DNA of 64,000 bases, taken from assembly GCF_000003815.2 (NCBI RefSeq), contig NC_049996.1:14932619-14996618 (forward strand), in the 5' to 3' direction. Origin of the DNA: Branchiostoma floridae (taxonomy: Eukaryota; Chordata; Leptocardii; Amphioxiformes; Branchiostomatidae). The position numbers were made by a program, and so were the translations under genes. Under the pieces are notes generated by a model. The model had not been told where the DNA came from and ran no database searches. It worked only from the letters and a program-made list of their open reading frames with translations. Positions within the stretch are counted from its first letter, which is position 1. Every line of letters starts with the position of its first letter. This document shows positions 1-64,000 of this stretch, one piece after another.

Positions 1-1309
1 GAAATCAAATGGGTTAATACTGTATACTTATACAGAGTAATCAAGAGAATGTGATATAATTGATGTCCATGCAAATCACAAAAGGTGAATTTATGACCAT
101 TAGAGTTGAACTACATGTACCTATTGTACATTTGTAATACCAAAGATCTGCTATATGTTGTGTTATACCATCAAGTAATTTATGTGTTTGGACTGAAGGA
201 ATATTTAACTCTCAAGTCCATTCAAGCTAAGGTCCTTCCAAGGATAACAACAATTCAGATGTATAAAAGCTGAAAGATTGTATAAAAGCACTGTACTAAA
301 GTAAGGACTGTTGCAAAATGTGACTCCACAAATACCAAGTTACATGCATGACACAACATCATCATAATAACATAATAGTATGCATTGTTTACAGTAGCAA
401 TAAGATAAGAACCTAAAAATAATGTGTTGCACAGCTCCAAAAAAAATGCTATAAAATGTCAGCATTATACTGTGAATAATGTAAAACAACCCCAACACAC
501 TTATGGAAAAGAGCTGACTCAATTTGCTTGGATGAAAACACAAACCGTAGCAAATCCACGTTCCATTATCTACTATCGAAAAAGTGCTTGCTTGAATATT
601 GTGCTTAGAGTTTGACTGATGTAGAGCGGTGGCCTATAGGTGTGTACTTGGCGGAAAACGCGAGCTGTTGCAAAGCCGCACTAGTCATCACTACCTTAGC
701 AAAATTTGTCTGTCTACTAACTTTTGGAATTACTAGTACCTGCACCAGAGAAAAATTCCCTGCACCATTCAAATATATCCCAAAAGGGAATAAAACAGGC
801 TTTTGAATATACTTTGTAGGGGCTACTTTTTACAACTGTTTTATGCTAGCCTAACAAAGTATGTAAGGGGAAACTGCCTTGCATAGAAACTAATTTAAAT
901 TTAAAGTAACATGTTGATGTACTTACAAAAGTTACAAACTATTAGTGATTATCATCACTGTCCTCATCATGATCAGCTGGGTCATTTCTCATGTATCTAT
1001 ACTTTAGGAATTACAAGGACAAGTCTCAAAATTCTGGTGCAGGCAAGGTACAGGTAGACACCAGAAATACCTGCACAGACCAAATTTTACGTGCACAGGT
1101 GGTATTTCAAGCCCTGGCTACTACTAGACTAAGTATGTCTTTAAACTTAAGCTGCATGTGCATGTACATGTACTTTATAAAGCATCATGCTTCACCTGAG
1201 TTGAGGATGACAGACTTAACTTCAGAAATAAATTTTAACAAAATTTAAAAGAGTTTCAATTGAACTTTTTAAAAAAACATGTTTCTGCAATGTATACAAG
1301 AATAACGAA
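1..1309. other. No gene recognised
   Basis: AT-rich stretch with only short open frames that show no recognisable domain and no paired splice signals that I could support. I see no element ends here. Confidence 0.5.
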
Positions 1310-2559
1310 TAACGGCACTGAACTTTAATCCAACACATTTCAGCAAATTCCAAACTGAACCATGAATAAACAAGCGGGCTTTAGCGCATTCTGGAAACTG
1401 TTTAGTGCATTGTTTACTATGTTTCCCCGGCCATTGCTACACATGCATTGGTCTGCCACTTTCTGTTGTGTCGCGAGAAAATAACATTTCAAAGACAGTG
1501 TGACTGATAGCAAGTCCTTTGGGATTCTATTCCCAGTGGAACTTTAATCCAACACAATAATATAACAAGGCTGTTTATCTATGGATTTCATATTTAAAAC
1601 GACAAATTTGTATCAATCGGCAGGCACTTACTCAATGTTAAATTGGCAAATCGGTATGTCGGTAAACTGCTGATAGCCGCGATCAAAACACGGCCCCAAA
1701 ATGCATCAACCAGCAGCAAATCCGTTCTGCTGTTCTACTACACAGTTATGATGTTCTATGAAACTTTTCATCCGTTGTTTGGTTAGCAAATGGTGGCAAA
1801 ATACGTTGTTTGTGAATGGTTCCCCAAAAATATACCCGCAAAACACAGTTTAAAAAACTCCCTACAATACGTCCCCCATGTGGGGCTGTTGGTATCGCCA
1901 GTGAGATCTGTCCTACTGGCCTTTGGATGTGATCACTTTCAAAAATAGGGGTGAAGGGGCGTGCTGAAATATGATTCAAAATGGCACGTGTTCGGATTTC
2001 CACTGAATTTGTGTAACAAAGCCTGGCCCTGTACCTAGGCATGTTGAATGTGTTGGATGGACAGTTTATTAATATTTTGCTATACAGTGGAAGCCAGTTA
2101 ATTGCACGTCGGATAAACGCACACTTCGGTCAATTGCACGGAATCCCCAAATCCCGTGGTGGTGTGGTCCAACTGGGTTACTTCACATTATCGCACACGC
2201 CGGATAAATGCACGGGATTCGCTGGTAAATTGGGTGTGCAACTAAGCGGCTTCCACTGTATTTACTGTGATGATTAATGTGTAAAGTGAGGACGAAGAGT
2301 AGGGTTGCTTGAAATTACAATCACTGCCCTCTTCCCACGGCTTGATTAACAGCATGAAAACATACCAGAAGATTGACTAACTTGTCGCTGCAACATGCGA
2401 TCTTTGTGAGCTGAAACTTACAAGGTTTTAAGTCGTATACCTTACTGGTTTTGTAAAGCATTCAAAAGAATTTGCATACCGGAGATAGTTTTTGACTGAC
2501 AGATGGGTTCTGAAAAGTGTTGGATTAAAGTTGCGTTGGATTAAAGTTCAGTGCCGTTA
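1310..2559. mobile_element. DNA-transposon-like element with terminal inverted repeats
   Basis: The left end (1310) reads TAACGGCACTGAACTTTAAT and the right end (to 2559) is its reverse complement. The subterminal word AACTTTAATCCAAC recurs at 1321 and 1541, and in inverted form twice near 2516-2547. No transposase frame is visible in the 1.25 kb interior, so this would be a non-autonomous copy. A clean target-site duplication could not be assigned, so the superfamily is open. A smaller element (2085-2258) is nested inside. Confidence 0.6.
2085..2258. mobile_element. Small TA-flanked MITE, pogo/Tc1-like ends
   Basis: Begins CAGTGGAAGCC and ends with its reverse complement, flanked by TA on both sides (2083-2084 and 2259-2260). 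That is the pattern of pogo/Tc1-mariner derived MITEs. The body is similar to 58999-59174, which makes it a family rather than a chance palindrome. It sits inside the larger element 1310-2559 and so arrived later. Confidence 0.65.
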
Positions 2560-3337
2560 CAAGATGTATTGTTATTTTTATGAATTTCAATGTTTTGTCA
2601 AAATTATGTTCATTAAAACTTCAAGAGTAAGATTACACACTTTTGTATGTATTCATTCACTAAATAATGTTTAATCACTTAATCTTCTGTTGGTTCCTTC
2701 AACAAAGCATGCTGATTTCGAAGGGGGTACAGAAAAACAAAAGCAATAGAATGGTGCATAAAACACCTAACGGAGATGTAGACGTTATCATGAAACAACC
2801 AATGCACGATGAAAATAATCCACCAAACATCTGCTTGGAGTTTACTCAATGATAATCAAACGAACATGCGTCAGAAAAGTCCCGAAATTTGCCACGAGAT
2901 CGCTTCGTTTCTCCATAAACTATGGCCCCAAATGGTCACAAGAATATACCACACAATGTCCGACACGACTTACCTCATGAAACCGACGTTAATTATTTTA
3001 AACGGCTTCCAAGGACGAATTCTGACCGACCTCTCGCCTCCATCTTGCATTGGTAGTTACATCTGGCGCGTTCTGTGGCGCACTGCATTGTGGGTGCCAC
3101 ATGTTGATAATATTTTTACAGCAAAAACGGTACGAAAATGATTAATAACTTTCGGATGGTATTGAGTTTATATTGAGCCGCGTTGCCCGGTAAGAAATAA
3201 CAACAATGCTCTGCGTTCAACCTGAGAAATGTTGCGGTCCCCATATCTCTACTTATGTCATACCTGTGACGCGAAAACGTTCGATACGGGTGTTCCGGAC
3301 CGGGTGGTAACTTTCCGTACGGCCCGGGGTTATCATA
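2560..3337. other. No gene recognised
   Basis: No supported exon or element ends. Short frames here lack family motifs. The right edge is an assembly gap. Confidence 0.45.
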
Positions 3338-3455
3338 NNNNNNNNNNNNNNNNNNNNNNNNNNNNNNNNNNNNNNNNNNNNNNNNNNNNNNNNNNNNNNN
3401 NNNNNNNNNNNNNNNNNNNNNNNNNNNNNNNNNNNNNNNNNNNNNNNNNNNNNNN
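3338..3455. other. Assembly gap (118 N)
   Basis: Run of N. Open frames crossing it are not meaningful. Confidence 1.
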
Positions 3456-3530
3456 CAACAAATTTGTTCAACTTCTGGCGCATTTCGCATCAAAACAGTG
3501 GTTTCTTCAGGTGGGTATGACATAAATAAA

Positions 3531-3662
3531 ATACAACACGGTGTATTCCGCATCACCGTCGGTCTCAGCCCTCCCGCGGGTCGGATCACCCTCCGGCCTT
3601 CGGGCGATCCGACCCGCGGTCGGGCTGATACCTTGGGCGATACGGAATACACCGTGTTGTAT
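3531..3662. repeat. 132-bp near-perfect palindrome (fold-back element)
   Basis: Left arm starts ATACAACACGGTGTATTCCG and the right arm ends with the reverse complement. The inner arms CCGCGGGTCGGATC and GATCCGACCCGCGG also pair, around a short GC-rich loop near 3591-3604. It would form a strong hairpin. It is most likely a MITE, but no target duplication was resolved. Confidence 0.7.
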
Positions 3663-3769
3663 TCTATATATATCAAAAAGTCCTTGATATCAAGAAGACT
3701 TTAAATTTCTTACCAGCTTCAACCAGTGAAACAACCAGAGGGGCGAGTAAGAACAGAAAGAAACAACAT

Positions 3770-3850
3770 GCCCCCTACCCGGAATCGAACCGGGGTCGGC
3801 AGATCACAAATCACGAACGCTATCACCGTCGCCAGAAAAGCACTAACCCC
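3770..3850 (-). repeat. tRNA-derived SINE-like fragment
   Basis: Read on the minus strand, the segment carries a perfect Pol III B box (GGTTCGATTCC, 3781-3791) within a T-arm-like stem and a plausible A-box region upstream. The 5' acceptor strand does not pair with the 3' strand, and the anticodon stem is poor. A tRNA-derived SINE head or tRNA relic therefore fits better than a functional tRNA gene. Confidence 0.45.
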
Positions 3851-4063
3851 CCGTTAGTGCCCTTGGGCAAGGACGATAGGCGGTACTTGAACACCCCTGT
3901 TACAAACTTTCCATTTCTAAACATCGAGGGACTCAATGCCAACGGTCAAATATTTAAAGTCTTCTTTTCTTCTTTTGTAAAATAGGCCCTCAGAACATAA
4001 GTTATGGCAAGGGCAGCATAGAATAACCCGGAACGTTCATATCAGCCCAACTGGAGAGCCACG

Positions 4064-4080
4064 TTCAGCACCAAGGACAG
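4064..4080 (+). promoter_or_regulatory. RE1/NRSE-like 17-mer
   Basis: TTCAGCACCAAGGACAG fits the degenerate REST-binding consensus TTYAGMRCCNNRGMSAG at every position. It lies in an inverted-repeat arm, so it may simply be element sequence. Binding is not shown. Confidence 0.35.
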
Positions 4081-4485
4081 GGCAGTGCGATCAAAACATA
4101 ATGGTGCGGTGCCAAAAAGGACACAAGGGTAGGCCTCTATGCATGCAACCAACGCTCTCTTGAAGTTGCTTGGGATATTTCAAAACATTTAGGAGAAGCC
4201 CCTGCACCGACGGTGACTGGTTCCATTGCTGGCAAAATGTTTCCAACCTCCTGCCCACAACCATCAACAATCCACTACCTTAGCTAAGGAAAAACGCACA
4301 AGGTATGTTACAAAGTCTTCGGGGGTGATTTGGTTTATATACAACTAACATATAAGGTTAAGTTGCCTGTAAACTTGAATGTTTCAAATCACAAGCAGCT
4401 TCAAGAGGGCATTGGTTACATATGCATACAGACTTACCATTGTATACGTTTCGGCACCTCACCGTTATGTTTTGATTGCACCGCC

Positions 4486-4502
4486 CTGGCCTTGGTGCTG
4501 AA
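4486..4502 (-). promoter_or_regulatory. RE1/NRSE-like 17-mer, inverted partner
   Basis: The reverse strand reads TTCAGCACCAAGGCCAG and again satisfies the RE1 consensus. It is the mirror copy of the site at 4064 in the opposite arm. The one base that differs between the two is allowed by the consensus. Confidence 0.35.
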
Positions 4503-4800
4503 CATGGCTTTCCATTTACTCTAGGCATTTTGCCTAGATAGAGTAGAAAAGAATTCTAGCGCAGCAGAAAGTAAACTCTCATCGAAAATTAGTTTTTACC
4601 TTTCAGAAAATCGTATTAAATCTTAATCACAAGATCTCAAAGTTGGAGGGTCAATTTGGTATTAAAATGGGTAGTCATTTTATGAATGTAAATTGCTGAA
4701 TGTTTGATTCATGAACACATTTTGTAAGAATGTTTCAAAGGATGCACCAAATTGAAAGGTAGATTTAAGCCAGGTTCACCCAAGACCTCAGAAAACTTAC

Positions 4801-4920
4801 CTTAAATGCATCAAGGTCATGCACAGCATCTAGCCAAACTTGAGACCACCTCAGCCTGCTGCTCTCACTGCAGCCTACCGTTCTCTTCTTTACACTGTCT
4901 GCTAGTTGTTGCACCTTCAT
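4801..4920 (-). CDS. Candidate start exon, unknown protein
   Basis: On the minus strand an ATG at 4918-4920 opens a 40-codon frame that ends exactly at a strong donor (AAG|gtaagt, junction 4801/4800). The peptide starts MKVQQLADSVKKRT and ends VWLDAVHDLDAFK, mixed charged and hydrophobic, which looks like real coding sequence. A TAG lies three codons upstream in frame, supporting the ATG. No following exon was identified between 4800 and the N gap, and I do not recognise the family. It could be a relic or an isolated chance frame. Confidence 0.35.
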
Positions 4921-4970
4921 AGTCAGCTAGGAACTGCTGCTACTAGTTGCTGTTCTCACCGAGGCCAAAC

Positions 4971-5580
4971 TTACCAGAAACACCAGTGATACAAGTTCTT
5001 TTCTTTGACAAACAGCAAGCAAAACAGAGGGAAAAGACAATCTATTTGAATACAAGTATTTTCTTTGGGATGGTCAAGAAAAGGCAAACAAAGGCAACAA
5101 AAAGCACCCGTTATTCGAGTTATTTTCTTTGACATAGCCAAAAGAAAATAAAACACAGGCAAGACTGAATATTTTATTTTGTGATACATGTAGTTCTTCT
5201 CAGTGACATAGCCAGCAAAACTAAGAGACTTTACCTGTGAAACATGTTCTTTTCTTGGGCAAGGCCAAAGAAAATAAAAGAGAGGCAAGAAAAGAATAGC
5301 TACAATACTTTTCTGTGTCAAGTGAGAAAATTTCATTGTGAATAAGAAAATAGTCTTTATTCTTGTATGACCAAATTAAAGAAAAAATCAAAGAAAAGGA
5401 ACTAAAAGATAAAACCTTGAACACAAGATAGTTATTTCCCTTGACCAAAGCCAAGACTTAAAAATGAAACTAGTTCTTTTCTTTGTTAAATATTCTTTAA
5501 TATTGACATAGTCAATGGAAAGCAAAACAAAACAGAGGCTAACTGACCAAATAAAGAGAAAAAACAAGGATTCCAAAATA
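4971..5580. repeat. Degenerate tandem repeats, TTCTTTTCTTTGACA-like
   Basis: The words TTCTTTTCTTTG, GACATAGCC and AAAGAAAATAAA recur five or six times at irregular spacing of roughly 70-110 bp. On the minus strand this leaves a 121-codon frame whose peptide is itself repetitive, so it is best read as minisatellite. Confidence 0.5.
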
Positions 5581-6394
5581 AAAGAGAGTTTTGTGATACA
5601 AGAAAGTTAAAAAAAGTCTTCCTTTGCTTTTCTTCTTCGTAAACTCCAAAGAGAACTAAGTTTCCTGTCTATTCACAAACTGGACAGACACAACGATAGG
5701 GTAGCCATGCATGTTTAGGCATTTATTAAACACAGGTTTCTTGCCATGGAAACTAGACTGACACGGAGGCCAGTAACAGACAATATAAATGGTTACATTA
5801 TCGAACACCGTTTAAAGATGTCTGGTAGACAAATTATAAACAGTTTACACTATCAGTGAAGGTCATTTACCACTTCTACTGTATACGAGCTGGATGGGTA
5901 CCGATAAAAGGTGTAACGTTTACGTGAAATACCAAACATAAGATGGTGGACACGTGGTACGGGACCATCAACAGAAACATACTTAGGCTTAGATTTACAA
6001 AGTGGGTAAAGTACACAATCAAGACGAATACTGTTATATAGAAACATTAGATACACTAGAAGACATATTGATTCTGATCGCAGACCTGTGACTGAATACA
6101 AGAAGACTGCTGTGGATATGGATTGACACATTAGATTAGCTTGCTCTGGCAGGTTCCAGAGGTAACACAATCTCCTCTCTCAGTCTCCTTCGCCCTTTTC
6201 GTCTCACACTGCAGGATTGAGCAGCTGCACGTGGTAGTCAGGAACCCTTGATGCCTGAGTGTGGAACAAGCAAACAAAATTGTAAGAAAAACTGACAGGA
6301 TTGTAAGGATAAACAGAATTACAGTCTGTGCGGTTATTGGAAATTTCACAAGGAGTATATCACTCACATGTACACTTCTTTGATAGCTTTACAA
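5581..6394. other. No gene recognised
   Basis: A 78-codon minus-strand frame (6131-6367) has a hydrophobic run followed by several cysteines, but no splice context or family match. Nothing else stands out. Confidence 0.4.
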
Positions 6395-6730
6395 GCTCAG
6401 ACACACAAACACACACAGGCACACACTCACACAGGCACACACACAAACGCACACACAAACACACTCAGTTACACACAACACAAACATACACACACAGGCA
6501 CAGACACACACACAGGCAGGCACACAGACACACTCACACAGGCACACAAACACACACAGGCACACACGCATACACACACACACAGTCACACACACACACA
6601 CACATGCACACACAGACACACATAGGCACACATACAAACAATATAAACATACATACATACATACACACACACAACACAGACATATACAACCACACACAAC
6701 ATACATATACACACACAAACCCACACATAC
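6395..6730. repeat. CA-rich microsatellite tract
   Basis: Long imperfect (CA)n interspersed with CACACAGG and CATA variants. All three frames stay open on both strands purely because of composition. The tract resumes after 7820, showing that the element at 6733-7819 inserted into it. Confidence 0.9.
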
Positions 6731-6732
6731 AT

Positions 6733-7819
6733 AACGTAAGGTTACCAGTTTACGTGCAGGACCAGTTTACGGTCACTTATTGGTGGATGCAGACTTCGAG
6801 GTCAATTGTAAAAAAGAAAATTCTCTTGAGTAGGAAAGAAGTACGTTTATATCATCTATGTGTCTTGCCTTATTTATCACATAACTTTGCATCCAGCAAA
6901 TCACGTCTGAAAAGTCCGACAACAATTTACATTTACGCTTGAGTGCGCACAACACTATTACAGATGACCCGGTTCTGATCGTAATTCTAGACGGCTATTT
7001 TCGTCCCCTCTTTAAAATCCAACAAACTCTTTATGAATTGAAACATCACCTCAAACCAAACCTGGAGTTCTTATCTCAAGAATGCATGGTAATTTTATGT
7101 ATGTTGTCCAAGGAAACTCTTATAAACTGCATAAAAACAAGTGACTGTCCTCGCCGAGCGGGTAGTTTTCGAACGCCATGATGCATCACGTGACTTGCCC
7201 GTTAAAGCTTGGTGCACTGGAGAGCGAGAAATTGTCGCAAGGGGCGCTGTTGGGGCTAATTTATGTGGGGAGGGCACGCGTGAGCGAAGCCACATGTATA
7301 CTGAACGCGTTTCAAGGCCAGTTCCTATCTATACAGGTGATAACAACATCCAAATGCGTTGCCATTATTAGTAGCATTGTGCAAGTTGTCGAACAGCATG
7401 GCGCTCTGAGTGGCGTTCTGTTGGGGCAAAGATGACTTACCGATAACGTTTAGCGGCGATGCAAAGTGGCGGCATGGCCATATGTAAACAATTTATCCAT
7501 TGTGTTATCTCAGTGAACTACGTGGGGGACTTTTAAGGGAAATGATCAGATATGTGTCCTTTAGAAAAATAACCTCATGGAGAAACACCCAACTGACCGT
7601 AAATTGGTCACCCTGGAAGAATTCTTGGCTGCAGACTTGTTTACTAAAGACGCTCGTACGGCGAGAAATCCTCAGAAGAAATATGATGCCACACAGAGCT
7701 TGACGCAGACCGACTTTGATGTCTTCCAATTAAAGACAGCTTTTCACTTCCCGGCCTGCGCGCTTTCCATAAAACGGCATTATTAACAAATCGACCGTAA
7801 ACTGGTAACCTTACGTTAC
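6733..7819. mobile_element. Non-autonomous DNA transposon with TIRs, in CA repeat
   Basis: The ends AACGTAAGGTTACCAGTTTA (from 6733) and the reverse complement (to about 7818) form inverted repeats of more than 20 bp. A subterminal CCAGTTTACGGTCA-like word recurs at 6762, 7596 (inverted) and the right end. The flanks ACATACAT and ACATACAC could be an 8-bp target duplication (7 of 8), as in hAT elements, but the CA-rich context weakens this. The interior has short frames without transposase motifs. Confidence 0.6.
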
Positions 7820-7926
7820 ATACACATGCACACAACCACTTGTATACTCAAAGCCCGAATCATGGTGCTGAAATGCCATCCACTGTCACAAAATCATTGA
7901 CAGTTCACAAAGAATGGACGTCATAC

Positions 7927-7992
7927 CTCTGCCATCTCCTCAGTAAGACAGTCCACTGCTGCATCTTCCAAAACATCCTTCCTTCAAGTAGC
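7927..7992 (-). other. Candidate 66-nt exon
   Basis: The minus strand has a pyrimidine-rich acceptor (CCTTGTCTCCAG) before 7992 and a donor (GGCAGAG|gtatga) after 7927. The 66-nt segment is open in the phase-2 frame, like the 33-nt and 45-nt modules of the array. Its 3' end resembles the 33-nt module end (ATGCCAGAG|gtaag), so it may be a distant relative at the array edge. Unproven. Confidence 0.25.
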
Positions 7993-8638
7993 CTGGAGAC
8001 AAGGCAAGGTCATCTTTCCAAGAATTGATTCTCTGGATAAACAGAAAACAAGAAACTGTTGTCACTTGAAAAACAAAATCAAACAAAGAATAGCTTCTGT
8101 GCACATACTACAGACATGAACAGTAACATGTATGCTTGTCTTTCATTCATCTTGGTATACCCATGAACCATAGTTTGATAACTTTACATTAATTTCTATT
8201 TGGATGTTCCCATTTCAAGTTTACATATGAATTTAGTGTCTGGTATAGTTTCAATAACGATGTGTAAAAATAAAGTTTCTTATCTTTTTTTGTCCTGCTG
8301 CCAAGAGCTCTATGCAGTGTCATCTGTCAGAAGGATGATTCAGTATCTGTATATAAACAAAAAACAAGACATAGTTGACTGTTAGCATTTGGAACAACAG
8401 CATAAAACAAAACAACAGGTTTGAAGTGAGATATGTTATATGCCAACAGTGCTGCTTTACCTTTCTTCTAGAAAAAGTCTGTATTGGCACAACTTTTACA
8501 TTGTGTGAATTCCCTTTAACCAGATGTCATTTCTTACATTTCCGTCACTAAACATGCTAAAAACCTACTTATTCAAGTAATATAGTAACTTATCTTTTTT
8601 CAGTCTTGTTGCAAAACTCAGTTGAATTCTTGCTTCAG

Positions 8639-8713
8639 GTAGCCTCGAGGCAGGGGACGTCTACTCCAGGAGCTATCCTGTTGCAGCAAACATAGAAAGA
8701 ATCCAACAAGCAG
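8639..8713 (+). other. Candidate exon, first of a tandem pair
   Basis: On the plus strand an acceptor (TTCTTGCTTCAG) and donor (GCAG|gtaagt) bracket 75 nt. The frame entered with two bases reads SLEAGDVYSRSYPV and onward without stop. The sister copy at 8856 shares the acceptor context and the LEA-DVYS core. The CTTCAGGTAGCC core also appears inside array modules read on the other strand, so strand assignment is not secure. Confidence 0.3.
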
Positions 8714-8855
8714 GTAAGTAGCTGTATCATACATCAATCAGTACTTACACATAATGTCTGGTCTATTTTTGATAATTTATGTATTGAAATGAAGAGCTGC
8801 TTATCTTTTTTTTTAAGGCCTGTTGTCCAAAACTCAGTTGGCTTTCTTGATTCAG

Positions 8856-8934
8856 GTAACCTCGAGGCAGAGGACGTCTATTCAGGGAGCAATTCTATGC
8901 CTGCTGCAGCATCAAAAGAAAACACAGCAAGAAT
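8856..8934 (+). other. Candidate exon, second of a tandem pair
   Basis: 79 nt between CTTGATTCAG and AAT|gtaagt, reading NLEAEDVYSGSNSM in the same phase as 8639-8713. About 220 bp separate the two acceptors, and the upstream CTTATCTTTTTT block is duplicated as well (also near 8278). This is a tandem duplication containing an exon-like segment. Confidence 0.3.
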
Positions 8935-9539
8935 GTAAGTTCATGCGCATTTAAGTTCATTAGCATACACACCCACTACATATTTATGCATCACTGAGGC
9001 TTTGAGGCTTCTTTTACAAGTAAACTACACACAGTAGTTGTGCCTGCACTTGTATATTTTATCTTTACAAATCATCTAGCATGAGAATTTTACGAACAGC
9101 AGATTTTATCAAAATGATTTGATGACAAAGAAAACACCATTTACAGCTGTATGATTTATATCTTAACTTCAATAGCCATGGTTGCTGTCTCTGTTAGAGA
9201 TAAAGTTCATAAACAAGAATGATAAAGGATATAGAATGCTGTCCTCTCTTCTCATGGTCCCATCACCTGCTTGGCTGGGAAGGCTGGGTACAGTTGGCCT
9301 CTTCCGATGAAGGATCTGTAGCTGAAGAAAACTACAGACAAGTTAGAAAATTAAAGCCTCAGTGAGGAAAAAAATCTTTAAAAAAAGTTTTGTATACTTA
9401 CATATTTACCTGGTAAAGGTCTCCATAACATATAGGCAGACCTCACAGCTCTACAGAAGTGGCAAAATTGTGTCCATCATCAAAATTGGCGCATAAAGAT
9501 GTTCAGAATCGTATAGAAAATCTATTAATCTTAATCTAT

Positions 9540-10720
9540 TTTGTAACTAAACAGTCAATTCACACCACACAGTGTTCAGACATTGTCTCTTTATTTCATT
9601 GCCAAACTTACAAAGCAGCAACCTGCAAAAAGACCTCCTTATTGAAACTAATTCAAATCAATTGATTCACACCACACAATATTGAAGAAACATTCTCTCT
9701 TTATTTCATTGTCAATGCAATTTACAGACTGTAAAGCTCTACAAAAGTTGTGTCCATCATCAAAGTGGCGCGAAAGTGAGTCCAAAATCGCGAAGAAAAC
9801 CTTTCTCTGTCTTGTAAGTAACTTGTGATCAATTGACACCACACAGCATTCTGACTTTGTCTCTTTATTTCATTCTCAGTGAACTTACAGAGTGTGGAAA
9901 TGACAAAGGAGACCTTACTCTATCTTCTTAAAAGTAATTGCAATAAATTGATTCACACCACACAATGTTGAACAGACAGTCTCTTTATTTCTTTGCCAAC
10001 AGAGCTTACAGACTGTAAAAAAGTGTATCAAAACAAAAATTGTCCCCTTTTGTAAGGACCCAAGTTCCCTTCCCACCATGGGATAGAAAAACACAAAGAA
10101 GCGTTACTAATCCGCGAGTAAGTCAAGCCACACAGTATTCAGATGAAATCTCTTTATTTCAATCTCAAGATGTGTGCATCATCAAAATTGGCACAATATG
10201 GTCTTCAAAAGTTCAACAGTGAAGAAGTCCTTGCTCTATCTTAAAGTTTTAATTTAAATCGCAAGTAACTCACACCACACATAATTTAGAGAGTCTCTTT
10301 ATCTTAATCACAATGCCACTTATAATACAGAGTGTAGAAACTTAAAAACAAAAAAAGAATTCCCAAATGTGCAAGGACCCAAGTTCCCTTCCCATCATGG
10401 GATAGTAAAACACAAACCAAGAAGCATTACTCTACCGCGAGTAAGTCAAGCCACACAGTATTTAGACAAAATCTCTTTATTTCAATCTCAACATGTGTCC
10501 ATCATTAAAATTGCCACAATACGATCTCCAAAAGTTGCAAAGAAGTCCCTACTCTATACTGTACCTTAGTCTTAAATCACGAGTAATTCACACCACACAA
10601 TATTCAGACATTGTCTCTTTATTTCAATCTCAAGACTTACATAGTCTGTAAACAGCATCAAAATAAAAGGAAAATTCCCAACTTTGCAAGGACCCAAGTT
10701 CCCTTCCCATGAAGGGATAG
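9540..10720. repeat. 107-bp-type array, diverged edge copy (about 8 units)
   Basis: Eight occurrences of a TTCACACCACACA...CTCTTTATTTCA core at 9557, 9664, 9832, 9951, 10126, 10269, 10447 and 10587. Spacing is irregular, and a GGACCCAAGTTCCCTTCCCA block comes between some units. On the minus strand each unit gives AATAAAG followed about 25 nt later by a GT-rich stretch. Confidence 0.75.
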
Positions 10721-10801
10721 AAAAACACAAATGTTTGAAGCTGTAGGTATGAGGAGAGAAAGCACATGTTATAAAAGCATGCAGTCCTAAACATGGCTTA
10801 C

Positions 10802-10834
10802 CTCTGGCATGTTGGATAGTCCGTCTGCTGTTGT
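10802..10834 (-). other. 33-nt splice-bounded module, edge A-like copy
   Basis: Minus strand: GTTCGAG before, GCCAGAG|gtaagc after. Open in the phase that follows the 45-nt module (QQQTDYPTCQ) and also in phase 0 (TTADGLSNMPE). Confidence 0.35.
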
Positions 10835-11310
10835 CTCGAACAACATAAAAACACAGGAGTGACCTCTTGCCAATCTAGACTAGACCAGGCTAAAGAAATT
10901 GTCTGTTTGCCAGAAATTCCTTTGGCCTGGTATGGGCTAAAATTTGGGGTGTGCCTTGTAGTTATGCAAATGCTGAAATTTAACAGAAAGTAAACCTATT
11001 TACATTTTTGTATCTTAATCAGCTTAAGTCTTAGTTTAGATTGTCTTAGCTTAGCACTTAAAAGTTAATTGACTTAATTAGCTTAGCATCTATCATTATT
11101 ATGCAAACATCAAAGTTCTTTGTGGATAAGACTTCAATCCACAACTTTGTCTTTTATCTAAGAAACATTTTCAAAATGAAGTTTCAATATGTTTTATGTC
11201 CATCAGTCCACACCCCCCAAACAATCTGGGAACTAAGGCCCGCTCTCAGAATAATCAAACACACTTCAACTACTAACTAAGTCCCTGGTCTAATTTAGTT
11301 TTTAACTCAC

Positions 11311-11355
11311 CTTTCCTGATCTAAGTCAAAGTGCATGTGAAGTCCAGAGAGCCAG
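11311..11355 (-). other. 45-nt splice-bounded module, edge A-like copy
   Basis: Minus strand: acceptor CTGCCTTTAG, donor GGAAAG|gtgagt. Read from the second base it gives WLSGLHMHFDLDQE. It enters and leaves in phase 2, so it can be skipped or repeated without a frameshift. Confidence 0.4.
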
Positions 11356-12304
11356 CTAAAGGCAGTTGGAAGTACTGCCTTTCAATTTAAAAAAACCTCA
11401 AGCATTTGTAAGTTTTTTTTTAAATCTTGAATAAAGCATTCATACATAGATCTTTATTCAGTGTCCTTACTCACTATCTTCACTAAGAATCTTTATTCAG
11501 AGTCTTTATTGAAAGTCTTCGTGTAGAATCTTTATCAAGAAGTCTTTATTCAGTGTGTGATTCTTTATTCAATGTGTGATGATAATAGGGTTCGAGATGC
11601 TTGGAGTCTCTTGTGGTCTCTTCTGAAGTGCTCATGGCTCAGCAGTCTATTTCTTAAATAGCAACGATAGTTACTCGTCCATCTTATCACTTACAAGATG
11701 GAAGAACATAAAATTCAAGTGCCATCTTCTCCATTACAAGATGGAAGGAAAAGGCAATAAGAAAGGTCCATCTTCTTGCTTACAAGATGGATGAAATCAA
11801 ATATGATAAATTCTAATTCCATCTTATTGTTCACAAGTTGTACGAAAGAAGATTACTTTTTGTCAGTGTTCCGCCTTTTCTCTTACAAGACGGGTGCAAA
11901 CATTGTTACAACTTTCAAGTCACATCTTCCACTTACAAGATGGACTGAAAAGAATGAAATCACATACTTGGTACATTCACAAATAGACATATTGTCATAG
12001 ACAAGCTATTACATCTCTTTCTCTCTATCTCTGTGTCTGGTAGTCCATCAATGCTGATGATGACATCCTCCTCAGCTCAGGAACAGCAGCCGTGCGTGCA
12101 GCTAACTACTAAAGTCTACTAAGTCAGTAATATTCTAGGTCTATCCCAGAACCCCATTAGTGTTATTTAAGATCTCATTAACAAGGCACTTCATTTCCAA
12201 AATGTTCCCTACTTTTAACTCTTTTATTGAGCCAAGCCAAAGTAGAGTTTGACTCAAGTTCCCCAAACACCTCCACCCTAATACATAAGAAGGAAAGGAT
12301 ATTA

Positions 12305-12405
12305 CTAATCCTGTTCTTGCTTTCTTTCTGGGGCTTGCTTCTCTTCAGGTAGCCAGGAAACAGTGACATCAATGGCATCAGGGTCAGGGGTCACCATAGC
12401 CTCAT
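12305..12405 (-). other. Candidate terminal exon ending in stop
   Basis: Minus strand: acceptor TGTGCTTTCAG, then an open frame entered with two bases, containing EAMVTPDPDAIDVTVSWLPE and ending QEQD-stop at 12305-12307. Related segments occupy the same place in every unit (17700, 22376, 27755, 32703, 38577), but most carry early stops. The 38577 copy stays open in the same phase (ISFTVSRLLEG) to a stop. The family is unknown to me. The V-S-W core is also found in the 175-bp repeat (FVSWHLRDHEA) and at 35755. Confidence 0.4.
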
Positions 12406-12544
12406 CTGAAAGCACAGGAAAAACAAGCCTCTTTTAGCTCTCCTGTTAAAAAGATTGAAGCTGAATACAATTACAATATTAATACTTAGTGTGCTTTGAG
12501 CACAAGTTAAATAAAAGAAAGTTATATTTGCAACTTGAGTTACA

Positions 12545-12735
12545 TTTCTTATGGGACAAGAAGGACGGAATGAAAGGAGGGACAAAGGAATACGGGGAGG
12601 GAAAGGAAAGAAGACAAAGGAATGAGAGAAGGATGAATGGAAGAGATACAGGGAGGGAAAGAAGGGATACAGGGAGGGAAAGAAGAGATAAAGAGAGGGA
12701 GAGAAGATGTACAGGGAGGGAGAGACAGTATGTGT
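12545..12735. repeat. Purine-rich GGGAGGGAAAGA tandem tract
   Basis: Imperfect repeats of AGGGAGGGAAAGAAG with GATACA interruptions. Open frames here are low-complexity Arg/Glu strings and not genes. Confidence 0.75.
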
Positions 12736-13489
12736 AAACATTGAAGTAGGATCTTTACCTAGTAGACTCGGGGGCTAAGCTTCTGCTGTGCTTCTCCCAG
12801 TCAGGAACCACTGCTGCCTGTCTTCCTCCAGTCTTACTTAGACTTTTCCTGCAGTAACTTTACTCAGGCACATAACCAAATATAGCCCTCCATCCATGTG
12901 TTGTCATGATACAAAGCTGGGGGAAAAGTCACAGAAAATAAAGTAGCCTTTCAAACTACAAACAAGGAGAGAAATCTGGACAGAAAACATTTAAGTTAAC
13001 TTTCTGGAAGAGACACTAGCACACAGGGCTGCAATCAAACCTAGGAAACAATAGAATGCAGAGGTCAATATTTCCATGCAGTCTGAGGGAATGAAACAGA
13101 AACAAGTTTATAAAGCAGAAAAAGACTGCTTTTTGTCCTCTTCTTAAGTTCCAGTAAAAGTAGCTGCATTATATTCTTAGAAACAGTAAATGAGCATATT
13201 AGTCTGTAGCACTTGTCAACTTGAAAACAGGCAAGACACTGACTAGTTTTCAGAAGTCTGCAGGACTGAAACAGAAACAGGTTTCTAAACTTGTCTGAGA
13301 CAAGGACACTTCTGCTTGCCTCAGTTCCCATAAAGTTGGATTACATCCCTAGAAAAAGCAAAATTTGTTAGTCTCTAGGACTTTTATGTTGAAAACAGAA
13401 GGGGGGTTTTACTTTCTGTCCTTAGTGCTGAATTCCTGGTAACTCTTGCATCCTTACTCAGGCATAATAAAGTCATTTAGGGTCATCTT

Positions 13490-14000
13490 CCAGGAGATGC
13501 AACTTAAAAACTCCTTGTATTCATATGAGGCTGTGGAAGGGGAAGTGATACCAGTTAGGCTATAATAGAATTTTATCAGTGAGACTGTGATGTGATGTGA
13601 TGTGATGTGATGTGAGGGGAAAGTATGCATCAGATTATAATAGGGAAAAAGACTTGAATTAGTGTGGATGTAGTAAAGGGAAGTAGCATTTATCATTGAG
13701 GCTGTAATGGTAGGAAGATAATCATCATTAAAGCTGTGAAAAAAATCTGCTGATTACTGTTACTGTTTGAAAGGAAAAGGTGATATCAGCTAGGCTGGAA
13801 TCAGGTAAGGGTGTCATAGGGAAAAAGGCTTATTAATGAGCCTGTAATGGGAAAAAAAGCTAGTTATAAAAAGGAAAACGTGAGGCTGCAATAGAGAAAG
13901 GGATCTATAGCTAAGGCTGAAAAAGGACAAAAATCAAAAAGGAGAAGGAATCACTAATCAGTGTGACTGTGGGGAGGAAAAAAAGCATTTTTAATGCAAT
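13490..14000. repeat. Degenerate GAGGCTGTAATGG minisatellite
   Basis: The motif 'gaggctgtaatggg-aaa' returns six or more times at 40-60 bp spacing. A (TGTGA)n microsatellite sits at 13585-13614. Confidence 0.5.
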
Positions 14001-14169
14001 AGACGCTGTCCATGGTGCTGATTGCCATCCACTGTAGAGTGCAGACCTAACCCCAGACATTAAAGCAAGTAAAGGTGCAATCGGAAACTTGGCTTGCTTC
14101 CATCCCTCAACCTCAGTCTTTAACAGTCCCCTGCTTGGTTGGGTCATCTATGCAAGATGTCAGAGGCTC

Positions 14170-15400
14170 CACTCAGGTCCAACTGACATCCTTCATGGCC
14201 TCACAAACTCAGCTTAGCCTGTATACAACAGTCAAGAAGAGTGCACAGTGATTCAGGCAAGACTGTTTTCACCAACCTTTTCTCTGCAACTCTTGTCCTG
14301 TGCCCAGCTCCTTGGACTTGCTTCATGGTCCCTCAGTCACCAGGATACAAACGTCTAATCGTCTTCCAGTGCCACAAACTCGGTCTGCAGACAACAGTCA
14401 AGAAAAGTGCATGGTGATTCAGGCTAGACTGTTTTTACTAACCTTCCCTCTGCAACTCTTGTCTTGCTTGTCCAGCTTTTCCAACATGCTTCATGGTCCC
14501 TCAGGTGCCAGGATACAAACGTCTTATTGTCTTCCAGTGCCACAAACTCAGCAAAGCCTGTAGATAACAGTCAAGAAAAGTGCACCGTGATTCTGGCGAG
14601 ACTGTTTTCACTAACCTTCCCTCTGCAACTGTCTTGTCCTGTGCACAGCTCCTTGAACTTACTTCATGGTCCCTCAGTTGCCAGGATACAAACGTCTTGT
14701 TGTCTTGAAGTTCTGCAAACTCAGCTGAGCCTGTAGACAACAGTCAAGAAAGTGCACGGTGATTCAGGCAAGACTGTTTTCACCAACCTTCTCTCTGCAA
14801 CTCTTGTCTTGTGCCCAGTTAGTCGGACATGCTTCATGGTCCCTCAGGTGCCAGGATACAAAGGTCCTAAATTGTCTTCCACTGCCACAAACTCAGCCGA
14901 GCCTGCAGACAACAGTCAAGAAGAGTGCACCGTGATTCAGGCAAGACTGTTTTTACCAACCTTCTCTCTGCAACTCTTGTCCTGTGCCCAACTTCTTGGA
15001 TGCATTGCTTCATAGTCCCTCAGGCGCCAGGATACATTAACGTCTAATTGTCTTCCAGTGCCCCAAGCTCCACTGAACCTGCATATAACAGTCAAGAAAA
15101 GTGCACGGTGATTCAGGCAAGACTATTTTCACCAGCCTTCTCTCTGCAACTCTTGTCCTGTTCCCTGCTTGTTGGACTCGCTTCATGGTCCCTCAGGTGC
15201 CAAGATACAAACGTCTGATTGTCTTCCAGTGCCGCAAACTTGGTCTGTAGATAACAGTCAAGAAAAGTGCGCGGTGATTCAGGCAAGACTGTTTTCACTA
15301 ACCTTCTCTCTGCATCTCTTGTCCTGTGGCCAGTATGGTCCCTCAGGTGCCAGGATAAAAACGTCTAGTTGTGTTCCACAGGAGTTGCATCTGTCATCAA
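14170..15400. repeat. 175-bp array, about 7 units
   Basis: Units carry CTTCATGGTCCCTCAGGTGC, GATACAAACGTC and CAACAGTCAAGAAAAGTGCA. On the minus strand each unit has an acceptor (TTGTCTACAG) followed by a frame with a core like LEDNQTFVSWHLRDHEA. The opposite strand is also open over long stretches. Unit length is not a constant multiple of three, so frames drift between units. Confidence 0.85.
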
Positions 15401-15439
15401 AATTGTCGCGCAGAAAGGTCCTCACACTATCTTATACCT

Positions 15440-15955
15440 AATCACGAGTAACTCACACCACACATTAGTCAGATACTGTCACTTTATTTCAATTCTTTTA
15501 CCACAAAGATGGCACCATGAAAAGTCGCAAAAAGTCCTTATTCTATCTTAATTACGAGTAACTCACACCACAAAGTAGTCAGATACTGTCACTTTATTTC
15601 ATTTTACATTTGCCACAAAAATGTCTCCAAAAGTCGCAAAGAAGTCCTTACTCTATCTTATACCTAATCACGAGTAACTCACACCACACATTAGTCAGAT
15701 ACTGTCACTTTATTTCAATTCTTTTACCACAAAAATGGTACCAAAAGTCACAAAAAGTCTCTATCTTATTAACTAATCACGAGAAACTAACACCACACAG
15801 TAGTCAGATACTGTCACTTTATTTCATTTCCTTTGCCTTTGTCACAAAAATGTCTCCAAACGTTGCAAAGAAGCCCTTAATCTATCTTATAGTAACTCAC
15901 ACCACACAGTAGTAAGACATGGTCTCTTTATTTCAGTCTCAACACAGCTTACACA
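15440..15955. repeat. 107-bp array, about 5 units
   Basis: Units of about 107 bp with ACTCACACCACA, GTCAGATACTGTCACTTTAT and AAAGTCGCAAA blocks. The minus strand carries AATAAAGTGACAG plus a downstream TGTGGTGTGAG stretch in each. Confidence 0.85.
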
Positions 15956-16149
15956 GTGAGTGCAGAGTATCAAAACAAAAAAAGAATTCCCACATTTGTC
16001 GAGGACCCGGGTTCCCTTCCCATCATGGGGCATAAAAACGGAAAAAGCATGGTTAATGGCTTTTAGAGGCTACTAGTAGGCATTGTTTCTATGAGGAGAG
16101 AAAACACATGTTGGTACAACGCCGCATGCGCAGTGCGAACAGTTCTTAC

Positions 16150-16180
16150 CTCTGGCATCTGGGTAGCCGCTCGCTGTTAT
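16150..16180 (-). other. B-type form of the 33-nt module (31 nt)
   Basis: Same donor (GCCAGAG|gtaag), but only 31 nt lie between the boundaries, so inclusion would shift the frame relative to A copies. Confidence 0.35.
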
Positions 16181-16634
16181 CTTGAAAATGTAGAAAGAAC
16201 AGCAGTCCGATTGAAATTATGCAAATGAAAATAAAGTAGAGATGTTAGGCCAGGCTAAAGAAATTCTCTGTTCACCAGAACAGAATTCCTTTTGCCTGTC
16301 AGCTAAAATTTGGGATGTGCCTTGTAGTTAGGAAAATGATGAGAATAACACGTTAATTGACTTAACTAGCTTAGAACTAGTCCTTAACTAATAAGCTTCA
16401 TATTAAGTTAAATCATTATGCAAAACATCAAAGTTTTTGTGGATAAATCTTCAATCCACAACTTTGTTTTCTGTCTCAGTGTCTGTTATCTTGTTTGAAA
16501 AAGAGGTTTCAAATTGAAATTTTACTTCTGTCAGCCCACCCCCAAAGAATTTGGCAACTGAGCTTGCTCTCTGAAGGATCAAACACGCTTCAACTACTAT
16601 CTAAGTCCCTGGTCTAATTTAGTTTTTAACTCAC

Positions 16635-16679
16635 CTTTCCTGATCTAAGTCAAAGTGCATGTGAACACCAGAGAGCCAG
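16635..16679 (-). other. B-type 45-nt module with lost acceptor
   Basis: Coding sense WLSGVHMHFDLDQE and the donor are kept, but the bases before the module are GG instead of AG (CCTTTGG|CTGG). Normal splicing into it should fail. Confidence 0.35.
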
Positions 16680-18449
16680 CCAAAGGCAGGTGGAAGTACT
16701 GCCTTTCTGCTTAGTAAACTCAAGCATTCAAGTGATTTTCTTTTCAATTATATCTGTGTGCATTCAGCCATTTGGCTTTATTGAAAGAATGCAGATTCTG
16801 TATTCAAAGAGTGGAGGAATATCTGTGCTAGGAGTATCTTTATCATCAAGAAAGGCTTTATTGAGAATCTTTATTCAGTGTGTGATTCTTTATTCAACGT
16901 GTGATGATTGTAGCGTGGTTGGAGTCTTCTTTCCGGGGGCATCTTCTGGTACGTCTAAGTAGTCCGATTATTTAACAGCAACAATAGTTTCTCAAAAGAA
17001 TTAGAATATGATCTTCACATGCCATCTTCTCCATTACAAGATGGGTGGATAACATTACAACATCATTATGAGATGGGTTCGAGGAGATTCTACAAGATGG
17101 ACGTAAAAAAACTTATAACTCAGTCAGTGCTCCGCCTTTTCCCTTACAAGACGGTTGCTAACATTTGAAGCACTGCTACAACTTTTTAAGTCTCATCTTT
17201 TCACTTACAAGATGGACTGAGAAATACAAAATTAGGTACAAAGTAGATTCAGAAAGAAACAGTATAGTCACTGATGATCTACGAACTATTGAATCTCTCT
17301 CTTTCTCTCTCTGGTAGTCCATCGATGCTGATGATGACATCCTCCTTTAGCTCAGGAACAGCAGCCGTGCGTGCAGCTAACTACTTAAGTCTATACTAAG
17401 TCTTAGCAATATTCTAGGTCTATCGCAGAACCCCAGTACTTTTATTCTTAATGTTATTTAAGATCTCATTGACAAGGCACTTTATTTCCAAAATGTTCCC
17501 TACTTTTAACTCATTTATTGAGCCAAACAAAGTAGAGTTTGGCTAAAGGTTACAGAATAACCTACATCCCCAACGCCCCCCACCCTTACGCTTAAATGTT
17601 GGCGTAGAAAAAGAAGAATCTTAGCTGGTCAGAAGTCTTCTTTTCTTGAGGCTTGCTTCCTTCAGGTATACAAGACATCAGTGGAAGGCACACGTAGGAC
17701 CTGTAGAAAGTGAGAGAAAACAAATTAAGGTGATTGTGAAGAGTTGACAATCTTACACTTGATCATGACAATCTTTGTCAAGTCAACATTAGGTTTTGAA
17801 AGGTTTTGGTGTGTTAAGTGAGGAAAGTGCCACAGCCATTCAAGTACCTGGGAGTCAGTACTGCTTTGCTTTGTCAGCCGGGCATTCAGGAAGCAAAGTC
17901 ATCAATCCTTCACCAGAATACAGTGCAGACATTCCTCAGCCAGTTAGCATCACTTCGTCACCTATACCAACTTAACTGAGGCACAGAAATAACACAACGA
18001 TAGCCGACAAATCCAATTTGGATGTGGCTATAGAACTAAGGCAAGAAAAGACAACTCACCAAGAGACAACATAAAGATAGCCAGCAACTCAATTTTGAGA
18101 GTGGCCACAGAAATCAACCAAAGAGAAATGCCTGGAAAAGAGCAGCAAAGTTAGCCAGCTAATGCTCACTTAGAGCACCGCTGGAAGAAATAGAAAACCT
18201 GCCTGCTTTGTCCCACCTAGGAATGGTAGGATCCAAAATGAATGATTTAAGTCAGCTGCAGAATTTCACTGAAAGCAAAAGATCAGAGTTCAACAGACCG
18301 CAACTCCCTCAAGTTCCTGAAAACTGAAAAAAATCTGCATGAGATGCGCACAAACAAAAGAATTGCATAACACCTGGAAAAGTACTGGTTCTACAAACTA
18401 AAACGGAATGAAAAGGAGAGCAGTAGAAATAGGTGCTTTCTCTTATAGA

Positions 18450-18990
18450 ACTGCAACATCATTGTGTTATCTCTCCCCTAAGATATACCCTCTGAAATAC
18501 AACAACACACCTGCAGTAAAGCATAGATCGATCTCTGGAAAGACCTGCAAAAAATGTGCCCTGAAGAACTGCAATTTGCCTAGAAAAAGTGATGAGTGTT
18601 AGATTTGTGGTTTCCAGTAAATCTGCTGTCACTCTAAAAAAGGTACAGTAGCATCAATCTCTAGAAGGAGCTGCAAAAACATGTGTCCTTAAGAACTGCA
18701 ACACACCTGCAATAAACAGAGATCAATTTCTAGAAAGAGCTGCAAAAACATGCGCTCTTAAAATCAGCAACACACCTGCAGTTAAGCATAGATCAATCTG
18801 TACAAAGAGCTGCAAAAACATGTGCTCTTAAGAACTGGAACACACCTGCAATAAATCAAGATCAATCTCTAGCAAGAGCTGCAAAAATATGCGCTCCTAA
18901 GAACTGCAATCCCCCTAGAAAAAGTGCTGAGTGTTACTAGTGTTTAGCTTTGTGGTTTCCAGTGAATCTGCTGTCACTCTAAAAAAGTAC
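18450..18990. repeat. 68-bp array
   Basis: Repeats of GATCAATCTCTAGAAAGAGC, TGCAAAAACATGCGCTC and TAAGAACTGCAACACACCTG. On the minus strand each unit contains TTTTGCAG, then 33 nt (LFLEIDLDLLQ), then gtgtg. That is exon-like in form, but the intervening 'introns' would be only about 36 nt. Confidence 0.75.
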
Positions 18991-19589
18991 AGTAACATCA
19001 AATGGCAAAGTGTGGAAAGCTACAAACTATTAAAAATGGAAGTCCATCCAAGACCAGCATTGGCATTGTGATGAAAAAAAAACCTTGAAGATGGGCCTCA
19101 AAAAGTATTACATTCTGGTGGGGCTGAAAAAGCATTTTAGCAGAGATCAGAAAGGGAAATGTACTTGTTAATAGTGCAGACCTGTCCATGGTGCTGATTG
19201 CTATTCACTTCACTGCACTGTACTGTACAAAGTTGTTTCTTGATCCTAAGAAACCCAGCATGGTATAAAGGGATGTCACTGTTGAGGAAGCATTGTTCTT
19301 AATTAAGAATAAAAGAGAAAGAAAGAAGGCAATAAAAAAGAAGGAAGGAAGTGTGTTGTCTGTAGGTGCAGATCTTGCATGTTCATGAGGTCATGGGTTC
19401 AAATACCAGCATGAAATGGAGGAACGTCACTGTTGAGGAAGAAATGTTACCAAGAAAGGCAGAAAGAAAAGAGTGAGAGATTAAAGGAGGAAGGAAGGAA
19501 AAAAGGAGAAAGAAAAGGAGGAAGAAAGAAAGGATCTTCTGACATTGATGCATCCTACTCCAACTAGCCTGAGTCAGAGGCTACCTTCA

Positions 19590-20440
19590 GGTTCAGCTGA
19601 CATCCTTCATGGCCCCACAAACTCAGCTTAGCCTGTAGACAACAGCCAAGAAAAGTGCATGGTTAGACTGTTTTTACCAACCTTCTCTCTGCAACTCTTG
19701 TCCTGTGCCCAGCTTGTCAGACTTGCTTCATGGTCCCTCAGGTGCCAGGATACAAAGGTCCTAAATTGTCTTCCACTGCCACAAACTCAGCTTAGCCTGC
19801 AGACAACAGTCAAGAAGAGTGCACGGTGATTCAGGCAAGACTGTTTTTACCAACCTTCTCTCTGCAACTCTGTACTGTGACCAGCTAGTTGGTCTTGCTT
19901 CATGGTCCCTCAGGTGCCAGGATACAAACGTCTGATCGTCTTCCAGTGCTGCAAACTCAGCTTAGCCTGCAGACAACAGTCAAGAAGAGCGCACTGTGAT
20001 TCTGGCTAGACTGTTTTCACCAACCTTCTCTCTGCAACTCTCGTCCTGTGCCCAGCTAGTCGGACATGCTTCATGGTCCCTCAGGTGCCAGGATACAAAG
20101 GTCCTAAATTGTCTTCCACGGCCACAAACTCAGCTTAGCCTGTAGACAACAGTCAAGAAAAGTGCCAGTGATTCAGGCAAGACTGTTTTTACCAACCTTC
20201 TGTCTGCAAGTCTTGTCTTGCTTGTCCAGCTTTTCCGACATGCTTCATGGTCCCTCAGGCGCCAGGATACAAACGTCTTATGGTCTTCAAACTCAGCCTG
20301 TAGACAACAGTCAAGAAAGTGCACGGTGATTCAGTCAGGACTGTTTTCACCAACCTTCTCTCTGCAGGTCTTGTCAGTGCCCAGCTTCATGGTCCCTCAG
20401 GCGCCAGGATACAAACGCCTAATCGTCTTCCAGCGCTGAT
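19590..20440. repeat. 175-bp array, about 5 units
   Basis: Same unit as at 14170. The last unit runs into a unique block (20440-20690) that reappears at 30710-30960. Confidence 0.85.
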
Positions 20441-20691
20441 CTGTCCACAGTGGTCTCCATCTGTTGCTACAAAACTAAAGAACAACATGCAATAGAACGC
20501 CCATTTCTTGAGGACCCAATTTTTCCCTTTGTCTTGAAACTGGAGACAGATGGAGAGACTTCAAAGGGTTGCAAATTACAACCTACCATCACCCGACCTG
20601 GCTCTAGTCTCAAGACATCCCTTCCCGGTATGGGACAGAAAAACAAAAAAGGGCATTGCCCAAATAGATAAATTTGTTGGTTATTATGGCT

Positions 20692-20770
20692 TGGACCTAA
20701 CCCCACATAAATGCTAGGATTGGTTTGAGGCTCAAACCAATCCTTAGGCATTTATGTGGGGTTAGGTCCA
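20692..20770. repeat. 79-bp hairpin, A unit
   Basis: TGGACCTAACCCCACATAAA at the left is mirrored at the right, and the inner GGATTGGTTTGAG pairs with CTCAAACCAATCC. Only the two core A units carry it (also 30973-31051). Confidence 0.8.
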
Positions 20771-20836
20771 CTTTGAGGTCCTGTAGGCAAAGGAGAAAGC
20801 ACATGTTAGTACAGCATGCAGTCCCACATGGCTTAC

Positions 20837-20869
20837 CTCTGGCATCTCAGGTAGTCCGCCTGCCGTTGT
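20837..20869 (-). other. 33-nt module, core A copy
   Basis: Minus strand, GCCAGAG|gtaag donor intact. Phase-0 reading TTAGGLPEMPE. 33 nt, frame-neutral. Confidence 0.4.
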
Positions 20870-21320
20870 CTCCAAGAACATAAAAACACAGGAGTCCTCT
20901 CGCAAGTTGTTGACTAGACCAGGCTAAAGAAATTCTCTGTCGACCAGAAAGGTTCTTTGGCCTGGAATGGCCTAAAATTTGGGGTGTGCCTTGTAGTTAT
21001 GCAAATGCTGAAATTCAACAGAAAGTACTAAACTTATTCATCTTAATTAGCTAATTTTAGATTAAGTCTTAGCTTAACACTTAAGTCTTAGCTTAGCACT
21101 TAAAACTTAATTATGCAAAACATCAAAGTTCTTTGTGGATAAGACTTCAATCCACAACTTTGTCTTTTATCTAAGAAACATTTTCAAAATGAAGTTTCAA
21201 TATGTCTTATGTCCCTCAGTCCACCCAAAAACAATTTGGGAACTAAGGCTCGCTCTCTGAATAATCAAACACACTTCAACTACTAACTAAGTCCCTGGTC
21301 TAATTTAGTTTTTAACTCAC

Positions 21321-21365
21321 CTTTCCTGATCTAAGTCAAAGTGCATGTGAAGTACAGAGAGCCAG
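21321..21365 (-). other. 45-nt module, core A copy
   Basis: Acceptor TGCTTTTAG and donor AAG|gtgagt intact; reads WLSVLHMHFDLDQE. Confidence 0.4.
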
Positions 21366-21979
21366 CTAAAAGCAGATGGAAGTACTGCCTTTCAATTAAA
21401 AAAATCTCAAGCATTTGAAGTTTTTTTTTCAATCTTAATTCTAGCATTGTCAGTTACACTGACTTGCAGGACCTCTGTGTCCTTATTCACTATCTTCTTT
21501 GAGAATCTTTATTGAGAGTCTTAATTGAAAGTCTTATTGTGAAATCTTTAAAAAGAAGTCTTTATTCAGTGTGTGATTCTTTATTGAATGTGTGATGATG
21601 GTAAGGTCTGAGATGTCTGGAGTCTCCTGTTGGGGAATGCCTTCTGGAGTGTTCATAGCTCAGCAGTCCGCTTCTTAAACAGTAGCGATAGTAACTCATC
21701 CATCTTATCACTTACAAGACGGCATAATATGAAATTCAAGTGCCATCTTCTCCATTACAAGATGGAAGGAAAACATGATAACAAGGGTCTAACTTCTTGC
21801 TTACTATTCTTGTTCACAATTTCTTTGTCAGTTCTCCGCCTTTCCTCTTACAAGACGGTTGCAAACATTTGAAGCACTGTTACAACTTTCAAGTCACATC
21901 TTTCCACTTACAAGATGGACTGAGAAATTCAAAGTCAGGTACAAAGTAGATTCAGAAAGGAACAGTATAGTCATCTTCG

Positions 21980-21981
<2 letters not shown>

Positions 21982-22013
<32 letters not shown>
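21982..22013. repeat. (CT)n microsatellite
   Basis: About 16 uninterrupted CT units, expanded only in this A unit; sister copies carry short interrupted CT tracts. Confidence 0.9.
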
Positions 22014-22015
<2 letters not shown>

Positions 22016-23299
22016 AATCCATTGATGCTGATGATGACATCCTCCTTTAGCTCAGGAATCGCGGCCGTGCGTGTAGTTAACTACTTAAGTCTACTAAGTC
22101 TTAGCAATATTCTAGGTCTATCCCAGAACCCCAGTACTTTTATTCTTAATGTTATTTCATTTCTCATTAACAAGACACTTTATGTCCAAAATGTTCCCTA
22201 CTTTTAATCATTTTTTGGCTAAAGGCTACAGAAATACCCCAACGCCCCCCACCCTAAGTTACTCTTAAATGTTGGCGTAGAAAAAGATGAATCTCAGCTG
22301 GTCAGAAGTCTTCTTTTCTTGAGGCTTGCTTCCTTCAGGTATACAAGACATCAGTAGAAGGCCTACATGGAAGGACCTGTGTAGAGTGAGAAAAAGCAAA
22401 GGTTGACAATCTTAAACTTTATGATGACACTGTTAGACATTACTCTGCAAGTCAGCATTAGATTTTAAAAGGTTTAGTTAAAAAAAAGTGTTACATGAGG
22501 AAAGTGGCACAGCCATGCAAGTACCTAGAAGTCAGTACAGCTGTGCCTTGTCAGCTGGGCTGTCAGGTAACAGAGTCATCCCTCCTTCAGCAGAATACAG
22601 TGGAGACATTCCTCAGCCAGTTAGCATCACTTCTTCACCTATACCAACTTAACTGAGGCACAGAAATAACACAACAATAGCCAACAACTCCAATTTGGAT
22701 GTGGCTATAGAACTAAGGCAAGACAAGACAAGTCACCAAGAGACAACAAAAAAGATAGCCAGCAACTCAATTTTGAGAGTGGCCACAAAAATCAACCAAA
22801 GAAAAACGTCTGGAAAAGAGCAGCAAAGTTAGCCAGCTAATGCTCACTTGGAGCACCGCTGGAAGAAATAGAAGACCTGCCTGCTTTGTCCTACCTAGGA
22901 ATGGTAGGATTCAAAATGAAAGAAGCAAGTGCAGGTAGCTGCATAATTTCACTGCAAGAGAAAGAACAGAGTTTAACAGACCATGTCTCCTTCAAGTTTC
23001 TGTATTCTGGGAAAAATATTCATTAGCTACACACATCCTCAATAAAGTTGTTTTCTTGTGCATTGCTCATCAGTTGAGGCCCTTGGTTGAAATAAACTGT
23101 GATGAGCTGAAGAGTTGCAGGGGTGAATATGTGCTCCTTTGAAGGGAAATCGAACCGTAAATATCTGCAGAAGTATGCAGCCCTGAAAATCTGAAAAGAA
23201 ATCTGAAGAGTTGCAAAACACCTGGAAACTATAGTGGTTATACAAACTACAACAGTCTGAGAATGAAATGAGCTGTAAAAAGGTGCTCCTAGAAATGCA

Positions 23300-23790
23300 A
23301 CATCACTGTAATCTCTATCCTAAGATAGACCCTCTGAAATACAGCAAAACTCCTGCAGTAAAGCATAGATCAATCTCTGGAAAGACCTGCCAAAAATGTG
23401 CCCTTAAGAACTGCAATTCGCCTAGAAAAAGTGATGAGTGTTAGATTTGTGGTTTCCAGTGAATCTGCTATCACTCTAAAAAAGGTACAGTGGCATCAAT
23501 CTCCAGAAAGAGCTGCAAACATATGTGCCCTTAAGAACTGCAAACATATGCGCCCTTAAGAACTGCAACACACCTAGAAAGAGTGATGAGTGTTAGCTTT
23601 GTGGTTTCCAGTGAGTCAGTAACATCAATGTCTAGAAAGAACTGCAACACACCTGCAATAAATCAAGAACAAACTCTTGAAAGAGCTGCAAAAATATGCG
23701 CTCTAAGGAACTGCAACATGCCTAGGAAAAGGGATTAGTGTTAGCTTTGTGGTTTCCAGTGAATCTGCTGTCCCTCTAATTAACAAGCAA
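23300..23790. repeat. 68-bp array, shorter copy
   Basis: Same blocks as at 18450 with fewer complete units and one extra short duplication (AACTGCAAACATATG, near 23510-23560). Confidence 0.7.
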
Positions 23791-24389
23791 AGTGTGGAAT
23801 GCTACGAACTATTAAAAATGGACATCCATCCAAAACCAGCTTCTGCAGAGCAAAGGGAATAAAACACTTTTAGATAGGTTTCAAAATGTATTACATTCTG
23901 GTGAGTCTGCCGCTGCAATAAGGAAAAAAAGCATTTTAGCAGAAATCAGAAAGGGAAAATGTACTTGCTAATAGTGCAAACCTGGCCTTGGTGCTGATTA
24001 CCATTCACTTCACTTCACTGCACTGCACTGTAGTTGCTTCTTGATCCTAAAAAATCACTGTTGAGGAAGCATTGTTCTAAGAATAAAGGAGAAAGAAAGG
24101 AAGGCAATAAAAAAGAAGGAAGGAAGTGTGTTGTCTGTAGGTGCAGATCTTGCATGTTCATGAGGTCATGGGTTCAAATCCCAGCATGAAACGGAGGAAC
24201 ATCACTGTTTGAGGAAGAAATGTTACCAAGAAAGGAAGAAAGAAAAGAGTGAGAGAGTAAAGAAGAAAGGAAGGAAAGCAGAAAGAAAAAGAGGAAGAAA
24301 TTAATGATCTTCTGACATTGATGCATCCTACTCCAACTAGCCTGATTCAGAGGCTCCCTTCAGGTTCAGCTGACAGCCTTCATGGCGCC

Positions 24390-24890
24390 ACAAACTCAGC
24401 CGAGCCTGCAGACAACAGTCAAGAAGAGTGCACAGTGATTCAGGCAAGACTGTTTTCACTAACCTTCTCTCTGCAACTCTTGTCCTGTGCCCAGCTTGTC
24501 AGACTTGCTTCATGGTGCCTCAGGTGCCAGGATACAAACATCTTATTGTCTTCCAGTGCCACAAACTCAGCCTGTAGACAACAGTCAAGAAGAGTGCACG
24601 GTGATTCAGGCTAGACTGTTTTCACTAACCTTCTCTCTGCAACACTTGTCCTGTGTCCAGCTCTTCAGACTTGCTTCATGGTCCCTCATTCAGGTGCCAG
24701 GATACAAACATCTTGGTTGTCTTCCAGTGCCACAAACTCAGCCTGTAGACAACAGTCAAGAAAAGTGCACCGTGATTCTGGCTAGACTGTTTTCACTAAC
24801 CTTCCCTCTGCAACTCTTGTCCTGTGGCCAGCATGGTCCCTCAGGTGCCAGGATACAAACATCTAATTGTCTTCCACAGGAGTTGCATCC
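24390..24890. repeat. 175-bp array, about 3 units
   Basis: Shortest copy of this array. It joins directly to a 107-bp array at about 24900, as the B-side array at 15400 does. Confidence 0.85.
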
Positions 24891-24939
24891 GTCATCAAAA
24901 TTGTCGCGCAGAAAGGTCCTTACACTATCTTATACCTAA

Positions 24940-25985
24940 TCACGAGTAACTCACACCACACATTAGTCAGATACTGTCACTTTATTTCATTTCTTTTACC
25001 ACAAAAATGGCACCAAAAGTCGCAAAAAGTCCTTATTCTATCTTAATTATGAGTAACTCACACCACAAAGTAGTCAGATACTGTCACTTTATTTTAATTC
25101 TTTTACCACAAAAATGACACCAAAAGTCGCAAAAAGTCCTTATTCTATCTTAATTACGAGTAACTCACACCACAAAGTAGTCAGATACTGTCACTTTATT
25201 TTAATTCTTTTACCACAAAAATGGCACCAAAAGTCGCAAAAAGTCCTTATTCTATCTTAATTATGAGTAACTCACACCACAAAGTAGTCAGATACTGTCA
25301 CTTTATTTTAATTCTTTTACCACAAAAATGACACCAAAAGTCGCAAAAAGTCCTTATTCTATCTTAATTACGAGTAACTCACACCACAAAGTAGTCAGAT
25401 ACTGTCACTTTATTTCATTTTACATTTGCCACAAAAATGTCTCCAAAAGTCGCAAAGAAGTCCTTACTCTATCTTATAACTAATCACAAGTAACTCACAC
25501 CACACAGTAGTCAGATACTGTCTCTTTATTTCAATTCTTTTACCACAAAAATGGCACCAAAAGTCACAAAAAGTCTCTATCTTAAAACTAATTACGAGTA
25601 ACTCACACCACACAGTAGTCAGATACTGTCACTTTATTTCAATTCTTTTACCACAAAAATGGCACAAAAAGTCGCAAAAAGTCCTTATTCTATCTTAATT
25701 ACGAGTAACTCACACCACAAAGTAGTCAGATACTGTCACTTTATTTCATTTATTTTGCCTTTGTCACAAAAATGGCTCCAAAAGTCACAAAGAAGTCCTT
25801 ACTCTATCTTATAACTAAATCACGAGTAACTCACAACACACAGTAGTCAGATACTGTCTCTTTATTTCAATCATTTCAGCTTTGTCACAAAAATGGCTCC
25901 AAAAGTCGCAAAGAAGCCCTTACTCTATCTTATAGTAACTCACACCACACAGTTAGTAAGACACTGTCTCTTTATTTCAGTCTCA
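24940..25985. repeat. 107-bp array, 9-10 units
   Basis: The most regular array in the window. Adjacent units near 25000-25400 are almost identical, alternating in a two-unit pattern, so local expansion is recent. Confidence 0.9.
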
Positions 25986-26231
25986 ACACAGCTTACACAG
26001 TGAGTGCAGAGTATCAAAACAAAAACAGAATTCCCACATTTCCCAAGGACCCAAGTTCCCTTCCCATCATGGGGCATAAAAACGGAAAAAGCATGGTTAA
26101 TGACTTTTAGATGCTACTAGTAGGCATTGAAAGGGACCCCCCATTTATGTTTAAAAGTTTTAAGCTGTTTCTATGAGGAGAGAAAACACATGTTGGTACA
26201 ACGTCGCGTGCGCAGTGCAAACATTTCTTAC

Positions 26232-26262
26232 CTCTGGCATCTGGGTAGCTGCTCGCTGTCGT
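26232..26262 (-). other. B-type 31-nt form of the 33-nt module
   Basis: Donor intact, 31 nt, phase-0 reading TTASSYPDAR. It shares the 2-nt deletion with 16150-16180. Confidence 0.35.
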
Positions 26263-26698
26263 CTCAAAAATGTAGAAAGAACAGCAGTCCAATTGAAATT
26301 ATGCAAATGAAAATAAAGTAGAGATATTAGGCCAGGCTAAAGAAATTCTCTGTTCACCAGAACAGAATTCCTTTTGCCTGTCAGCTAAAATTTGGGGTGT
26401 GCCTTGTAGTAAGGAAAATGATAAGAATTAACATGTTAATTAACTTAACTAGCCCTTAACTAATACGCTTTATATTAAGTTACATCATTATGCAAAACAT
26501 CAAAGTTTTTGTGGATAGATCTTCAATCCACAACTTTGTTTTCTGTCTGTTATTTTGTTTGAAAAAGAGGTTTCAAATTTGAATTTGAATTCTGTCACCC
26601 CACCCCCAAAGAATTTGGCAACTGAGCTTGCTCTCTGAAGGATCACACACACTTCAACTACTAACTAAGTCCCTGGTCTAATTTAGTTTTTAACTCAC

Positions 26699-26743
26699 CT
26701 TTCCTGATCTAAGTCAAAGTGCATGTGAACATCAGAGAGCCAG
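26699..26743 (-). other. B-type 45-nt module with lost acceptor
   Basis: Reads WLSDVHMHFDLDQE, donor intact, acceptor GG as in the other B unit. Confidence 0.35.
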
Positions 26744-27885
26744 CCAAAGGCAGGGGGAAGTACTGCCTTTCTGCTTAGTAAACTTCTTAGCATTCAAGTG
26801 ATTGTCTTTTCAATTATATCTGTGTGCATTCAGCCATTTGGCTTTATTGAAAGAATGCAGATTCTGTATTCAAAGAGTGGAGGAATATCTGTGCTAGGAG
26901 TTTCTTTATTAAGGAATCAAGAAAGGCTTTATTGAGAATCTTTATTCAGTGTGTGATTCTTTATTCAACGTGTGATGATGGTAGCGTGGTTGGAGTCTTC
27001 TTTCCGGGGGCATCTTCTGGTACGTCTAAGTAGTCCGATTATTTAACAGCAACAATAGTTTCTCAAAAGAACTCGAATATGATCTTCACGTGCCATCTTC
27101 TCCAATACAAGATGGGTGGAAAAACATTACGAAATCATTACGAGATGGGTTCAAGGAAAGTCTATAAGATGGACGTAAAAAATGAATTCTCAGTCAGTGC
27201 TCCGCCTTTTCCCTTACAAGACGGTTGCAAACATTTGAAGCACTGCAACTTTTTAAGTCTCATCTTTTCACTTACAAGATGGGCTTAGAAATGCAAAATT
27301 AGGTACAAAGTAGATTCAAAGAAACAGTATCTCCAAACTACTGAATATCTCTTTCTCTGGTAGTCCATCGATGCTGATGATGACATCCTCTTTTAGGTCA
27401 GGAACAGCAGCTGTGCGTGCAGCTAACTACTAAAGTCTACTAAGTCTTAGCAATATTCTAGGTCTATCCCAGAACCCCAGTACTTTTATTCTTAATGTTA
27501 TTAAAGATCTCTTTAACAAGGCACTTTACTTCCAAAATGTTCCCTACACTTAACTGATTTATACAGCCAAACCCAGTAGAGTTTGGCTAAAGGCTACAGA
27601 ATAACCTACATGACCTACATAAAGTCCCCAATGCCCCCCACCCTCACTCTTAAACGCGTAGGAAAAATATAAATCTCAGCTGGTCAGACGTCTTCTTTTC
27701 TTGAGGCTTGCTTCCTTCAGGTATACAAGACATCAGTGGAAGGCACACATAAGACCTGTAAAGAGTGAGAAAAAAACAAAGGTGTCAACAGATGACAATC
27801 TTAAAGTTTAACATGACACTGTCAGATATTACTCTTTCAAGTCAGCATTAGATTTTGAAAGTGGCACAGCCATGCAAGTACCTGG

Positions 27886-28030
27886 ACATTACCCAAAAAA
27901 GCAATTGCTCAAGCAATTCGATATGATTTTTGAAAAGGTCAGACATTTCCGACAGCCATTCTGTGTCTTTCATCAGTGACACTGTATACTTTGGCATATC
28001 TTATTAACTGGATGTCTAACCTTCATCGAC
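27886..28030. mobile_element. 145-bp MITE with 8-bp target duplication
   Basis: Interrupts the sequence GCAAGTACCTGGGAGTC that is continuous in sister units (17830s, 32850s). GTACCTGG is duplicated on both sides (27878-27885 and 28031-28038). The body (GCTCAAGCAATTCGATATG ... TGGATGTCTAACCTTCATCG) matches the elements at 60471 and 63339. The 8-bp duplication suggests hAT-type mobilisation. Confidence 0.85.
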
Positions 28031-28599
28031 GTACCTGGGAGTCAGCACAGTTGTGCTTTGTCAGCTTGGCAGGCAGAAAGGTAGAAGAGTCATCCCCCCG
28101 TCAGCACAATACAGGGGAGACATTCCTCAGCCAGTTAGCTTCACCTATACCAACTTAACTGAGGCACAGAGATAACACAACAATAGCCGACAACTCCAAT
28201 TTGGATGTGGCTATAGAACTAAGGCAAAAAAAGACAAGTTACCAAGAGACAACATAAACATAGCCAGCAACTCAATTTTGAGAGTGGCCACAAAAATCAA
28301 ACAAAGAGAAATGCCTGGAAAAGAGCCAGCTAATGCTCACTTGGAGCACCGCTGGAAGAAATAGAGACCCTGCCTGCTTTGTCGTATGGTAGGATCCAAA
28401 ATGAATGGTTAAAGTTAGCTGCAGAATTTCACTGCAAGAGAAAGAACAGAGTTCAACAGACCACAATTCCTTCAAGTTCCTGTACACTGAAAAATTATGG
28501 ATGAGCTGCGCACAAACAAAAGAATTGCATAATACCTGGAAAAGAGGTGGTTCTAAAAACTTCAACAATATCACATGAGCTGCAGAAATAGGTGCTCTC

Positions 28600-29140
28600 T
28601 CTCTTCAAGAACTGCAACATCATTGTGTAATCTCTATCCTAAGATGCACCCTCTGAAATACAGCAACACACCTGCAGTAAAGCATAGATTAATCTCTGGA
28701 AAGACTTGCCAAAAATGTGCCCTTAAGAACTGCTATTTGCCTAGAAAAGTGATGAGTGTTAGATTTGTGGTTTCCAGAGAATCCGCTGTCACTTAAAAAG
28801 AAGTACAGTAGCATCAATCTCTAGAAGGAGCTGCAAAAACATGTGTCCTTAAGAACTGCAACACACCTGCAATAAACAAAGATCAATTTCTAGAAAGAGC
28901 TGCAAAAACATGCGCTCTTAAAATCAGCAACACACCTGCAGTTAAGCATAGATCAATCTGTAGAAAGAGAGCGGCAAAAACATGCGCTCTTAAGAACTGC
29001 AACACACCTGCAATAAATCAAGATCAATCTCTAGCAAGAGCTGCAAAAATATGCGCTCTTAAGAACTGCAATCCGCCTAGAAAAAGTGCTGAGTGTTACT
29101 ACCTGTTAGCTTTGTAGTTTCCAGTGAATCTGCTGTCACT
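28600..29140. repeat. 68-bp array
   Basis: Very similar to 18450-18990, consistent with the 10-kb dimer period. Confidence 0.75.
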
Positions 29141-29739
29141 CTAAAAAAGTACAGTAACATCAACTGCCAAAGTGTGGAAAGGTACAGACTATTAAAAATG
29201 GAAGTCCATCCAAGACCAGCATTGGCAAAGTAATGAAAAAAAATTTTGAAGATAGGCCCCAAAAAGTATTACATTCTGGTGGGGCTGAAAAAGCATTTTA
29301 GCAGAGATCAGAAAGGGAAAATGTACTTGTTAATAGTGCAGACCTGTCCATGATGCTGATTGCCATTCACTTCACTGCACTGTACTGTACTGTACAAAGT
29401 TGTTTCTTGATCCTAAGAAACCCAGCATGGTATAAAGGAATGTCACTGTTGAGGAAGCATTGTTCTTAATTAAGAATAAAGGAGAAAGAAAGGAAGGCAA
29501 TAAAAAAGAAGAAGTGTGTTGTCTGTAGGTGCAGATATTGCATGTTCATGAGGTCTACGTCATGGGTTCAAATCCCAGCATGAAACGGAGAAATGTCTGT
29601 TGAGGAAGAAATGTTACCGAGGAAGGACGAAAGAAAAGAGTGAGAGAGTAAAGGAGGAAGGAAGGAAAAAAGGAAAGGATCTTCTGACATTGATGCATCC
29701 TACTGCAACTTGCCTGATTCAGAGGCTCCCTTCAGGTTC

Positions 29740-30720
29740 AGCTGACATCCTTCATGATTTAGACAAGACTGTTTTTACCAACCTTCTCTCTGCAACTCTT
29801 GTCCTGTGCCCAGCTTGTCAGACTTGCTTCAAAGTCCCTCAGGCGCCAGGATACAAACGTCGGATTATCTTCCAGTCCCACAAGCTGAGCCTGTAGATAA
29901 CAGTCAAGAAAAGTGCACGGTGATTCAGACAAGACTGTTTTCACCAACCTTCTTTCTGCAACTCTTGTCCTGCTTGACCAGCTTTTCCGACATGCTTCAT
30001 GGTCCCTCAGGTGCCAGGATACAAACGTCTGATTTTCTACAAGTGCCACAAACTCAACCTGTAGACAACAGCAAAGAAGAGTGCACGGTGATTCAGGCAA
30101 GACTGTTTTCACTAACCTTCTCTCTGCAACTCTTGTCTTGTGCCCAGCTCTTTGGACTTGCTTCAGGTGCCAGGATACCAACGTCTAATCGTCTCCAGTG
30201 CTACAAACTCAGCTGAGCCTGTAGATAACAGTCAAGAAAAGTGCACGGTGATTCAAGCAAGACTGTTATCACCAACCTTCTCTCTGCAACTCTTGTCCTG
30301 TGCCCAGCTTGTCGGACTTGCTTCACGATCCCTCAGGTGCCAGGATACAAACGTCTGATCATCTTCCAGGGCCCCAACCTCCACTGAACCTGCATATAAC
30401 AGTCAAGAAAAGTGCACGGTGATTCAGTCAAGACTGTTTTCACTAACCTTCCCTCTGCAACTCTTGTTCCTTGTCCAGCTTTTCCAACATGCTTCATGGT
30501 CCCTCAGGTGCCAGGATACAAACGTCTGATTTTCTACAAGTGCCACAAACTCAACCTGTAGACAACAGCCAAGAAGAGTGCACGGTGCTTCAGGCAAGAC
30601 TGTTTTCACCAACCTTCTCTCTGCAGGTCTTGTCCTGTGCCCAGCTTGTCCTGTGCCTGGCTTCATGGTCCCTCAGGCGCCAGGATACAAACGTCTAATC
30701 GTCTTCCAGCGCTGATCTGT
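29740..30720. repeat. 175-bp array, about 6 units
   Basis: Carries the longest continuous frames of this repeat on both strands (about 140 codons minus, 136 plus). Neither frame begins or ends at a gene-like boundary. Confidence 0.85.
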
Positions 30721-30972
30721 CCACAGTGGTCTCCATCTGTTGCTACAAAACTAAAGAACAACATGCAATAGAACGCCCATTTCTTGGGGACCCGATTTCC
30801 CTTTGTCTTGAAACTGGAGACAGATGGAGAGACTTCAAAGGGTTGCAACTTACAACCTACCATCACCCGACCTGGCTCTAGTCTCAAGACATCCCTTCCC
30901 GGTATGGGACAGAAAAACAAAAAAGGGCATTCAAGCCCAAATAGATAAATGTAGAGGTTGGTTATTATAGCT

Positions 30973-31051
30973 TGGACCTAACCCCACATAAATGCTAGGA
31001 TTGCTTTGAGGCTCAAACCAATCCTTAGGCATTTATGTGGGTTTAGGTCCA
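30973..31051. repeat. 79-bp hairpin, second A copy
   Basis: Counterpart of 20692-20770 with two or three point differences that do not abolish pairing. Confidence 0.8.
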
Positions 31052-31117
31052 CCTTGAGGTCCTGTAGGCAAAGGAGAAAGCACATGTTAGTACAGCATGC
31101 AGTCCCACATGGCTTAC

Positions 31118-31150
31118 CTCTGGCATCTTGGGTAGTCCGCCTGCCGTTGT
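31118..31150 (-). other. 33-nt module, core A copy
   Basis: Phase-0 reading TTAGGLPKMPE, donor GCCAGAG|gtaag intact. Confidence 0.4.
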
Positions 31151-31618
31151 CTCCAAGAACATAAAATCACAGGAGTCCTCTTGCAAATCGTCAACTAGAT
31201 CAGGCTAAAGAAATTCTCTGTCGACCAGAAATGTTCTTTGGCCTGGAATGGGCTAAAATTTGGGGTGTGCCTTGTAGTTATGCAAATGCTGAAATTCAAC
31301 AGAAAGTAAACTTATTCATCTTAATTAGCTACTTTTAGATTAAGTCTTAGCTTAACACTTAAGTCTTAGCTTAGCACTTAAAACTTAATTAGCTTAGCAT
31401 TTATGATTATTATGCAAAACATCAAAGTTCTTTGTGGATAAGACTTCAATCCACAACTTTGTCTTTTATCTAAGAAACATTTTCAAAATGAAGTTTCAAT
31501 ATGTCTTATGTCCCTCAGTCCACCCAAAAAAATTTGGGAACTAAGGCTCGCTCTCTGAATTATCAAACACACTTCAACTACTAACTAAGTCCCTGGTCTA
31601 ATCTAGTTTTTAACTCAC

Positions 31619-31663
31619 CTTTCCTGATCTAAGTCAAAGTGCATGTGAAGTACAGGGAGCCAG
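31619..31663 (-). other. 45-nt module, core A copy
   Basis: Acceptor AG and donor AAG|gtgagt intact; reads WLPVLHMHFDLDQE. Confidence 0.4.
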
Positions 31664-33479
31664 CTAAAAGCAGATGGAAGTACTGCCTTTCAATTAAAAA
31701 GTCTCAAGCAGTTGAAGTTTTTTTTTTTCAATCTTAATTCTAGCATTGTCAGTTACACTGACTTGCAGGACCTCTGTGTCCTTATTCACTATCTTCTTTG
31801 AGAATCTTTATTGACAGTCTTAATTGAAAGTCTTATTGTGAAATCTTTAAAAAGAAGTCTTTATTCAGTGTGTGATTCTTTATTGAATGTGTGATGATGG
31901 TAAGGTCTGAGATGCTTGGAGTCTCTTGTTGGGTAATGTCTTCTGGAGTGTTCATAGCTCAGCAGTCCGCTTCTTAAACAGTAGCGATAGTAACTCATCC
32001 ATCTTATCACTTACAAAACGGAATAATATGAAATTCAAGTGCCATCTTCTCCATTACAAGATGGAAGGAAAAAAATGATAACAAGGGTCTAACTTCTTGC
32101 TTACTATTCTTGTTCACAATTTCTTTGTCAGTTCTCCGCCTTTCCTCTTACAAGACGGTTACAAACATTTGAAGCGCTGTTACATCTTTCAAGCCACTTA
32201 CAAGATGGACTGAGAAATTTGAAGTCAGGTACAAAATAGACTTAGAAAGAAACAGTATAGTCATCTACGAACTATTGAATCTCTCTCTTTCTTTCTCTGG
32301 TGGTCCATCGATGCTGATGACGACATCCTCCTGTAGCTCAGGAATGGCGGCTGTGCGTGCAGTTAACTACTAATTAAAAGTCTACTACCGGTAAGTCCTA
32401 GCAATATTCTAGGTCTATCCCAGAACCCCAGTACTTTTATTCTTAATGTTACTTAAGATCTCATTGACAAGGCACTTTATTTCCAAAATGTTCCCTACTT
32501 TTAACTCATTTATTGAGCCAAACAAAGTAGAGTTTGGCTAAAGGCTACAGAATAACCTACATGTACATCCCCAACGCCCCCCACCCTTACGCTTAAATGT
32601 TGGCATAGAAAAAATGAATCTTAGCTGGTCAGACGTCTTCTTTTCTTGAGGCTTGCTTCCTTCAGGTATACAAGACATCAGTGGAAGGCCTACATGGAAG
32701 GACCTGTGTAGAGTGAGAAAAAGCAAAGGTAAATAAATGACAATCTTAAACTTTCTGATGACACTGTTAGACATTACCCTGCAAGTCAACATTACATTTT
32801 AAAAGGTTTAGTTACAAAAAAGTGTTAAGTGAGGAAAGTGGCACAGCCATGCAAGTACCTGGGAGTCGGCACAGTTGTGCTTTGTCAGCTGGGCAGTCAG
32901 GAAGCAGAGTCATCCCTCCTTCAGCACAATACACTGGGGACATTCCTCAGCCATTTAGCATCACTTCACCTATATCAACTTAACTGAGGCAACCCGACAG
33001 TAGCCGACAACTCCAATTTGGATGTGGCTATAGAACTAAGGAAAGAAAAGACAAATTACTAAGAGACAACATAAAGATAGCCAGCAACTCAATTTTGAGA
33101 GTGGCCACAAAAATAAAACCAAAGAGAAACGCCTGGAAAAGAGCAGCAAAGTTAGCCAGCTCATTGCTCACTTGGAGCACCGCTGGAAGAAAAGAAACCC
33201 TGCCTCTAACCTAGAAATAATTGGAAAAAAATGAATCAATTAGAGGTAGCTGCAGAATTTCACTGTGAGAGAAAGAGCAGAGTTTAATAGACCACGTTTC
33301 CTTCAAGTCTTGGCTGTATACTGAAAAAAACTTAGCAGGGATGAATATGCACTGCTTTGAAGAGAAATAGAACTGGAAAGATCTGCGGAAGTATGCACCC
33401 CTGAAAAACTGGAAAAACATCTGAAGAGTTGCAAAACACCTGAGAAAATAGTGGTTCTACAAACTGCAACAGAATGAAA

Positions 33480-34140
33480 TGAGCTGCAGAAATAGGTGCT
33501 CTCTCTCTTAGAACTGCAACATCACTGTGTAGTCTCTACCCTAAGATATACCCTCTGAAATATAGCCACACACCTACAGTAAAGCACAGATCAATTTCTG
33601 GAAAGATCTGCAAAAATTAAGAACTGCAATCTGCCTAGAAAAAAGTGACGAGTGTTAGATTTGTGGTTTCCAGTGAATCGGCTGTCACTCTAAAAAAAAG
33701 CACAGTAGCATCAATCTCTAGAAAAAGCTGCAAAAACATGTGTCCTTTAGAACTGCAACACACCTGCAATAAACTGAGATCAATTTCTAGAAAGAGCTGC
33801 AAAAACAGCTCTTAAAATCAGCAAGACAGCTGCAATGAATGATCTATCAATCATTGGAAAGAGCTGCAAAAATATGCGCTCTCAAGAACTGCAACACGCC
33901 TAGAAAAAGTGACGAGTGTTAGCTTGGTGGTTTCCAGTGAATCTGCCGTCACTCTAAAAAGAGCTGCACAAATATGCACTCTTAAGAACTGCAGCACACC
34001 TGCAATAAACCAAGATCAATTTCTAGAAAGAGCTGCAAAAATATGCGCTCCTAAGAACTGCAATCCCCCTAGAAAAAGTGCTGAGTGTTACTAAGTGTTT
34101 AGCTTTGTGGTTTCCAGTGAATCTGCTGTCACTCTAAAAA
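33480..34140. repeat. 68-bp array, right-most copy
   Basis: Same blocks as the other 68-bp arrays, more diverged and slightly longer. Confidence 0.7.
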
Positions 34141-34924
34141 AGTACAGTAATATCAACTGGCAAAGTGTGGAAAGCTACAAACTCTTAAAAATGGAAGTCC
34201 ATCCAAGACCAGCATTGGTAGAGTTATGGAAAAAAACCCTTGAAGATAGACCTCTAAAAGTATTACATTCTGGTGGGACTGAAAAGCATTTTAGCAGAGA
34301 TCAGAAAGGGAAAATGTACTTGTTAATAGTGTAGACCTGTCCATGGTGCTGATTGCCATTCACTTCACTGCACTGCACTGTAGTTGTTTCTTGATCCTAA
34401 AAAATCACTGTTGAGGAAGCATTGTTCTAAGAATAAAGGAGAAAGAAAGGAAGGCAATAAAAAAGAAGGAAGGAAGTGTGTTGTCTGTAGGTGCAGATCT
34501 TGCATGTTCATGAGGTCATGAGTTCAAATCCCAGCAGGCAACAAATGAATGTCACTGTTGAGGAAGCAATGTTTTCAAGGAGAAGAGCAAGAAAAAGAGG
34601 AAAAGACAGAAAGAGAAAAAGAAATAAAGGAGTCTTGTTAATTATGCAGACCTGTCCATGGTGCTGATTGCCATTCACTTCACTGCACTGTAGTTGTTCC
34701 TTGATCCTAAGAAACTCAGCATGGCATAGAGAAATGTCACTGTTGAGGAAGCAATGTTATCAAGAAGGAAGAAAGAAAAGAGCAAGGAAAAGAGGAAAGG
34801 AAAGAGAAAAGGATAGAAAGAAAGAAAGGATAAGGTGCTATCTTCTAACATTGATGCATCCTCCTCCAAGTAACCTCAAGGTAGTGCCATCAGTCCTGTG
34901 AATGGACCTGCAGAAAACCAGAAA

Positions 34925-35750
34925 AAAACAAAGTGTGAAATTTAATGTATTTGTAAGTGTTTCAGAAAATGTAACTCCAAATAGATGTCAAAAATTACTT
35001 TCATATATATTAATCAAAGTGATATCTTTAAGCAGCTTTGTTAAGTAAACCCATTACATGCTCAGTTGTTTCTAACTGCCTATAATTTTCAGATCTTGGC
35101 CCACGAAACATTTGCAGTACCATATAAGTTTTACTACTGAGTATTATATTCTTGCATTCGTTTTATATTTCCAGCTAAGTTTAAATTGTTAAAAAAAAAG
35201 AGGTTGTTATCTGGTTCAGTTCCTGTTGTCCAAAGCTTAGGGGGACCTCCAAGAAGCCTTGAAGCAGGAGCATCCATCCGAGGAAAGGTTCTCACTCAGT
35301 CCCGTAGGTTCTGTAGAAGGCAACAAAGAATAGATAGTTAGTGGAAAGTGAACTAGTGTCTCAGAAAAACAGATACTATAACAATCTGCCCTAAAATACT
35401 GAACAGTTACAGCTAAACTACTTATAACACATTCCTAAGGTTTCAAAGAGAATTTACATTTACCTGACCATGATTTTATGTATGTATCTCTTAACAACTG
35501 AACAGCTACAGCTATACAGCTACAGTTATACTTACCACAAATTCCTAAGCTTTCAAAGAGAATATTTACCTGACCACAATTTTTGTATGCATCTATTAAC
35601 AGCTGTACACGCTTCTCTTTTAATGGAAACCAATACAGCTACAATTATACTAAGAAGCTTTCAGGCTACAGATGTTAAGATTACAGTTGATCTTAAACCG
35701 GTCGTAATGAGTTGTAACAAAAGAGACTCCCTTACTGATGTCTGATTTCC
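34925..35750. other. Array edge, diverged sequence
   Basis: No clean units. A minus-strand acceptor (TTGCCTTCTACAG, near 35312) is followed by a stop-terminated frame in the same phase as the terminal modules, related by its CTTGAAGCAGGAGC core. A CAGCTACAGTTATAC repeat lies near 35410-35650. Confidence 0.35.
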
Positions 35751-35754
35751 ATTG

Positions 35755-35810
35755 TCATGGTCCAGTTGCTTGCCTTGCTAGTAGCCAGGATACATCTTTC
35801 ATGGAATCAC
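35755..35810 (-). other. Candidate short terminal exon
   Basis: Minus strand: acceptor TTTTATTTACAG, then a 2-base entry, then SMKDVSWLLARQATGP and stop. Same entry phase and V-S-W core as 12305-12405, so probably an old duplicate of that module. Confidence 0.3.
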
Positions 35811-36009
35811 CTGTAAATAAAAGAATCTACAAAGAAGTTTAATAGAAAAGTTTCAGACAAGAAAAAAAGTTACAAAAGTTTCATACTTACATGTTTTACC
35901 TGGAAGATGTTTTCCATTAATTTCATCATCGCTCCACAGAAGAATCCCTCAAAATTGGTGAAAAAAAGCTGACTCCAAAAGACTGAAAGGTCTCAAGAAA
36001 TCGCGAAGA

Positions 36010-36620
36010 CATTCTTCTGATCACGAGTAACCGACACCACACAAGGTTCAGACACTGTCTCTTTATTTCAATTGCTGCAGTTTACAGAGAGAATACAGAC
36101 CATCCTGAAATATGGCAAAAAGTCTCAAGTGAAATCGCGAAGCGGTTCTCAATCTACCTTAAAACTAATCGCGAGTAACTCACACCACACAATATTCAGA
36201 CAGTTTCTTTATTTCAGTTGTTGCAGCTTACAGAGAGAATATAGACAATCTTCAAATATGGCAAAAAAGTCTCAAGAGAAATCGCAAAGAGGTTCTCAAT
36301 CTATCTTAAATTAATCACGAGTAGCTCACACCACACAATATTCAGACACAGTCTCTTTATTTCAATCATTGACTTCTGAATCTGAAGCTAAAAAGAAGTT
36401 CTTAATGTACCTTAAAACTAACCATGAATAACTCACACCACACAGTCTTCAGACACTTTTTATTTATTCTCTTTATTTTGTTGTCAATACAGCTTAAAGA
36501 GTGTGTGCAAAAAGAAGTTCTTAATGTACCTTATAACTAACCGTGAATAACTCACACCACACAGTCTTCAGACACTTTTTATTTATTCTCTTTATTTTGA
36601 TGTCAATACACCTTAAAGAG
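36010..36620. repeat. 107-bp-type array, right edge
   Basis: About five diverged units, again with CACACCACACA and CTCTTTATTT, and followed by GGACCCAAGTTCCCTTCCC as at the left edge. Confidence 0.75.
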
Positions 36621-36823
36621 TGTGTGCAAACGGTATCAAAGAAAAATCCCACTTTTGCAAGGACCCAAGTTCCCTTCCCTTTATGGGATAGAAATAAACT
36701 ATAGCTAAGCTAAAAAAATAGCCCTAAGTCCAGATGATACTATTAAATTATAAAGAGGTTGAAGCTGCAGGTATGAGGAGAGAAAGCACATGTTATACAA
36801 GCATGCAGTTTCACATGGCTTAC

Positions 36824-36856
36824 CTCTGGCATCTTGGATCTGGCGCCTGCTGTTGT
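36824..36856 (-). other. 33-nt module, right edge copy
   Basis: Phase-0 reading TTAGARSKMPE, donor intact. Confidence 0.35.
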
Positions 36857-37279
36857 CTCGAACAACATAAAAAAACACAGGAGTCCTCTCACCAATCTAG
36901 ACTAGACCAGGCTAAAGAAATTCTCTGTCCACCAGAAATTCCTTTGGCCTGGTATGGGCTAAATTTTGGGTGTGCCTTGTTTTATGCAAATGTTGCAAAC
37001 TAAATGCAAACTTCCTTTTCATTAGCTTAACTATCTTAATGGCTAACTTAATGAGCTTAACAGCTCTCATCATTATGCAAACTGTTTTAAGGGATTTGTG
37101 GATCCCCTTCACAACTTTGTCTTTTTTATAGGAATTTTCAAAACAGATTTTTTTTGTTCTTTTAATCCACCCCCCAGAAAAAATTTGGATTCTTGCATGC
37201 CAGGATTGGACTCTGAATCAACACACACTTCGACAACTAACTAGTCCCTGCGCGAACTCTAATTTGTGGTTTAACTTAC

Positions 37280-37325
37280 CTTTCCTAGAGCTTAAGTCAA
37301 AGTGCATGTGAGAGAGTGCAAGCCA
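37280..37325 (-). other. 45-nt-type module, right edge, diverged
   Basis: Donor AGGAAAG|gtaag, core HMHFDL kept, but the 5' part is different and the acceptor is unclear. The upper boundary is approximate. Confidence 0.3.
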
Positions 37326-37787
37326 GGGCCAAAAGCAGGCAAATATAGCCTTTCAACTTTGCAAAATTCAAGTATTTGAAAGTTCAATTCAGTGTTCATT
37401 CCATTAGTTTCTTTGACAATTATTCACTGTCTATATTCTATCATCTTTATTCCACATCTTTATTCAATATCATAATCTTTATTCAACATCTTTATTTCAA
37501 CATCACAATCTTTACTCAACACTTTATTTCAATCTTTATCAACATCTTTATTCAATGTTTTCATTTGTTCATTTCAGGAGATGATGGTGGCTCCCTAGGT
37601 GGTCAGTTGTTGGGACATCTTCAGGAATGGCTTGACAGTCCAAGTGTTGAGTGGCATCTCTTCCACGTGTGCTCCAAATCTTACTTCAATATCTACACTC
37701 CGGGATAGATACTAGTTTGTCTTTTCTCTTACAAGATATTAAAGATATCTTCAAAATAGCAACTGGATAAAGTATTTGCTTCCTTCA

Positions 37788-37887
37788 NNNNNNNNNNNNN
37801 NNNNNNNNNNNNNNNNNNNNNNNNNNNNNNNNNNNNNNNNNNNNNNNNNNNNNNNNNNNNNNNNNNNNNNNNNNNNNNNNNNNNNNN
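37788..37887. other. Assembly gap (100 N)
   Basis: A round 100-N placeholder, so the true length is unknown. It interrupts the right edge of the array. Confidence 1.
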
Positions 37888-38599
37888 TTACAAGACATGA
37901 AAGATATCTTCAAATGACAACTAGGATAAAATAGTTACTTGCAAGATGGACGAATGACTCAGAGATACTGATTTTAAATCCGTCTTCTTCCTTAAAAGAT
38001 TAGTAAAAAAAAGTTTGTACTATACTGTTATATCTTTTCAATTACGAAGCATAGATGAAGCGTTTTTCAATCAGTGTTCCATCTTCTCCTTACAAGATGG
38101 TTGGGTAACATTCAGAACACTGGTAACGTTACATAGTTTTGCTTCTTCAGTTCTTTCCAGATATATTCCATACAGTTTTGTCACTGAGTCATAATGATTG
38201 TACAAGTTTCAAATGTACAGTAACATGATATTGCTTCTTCCTGGTATTCTCCTTGTGAACTATATCATTCATGAATGTCTTACTCTTAGCAATTCTATCC
38301 CTGAACCCCAATTATTTTATGCAAAGATCTTCTGTAAGATCTTTGTCACAAGGCACACTCTTTCCAAAATGTTCCCTACATTTAACTCATTTAGAGAGAC
38401 AGACCAAAGTAGAGTTTGACTCAAGTTCCCCAAATGCCCTCCACCCTTACTCATTCTAAATCATCAGCAAAAAAAGGATATCTACATACAAATCCTATTT
38501 GTGTTCTCACTGTGGGCAAGATGCTTCCTTCCTTCCTTCAAGCAGCCTGGAAACAGTAAAACTGATGGGAAGATGTTCTGAAGAAAAGAGATAGGAGAA

Positions 38600-39078
38600 G
38601 AGAGAGAGCTATAACCTCCTTGGTTTCAGAATGCATGCAGTAACAAAACTGGTGAATCAGGTGTAATCATCTGAAAGCAACTAGGCTGCCTAATTGTACA
38701 CACCTGCAAATACTTTTACATAATTAAATCAAACTTGATTACACTACAATATAGGGATATGTAACATTATTCATATAAATTTAATATGAAGCATTGCTCA
38801 TTGTTAAGTTTATAAAGTATGGTGATCAAAATGTATAGAAAACAGTGTTTACATTAACTGTTTACATCAGCAATAATGCAATATCTCCTAAAGTGCTACA
38901 GGTGCATTGCCCTAATTAAATAACCACATTTTTTAGTTAGTCAGAAAATAATTATGTAAATGACAATTCTCATCACTTGTTATGGAGATAATATAAAGAA
39001 AGTACTTTAAGAAAGCAAGAAGCATCAGAATACCTGATAGCATAGCTTTTAGTTGTGGTTGGAAAGGCATAAGCTTAC
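38600..39078. other. No gene recognised
   Basis: AT-rich spacer between the array edge and the 39079 exon candidate. I see no further structure. Confidence 0.4.
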
Positions 39079-39155
39079 CTGGTTTAAAGGTCTGGTGGTC
39101 TTCTGTCAGTCTTGTTCTGCAGTTTGTTACTGCTGAGCCAGGCGGCGCTGCATAG
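39079..39155 (-). CDS. Candidate internal exon, unknown protein
   Basis: Minus strand: strong acceptor (CTTCTCACTTCCAG) and donor (AAACCAG|gtaagc) bracket 77 nt, open in one frame: YAAPPGSAVTNCRTRLTEDH, then QTFKP. Entry phase 2 equals the exit phase of the array's 33-nt and 45-nt modules. The exit phase (one base left) equals the entry phase of the terminal modules at 38577 and 12405. The core T-E-D-H-Q-T-F parallels L-E-D-N-Q-T-F of the 175-bp repeat, suggesting common origin. This is the best candidate for an unexpanded ancestral exon. No known family recognised. Confidence 0.45.
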
Positions 39156-39228
39156 CTGGAAGTGAGAAGTGAGCAACAGGTGTCAGAATACTTAAAAGTG
39201 TCAATTTTAGTTAATTTTAGTGAAGTTT

Positions 39229-40470
39229 GGCCGGCCAACGCACTAGGTGAACCCGGTGAACTAATTATCCGTAAATTTTGAGAAAAATATAGCTAAAAGC
39301 CGTACTACTAGTTTTCATAATATTTTTCGCGATAAATTTGAGGAAAATATGTAAGATAACATTGTTTTTGTGAAAATTCTGACGTGACATCTACTTCCTA
39401 GGATCGGGCGATGCTAAACACGAGCGGGCCCGTACCACCTGTTATGGCCGGCCGACGCAGAAGTTGAACCCGGTAAAACGGATTTTCCCCAAAAGTAAGA
39501 AAAAGACATAGTCAAAAGCTGCACTACTATTTGCAGGGATATTTTTGGCAACAATTGTCAGGTAAACCTGTGAGAAAACTTGACTTTTTGACAAGATTGT
39601 TACGTAACAACTACTAGTATCTTCAGTCACTTCACTTGTTGGATGATTGACAGCTCCGTCAGACGGTGAGCCACTGTCGTCCCGTGGTATATATTGACTA
39701 TCTCAAAGAGCAAGAACGACCAAATTTCAGAGCTGCTGATATGATATTCACAAGAATGTGACAAAAATCACAAAGAAATGCTTTTGATATGCTATTGTGA
39801 ACTTCAGCTAGTCACGGAATCCGTACCGGGCACTACGCACTTACGCACGGGGCTATGCCCCGCTGTCCCCGGGCCCAACTACGAAAGGGCCGCTATGCAG
39901 TTTTTCTCAACTTTTCACGGATAAAATGGGTAAAAAGTTACACTAGTACATGCCTGAACATTTTTTCTGAAAATTCTGAGGCAAACTTGAGAAAAAACTA
40001 AACAGTTTCCTTTGAATTTTCGGACTGAGACCGACTTCGTCAGATATGGGCATTGCATAACATTGCAACTGGGGCCATGTTCAATGCTATCCCAGGGTCA
40101 AGCTACACAGGGCCACTACCCAATTATTCTCAATTTTTCACGGATCAAAAAGGCTAAAAGTGACACTACGACATGTCTGAACATTTTGTCTGAAAATTCT
40201 GAGGTAAATGTGAGGAAAAATCAACCATTTTTAATCTCACACCGACAGCGTCATGGTAGGGTATTGCATAACATTGCAACCGGCGTCATGTTCAATGCTA
40301 CCCCGGGGCCAAGCTACGGAGGGCGTTGAACAATTTTTCTGAAATTTTCACCGATAAAAAAGGCTAAAAGTGACACCATTCTGTGTCGGAACATTTTGTC
40401 TGAAAATTCTGAGGCAAACTTGAGGAAAACTATGCAGTTTACAGGAGATACACTGACAGAAAAAATGTAG
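39229..40470. repeat. Tandem repeat, 211-223 bp period, about 5-6 units
   Basis: Anchors: GGCCGGCC at 39229 and 39446 (217 bp apart); CACGGATAAAA-type blocks at about 39916, 40139 and 40350 (223 and 211 bp apart); and a GAACATTTT-TCTGAAAATTCTGAGG block in each later unit. Open frames within it are repeat translations. Confidence 0.75.
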
Positions 40471-40672
40471 TGCGTGTTTTCCATATGTTGACTTACGCAA
40501 TCCCAGCCTATACCTTATCGTACTTCACATATCTAGAAATTTTGAGAGAAAATGCGTATGAAATATCTTGGAAGTCAATCAAGACATATGGCAACATGTT
40601 CTACAGAGACTATACAAGGTAAAACTTGGATAAAACTTAGTATTTCTCAGTAAAAACATGGAAAATTCTTAC

Positions 40673-40696
40673 CTCGGTTCTAACGGGACTCCCCAT
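40673..40696 (-). CDS. Candidate start exon B (MGSPVRTE)
   Basis: Minus-strand ATG followed by eight codons and a strong donor (ACCGAG|gtaaga). The ATG context GAACATGG is good. It shares ATGG-GAGTCCCGTT with 40977-41025, so the two look like duplicated alternative first exons. The exit phase (0) does not match the 39155 exon directly, so an intermediate exon or a non-coding role would be needed. Confidence 0.3.
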
Positions 40697-40976
40697 GTTC
40701 GCTCTCCTCTCAAAGTGCAGTGGCGCCAAAAGTTTGTATGAAAAATTCTTACATCCGAACTTGAACGTGATTGGTGGTGATAGTGAGGGACGTACCATTT
40801 TGTTGTCCGGGTGGAATACAACACAGAAATAATTTCTATCTCTGTTTTGAGGCGTCTTCTTCGAAAATTGATATGTATACAAAAAGAAATGTATCTATAA
40901 AGTCAATCTGATTGTACAGTTAAGACGATACTCAAAAGTCTGTCGATCCAAAAAGGAAAAGGCGATTCAAAGATAC

Positions 40977-41025
40977 CTCTCTCGGTCGATCTCATTGTCG
41001 CCCTGACAGAAACGGGACTCTCCAT
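40977..41025 (-). CDS. Candidate start exon A (MESPVSVRATMRSTER)
   Basis: Minus-strand ATG, sixteen codons, one base left, donor GAGAG|gtatct. A TATATACT word lies some 50 nt upstream on the same strand. The exit phase of one base matches the entry of the array's terminal modules. Homologous start with 40673-40696. Confidence 0.3.
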
Positions 41026-41429
41026 TTTAAGACAACAGGTGCGCCGGCCACCATCACCGTCTTGTAGGGGATATTTCAGTATATAATCTGGGGAAGGGAC
41101 GCTCATACGCTTTGTACACATATGTTTATTTTCGTTAGTATTAAACCCTGAATCAAAGTTGAGAGAGAGAGAGAGAGAGTAGCAACGAAAAAGCCATGAA
41201 AAAGAAGTTCTAATCTTACAAGGGAAAAGGGCAAAGAATACTAGTATCTAGAATCAAATAAAGATTTTTATGGCATGTATTTGATTGTCTGTGTAACTTT
41301 GACAAAGATGTCACAAGTTTTATTACAGATGCAGGTACAAGTACCCGACAAAGGCTTGACTTATCGGCCAATGGTCAGTCCCCCCTAGCGTTGGCTAGTT
41401 CGTTTTTCGTTTTAAATATAGTAGAACTT

Positions 41430-43172
41430 TATTGCTCGACATTTGTACATGGTACAAAGTATGGCAGTGACTGTTACACAAGTACAAAATAGGTGTAGAG
41501 AATAAGACTTGATATCCTAATTAACGTAACAAGAAGGGCTGACACATTAGTCTTTGATATAGTGTTACAATCGAGTTGGGCTATACATGAGATTCATTAT
41601 TCTTTCTAATAGCAAAGCAGTCTTTGATATATTTGCCTATCCTTGCATTATGGGAGTCGTGGCATCCAAAGATATATACAAATCTGTCTGTAGCATCGAG
41701 TCTCTTGAAATCTGCTGTACTGTATTCGAGAAATGTAAATAGCTCATTACGTAAAATAGCGTATCTAGAGCATTCCATTAAAAAGTGAAATTCATCTTCA
41801 ATATGCTTTGGACAGAAAGGACAGAACCTTTGGTCAGGGGCTACATTGTAATATCTACCTGTTTCAATATTCAATTTATGGCTGCTGATTCTTAACTGAG
41901 TAATCGCTTTTCGAAGTTCAAAATTATTTATATCATAAAGGTATGTTTCTTGTTCATAACATTCTTTTGACTTGCTAAGAAAAGACAGCTTTGAATTGTT
42001 TTCAATAGAATTAAACCACTTTTGTATATATGTATCTTGTAGCCGGAGGCGTAGTTGGTTGACAATATAATCTATATTATAAGCCTCAGGTTTCATCCAT
42101 ATGTGTCCAAAGCCATGGTAACAGAGAATGTCCTTAACATGATTAATCCAGTCTTGATTATCAGTAAGTACAGTGTTGTATGCATCGCGAAGCAGAGAGT
42201 CCTCAGGTAAGTTTACCAAACGGTGCCAGTATTTAATGAGCTGAATTCTAGCAGGTATTATAATAGGAAAAGTTCCTAACTCTCCTCGCACGCCGTCATT
42301 AGATGATTTTGAATGAACACCAAGTAGAAATTTCTGAAAACGTGTGTCAAGTATGTCAAATTCCGGTATATCTAAAGGGAGGCGTGTTTTATCGGTTGAA
42401 AAGCCATCCTTTTCTATATCAAGCCCAGACGCATGTCTTAAGAACATGTCTTTGTCTGGTCTTCTCTCAAAATTAATGATATAAGAATGAGTTGCATCAG
42501 TGCAAGTGCTCTTTCGAATCGACAGTGGAATATTATCGTCGATCTGAAGTTTCTTCAATAAGAAAGAGAGAGTATTTTTTGGAGAAGATATAGGGATGTT
42601 TTTTGAGACAATAAGTTTCAGTGTTTTCGAGGTATGGTCAAAGCATGTTAACTCAGATCCATACATGAGGATAGGTTTTACAAATTTGTCGAAAAGATCT
42701 TTACCTAGCGCTATGGAAATATTTTCGGAAGATAAAAGTGATTTTAATTTAAAGATAGCTCTCATAGCTTTGGTCTTTAGAAATTTTCTGGCTGTTTTAA
42801 ATTTACCTGAGGACGTAAAAGGGATTCCAAGGTAGGTGTAACTGTCTGTAACTTCTATTTCACTATCATATATGAAGAATTCTTTTGATATTTTTTTTGT
42901 ATTGCCTTTAGAGAAGATAAGAACTTTTGTTTTAGATACATTGACAGTTAATTTCCAATTATCACAATATATTTGTAGAGTATTGATGCATTGTTGAAGT
43001 CCCTGCTTTGACAATGAAATCAAGGCAAGATCGTCTGCCCAGGACAGACAATTAATAGATCTAGAAGTTAAAGTAGCTGCATCACATTGGTCACGGTCAA
43101 AACATTGCGGCAGATCATTGATAAATAGGTTAAATAGCAACGGACTTAGGTTACAACCTTGTCTTACTCCAC
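41430..43172 (-). mobile_element. 5'-truncated CR1/L2-group retrotransposon
   Basis: Similarity to the full-length element begins abruptly inside the reverse transcriptase (about 43172) and runs through the 3' end (GCAATAAAGTTCTAC, minus strand). The 3' UTR shares TGCCATACTTTGTACC with the 46126-52517 element. Protein divergence shows a different subfamily. No target duplication was found. Confidence 0.8.
41581..43172 (-). pseudogene. Retrotransposon ORF2 3' half (RT palm to C terminus)
   Basis: Encodes GVRQGCNLSPLLFNLFINDL, the catalytic SWADDLALIS motif, the thumb region (YTYLGIPFTSSGKFKTARKF) and a C-terminal CCHC-like cluster (FCPFCPKHIEDEFHFLMEC). The frame remains uninterrupted to the stop at 41581. 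The open frame extends upstream to 43299 into unrelated sequence, so its first ~40 residues are not retrotransposon. Endonuclease and the first RT motifs are missing, so it cannot be autonomous. The intact frame suggests recent insertion. Confidence 0.85.
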
Positions 43173-43870
43173 TTTGACATGAGGTGACATGTAGACGGAA
43201 CAGCCGCTTCGGGATGTGACATGTTGTCGTCCCATCACCTCTTCTTGAACTATTTTCTTTAAGTCTCGAAAGAAATCGTCTCTTACAGTTCCAGAGCACG
43301 AGGTATCTAACCCAAATTTTGTTGCAATACAGTTAAATGAAAAGTCTATTCTCATTCTCTGTAACGAAAGGAAACCCTGTATCAAACAACACAGAAAAGT
43401 ACACGACGATTTGACCAAACGAATGGACTTCCGTTTTGAACAGTTTCAAAGTAAATGTACGTTTCCTATTCTCAAGCCTGTTTATTCACCTTTTCACAAT
43501 CTGAAACACAGACAATTAAGTCTGAACACTGCACATAAAAGGGGGATATGAAATAGAAAAACATTCCAGCTCCAAATGAAGTTGTTTGATCTTACGCTAT
43601 GCACATTTCTGTTTGGCCGGTAATTGTGTCCGCTCCGGTTTATGGTATTTTTCAATAATATCTTTCAATAGCATGATTACATTCAATAGTTGGAATAGGG
43701 ATAGCCAGAATTGAATGAAACAGCTGAATAAATAACAACACCAAAACTAACATAAAGGAAGTGGATGTGGAAAAGGTTTGAAATAACAAGGCGTTGTAAG
43801 GAGTTGTATTAGGCTGATGCATGAATGGAAAATTGGAAATAAAACTCTGAAAAGGGATGGCGAGTTTTCG
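43173..43870. other. No gene recognised
   Basis: Unique sequence between the truncated retrotransposon and the CT microsatellites. No exon supported. Confidence 0.4.
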
Positions 43871-43915
43871 GATCTCTCTCTCTCTCTCATATGCTGTTTG
43901 GTTTCGCGTGCGCTT

Positions 43916-43968
<53 letters not shown>

Positions 43969-44240
43969 GACTGTATGTTTACGTGTGCGCTTTTTCTGCC
44001 TCGTACTCTCTCTCTCACTCCCTCTCTCTCTCTGCGTGTGTGTGTATGTGTGACTATCTATCTTTCCCCATCTTTCTCCGCCTTTCCCTTTATTCTCCTC
44101 CTTTCTTCTCCCTTCTTTCTCTCTCTCTCTCCCATCCTCCCTCTATCCATTTCCCTTCGGCTGCATGATATGTTCTTAAGGTACAAACACACACACACAA
44201 AAACACAAACACACACAAACACATACACACACACACATAT
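43871..44240. repeat. CT and CA microsatellite cluster
   Basis: (CT)n at 43871-43889 and 43919-43965, pyrimidine-rich sequence to about 44160, then (CA)n-like repeats at 44180-44240. Ends about 300 bp before the presumed first exon of the LRR gene. Confidence 0.9.
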
Positions 44241-44559
44241 GAATACGCATGAATATAAAACGATTCTCTCTTGCAAACGGAGATAATAGACTTAAAATGG
44301 GCAAATTGAGGAAGTCAGAAAATATTAGCTTTTCCTTTTACTACTATCGTAACTTTAACGGAAATGTGTTTTTCAGACTCTGTCTGCATCTTCTTTCCAT
44401 CCGTCAATCCTCTGAGATCCGTTACAAATTTACACAGAAAAGTGGACAGTCACAGAGCCGTTTCACCGTTAATGAAAGTAGAAAAGAAAATTTCATTTCA
44501 ATGTTTCAACTTTCCGCCACCACATTTGCGACATAGCATACCGTAGGAATGACGTCTGT

Positions 44560-44725
44560 AGCGTTTCCATGACTACGGACGAAGGGGTCTGAAAAGGAGT
44601 GCTCTTTGTTCTGAAGAACAGACCAGAAGCAGGAAAGTGCAGAGACGACATCTGTCCTTTTCAAGATCCGAGGAACGTAAAGATGCAGCCATGAGAACAA
44701 ACAACCACCGCCGCCTGATCCACCG
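44560..44725 (+). other. Probable 5' untranslated exon 1 of the LRR gene
   Basis: Ends at a strong donor (CACCG|gtaagt, 44725/44726); the start is not determinable. Two upstream ATGs occur: 44683 (MQP-stop) and 44691. After splicing to 45729 the second reads 41 codons to a TAG at 45817-45819, so both are upstream ORFs. Linkage to the LRR exon is inferred from order, strand and splice sites. Confidence 0.45.
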
Positions 44726-44766
44726 GTAAGTCTCTCCACCGGACACGATGAGAACTATTTAATACT

Positions 44767-44943
44767 CAGAGGTTCGGCTCCGGCTGTTTTTGACGTGTTT
44801 TAAAGCGTTTTTTTTTCAGGCTTTCTATTTCGCACCGTTTATTATTTGGCCGAACGCCGGCAGATATGAAGAAAATGGTACGAAATAGAAAGCCCAACAA
44901 AAACGCCTTAAAACACATAAAAACAGCCCGAGCCGAACCTCTG
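44767..44943. mobile_element. 177-bp fold-back MITE in presumed intron 1
   Basis: CAGAGGTTCGGCTC at the left pairs with GAGCCGAACCTCTG at the right. The arms continue through CTGTTTTT, GTGTTTTAA and CTTTCTATTTCG for about 70 bp each. The flanking CT dinucleotide on both sides is too short to call a target duplication. Confidence 0.75.
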
Positions 44944-45728
44944 CTTGGAGAGTAGATAAAGAGCAATGCGTTTAAAGTATCACTTTTAACAACGGGCATG
45001 TCAGTACTGTAACACAGATAGAATAGAAAATCGGAACCGCGTTTTGTTGCAGAATGTAGTTTATGCAGCAACGAGAGAACTAAACTTTAGGAACTGATAG
45101 AACATACACCTATGTGATACAGTCAAGTCATATTTCTAATGAATTTAGACAAATCTTTTATAGTAAAACATATATTTTCGCCATCACAAAGAAGTGCTCA
45201 TGTATGAATGTTTGTCTAGGATTGAGATGACGGTAACGCTACTCGTATGTGGGTCACAATAATGTGTGTAACTTTCGAGGCTTTTTTGTTCTGTACGCTG
45301 TAGTATAAGTATGATTGATAGTATTGAGCGGCATATTATCTGCAATGATGCTGATATACAGGATCCTCTTGAACTTTAAAAAAAGCGAGAAGTCGATTTC
45401 GCAAGTAGACTTGGGTTAGCTTAACATGTATGCGTAAACCATTCTTTTGTTGCGACCTACACTTAACCAAGTGGTTATATGTATAACGTTACATATGTGA
45501 ATGTGTACAATAAAAGTCTTCATTAGTATCATTACAAAGTAAAACAAAAACTTTCTTCTGTACCGTTTTTCGAATATAATATCCATCAATTGTTCACTTC
45601 TAACCTATCATGCGAATGCAATTTCAAAAGATTCAACTTAAAGTAAAAAAAAAAATGTATCAGCGCTTTTTTTCATAACACGTAAGGCTGATGGTGCGAA
45701 CTGATTTTTGTATCCATGTTATTTCCAG

Positions 45729-45822
45729 GGACTGCTGGCCATTTTCCGGGCTGTTCCAGTCGAGACGCAGCACCCCTGCCGCACAAGGCCGTGGTGGACG
45801 GAAGAGGCGACCGCCTTAGCCG
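45729..45822 (+). other. Probable 5' untranslated exon 2 of the LRR gene
   Basis: 94 nt between acceptor TTATTTCCAG and donor CCG|gtaaga, GC-richer than its surroundings. One frame continues across the junction with 54358 but stops at 54435-54437, 35 nt before the LRR start codon. The exon therefore looks non-coding with upstream ORFs. Confidence 0.5.
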
Positions 45823-46243
45823 GTAAGAACTCTTCTCACTTAGCCTCCTTCGCAGACTTCGGGATTTGCAGGGAAACTTGATAAAATTCGTTCTTTATCA
45901 ATGAAATTCGTTGAACGATCTGTTAAATCTCTCGTCGTTCAGCGGTCGCAATTCGGTCGCTGTCTTAAGTGGAAAGGGTGTGTAACCATAGTAACAGCCT
46001 GTGTTTCCAGTAGGCCTTTTTGTCTACTCACTGCTGTAGCCTCAAACCTCTACAGTTTGATACTAGATACATATATTATAAGATCTTTACAACAGTCGGT
46101 CTGCGTGTCTGTCGGTTGGGTCATAACTTTAACTTTATTGCACAACAATTGTACGAGGTACAAAGTATGGCATCTACATAACTACAGTTCTATAGCTTAA
46201 CTAACTAATACAGGAGTTGTAGTATGGGATAAGCTTCTTACAA

Positions 46244-49200
46244 TCATTGGAAGCTTTTACAATCAGTTGAGGAGTTTCTAATATCCAAACCTTCTTTAAT
46301 ATATTTTCCTATATCTGCCATGCAGGGATTGTCACATGTCATGATGTATTTGAATTTGCACTTCAGGTCCATTGAGATAAATCCTTGTGTATAAAATGAC
46401 AACCTTCTGTATAGAGAATTGCGTATTTCAGAATATTTGGGACATACAATCATAAAGTGATATTCGTCTTCAATTAACTCTGGACAGAATGGGCAAACCC
46501 TCTGGTCGATAGGGATTTTTTTGAATCTCCCGGTTTCTATATTTAATTTGTGACAGCTAATTCTGAGTTGTGTGATTGCCCTACGAATGTCAAGGCTCTT
46601 TATGGTTGAAATGTAATTTTCTTGCTTGTAGTGCTTATTCAATGTAGAAAGAGAGGAGAGTTTAGAATTGGTTCGAATAGAGGAATGCCAATTTTGCACG
46701 TATATATCTTGTAAACGTTGTCGTAACTGAGTGTTGATTGTATCTATGTGGTATGATCTCGGGTTCAGCCATATGTGTCCAAAGCCTTGGTAATTTAGGA
46801 TATTTTTTACGTGGACAATCCAATCANNNNNNNNNNNNNNNNNNNNNNNNNNNNNNNNNNNNNNNNNNNNNNNNNNNNNNNNNNNNNNNNNNNNNNNNNN
46901 NNNNNNNNNNNNNNNNNNNNNNNNNNTCAAGTTTTTTAAGTAAAGTAGAAAAAACCTTTGAGGAGGATTCACAGATGTTATTGGTATGTGATACAATGAG
47001 TCTTATACTGTTAGAAAAACGGTCAAAGCATGTGATTTCTGAACAGTACATAAAGATGGGTTTTACGAATTGGTCGAATAGATTTTTTCCGAGATTGATT
47101 GAAATGTCCTTATTGGAGAATAAAAGAGCCTTGAGTTTGAAAAGTGCTCTCATTGCTTTGGTTTTCAAATATTTCCTGGCGGTTTTGAATTTTCCGGAAG
47201 ATGTGAAAGGAATTCCGAGGTATGTATAGCTGTCAGTGATTTCTATATTTTTGCCATAAATATGGAATTTGTCTTTGTTATTCTTATTAGTACCTTTGCC
47301 AAAAACAACTACCTTGGTTTTTGAGACATTGACAGATAGCTTCCATTTCTTACAATATTTTTCTAGGCAGTCAATACAATGCTGTAGCCCTTGTTTTGAC
47401 GATGAAATCAGAGCGAGATCGTCTGCCCAGGATAAACAATTTAGAGATTTTGAGGTTAGGACTGCAGGATCACATTTTGTGGGGTCAAAGCACTTAGATA
47501 TATCATTGATGAATAAATTAAATAATAAAGGACTAAGATTACATCCCTGCCTTACTCCGCATACAGAAGGAAAAGAGTTTGATAATCCATTATCTAATCT
47601 AACTGCATACTTCACATCATTATACATGGATTTTATAATATTAGAGAAATTTCCTCCAATACCACATTTATGCAACTTATAGAATAGCCCATCTCGCCAG
47701 ACACTGTCAAATGCCTTCCTCATGTCAACAAAGCATACAAATAATTTCCCGCCTTTTTTCTTTGTGTATTTGTCTATTAGAGATTTTAAGATAAAAATAT
47801 TGTCAGAGGTTCTACATCTTTTCCGGAACCCAAACTGGGTGTCGTCTAGAAGTTTATTTCTTTCTGCAAAGTTTTGTAGCCTGTTGTTTAGAATGAGTGT
47901 GAATAATTTGGATAGACAACTAGAAATCGCTATTCCTCGATAGTTGTCTGCATTACATTTATCACCTGATTTATGTATTGGCGTAAGAATGCTTGTATTC
48001 CAGTTGGAAGGAAAGGTGCCTTTATTAAGTATAGTATTGAATAGAGTCACTAAAGGTTGACATAGATGTTTTGCACCATACTTTAACATTTCATTTGAGA
48101 TTGAGTCAATACCGGAAGCTTTTGCCGTTTTTAATAATTTCAGACCATTTAAGACTTCCGCTGGAGTGAATGGGAAATCTAACGGGTTTGGGGTATGATC
48201 ATCTAACTGATTAAGGTATTCAGTGACTGTTTTTTCGAAGATAGTATCAAAACTGTTGTCTTTTATTAAATTATTTAAGCTTGTAAAGTGATGTATCCAT
48301 TCTTCAGATGTTATATTGGGATCGCAAGTATTTTTGTTGTGTTTTCCATTGATTTCTTTGTCCAAATGTTTTAAAAGTGACCAAAATTCCTTTGGATTGT
48401 TTTTGTTAAATTCTTCCAATTTTGATAGAAGGTCAGAATTGTACTTCTGTTTACGCTGTTTGATCAGTTTCTTGTAATCACGCAAAGCTGTGAAATATTT
48501 GCATCTAATTTCTTTTAGCCAGGGTTCTTTTTTCAATGCTAGTGACAGCCTTTTTAAACGTTGGCGTGAAGACCAGCAGCATTGATCAAACCAGACTTTG
48601 TTTTTTATCCAGACTTTGTTTTTTTTACCGCTTTTTGTGGGTTTCTTTGTTTGTTTATTTGTCTTTGTTTTCAGTGACTTCTTTGCTACATCTAACAATA
48701 AATCTGTGAAGTTTGCAACAGCTTTTTCAGTCGATAAGAATGATGTTTGGCAGAAGTTTTGAAATTTTGAGATTGTATCTTTACTATCTAAAATACTTTG
48801 ATATATTGACTTTGATTCATCTGTCCAAATGAAAGCGGTTGGCTTGGGTTTTATCTGGTTAATTGCTTTTTGAGAATGAGCGGAGTAGTTTGTTGACAAT
48901 GAGAAGGAAACATGACAATGATCAGAAAATTCGGAGATTGGGCTAACATTTACATATTGTACATTGGATAATAGAGAACTGCGAACAATACAATAGTCGA
49001 CAACACTAGACCCGTTGTAGTGATGACAGGTAAAGTCGCCTTTTAGGTCCCCCGCGAATCTGCCATTCAGAATAGTCAAATCGGCTGCTGAACACAAATC
49101 TATCAACGTTTTACAGTAGTTGTTAACTTTGATATCTCTGCTCTGTCTGGTTTTGGTGAAACAGAGACCGTCTGTTGTAGGATCGTCAAAGGTAAAGGTG

Positions 49201-49706
49201 TCAAAATGAGTTTCTATCAGCTGGCCAATTCTTGCATTTAAATCGCCTAATACGGCAATATCTCCCAAATTAGAGTATTTACATATGTCATTAGAGAGTA
49301 TTTCAAAGGGAGATTCATGAGACGGTTTAGAGGATGATTCGGGGGGGATATAGGCATTACATAAATACAGGTCATTATCCAGACCAAAAAAGTGCTTATC
49401 AAACTTGCACCAAACTGTGTCTACCGTACTACTATTTAATTTTGAAATCCCTCTCCTGTAAGAACTTTTAAAGATAACTGCTACCCCACCCGAATTTCGT
49501 TTTGCCCTCTTACTTCTAATTCTACTGCTAGTGAAAAAACTATAACCTGGTATGTCTAAGACTACATGACTGTCTAACCAAGTCTCTTGGACACAAATAA
49601 CGTCGCTATTTCTAACATAAGAAAGAAACTCTTCATCATTAAATTTCTTATGACAGCTGCCCTGAATGTTCCAAGAGGAAAAAACTAATGCAGACTTTTT
49701 GGACAT
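46244..49706 (-). CDS. Retrotransposon ORF2: endonuclease and reverse transcriptase
   Basis: Nicks target DNA and copies element RNA by target-primed reverse transcription. The N-terminal endonuclease/exonuclease/phosphatase domain (about residues 8-270) shows SWNIQG (N13), QETW (E41), GDLNAR (D154, N156) and SDHCHV (H263). RT (about 560-860) shows FVDMRKAFDSVW, GVRQGCNLSPLLF and SWADDLALIS (catalytic DD at 762-763). The C terminus has a CCHC-like cluster, FCPELIEDEYHFMIVC. The frame is interrupted by the 46827-46926 gap. By alignment with 41581-43172 about 131 codons are missing, so the 100 N are a placeholder and the frames either side need not agree. Otherwise no stop or frameshift is seen, so it may be a young copy. 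Confidence 0.9.
46827..46926. other. Assembly gap (100 N) inside ORF2
   Basis: The related copy at 41581-43172 has about 393 nt between the flanking motifs (L-L-K-K-L and D-W-I-x-H-V-K), so the gap is about four times larger than drawn. Confidence 0.95.
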
Positions 49707-49939
49707 CTCCGAAACATTAGCAAGAGTATATAATAGCTACATGGAGTTAGTTATATGGCATATGATCATAAAATTAGAAAACGGAGGAAGTACTGATAAA
49801 CAAAAATCTCTCGTATGGTGTAAAGACTAGACATACAAGTATATATGTGAATAGCAACAAAATATATAACCAAAGAGAGGGAGTGACTTTACCTCATCTA
49901 AACGGTTACATCGGATGATATCAGATGGTTCAGTCAAAA

Positions 49940-52327
49940 TTAGGAAATGAGAATGTCCCATGCTTTGCGGATGCGTTTTCCAAGCTGTTTCCAGGGCAGA
50001 GCGGCCTGTATGGTGGGCCCTACCAGTGACTTGGGCGCGGTTAGCGATTTGTTCGCAACTTGTTGAGTTCCAGTGGCTCGGTTTCCCGATGTCGGGTTAT
50101 CCTTAGATGGTTGACTATGAAGGTTCCTTTGTCCAAGCGGTACGGAGTTCGCACTGTCCTTGAAGGGGTGACCTCTCGACCAGTCTCGGCTTGGTATGGC
50201 GTTGCCACGTCTGATGGCGGTAGGTGTGGGTTGAGACCTAGGGTGCTGGCTGGAGGGGCGGTGTGGTGGGCGCGGCGTGGGGAGCTGTGGCGGGCCCGCT
50301 GAAGGTGTAGGCGGCGATGCAAGTGTGCGTTTTACATCAGCCACTAGGAGTTTGGTCCCACTTCTGGGGTCTAGGTGTATTTGGTCTGGCAGGTATAGGT
50401 GTCTGTCCTGGGTTAACTTTCTGTGTTTAATGTATGTGAAGTCAGAATTCCTGGACAGTTTGAGCATTTCTTGATTGTATGACTTGATATTCTCATTCAA
50501 GGCGGATTTCTGATTCGGTCCTCTTTGTAACACCTGAGACACAGCCACCCTCGCATTTGGGAAAGACTTCTTTGTCGTTTCTAGTAGTTTGCTGGTGTTG
50601 CGGAGCGTCTCTTGAACAGAGTCAGGATGTCTTTTACTGTTATCTAGGTCATTCGACCCGACATGTAAGATAACAGTCTTTGTTGTGGAATCCTTGATAC
50701 TGCTAATGTTGTCAATTGCTGCCTTTATGGTGCTGCTCCTTTGAATCATTGTGCGATTTTCTTTGAAGGCGCGGTTTGGATCTACATCTCTAAAGAGTGA
50801 GTCGGCGAAGATTCTGACCCCCACCTCGCCATTCTCACCTCTCACATGGCTGTTAACTGTGGACATTTTGTGGGTGTTCACAGATGGGTTAAAGTTGGCA
50901 TTGATGACAGGCGTCTGGACGTCGAGAACAAAGGTTGATTTGTTGTTTTTCTGATTAGCGGCAGTAGGGTTATTGTCATGTGAGATTGGCCCGTCATTGT
51001 CATGGGAAATAGGGCTTTTGTTTTGATTGGCAGAGTTCGTCACACATGTACAACATTGGCAAGAATCAAACTTCTGTTCCAGATCCTTTGATCTGTTTAC
51101 AAGTTCCTGAATTTCTGAGTCTTGCTTTTTGATAGTGTTTTGCAGTTCAGCATTCGAAGCTGACAGAGCATCAACTTTAAGAGACATACCATGAAGTCTC
51201 TCTTTCCACAAGTTCCTTTCAATCGAGATCTCTTGGGCTGCCTTGTCCTTCTCCTTCATGAGTTTTTCTTTCTGTAGGGTCAGGTCTTTTCGAGAGTTGT
51301 TAAGATCGGTCTGTAGTTTTGAGGTAGCCTTCCTGATGTGGGTCTCAAGCGCCTTCTGTGCGGCTTCAATCTGTGTAGATATGTTATTCAGGGTTTTCGT
51401 GTGAGCCTTCTCTCGCTCCTTTTCTTTCGCCATTAGCTCGTCCCTGAAGACGTTGAGTTTGCCGATCGTATCTACGTATTGTTTCTGTAAATCGTTGAAG
51501 GCATTGTCGCTCGCTTTGATGGACTTTTCAACGGAATTCACACGTTCTAAATACACTGCTACAGGAGAGTTTGATGTACCTGAGTTACTCGAATCATCTG
51601 TTCCAGAAGTTTCGCTGGTTGTCGGGAGAATCACTGGGGGGTCGTGGGGATCGCAGGTTATGGCGTCATCGGTACTTTGCGCGCCATTTTCCAAATCGTG
51701 TTGAAGCTGTTCTGTAAAGTTGTTACCATTTGGAGTTTCTAGTCCCTCTAGTGTTCGCGGAGTGGTGGATTTGGGAATAGTCGGTGTCTCAGTTACACTG
51801 GTTGGACATGGTGTCGTGGACAAAGGCTGTGTTGGGCAGGTTGTCTGGAAGCTATTGACGGCGTCCCTCATGCGTTGGACGCCATCTTTGGCGCTTGCCC
51901 TTGTACGTTTGTCAAGCATTGTTACATTGTTTTTCAGTTCAGGGTACAGTAAATCTACCCACCACTTGGTTCTTTGACCCTGAACCATTAGACCATTCTT
52001 CTTGTGGTAAAAGTGAACTGATAGAAGGCTTTTACCTGTCTTTGTTGCCGATGAGAAGTTGACGGACAAGCTTGTTGTGCCTTGCGTGGATTTCCAGGTC
52101 ACTGTTGTTCCTTTGTGGTCTTCAAAGTTCTTGTCAAAGTTGTCTTTGTGAAGTTGAATCCACTTGTCTAGCTGGCTTGTCCGCAGTTTCACTCCACACA
52201 GTCGAGACTTTTCCACGTCTTCGTAGTCGAAGGCCAGGGTTTCGTCCAGCGGGACTTTGGAGAGATTGATATTCCATGGTTTCGTCGTGGGCGTCTTACC
52301 CTTAGGCGTCTTGGACTCGGCTCCCAT
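49940..52327 (-). CDS. Retrotransposon ORF1: coiled coil and SGNH esterase
   Basis: A 795-residue protein expected to bind element RNA. Residues 1-150 form a basic N-terminal domain (WIQLHKDNFDKNFEDHKGTT region). A Thr/Ser/Pro-rich linker spans 160-255 and a long coiled coil about 258-420. CQCCTC follows at about 423-428. An SGNH hydrolase domain spans about 503-670, with block I FADS (serine 510; the usual GDS glycine is alanine), block III GSND (557-560) and block V DQIH (648-651). The tail from 670 is Pro/Arg/Ser-rich. Esterase-type ORF1 proteins are known in CR1-group elements. It may have lipid or protein deacylating activity, but this is untested. It starts at 52325-52327, 190 nt from the element end; no earlier in-frame ATG was seen. 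Confidence 0.85.
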   Translation of the reverse strand: MGAESKTPKGKTPTTKPWNINLSKVPLDETLAFDYEDVEKSRLCGVKLRTSQLDKWIQLHKDNFDKNFEDHKGTTVTWKSTQGTTSLSVNFSSATKTGKSLLSVHFYHKKNGLMVQGQRTKWWVDLLYPELKNNVTMLDKRTRASAKDGVQRMRDAVNSFQTTCPTQPLSTTPCPTSVTETPTIPKSTTPRTLEGLETPNGNNFTEQLQHDLENGAQSTDDAITCDPHDPPVILPTTSETSGTDDSSNSGTSNSPVAVYLERVNSVEKSIKASDNAFNDLQKQYVDTIGKLNVFRDELMAKEKEREKAHTKTLNNISTQIEAAQKALETHIRKATSKLQTDLNNSRKDLTLQKEKLMKEKDKAAQEISIERNLWKERLHGMSLKVDALSASNAELQNTIKKQDSEIQELVNRSKDLEQKFDSCQCCTCVTNSANQNKSPISHDNDGPISHDNNPTAANQKNNKSTFVLDVQTPVINANFNPSVNTHKMSTVNSHVRGENGEVGVRIFADSLFRDVDPNRAFKENRTMIQRSSTIKAAIDNISSIKDSTTKTVILHVGSNDLDNSKRHPDSVQETLRNTSKLLETTKKSFPNARVAVSQVLQRGPNQKSALNENIKSYNQEMLKLSRNSDFTYIKHRKLTQDRHLYLPDQIHLDPRSGTKLLVADVKRTLASPPTPSAGPPQLPTPRPPHRPSSQHPRSQPTPTAIRRGNAIPSRDWSRGHPFKDSANSVPLGQRNLHSQPSKDNPTSGNRATGTQQVANKSLTAPKSLVGPTIQAALPWKQLGKRIRKAWDILIS

Positions 52328-52497
52328 ATTTCAATGTTCCTCTGTCGTTACAGATGTTATTAAAAATCCTCAAAATTATAGAATACGTGAGACGTTAAGA
52401 TAGACTCACATATGCACTAAAATACCTCACTCCATGTAGTATTATGGTACTCCAAACTAAGTCACATACGGAGAGCTAACGACGCGTGTCCGCGTCC

Positions 52498-52509
52498 GTC
52501 CGCCATCTT
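52498..52509 (-). promoter_or_regulatory. YY1-type site at the retrotransposon 5' end
   Basis: AAGATGGCGGAC on the minus strand starts 8 bases inside the element. It matches the YY1 consensus AANATGGCGNC. In human L1 a YY1 site at the same place directs the start of transcription. A similar role here is inference. Confidence 0.45.
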
Positions 52510-52517
52510 TAACAAAC

Positions 52518-52775
52518 TCATATAGTGTACATTATCGTCGCAAATTCCTGTAGTTTAATGGATGTATTTATACCAGGTAATGTTATATATATATATATAT
52601 TACAAGATCTTTACAACAGTCGGTTTGTCTGTCTGTCTCTCTGTCGCTTGGGTTACATAGTGTACATTGTCGTCGCAAATTCCTGCAGTTTAATGGATGT
52701 ATTTATACCGGGTAACGTTACATATTTTACAAGATCTTTACAACAGTCGGTCTGTCTGTCTGTCGGTTGAGTCGC
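52518..52775. repeat. Two-unit tandem repeat hosting the retrotransposon
   Basis: The block TAGTGTACATT-TCGTCGCAAATTCCTG ... ACAAGATCTTTACAACAGTC occurs twice here (period about 135-145 bp). A partial copy ends at 46120 on the other side of the element. A (TA)n stretch near 52586-52600 differs between units. Confidence 0.8.
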
Positions 52776-53651
52776 CTTGTTATGGCACGGTCACATTTCC
52801 AATCCGGGCCGGTCAGGCAGCTTTCCGGAACTAAAATCATGACGTAAAAGACAACAGAGCACGAAGAAAAATATTCATCAGCATGATTTGTGCATATTCC
52901 TAGATAAACACTTTTATTTTTGTTTCCGTATAGATATTCCGGTTGGGCCTTTAGAATTACATGTTCTTGGGGTGTTTATAAATTATTTGTATTCAAGTAA
53001 AAGTAACGATCCAATTTGTGTGGAGTTTTTCTAGTTCCATGTTTATCGCATATTGCCCTGGTGTATTGTAGATTTCATTTCACGGCTGATGCATATGAAA
53101 GTAGATATTTGAATAACATGAATTTCAATTCGCCGTCGAAAAGCCTGGCCGTATTGTTACAATGCTTGTGTGTATTTCACTATGTCTTCATTCGTTTCTA
53201 TGGGTGACAGCCATGCGCCCAGCAATTTTCGTCCGTTAGCCCAAATTTGTAAATCTTAGAAAGAAGTTGCAAAATGAGCAAATATGTGCCGATAATAGAA
53301 AAATATATCGGAAAACGGATGCTAATGTCGTAAAATGCCAGTCTCAAACAAGATGTGAAAGAACAAAATAGAAGAATCTATCGTTCGGTAGACCATACTA
53401 TGTGTGTTTAGTAATTTGTTTAATCACTTAGATTTTAGACTGAAGTTAACTTTTCATCATTCACATGCTTGTGCGCTGACGCCAATTTTAGGGTTCTTAG
53501 AGGCCGTCCATACCTTACGCTAAAGAACTTTATTGAATCAGAGACTGGACTATGTGATAGGGACCTAACTGTAATGATGAATGATAGATCACACTGGAAG
53601 TGGAACTTTGTCAATTATACAACGTTAACTCGATAAGAGTATGACTGTATA

Positions 53652-53694
<43 letters not shown>

Positions 53695-54357
53695 GTATGT
53701 AGAGGCTGTCATCCATATCAAATCCATATGGCCTAAGTTCTTATCACGAAACTGAGACTTTCCCAATATATGTATATATTTATTAGTCTCTACCAAACTC
53801 CGGCCTGGCCGAATAGTAATAGGGAATTTGGTCAAGTTAGGAATAAAAGCTTAGAATGAGTTAATTGGCCTAGGAGTGAACTGGCCGGCAGGGGGATAAC
53901 CGGATAGACTGCAAAAGACTAAAAATCCTATGACAACTTATTTGTCCCCATTTGGCCAAATCCGTCTCTTTTTCATCCAGAGGGCTCCATAGTAATCGGA
54001 TGGGACCCAGGCTAGGGAAATAGTTGTTGTTTTTCTGGGATACTTGGACATTTAGTTGATTTCAACACTCTTGCTAATAATACTAAACAAATGTTGATTT
54101 TATGTGGTAGTTGTATTATTTCATGTACTTATTTCATGTACTTTTAAATAAAGAAGTTGTGAAAATAAGTGGTGTTGGACACCTAGCGTTTTTGTTGGAA
54201 TGGCCCTGATTTGGAATTTCATGAGCCGACCTTGAAACAGAATATCTCATGAAGGGGTTGACGGATCGTCGTGATTTTTGTTACATTTTGTCAATACAGT
54301 CGCATGGTGAAAATGATCATATTATAAAAAAATACACTTTTTTCTTTCTTCTTTCAG
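52776..54357. other. Presumed last-intron sequence of the LRR gene
   Basis: No exon or element seen apart from a (TATGTG)n microsatellite at about 53648-53697. It ends with a pyrimidine-rich tract and acceptor TTCTTTCAG (54357). Confidence 0.5.
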
Positions 54358-54472
54358 GTGAGCCAGCCGGCTGGTTGTTCGCCCTCCCCGACTCGGGGAT
54401 AACAACCCTGCAGCAGACAGCGGCACAGACCGTTTAGAAGTAACCTAGCTGTTATATAGTTTCATATCTAGC

Positions 54473-57445
54473 ATGTCACATGTAGTACAGCAGGTGGTAG
54501 TTGTTTTCACTATCCTTGTGAGTTGTGCAAGTTTAGAGCCGGCGTGTTTTCCTGGGTGCAAGAACACAAACTTATGGTCATCCTGTATTCCCAATAGTAA
54601 ACCAATCAGCCTGCCCAACCGTCAGGATGACGCCTGTATACTATGCCCCGCGCAGCTACAGCAACAGCCAGTGCTAAACGTAAAGAACTCCTCCCAGCCA
54701 ACCTCACCATGTCTTCCTAACATGGGCCGTGTAGCCGTTCGGGGGTTCTCGTTTGGGATTCTGTCAGTTCAGAAACTACGACCACCACAGCAATCGAAAA
54801 CATCCAACCTTGGTCTGATTCAATGTGGAATCACAGATTTGGAACAGGGTAGTATTTTGGAAAGGTTTCCTGTATTGATAATCCTGCATCTCGACTTCAA
54901 CAACTTAACTCACGTCAAGGGAGCCTGGTTTGACGGTTTGAAGTATCCCGCGCTGTTCCAAACCCTGTCATTGTCACATAACCGCATAAGTAATATGGAT
55001 TCAAAATGCTTCCAAAACCTCACTTCCCTGAGCATACTGAAACTTGACAACAACTTTTTGCAAGTCATACAGCCATATTGGTTTCACAATCTGAAAATGT
55101 TAGGCAGCCTTTCCTTGAGATCTAATTCTATTGAAACCATTCCCCCAAAAGCATTCAAGTCACTGTCATTGCTATCAAACCTAGACTTGAGCAGGAATAT
55201 GTTGACGTGTTTGTCAAGGGAAACTGTAGAGGGGCTAGACAGACTATATTCACTGTCACTGGGTGGGAATAGATTGCTTGCTCTCGATGATTCTGTTAAT
55301 TTGGTAATGAACTGGGAACTGAACTACCGTTATCCTCCATTTGACGGCCAGCTTGTTGCAGTCAGGGTTAACGAAGTGCTTTTCTGTATCACTGAACTTT
55401 ACCAACTGAAGCAATTCTATCATGTCCAGATGCAACATGACATCCGCACACAGGCCGCTCGGCCAAGCGCGAAACCACTTAGTCAATGTACTTATCTTCA
55501 TATTAGACTAGAAGCAGCAAGCGAATTGAAGTACAGTCTGCCACTGGTTATCATATCAGTGAACACGAAATCAGACAAACATGCTACAAACATCGCCCAC
55601 TTGTGCAAACGGGCTTGGGAAGATGTGTCCACTGTAAAGGTAGCCTTGCGGGGAGACACTACTCTGCGGATTGTTCCCATGGGTGTAGACAGGTCCTGCA
55701 GTCCCCAAATTATCGCTATAGTTCTATCAGATGCCATATCTGACGAAAACAACACCAAGCTGTATGCTGGTAGACACAGTGATAATGTCAGTGCCTTTAG
55801 TCATGAAGAAATGAAGAATGTAACATGTTTGGTCAACACCTGGGAGGAGACATACCAACATGTCTTCACCACGCCCTTGTCCAGCACTCCTGATGACACC
55901 GTGTGCGCAGAAAAGACCCAGGCCACAAGGGCCATGTCCAGCACTCCTGATGGTACGGGAGAGGGGATGCCTCTGACCACAAGAGGGCCTGAGATCATGA
56001 CAACAAAATCAACCCTGGACCAGACAGATGCCAGTACAGATGGAACTGTGAAGGAGAAATCCCCACGTCGAGCGATCATCACAATGGTAACGATAGTACT
56101 GGTAGTACTGTTTGTGACGTATGTTATCAGAAGACAGCGCTATTCACGAGGTCACCTAGCAGGAGCCCAAGGCACTGCACCCGATAGGACTGCACAGAGG
56201 TCTTCATCTTCAGGTGATGATCCCCAATACAGCGAAATCCCCGACGAGTACTTCGACCGGCAAAACCCAACAGCTTCGACGACGCGACAGACTGCTAATA
56301 ACTATAATCAGATTCCTGACGAGTACTTCAACTACTACAACACAAGACCAGGTGCAGAAAATCCTTACTGGGAAATTCCAGATGAGTACTACAACCACTA
56401 CAGCACATACCCTCCGAGACGTCGGGTTCCTCAATGTGTGGTGGCCCTTCCTTCATCAACCAGGCTGGGCGGCCAACATCCATCCTACGATACAGCCCCT
56501 CAAGTCTGGAGAGACCCACAGAACTACCAGATACCTGTACGTGGTCGTAACACGAACATCAGATCTCACCACTTGCCCCACTTAGACAACACTGGCCACC
56601 GATACATGGGTTTAGTTGGTAACCACAGATACAGCAGGAGACCCCTATCATACCCTTCGACACTTCGAGTGCCTCAAGACGACATGACCTACTCTGTAAG
56701 ATTTAACACCGCTGCAGCTGAGGTGGTCCTTCCTTCATCAACCAGACTGGGCGGCCAACATCCATCCTACGATACAGCCCCTCAAGCCTGGAGAGACCCA
56801 CAGAACTACCAGATACCTGCCCGTGGTCGTGACACGAACATCAGATCTCACCACTTGTCCCACTCAGACAACAGTGGCCACCGATACATGAGTTTGACTG
56901 GTAACCGTAGATTATCTTACCCTCTGACACTTCGAGTGCCTCAAGACGACAGGGACTACTCTGTAAGATTTAACACCGCTGCAGTTGAGGTGGCCCTTTC
57001 TTCTTCAACCAGGCTGGGCGGCAAACATCCATCCTACGATACAGCCCCTCAAGTCTGGAGAGACCCACAGAACTACCAGATACCTGCACGTGGCCGTCAG
57101 ACTAACATCAGATCACACGGCATGCCCCAAACAGACAACAGTGGCCACCGATACATGGGTTTGACTCGTAACTGTAGATCATCTTACCCTCTGACACTTC
57201 GAGTGCCTCAAGACGACATGGACTACTCAGTAACATTTAACACCGCTGCAGCTGAGGTGTCCCTTCCTTCTTCAACCAGGCTGGGCGACAAACATCCATC
57301 CTACGATACAGCCCCTCAAGTCTGGAGAGACCCACAGAACTACCAGATACCTGCACGTGGCCGTCGGATTAACATCAGATCACATCGAGCGCCTGTAGCA
57401 CGCAGTAGTAGTGTGCCCCGATACATGACTTTGACTGGTAACTAA
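54473..57445 (+). CDS. LRR transmembrane receptor, tyrosine-rich repeat tail
   Basis: 990 residues from a single exon that begins at 54358. Residues 1-20 are a signal peptide, followed by a Cys-containing N-terminal region. About five or six LRRs span about 130-275 (LSLSHNRISNM, LKLDNNFLQVI, LSLRSNSIETI, LDLSRNMLTCL, LSLGGNRLLAL). A non-LRR ectodomain follows, then a Thr/Ser-rich stalk (466-530) and one membrane helix (534-552, then RRQR). The cytoplasmic tail has three IPDEY[FY] motifs (588, 613, 634) and then four tandem repeats of about 91-94 residues (656, 750, 841, 932; the last partial). Each repeat has HPSYDTAP, NYQIP, a RYMxL site (YMGL, YMSL, YMTL) and, in the first three, an FNTAA end. 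This suggests a surface receptor signalling through tyrosine phosphorylation; ligand and pathway unknown. No TIR, kinase or death domain. Possible poly(A) signal AATAAA at 59416. Confidence 0.88.
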   Translation: MSHVVQQVVVVFTILVSCASLEPACFPGCKNTNLWSSCIPNSKPISLPNRQDDACILCPAQLQQQPVLNVKNSSQPTSPCLPNMGRVAVRGFSFGILSVQKLRPPQQSKTSNLGLIQCGITDLEQGSILERFPVLIILHLDFNNLTHVKGAWFDGLKYPALFQTLSLSHNRISNMDSKCFQNLTSLSILKLDNNFLQVIQPYWFHNLKMLGSLSLRSNSIETIPPKAFKSLSLLSNLDLSRNMLTCLSRETVEGLDRLYSLSLGGNRLLALDDSVNLVMNWELNYRYPPFDGQLVAVRVNEVLFCITELYQLKQFYHVQMQHDIRTQAARPSAKPLSQCTYLHIRLEAASELKYSLPLVIISVNTKSDKHATNIAHLCKRAWEDVSTVKVALRGDTTLRIVPMGVDRSCSPQIIAIVLSDAISDENNTKLYAGRHSDNVSAFSHEEMKNVTCLVNTWEETYQHVFTTPLSSTPDDTVCAEKTQATRAMSSTPDGTGEGMPLTTRGPEIMTTKSTLDQTDASTDGTVKEKSPRRAIITMVTIVLVVLFVTYVIRRQRYSRGHLAGAQGTAPDRTAQRSSSSGDDPQYSEIPDEYFDRQNPTASTTRQTANNYNQIPDEYFNYYNTRPGAENPYWEIPDEYYNHYSTYPPRRRVPQCVVALPSSTRLGGQHPSYDTAPQVWRDPQNYQIPVRGRNTNIRSHHLPHLDNTGHRYMGLVGNHRYSRRPLSYPSTLRVPQDDMTYSVRFNTAAAEVVLPSSTRLGGQHPSYDTAPQAWRDPQNYQIPARGRDTNIRSHHLSHSDNSGHRYMSLTGNRRLSYPLTLRVPQDDRDYSVRFNTAAVEVALSSSTRLGGKHPSYDTAPQVWRDPQNYQIPARGRQTNIRSHGMPQTDNSGHRYMGLTRNCRSSYPLTLRVPQDDMDYSVTFNTAAAEVSLPSSTRLGDKHPSYDTAPQVWRDPQNYQIPARGRRINIRSHRAPVARSSSVPRYMTLTGN
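56438..57442 (+). repeat. In-frame ~273-282-bp coding repeat, 3.6 units
   Basis: Units begin at about 56438, 56720, 56993 and 57266, always in the same frame. They share long identical stretches such as CATCCATCCTACGATACAGC, implying recent expansion or conversion. Variation concentrates around the SHHLPHLDN segment and between repeats. Confidence 0.9.
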
Positions 57446-57988
57446 AACAAAACAATGGGAGCTGCACAGTTCAAAATGCAGACAGTGCCTCTGTACAACA
57501 AACAATCTCTCTGACCAGTCAATTAGACATCAGTGCTGCGCAAAGTACCAGTCAGTTTACACTCACAGTTAAACCCTCACAAAACAAAAATCCCCTCAAC
57601 ATGCCATGTCAAAAGGGACCAGTGCCATTTTTCAAAGTCACAAGAGTTTTAGGCCAAGTTCACAGGTCCAGAACTCTTGGCATGAACGAACAAAGCTAAG
57701 TTAATGAATGACGAACACAAACATGGCATGTCTTAATCGATAGAACATTTACATATGATCACAGGTCATCCCAGGTCACCAGAACAAGGTTCGGTATGAC
57801 CACAGGTCATCTCAGGTCACCAGAACTAGATACCTTCCCGACACGACACTGGTTTAACCCTCCCCTTGCTGCCTAACCCCAGAACCAACACAAATCTGTG
57901 CCAAGCGGCCACCTTAGCTAGCCGGAGGTTAACTTCCTATGTTTCACTTCATGCTGAGGAAACGAAGTTGAAAAGTTATAAATTCTGA
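57446..57988. other. Probable 3' untranslated sequence of the LRR gene
   Basis: No frame. CAGGTCATCCCAGGTCACCAGAAC-type words repeat at about 57761 and 57806. The transcript end is unknown. Confidence 0.4.
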
Positions 57989-58450
57989 CCCCTTACCATG
58001 TTCTATGAGTGTTACCCAAGGGGTTTTGGTCACAGACAGCAAGCTTTTATCACTAAAGGTTCAAGTGATTCTTATTCAATTTTACCCCTTCTTTTATTAC
58101 TGAAGATGCTAGCTGCATTTCGTTGGACTACCTTATCTGTACAACCAACAATATTAATGCCCCTCAGGCCTAACCCCTGGCTGCTGCTGCGTTGTCATAA
58201 GTTGTAGCAATTCTTCCCCCTTACCATGTTGTGCGAATGCTACCCGAGGAGTTTTGACGGACACAGAGAGCAAGCTTTCACACCAAAGGTTCAAGTGATT
58301 CTCATTCAAATTTTGCCCCTTCCTTTATTACTGAAGACGCTGGCTGCACTTCATTCGCCTGTCTTATCTGTACAACCAACAATATTAATGCCCCCCATGT
58401 CTAACCCCTGGCTGCTGCTGCGTGAAAAACAAAGAAATCATAAGCTGTAG
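57989..58450. repeat. Tandem duplication, 228-bp period
   Basis: The block CCCCTTACCATGTT ... CAATATTAATGCCCC ... CCCTGGCTGCTGCTGCG occurs twice (from about 57989 and 58217). Both copies keep an open frame of 69-74 codons with similar peptides (ending NPWLLLR). No gene context is seen, so these frames are probably incidental. Confidence 0.8.
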
Positions 58451-58998
58451 TAATTGCTCCTAACATTAGCTGTGAAATCAAAATAGACAAAGTTATTCTT
58501 GTACCCAGGAAATATGGAAGGATGTGGATTGGTCTCTTGCTGAAGACATTTTTGTCTAATGATGTTAAGCGTAAGAGAAAGAGTTATATTACGAGTATAA
58601 CAGGGATGAGGTCCAATAACTGTAGTTTCGTAAAGGAAAATTCATGCCTTAGATGGATGTCATAGAATCTTGTAATTTGTATTTGAAACGTGTAATTTGT
58701 AACTTAACCATTCTAGAGTCTGTTGCATTTCAAATATGGTCTGTGATTCATACAGAAATGTTTACAAATATTTTGTCCTGTCAAAGTTGCCATCATCATC
58801 ATTACCCCTGGAGCGTGGCTTAAACAAAGATAAATGTACAAACATATTTCCAAATATTCTTGACATCAAATGTATACTTAATGGAAAATCCGTCAGTTTG
58901 TTTAGTATAGAAGTGTTGGAAAGGCATTATACATCACAAAATACAAATGACAAAGTGGTTCCACTTTTGCGGTGTTGCCAAAATAGACGAAACTAATA

Positions 58999-59174
58999 CA
59001 GTTGAAGCCAGTTAATTGCACAAAGGATAATCGCACACTTCTGTTAACTGCACGAAATCCTCAAATCCCATGGTGGGGAGGTCCAGCTTGATAACTTCGC
59101 TTTGTTGCAACATTCTGATAATTGCACGAAATGCACTGGCAAATGGGGTGTGCAATATTAAGCGACTTTTACTG
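58999..59174. mobile_element. Second, diverged copy of the TA-flanked MITE
   Basis: Starts CAGTTGAAGCCAGTTAATTG after TA and is similar throughout to 2085-2258, including the CCCATGGTGGGGAGGTCC block. The right end is degraded. Confidence 0.6.
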
Positions 59175-59576
59175 TTACAGTATCACCTTTAATTATACAA
59201 TGTACAAGGATTTAATCTGTGCACGACTCGATATACGACCGAAATCTGTAACTTGGCCATTATCATGGCTGTTGCTCCTTTAAACTATACTGAGTCCTAA
59301 AGCCATTAATTGCCAAAGATGAGACCACAATAGAAAGTGTTCAAGCCGTCAAGGCTTCGATTCTCACGGCCATTGTGATCTGTACTACTGTGATTCTCGT
59401 GTGACGTGTGTGGCTAATAAAGTACACATATAGAAATCACGTTAATGTTCTTGTTTTTTCCTACGTATCAATTACTAAACATCGTTTAACACTGGCCTCA
59501 TTACTATGAATCAATCATAAATTGCTCGAAAACGATTTTGTGGGCATGGAAAATGCTTCTTAAGAAGGATCCCACA

Positions 59577-59593
59577 TTCAGCACCAAGGACAG
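59577..59593 (+). promoter_or_regulatory. Third RE1/NRSE-like 17-mer
   Basis: TTCAGCACCAAGGACAG, identical to 4064-4080, here outside a recognisable inverted repeat and about 2.1 kb 3' of the LRR stop. Confidence 0.35.
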
Positions 59594-59599
59594 GCAAAG

Positions 59600-59970
59600 T
59601 AGTGAACACATCGGCCTTCTCTCCTGGCTGGTCCGCTGTACAAGATGGCTGCAGAGTTGAATAATGGTGTATTGATAGGAGTAATACCAGAGATGGAAAC
59701 AAACCTTTTGAAGTATTTTTATTCTTTAGAAAACAGTTACTGTTTAATTAACAGTTTGTCAATGAATATACTGTATATATAACTGGGCGAAACTATGAGC
59801 TTTACGTCCTATTCAAGAAGATATCCCCAGCAAACCCGGGTACTCATTTTCACCTGAGTCGAGTAAGGTAATAGGTGTTAAATTTAAACAGCTAGCTTTT
59901 AACGTGGACAAGATTGCACAAAAATAATAAGTTATTTTGTGACAGTTTAATTGATATAGACCAATACCCA
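59600..59970. other. No gene recognised
   Basis: AT-rich intergenic sequence without supported structure. Confidence 0.4.
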
Positions 59971-60200
59971 TGCAGTGGCCAAGTGGGTAGAGTGTTGCAG
60001 TCAGTAGGTTGTGTGTTTAATCCCCAGCCGAGGTTATCTCCAAGCAGATCCTACAATGGCATAAGATAGTATCAAACTGGCCAAGAAGTGTTGTCAGCCA
60101 AGAGGTGTCCATTCGCCATACTGCTAAACCGGCTTCACTCCTCTGCCAGCTTTTAATACTACCTTATGCTACCAAAGGATCTGCTTGGAGATTACAGCTG
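59971..60200 (+). repeat. tRNA-derived SINE with fold-back body
   Basis: The head has a Pol III A box (TGGCCAAGTGGGTAGAG) and a B-box-like GTGTTTAATCC. The body is an imperfect inverted repeat (CCAAGCAGATCCTAC ... GGATCTGCTTGG). The tRNA part is too degenerate for a functional tRNA. Confidence 0.55.
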
Positions 60201-60470
60201 AGGCAAACTTAAGACTCCAGCTGCAAGAATGAAGTTTTGTCTGCTTAGCACTGAAAATTTGACATTAACTATGGTAGTTAACCACACACCAATAGTACTA
60301 GCTCCTTGCTGTAGTGACTGTACAAAGCTGTGTGGCCCAGGGCTACTGAAACAGAGATGGGCACCGCCCGATACACCTTCTGGTGTGGGAAGGACTTAAA
60401 GTTAAACTTAACTTTGCGAAAGCATAAGGAAAAGAATGTCCTAGACCCCAAAGGAATTGATCCCAACAGC

Positions 60471-60604
60471 ACACCAAAAAGTAGTTACTCAAGCAATTGG
60501 ATACGGTTTTGGAAAACCATAGCCAGTTTCCAAAACCATATCCAGTTGCTTGAGTAACTACTTTATGGCGTATCTTATTACCTGGATGTCTAACCTACAT
60601 CGAC
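60471..60604. mobile_element. MITE with 86-bp hairpin, family of 27886-28030
   Basis: 60478-60563 is a near-perfect palindrome (AAAGTAGTTACTCAAGCAA / mirrored), followed by the shared tail TATCTTATTACCTGGATGTC. Target duplication not resolved. Confidence 0.75.
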
Positions 60605-62169
60605 GAATCACACCAGTATACTTGTATGTTGTAGTTTATTAAGCATGAAATCATGTAAAGCTGGCAGTTGAGACTGCTGCAATCCTTTATACAATACACA
60701 GGCATAACTGTGGTTTATGTCACATGATTAGCACACTGAGAAACGCCTTGCAATCAAACAGCGCTCACTACTCTTAAGCTACAACAGCAAGAACAGTAAA
60801 ATCAAGACGTCTTACAAAATATAACCTATGGTATAATAATAAAATAAATTGGAAGTTGTGTCTATATAAATATTAAGTGTGATCTATATACGTAATTACA
60901 AGAAAGTTCAGCATCACCGTCGTGACGTCATCTTTTTAGAACTTTCGCTTTTTGATTGTTTTGTGCACTTTCGTCACAATGAAATTTCCGACTGGTTATC
61001 TGAGGATAAATATCTTATATCCTGTTTCCTTGTATTCTACACTTCTAGAGATACTGAACACAACAGGCATAATTTTTTTTCACTGTGAATAATATCGGGA
61101 TAATGATTTTTTTAGGTTAAACGTAATAATTTCATCATTTTGCACTACATTTGATAGCGCATCGTAGAAGGTCAAAAAACCATATGATCGTATGTAAATA
61201 CTATGGTACTAGCATATCATAACTTCCTTATTGCAGATACAACTCTTTTACAATAAATACAGTTATCAAGTACAATAGAGCATGAGAGAAAGACTGCTAC
61301 AAAGATGTAGTGAACGGACTTTCCCTCCCCCCAGAGAAAGAGACAAACCAGCAATGATTGTTATTGCAACAGCCAAAACGTCATGTTTCGGCTCTCCTCC
61401 GTCGAAAAATAGCGTGCTTTCTACAGCACAGAAGGGCTGCGTCCAAAAAAGGCAAGAAACAGCATCTAAACAACATCAGTTAAGTAATCCAAGCACGAAT
61501 TCTCTGCTGGCTTCACTCCAATTTCCCTGATGAATTTTTTTTTGTCAACGCCTCTCTTCTTTACGTACAGTTCATTCCGTATCCACCTCCGTCGTCCCTT
61601 TCCTTCCCTCCAGGACACAAGGGAGACTGTCCTCTCGTAACTCTTGCAGAAATCCGTCAAGTTTCCGATTCTTGCACATCACCCATACCCGTACAGTAGG
61701 ATAAATACAGGCAACATCTCCGTCTCTCATGCTCCCTCCATTGTCGCACATCCTCCGTATTTTATACTCGTCTGAGTCCCCCGTTCGCAGAGCGCGCTCC
61801 GGTATAGGCACGTTGAAAAGTGGGTACATTGTCGGTACCAATCTTTGTGGAAAGGTTGGTATATATATATATATATATACATTTACATTGTTTCTTGCAT
61901 CTAGACTCTTTTTTTTTTTTCGTCTATTTTTACATGTACATGTCCCAACTGATCATGACAGCTACAATTGCTTTTCTTGCATGCAGGTCTCTCGTGGGGA
62001 AAAGCTGCACTTTTTTTCCTGACAAACCTCAGGCTCTCCATCATATGTATACCTCCTCACTGACTAACTCTATTCCATCTCCATCCTGCCCCTCCCCAAG
62101 TCCACCACTTGGCATCACCCAACACATTGACTTGGCACTACCTATTCCCACGCGGGGGTGGGGCAGGGT
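60605..62169. other. Tensin 3' flank / 3' UTR and intergenic
   Basis: Contains a (TA)n stretch (61859-61880) and overlapping minus-strand frames at 61466-61841 with mixed composition but no recognisable family. No clear minus-strand AATAAA is seen just after the tensin stop; the nearest noted is near 60640. The tensin transcript end is therefore undetermined. Confidence 0.4.
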
Positions 62170-62347
62170 CTATATCGACTGTATACTTTGCTGACTTCCT
62201 CCCGATTCTCTTCTGTGGCTGCCGATCATGACTTTACTGACAAAATTGACGATGGCGGAGGCTGGCTGGTCGGGGTCCAACTCTGCAAACAAGTGGCAGG
62301 CATTGTCCACGCTGCTCCCCACTTTCCTCGCCACGAAACCAAAACAT
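62170..62347 (-). CDS. TNS: Tensin, last coding exon (PTB domain C-terminal part)
   Basis: Minus strand, acceptor TTTTGCTGCAG, 178 nt to TAG at 62170-62172. The peptide [20 protein letters not shown] followed by [20 protein letters not shown] is the highly conserved end of the tensin PTB domain (vertebrate tensins have [39 protein letters not shown]). A short polar tail ([12 protein letters not shown]) follows. Tensins link integrin tails and actin at focal adhesions; the PTB binds NPxY motifs of beta integrins. The exon joins 62919-63026 in phase (AA|A gives Lys). The rest of the gene lies beyond the right edge or in unseen exons. Which tensin paralogue cannot be told; a lancelet is expected to have one. 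Confidence 0.93.
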
Positions 62348-62830
62348 CTGCAGCAAAAGAACAAGGAAATTACATTATAAAACAATTCTTTTTGAACACA
62401 CAGAGAAGTCTTCTTAGAGCAGTATACATACATTATATCTGCACCTATTTTCTTTTTGTGGAGTTTTAAAGTTATGCTATGTTATTACTTTCCTTGCCAC
62501 AAGACCGAAACATCTGCAACTATAGAACAAGGAAATCAAGTAACTTACAAAATGATTCTTTTCGAACACACTGAGAAGACTCCTTAGAGCAGTATACATA
62601 CATTATATCTGCACCTATTTTCTTTTTGTGGAGTTTTACATTTATGCTATATATGTTATTACTTTCCTCATAACAAAACCGAAACATCTGCAACTGCATG
62701 TATACAACAAGGAAATCACGTAACTAACAAAATGATTCTTTTCGAACGAGAGGTCTTCTTAGAGTAGCAAACTATAGCCAAATACATATTTCTTTTGGCA
62801 GGATTTTAAATTTATGCTATGTTAAACTCA
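62324..62830. repeat. Triplicated ~170-bp segment: exon start plus intron
   Basis: Three tandem units start at about 62324, 62493 and 62666. Each holds the first ~25 nt of the tensin last exon, its acceptor and about 145 nt of upstream intron (ACATACATTATATCTGCACC block in two). Units two and three read CFGLVARK and CFGFVMRK and then run into gtaata, a donor-like sequence. Confidence 0.85.
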
Positions 62831-62918
62831 ACAGTTTCAAGTGAAACACTAGTTAACTAGGAAATACACACATTTTGTCAAACACAAAGAAGATGTGGAA
62901 GAACAAATATAAATTTAC

Positions 62919-63026
62919 TTTGCGCTCAGGGTGGAGCTCTGTCCTGTGTGTTTCCATCTCCTGTCTTCTGGGTCCATCCCACAGTAGGTCACCGAGTTCA
63001 CAGGGTAGTGTCGTCTGAAGAAGATC
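62919..63026 (-). CDS. TNS: Tensin, penultimate coding exon (PTB domain)
   Basis: 108 nt between acceptor CCCTCCCCAG and donor GCAAA|gtaaat, phase 2 in and 2 out. It reads [20 protein letters not shown] and continues DRRWKHTGQSSTLSAK. This matches the tensin PTB strand series ([20 protein letters not shown] type) directly before FGFVARK in the next exon. The preceding exon, expected to encode a VSAQGITLTD-like strand, was not found up to 64000, so the upstream intron exceeds 970 bp. Confidence 0.93.
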
Positions 63027-63338
63027 CTGGGGAGGGGGGCGGGATTTCACATGAGTTAATGTTTTGTGATTACTTCAATGGCAAGAACTCTTATCAAATA
63101 AGGCCTCAAAAATCAAATTGGTTGGTGCTTGGACTTGCAAATGCAAACCTGAAAAAAAATATAAAAAAACAGTCTGGCTGGAAAGTTTGTACCTTAGTAC
63201 ACTGAGTTTTGGGAAGTGAATATAAAGTTTGGACAGCTTATGCACATTTTGCCATCAATCTAACCTTGTTTATACCGTTTCATCATGATGTGTACTTTTA
63301 AGGGCAAAAAATGTAACATGTATAATGTATATACATGT

Positions 63339-63530
63339 ACACCAAATAGCATTTAGTCAAGCAACTGGATATGATTTTGTAAATAGTCAGATGTTTCAAA
63401 TCTTCAGTGTCATTTACAAAAGATAAAGGATGTTATCTGAAACGTCGGGCTATTTACAAAATCATATCCAGTTGCTCGAGTAATTGCTGTTTGGCATATC
63501 TTATTACCTGGAAGCCTAACCTTCATGGAC
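63339..63530. mobile_element. MITE, third copy, in a tensin intron
   Basis: Hairpin arms GCAACTGGATATGATTTTGT (63361) and mirror (63451-63475), with the shared tail CATATCTTATTACCTGG. Boundaries are inferred from the 27886 copy. Confidence 0.75.
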
Positions 63531-63652
63531 GTACAATGTATATATTTGTGTAAGATTACTTTGACAAGAAACTACAAAGCTGTACTTCTCTGCAATGTGC
63601 TCCAACGAGTCATACAGATATAAGTGAGGTGAGGTGAGTACCTCAACACAAT

Positions 63653-63962
63653 TAACCTGGAATCCAGTCTAGTTGTGGCACGGCCTACCGTAGTTAGTAT
63701 AGACTCTCTACGGGGTCAGTGCAGCTCTAAGCCGCCGGTGTAATCATTCACACCCGGTAGGACTTTGCCCAGTGGAAGTTAATTAATAGGCCACAACTGC
63801 TGGCCGGCAATTAACTCCCACTGGGCCAAGTCTAACTGCGTGAAAATCCTACCGGGTGTGAATGATTACCCCAGCGGCTGAGAGCTACACTGGCCCCGTA
63901 GAGAACCTAAACTAACTACGGTAACGTTAGGCCGAGCCAGTAGTAGACTGGATTCCAGGTTA
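63653..63962. mobile_element. 310-bp fold-back element with 9-bp target duplication
   Basis: Begins TAACCTGGAATCCAGTCTA and ends with the reverse complement. Arms of about 130-150 bp pair (CTCTACGGGG, GTAATCATTCACACCCGGTA). CAACACAAT is duplicated exactly at 63644-63652 and 63963-63971. Long inverted repeats plus a 9-bp duplication fit Mutator-like (MULE) elements. Confidence 0.85.
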
Positions 63963-64000
63963 CAACACAATGTGCATGTTGTAAGAAGTGGATGACGATA

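Follow-up and report, generated by a model that had tools for sequence, protein, structure and literature searches.

The window analysed here, 64,000 nucleotides of the Branchiostoma floridae genome on contig C18, contains an array of six tandem units of ~5 kb at 10.7-38.6 kb, a stretch of ~30 kb, and an LRR receptor-like gene lying head-to-head with the minus-strand units (Table 1). In a self-BLAST of the window, diagonals were strong at ~10.0-10.3 kb and weaker at ~4.7-5.4 kb. A landmark, site X, was located on the minus strand in all six units (11332, 16656, 21342, 26720, 31640, and 37303), with X-to-X spacings of 10,010 and 10,298 bp within one unit type and 10,064 bp within the other. The six-copy array placed by the initial annotation at 9400..38600 was borne out; its three landmark spacings were reproduced exactly, and the ~10-kb diagonal that it proposed to look for on a dot-plot is present.

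Table 1. Features of the array and its surroundings (positions in the window; unit halves are named in the minus-strand sense)
Feature	Position	Strand	Description
Paralogous block, three copies on contig C18	216..57445		sisters: inverted at ~15.78-15.82 Mb, direct at ~16.01-16.06 Mb
Degenerate left-edge fragment	9249..10433	-	related to right-edge unit and 107-bp minisatellite, mostly 61-69% identity
Unit 1, left-edge type	10734..15391	-	3′ half B-like, 5′ half unlike units 2-5; 171-bp repeats 14202-15378
Unit 2, type A	15392..20771	-	107-bp minisatellite at 3′ end; 171-bp array 19615-20436
Unit 3, type B	20772..24927	-	171-bp array 24387-24876
Unit 4, type A	24928..31061	-	107-bp array 24928-25979; 171-bp array 29755-30712
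Unit 5, type B	31062..35985	-	171-bp array looked for, not found
Unit 6, right-edge type	35986..38600	-	same edge position in both sister arrays; holds 100-N gap
Candidate 56-nt intron after donor Y, unit 3	20781..20836	-	branch-like TACTAAC, pyrimidine tract, CTACAG
Landmark/splice-like site Y (example, unit 3)	20832..20846	-	GATGCCAGAG|GTAAG
Landmark/splice-like site X (example, unit 3)	21315..21350	-	TCACATGCACTT...GGAAAG|GTGAGT
Cluster of four 23-nt hairpins, unit 3	21700..21918	-	starts 21918, 21858, 21765, 21722; CCATCTT/CCGTCTT stem, GTAAN5 loop
171-bp minisatellite (example)	24387..24876	-	period: acceptor, ~101-115-nt exon-like stretch, donor GTTRGT, short intron-like stretch
107-bp minisatellite (example)	24928..25979	-	AATAAAG-bearing motif matched ten times, minus strand
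Candidate upstream exon, 77 nt	39079..39155	-	CTTCCAG| ... CAG|GTAAGC
LRR receptor-like gene, single exon, 990 aa	54473..57445	+	best relatives in both other blocks

Unit types and sister arrays

The units of the window are arranged as edge-A-B-A-B-edge, i.e. with two A+B pairs only. In the 3′ half, identity was 0.941 between the A units and 0.952 between the B units, but only 0.766-0.791 between A and B. The distinction nearly vanished in the 5′ half (A-A 0.906, B-B 0.884, A-B 0.858-0.882). The predicted higher identity within than between types was thus clear for the 3′ half, but not for the 5′ half, where the values are nearly equal. Likewise, the alternation of two types proposed for all six units describes units 2-5, whereas the sixth unit is not of type A and both ends are formed by edge types. 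The 5′ half of unit 1 does not align with the other units (~0.48). Within the window and over the segment compared, unit 6 came closest to the left-edge unit (74% identity), followed by both B units (71%) and the A units (61 and 63%).

Each of the three paralogous blocks on contig C18 comprises one such array and an LRR-receptor gene; DNA homology of the blocks was read from position 216 (or 5546) of the window to ~53.1 kb, and the LRR gene was added by protein search. LINE-type segments are also found in the duplicated block. The number of units is six in the window, four at 15.79 Mb (edge-A-B-edge), and seven at 16.01 Mb (edge-A-B-B-B-B-edge), the units of the sister arrays being typed on one 0.7-kb segment between X and Y. 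In the tree, unit types clustered across arrays (A 100/99, right edge 100/100, B 92/100). The A unit at 16656 of the window was paired with the A unit of the 16.01-Mb array (100/99), which suggests either two A lineages before the split of the blocks or gene conversion. Flanks of the blocks were mostly 75-87% identical, which argues against the three arrays being haplotypes.

Splice-like signals and minisatellites

On the minus strand of the array, AGGTRAG occurs 12 times, always at two homologous positions found in all six units; the plus strand carries one such motif. The GT of predicted donor X lies at 11310, 16634, 21320, 26698, 31618, and 37279 in units 1-6, and that of predicted donor Y at 10801, 16149, 20836, 26231, 31117, and 36823. 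A search of the 513-Mb genome detected relatives dispersed over contigs C11, C12, C15, C16, and C18. As lower bounds, they amount to at least eight loci plus two partial matches; the eight were examined, and the partial matches (C15:19.394 Mb, a 171-bp fragment, and C5:22.331 Mb) were left out. Both donor GTs were retained in all 23 aligned copies from the five contigs (17 on C18, two on C11, one on C12, two on C15, and one on C16), including three loci with ~52-60% identity. Three of the 38 GT dinucleotides in the reference segment were invariant across these copies, both predicted donors among them. Of the three 12-base windows with the highest scores, two contain the predicted donors, one being tied with an intronic window. 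In the C11 and C12 copies (52-60% identity), both GTs and the branch/pyrimidine stretch TAACATGTGCTTTCT were kept, with one substitution in C12, where the G preceding the GT of donor Y was lost as well. With up to two substitutions allowed, no match to this stretch was detected in the C15 and C16 pieces.

Both splice sites of the candidate upstream exon were kept in 6 of 8 loci; indel lengths in this exon were not multiples of three. Acceptor positions varied between unit types; for exon X, none could be assigned clearly. The gene-like blocks of the initial annotation thus gained support from conserved splice-like signals on one strand, a common upstream exon, and related copies on contigs other than C18. 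Every unit resembles a portion of a spliced gene on the minus strand. The presumed intronic motifs ACAAGGCACACC, TTAGTTAGTAGT, and AAAGTTGTGGAT were conserved about as well as the splice sites across the 23 copies, so that constraint may act on something other than splicing.

Contrary to what had been supposed, not every class of minisatellite is present in each unit. The 171-bp array was detected in units 1-4 of the six. Both A units carry the 107-bp array, to which diverged matches lie at either end of the six-unit array. For the 171-bp repeat, 15 periods were paired from 18 acceptor anchors. All 15 carry the acceptor CAG and 14 the donor AAG|GT (GC in the fifteenth), although the anchors included these letters and conservation at the splice dinucleotides is partly by construction. 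The exon-like stretches are 101-115 nt long; a row of 94 nt, outside this range, had been cut at the wrong GT. One frame, the same relative to the repeat, is free of stops in 8 of the 15 periods, and the other seven have stops in all frames. This shared open frame fits former coding, which stays compatible with the repeat.

In amphioxus, minisatellites called mirages have been described for Adh3 and globin genes. For the globin genes, the periods are 150-160 bp (BflGb6, units 81-100% identical) and 157 bp (BflGb9) (PMC3087553). The 171-bp repeat resembles these mirages: it is a lancelet tandem repeat of similar length that crosses a predicted exon-intron boundary and has AG/GT splice signals in many periods. 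It differs in that the period contains both acceptor and donor and recurs in four consecutive ~5-kb units. Unlike for mirages, no host coding gene was found for the repeat here.

Hairpins and other RNA motifs

Small hairpins recur in each unit on C18. In the three C18 sequences, 59 of the 66 TCTTGTAA sites on the unit strand pair at six or more of seven positions, compared with 16% at random positions. Pairing holds in 92.9% of cells across the 22 distinct hairpins, with two-sided changes in 11 cells; none of 500 shuffles reached either value. In these hairpins, pairs with double changes numbered two (a value reached in 189 of 500 shuffles), the number of further pair types was reached in all 500 shuffles, and independent events are few. 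AATAAA occurs 67 times on the minus strand of the array vs. 10.4 in shuffles, and 31 times on the plus strand vs. 22.6. Rfam gave no match at gathering score in the window; six weak matches within 20772-31061 each fell below their own gathering scores. A tRNA scan under bacterial settings returned no tRNA.

Interpretation of the array

We tentatively favor, at close to even chances, a tandemly amplified, noncoding, multi-exon RNA gene family on the minus strand (or a run of gene copies). Transcription and splicing are inferred, and the RNAs produced would most likely be long, spliced, and noncoding, forming a family in which small hairpins are repeated. Splice sites would be maintained without a protein frame: no frame is kept throughout the array, and a Pfam search in six frames of 20772-30700 (with stops as X; unit 3 and most of unit 4, about a third of the array) returned no family. 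In minus-strand order, the upstream exon near 39.1 kb would be followed by the six units, each comprising, with variations, a mini-array of ~171-bp exon/intron periods, a 69-bp repeat, hairpins, AATAAA signals, site X, site Y, and a short intron. Unequal exchange would have multiplied this internal exon block of ~5 kb into a tandem series. Such a layout recalls Firre-type lncRNAs, in which local repeats in exons and introns form many exons (PMC4820808). If the array is transcribed, it would share with the Firre features described there a noncoding spliced locus whose internal repeats are both intronic and the source of many exons. It would differ in its 5-kb repeat unit and in the presence of the block at three paralogous loci; the comparison concerns layout. 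Doubtful but plausible is a more specific version, i.e. a lancelet family of structured lncRNAs with amplified exon blocks and 23-nt hairpins, carried by three linked blocks and facing LRR receptor genes head-to-head, in which the copy number of whole exon blocks changes and splice sites are kept without a protein frame. Transcription would make the three blocks a natural series of four, six, and seven units for studying the role of repeated exon blocks in noncoding RNA. It would also nest splice-site-bearing minisatellites ('mirages') within larger tandem arrays of a basal chordate. In the literature, we found no description of this array, which is no proof that none exists.

The noncoding reading is weakened by the open frames in the 171-bp periods and by the branch stretch missing on C15 and C16, both of which strengthen the case for decayed fragments of a protein-coding gene arranged in tandem, with splice signals as fossils under no selection. 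We consider this origin unlikely, albeit worth serious attention. It is favored by the frame common to eight periods, by an open 35-codon exon with good acceptor and donor sites in one C11 copy, and by an 84-residue stretch open in both C11 and C12 (77% identity). As a query, the 35-residue exon recovered only itself, one twin on C11 that is divided over two frames, and a weak match in C12, where the homologous stretch contains a stop. Overall, the similarity between C11 and C12 is spread over many frames and both strands and is thus not clearly protein-like. Neutral fossils should lose GT at the rate of other dinucleotides, so that the intact donors in 23 of 23 copies count against such decay, as do the periods closed in all frames and the frame-breaking indels of the upstream exon.

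Rather improbable is an old, transposon-derived, non-autonomous composite that spread to the five contigs and was then amplified locally. Besides the dispersed relatives and the hairpins, palindromes in the array, a tRNA-promoter-like SINE stretch within units 2-5, and the lack of protein domains in 20772-30700 would agree with mobile-element debris; yet the copies counted, as lower bounds, are few, and the upstream exon accompanies the unit in most of the loci.

Haplotypes or mis-joins set in tandem by the assembly are improbable to a still greater degree. Gaps do exist: 100 N at 37788-37887, inside unit 6; another 100 N in the 16.01-Mb block, near the equivalent place (C18:16045287-16045386); and one in the inverted block that coincides with the end matching window position 216. 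One stretch of flank matches the inverted block at 98.5% identity up to a gap in that block. However, the gap of the window corresponds to ~62-63 bp in both sister blocks, edge units are common to the three arrays, and units differ by ~5-12% within a type and by 12-23% between A and B, depending on the half.

A centromere-like or satellite higher-order repeat, as the initial annotation had it, is very improbable: the dimeric 10-kb period and the nested 171-bp repeats would agree with it, but instead of many near-identical multi-monomer copies there are two A+B pairs, the dimer is not repeated in the 15.79-Mb or 16.01-Mb array, and the block carries an LRR-receptor gene, LINE-type segments, and conserved splice-like signals. 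Human alpha-satellite higher-order repeats are built from alternating monomer types of a ~171-bp repeat. The array shares with them the two alternating types, the repeat length being a coincidence, and differs in its two dimer copies, its gene-like 5-kb units, and sister arrays lacking the dimer as a repeat. The 10-kb period consists of two A+B copies within a single array and reflects a small local duplication or what is left of an ancestral A-B-A-B state. In the former case, a neighboring A+B pair would have been duplicated once; in the latter, the other arrays would have lost or re-amplified units. An apparent 10-kb higher-order repeat can thus be merely two copies from an ordinary local duplication.

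Architecture of the array

Self-comparison of the window revealed diagonals at offsets of ~10 and ~5 kb over 9.2-38.6 kb, which are no chance match, given their length. The conserved landmark X, one of two predicted donors (X and Y) present in each of the ~5-kb units, recurs six times, always in minus-strand orientation, at 11332, 16656, 21342, 26720, 31640, and 37303, and alternate copies are separated by 10,010, 10,298, and 10,064 bp, exactly as given in the initial annotation. The proposed alternation of two unit types, A and B, was recovered for the inner four units but not at the two edges; the order is edge-A-B-A-B-edge. The left-edge unit is B-like in its 3′ half only, and the right-edge unit forms a type of its own. 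The expectation of higher identity within a type than between types held in the 3′ half of the unit in minus-strand sense (A-A 0.941, B-B 0.952, A-B 0.766-0.791 in the six-unit alignment), but hardly in the 5′ half, where A-B identity (0.858-0.882) was little below that of A-A (0.906) and B-B (0.884).

Paralogous blocks and the A/B dimer

A genome search (513,431,437 bp in 431 contigs) mapped the window to C18:14,932,619-14,996,618 and located two further arrays on this contig, at ~15.79-15.81 Mb (inverted; 15.79 array) and ~16.01-16.05 Mb (direct; 16.01 array), with four and seven copies of landmark X, respectively. Homology between the blocks extends past the arrays, mostly at 75-87% identity. 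Pieces outside this range comprise one at 67.1% as well as window positions 216-3252 (98.5%) and 37888-38734 (96.6%). The latter two match the inverted block and adjoin pieces of 67-81%; possibly, gene conversion has acted in patches between the inverted paralogs, or these have exchanged sequence recently. The blocks also share a leucine-rich repeat (LRR)-receptor gene (see table), whose copy at 16.05 Mb is split into two pieces. The gene in the window has dozens of relatives across the genome. Cytoplasmic motifs of the IPDEYF/IPDEYY type recur in its product, and its coding sequence contains an internal tandem repeat of 267 bp.

Typed by a tree of the X-Y segment together with the 107-bp minisatellite that marks A units, the 15.79 array reads edge-A-B-edge and the 16.01 array edge-A-B-B-B-B-edge. 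Tree support was full for the A clade (100/99) and for the right edge (100/100), and weaker (92/100) for B, while left-edge units formed no resolved clade (88/86 jointly with right edges). At least the A and right-edge types predate the divergence of the blocks. The units are mosaics: within the 16.01 array, it is the left-edge unit that gives the best match to the 5′ halves of the A unit and of three of the four B units. Only the window's array repeats the A+B dimer (two copies). Because the tree pairs one window A unit with its A counterpart in the 16.01 array (100/99), the pair may have been either gained in the window or lost from the sister arrays.

Splice-like signals, hairpins, and coding potential

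All 12 AGGTRAG motifs on the array's minus strand lie at two homologous positions, in all six units; the plus strand has one. AATAAA occurs 67 times on the minus strand vs 10.4 in shuffles. 3′ of site Y, a branch-like site, a pyrimidine tract, and an AG mark a short intron-like stretch, and the ~171-bp minisatellite module combines an acceptor, an exon-like part of ~101-115 nt, the donor GTTRGT, and a short intron. Relatives were detected at two C11 loci, on C12, on C15 (two units separated by 5.7 kb), and on C16; with the three C18 loci these make up the eight loci compared, partial matches at C15:19.394 and C5:22.331 Mb being left out. An alignment of 23 copies around X-Y shows no variation in 99 of 716 reference columns or in 3 of 38 GT dinucleotides, and both predicted donors belong to these three; a random draw of three from 38 would include two named dinucleotides in 3 of 703 cases, which is only a guide as the rows are related. 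The branch/pyrimidine stretch is kept with few changes on C11, C12, and C18; a search of the C15 and C16 pieces that allowed up to two substitutions did not find it. A candidate exon upstream of the array (see table) had no match in the C12 piece or the second C11 piece, and its indels disrupt any reading frame.

All 17 C18 units contain short hairpins, mostly with a CCATCTT or CCGTCTT stem and a GTAAN5 loop, and these share the strand of the splice sites. At TCTTGTAA sites on the unit strand of the three C18 sequences, pairing reaches at least six of the seven stem positions in 59 of 66 cases, vs 16% of random places. For 22 distinct hairpins, 92.9% of cells were paired and 11 cells altered on both sides, either value being reached by 0 of 500 shuffles; pairs with a double change (2; 189/500 shuffles) and further pair types (4; 500/500) were not unusual. 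Pairing at six or more positions was seen for 6/8 such TCTTGTAA sites in the C15 relatives and 5/6 in those on C16; the searched C11 and C12 pieces contained a single such site, which did not pair to this extent.

A six-frame Pfam scan of 20772-30700, roughly one third of the array, detected no family, and no Rfam family reached gathering score. For the 171-bp repeat, 15 periods were examined: eight keep one open frame, in the same register throughout, and seven have stops in every frame. Similarity between C11 and C12 is spread over many frames; a single stretch of 84 residues is open in both (77%). Given the Pfam result, the partly open 171-bp frames, and this many-frame similarity, a former coding role is possible and a present one unlikely.

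The simplest account would be a noncoding spliced gene family with a tandemly amplified internal exon block. The minisatellites within its units would be akin to the lancelet 'mirage' minisatellites as outlined in PMC3087553, and the noncoding locus with exonic repeats outlined in PMC4820808 offers a parallel, although splicing is here predicted from sequence. Conserved motifs without explanation in presumed introns, variable acceptors, and partly open reading frames count against this noncoding account, and for these reasons we retain, as a rather doubtful alternative, that the units are remains of a former coding gene.

Mobile-element segments and other repeats

The LINE-type stretch (see table) is cleanly absent from both paralogous blocks, and the empty sites are clean for comparison. 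At the place of the truncated reverse-transcriptase segment, the paralogs hold ~0.3 and ~1.1 kb of unmatched sequence.

Features of the window outside the repeated units
Feature	Window position	Strand	Remarks
Candidate upstream exon	39155-39079	minus	both splice sites in 6/8 loci
Truncated reverse-transcriptase segment	41300-43181		absent from both paralogs
LINE-type element	46121-52589		RVT_1 and endonuclease domains; 100-N gap at 46827-46926
LRR-receptor gene, single exon	54473-57445		top two relatives lie in the other blocks (86% and 85% identity)

Upstream of the reverse-transcriptase frame, a 795-aa open frame (49940-52327, minus strand) with a GDSL-lipase-like domain (E = 8.9e-09) is probably ORF1 of the same LINE-type element. 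By eye, we noted a long inverted repeat at 20690-20772 (CCCCACATAAATGC... plus complement), at the junction of units 2 and 3, possibly a small palindromic element. A SINE-like stretch resembling a tRNA promoter lies on the plus strand at 24120-24200 (GGGTTCAAATCCCA), with homologous places in units 2, 4, and 5.
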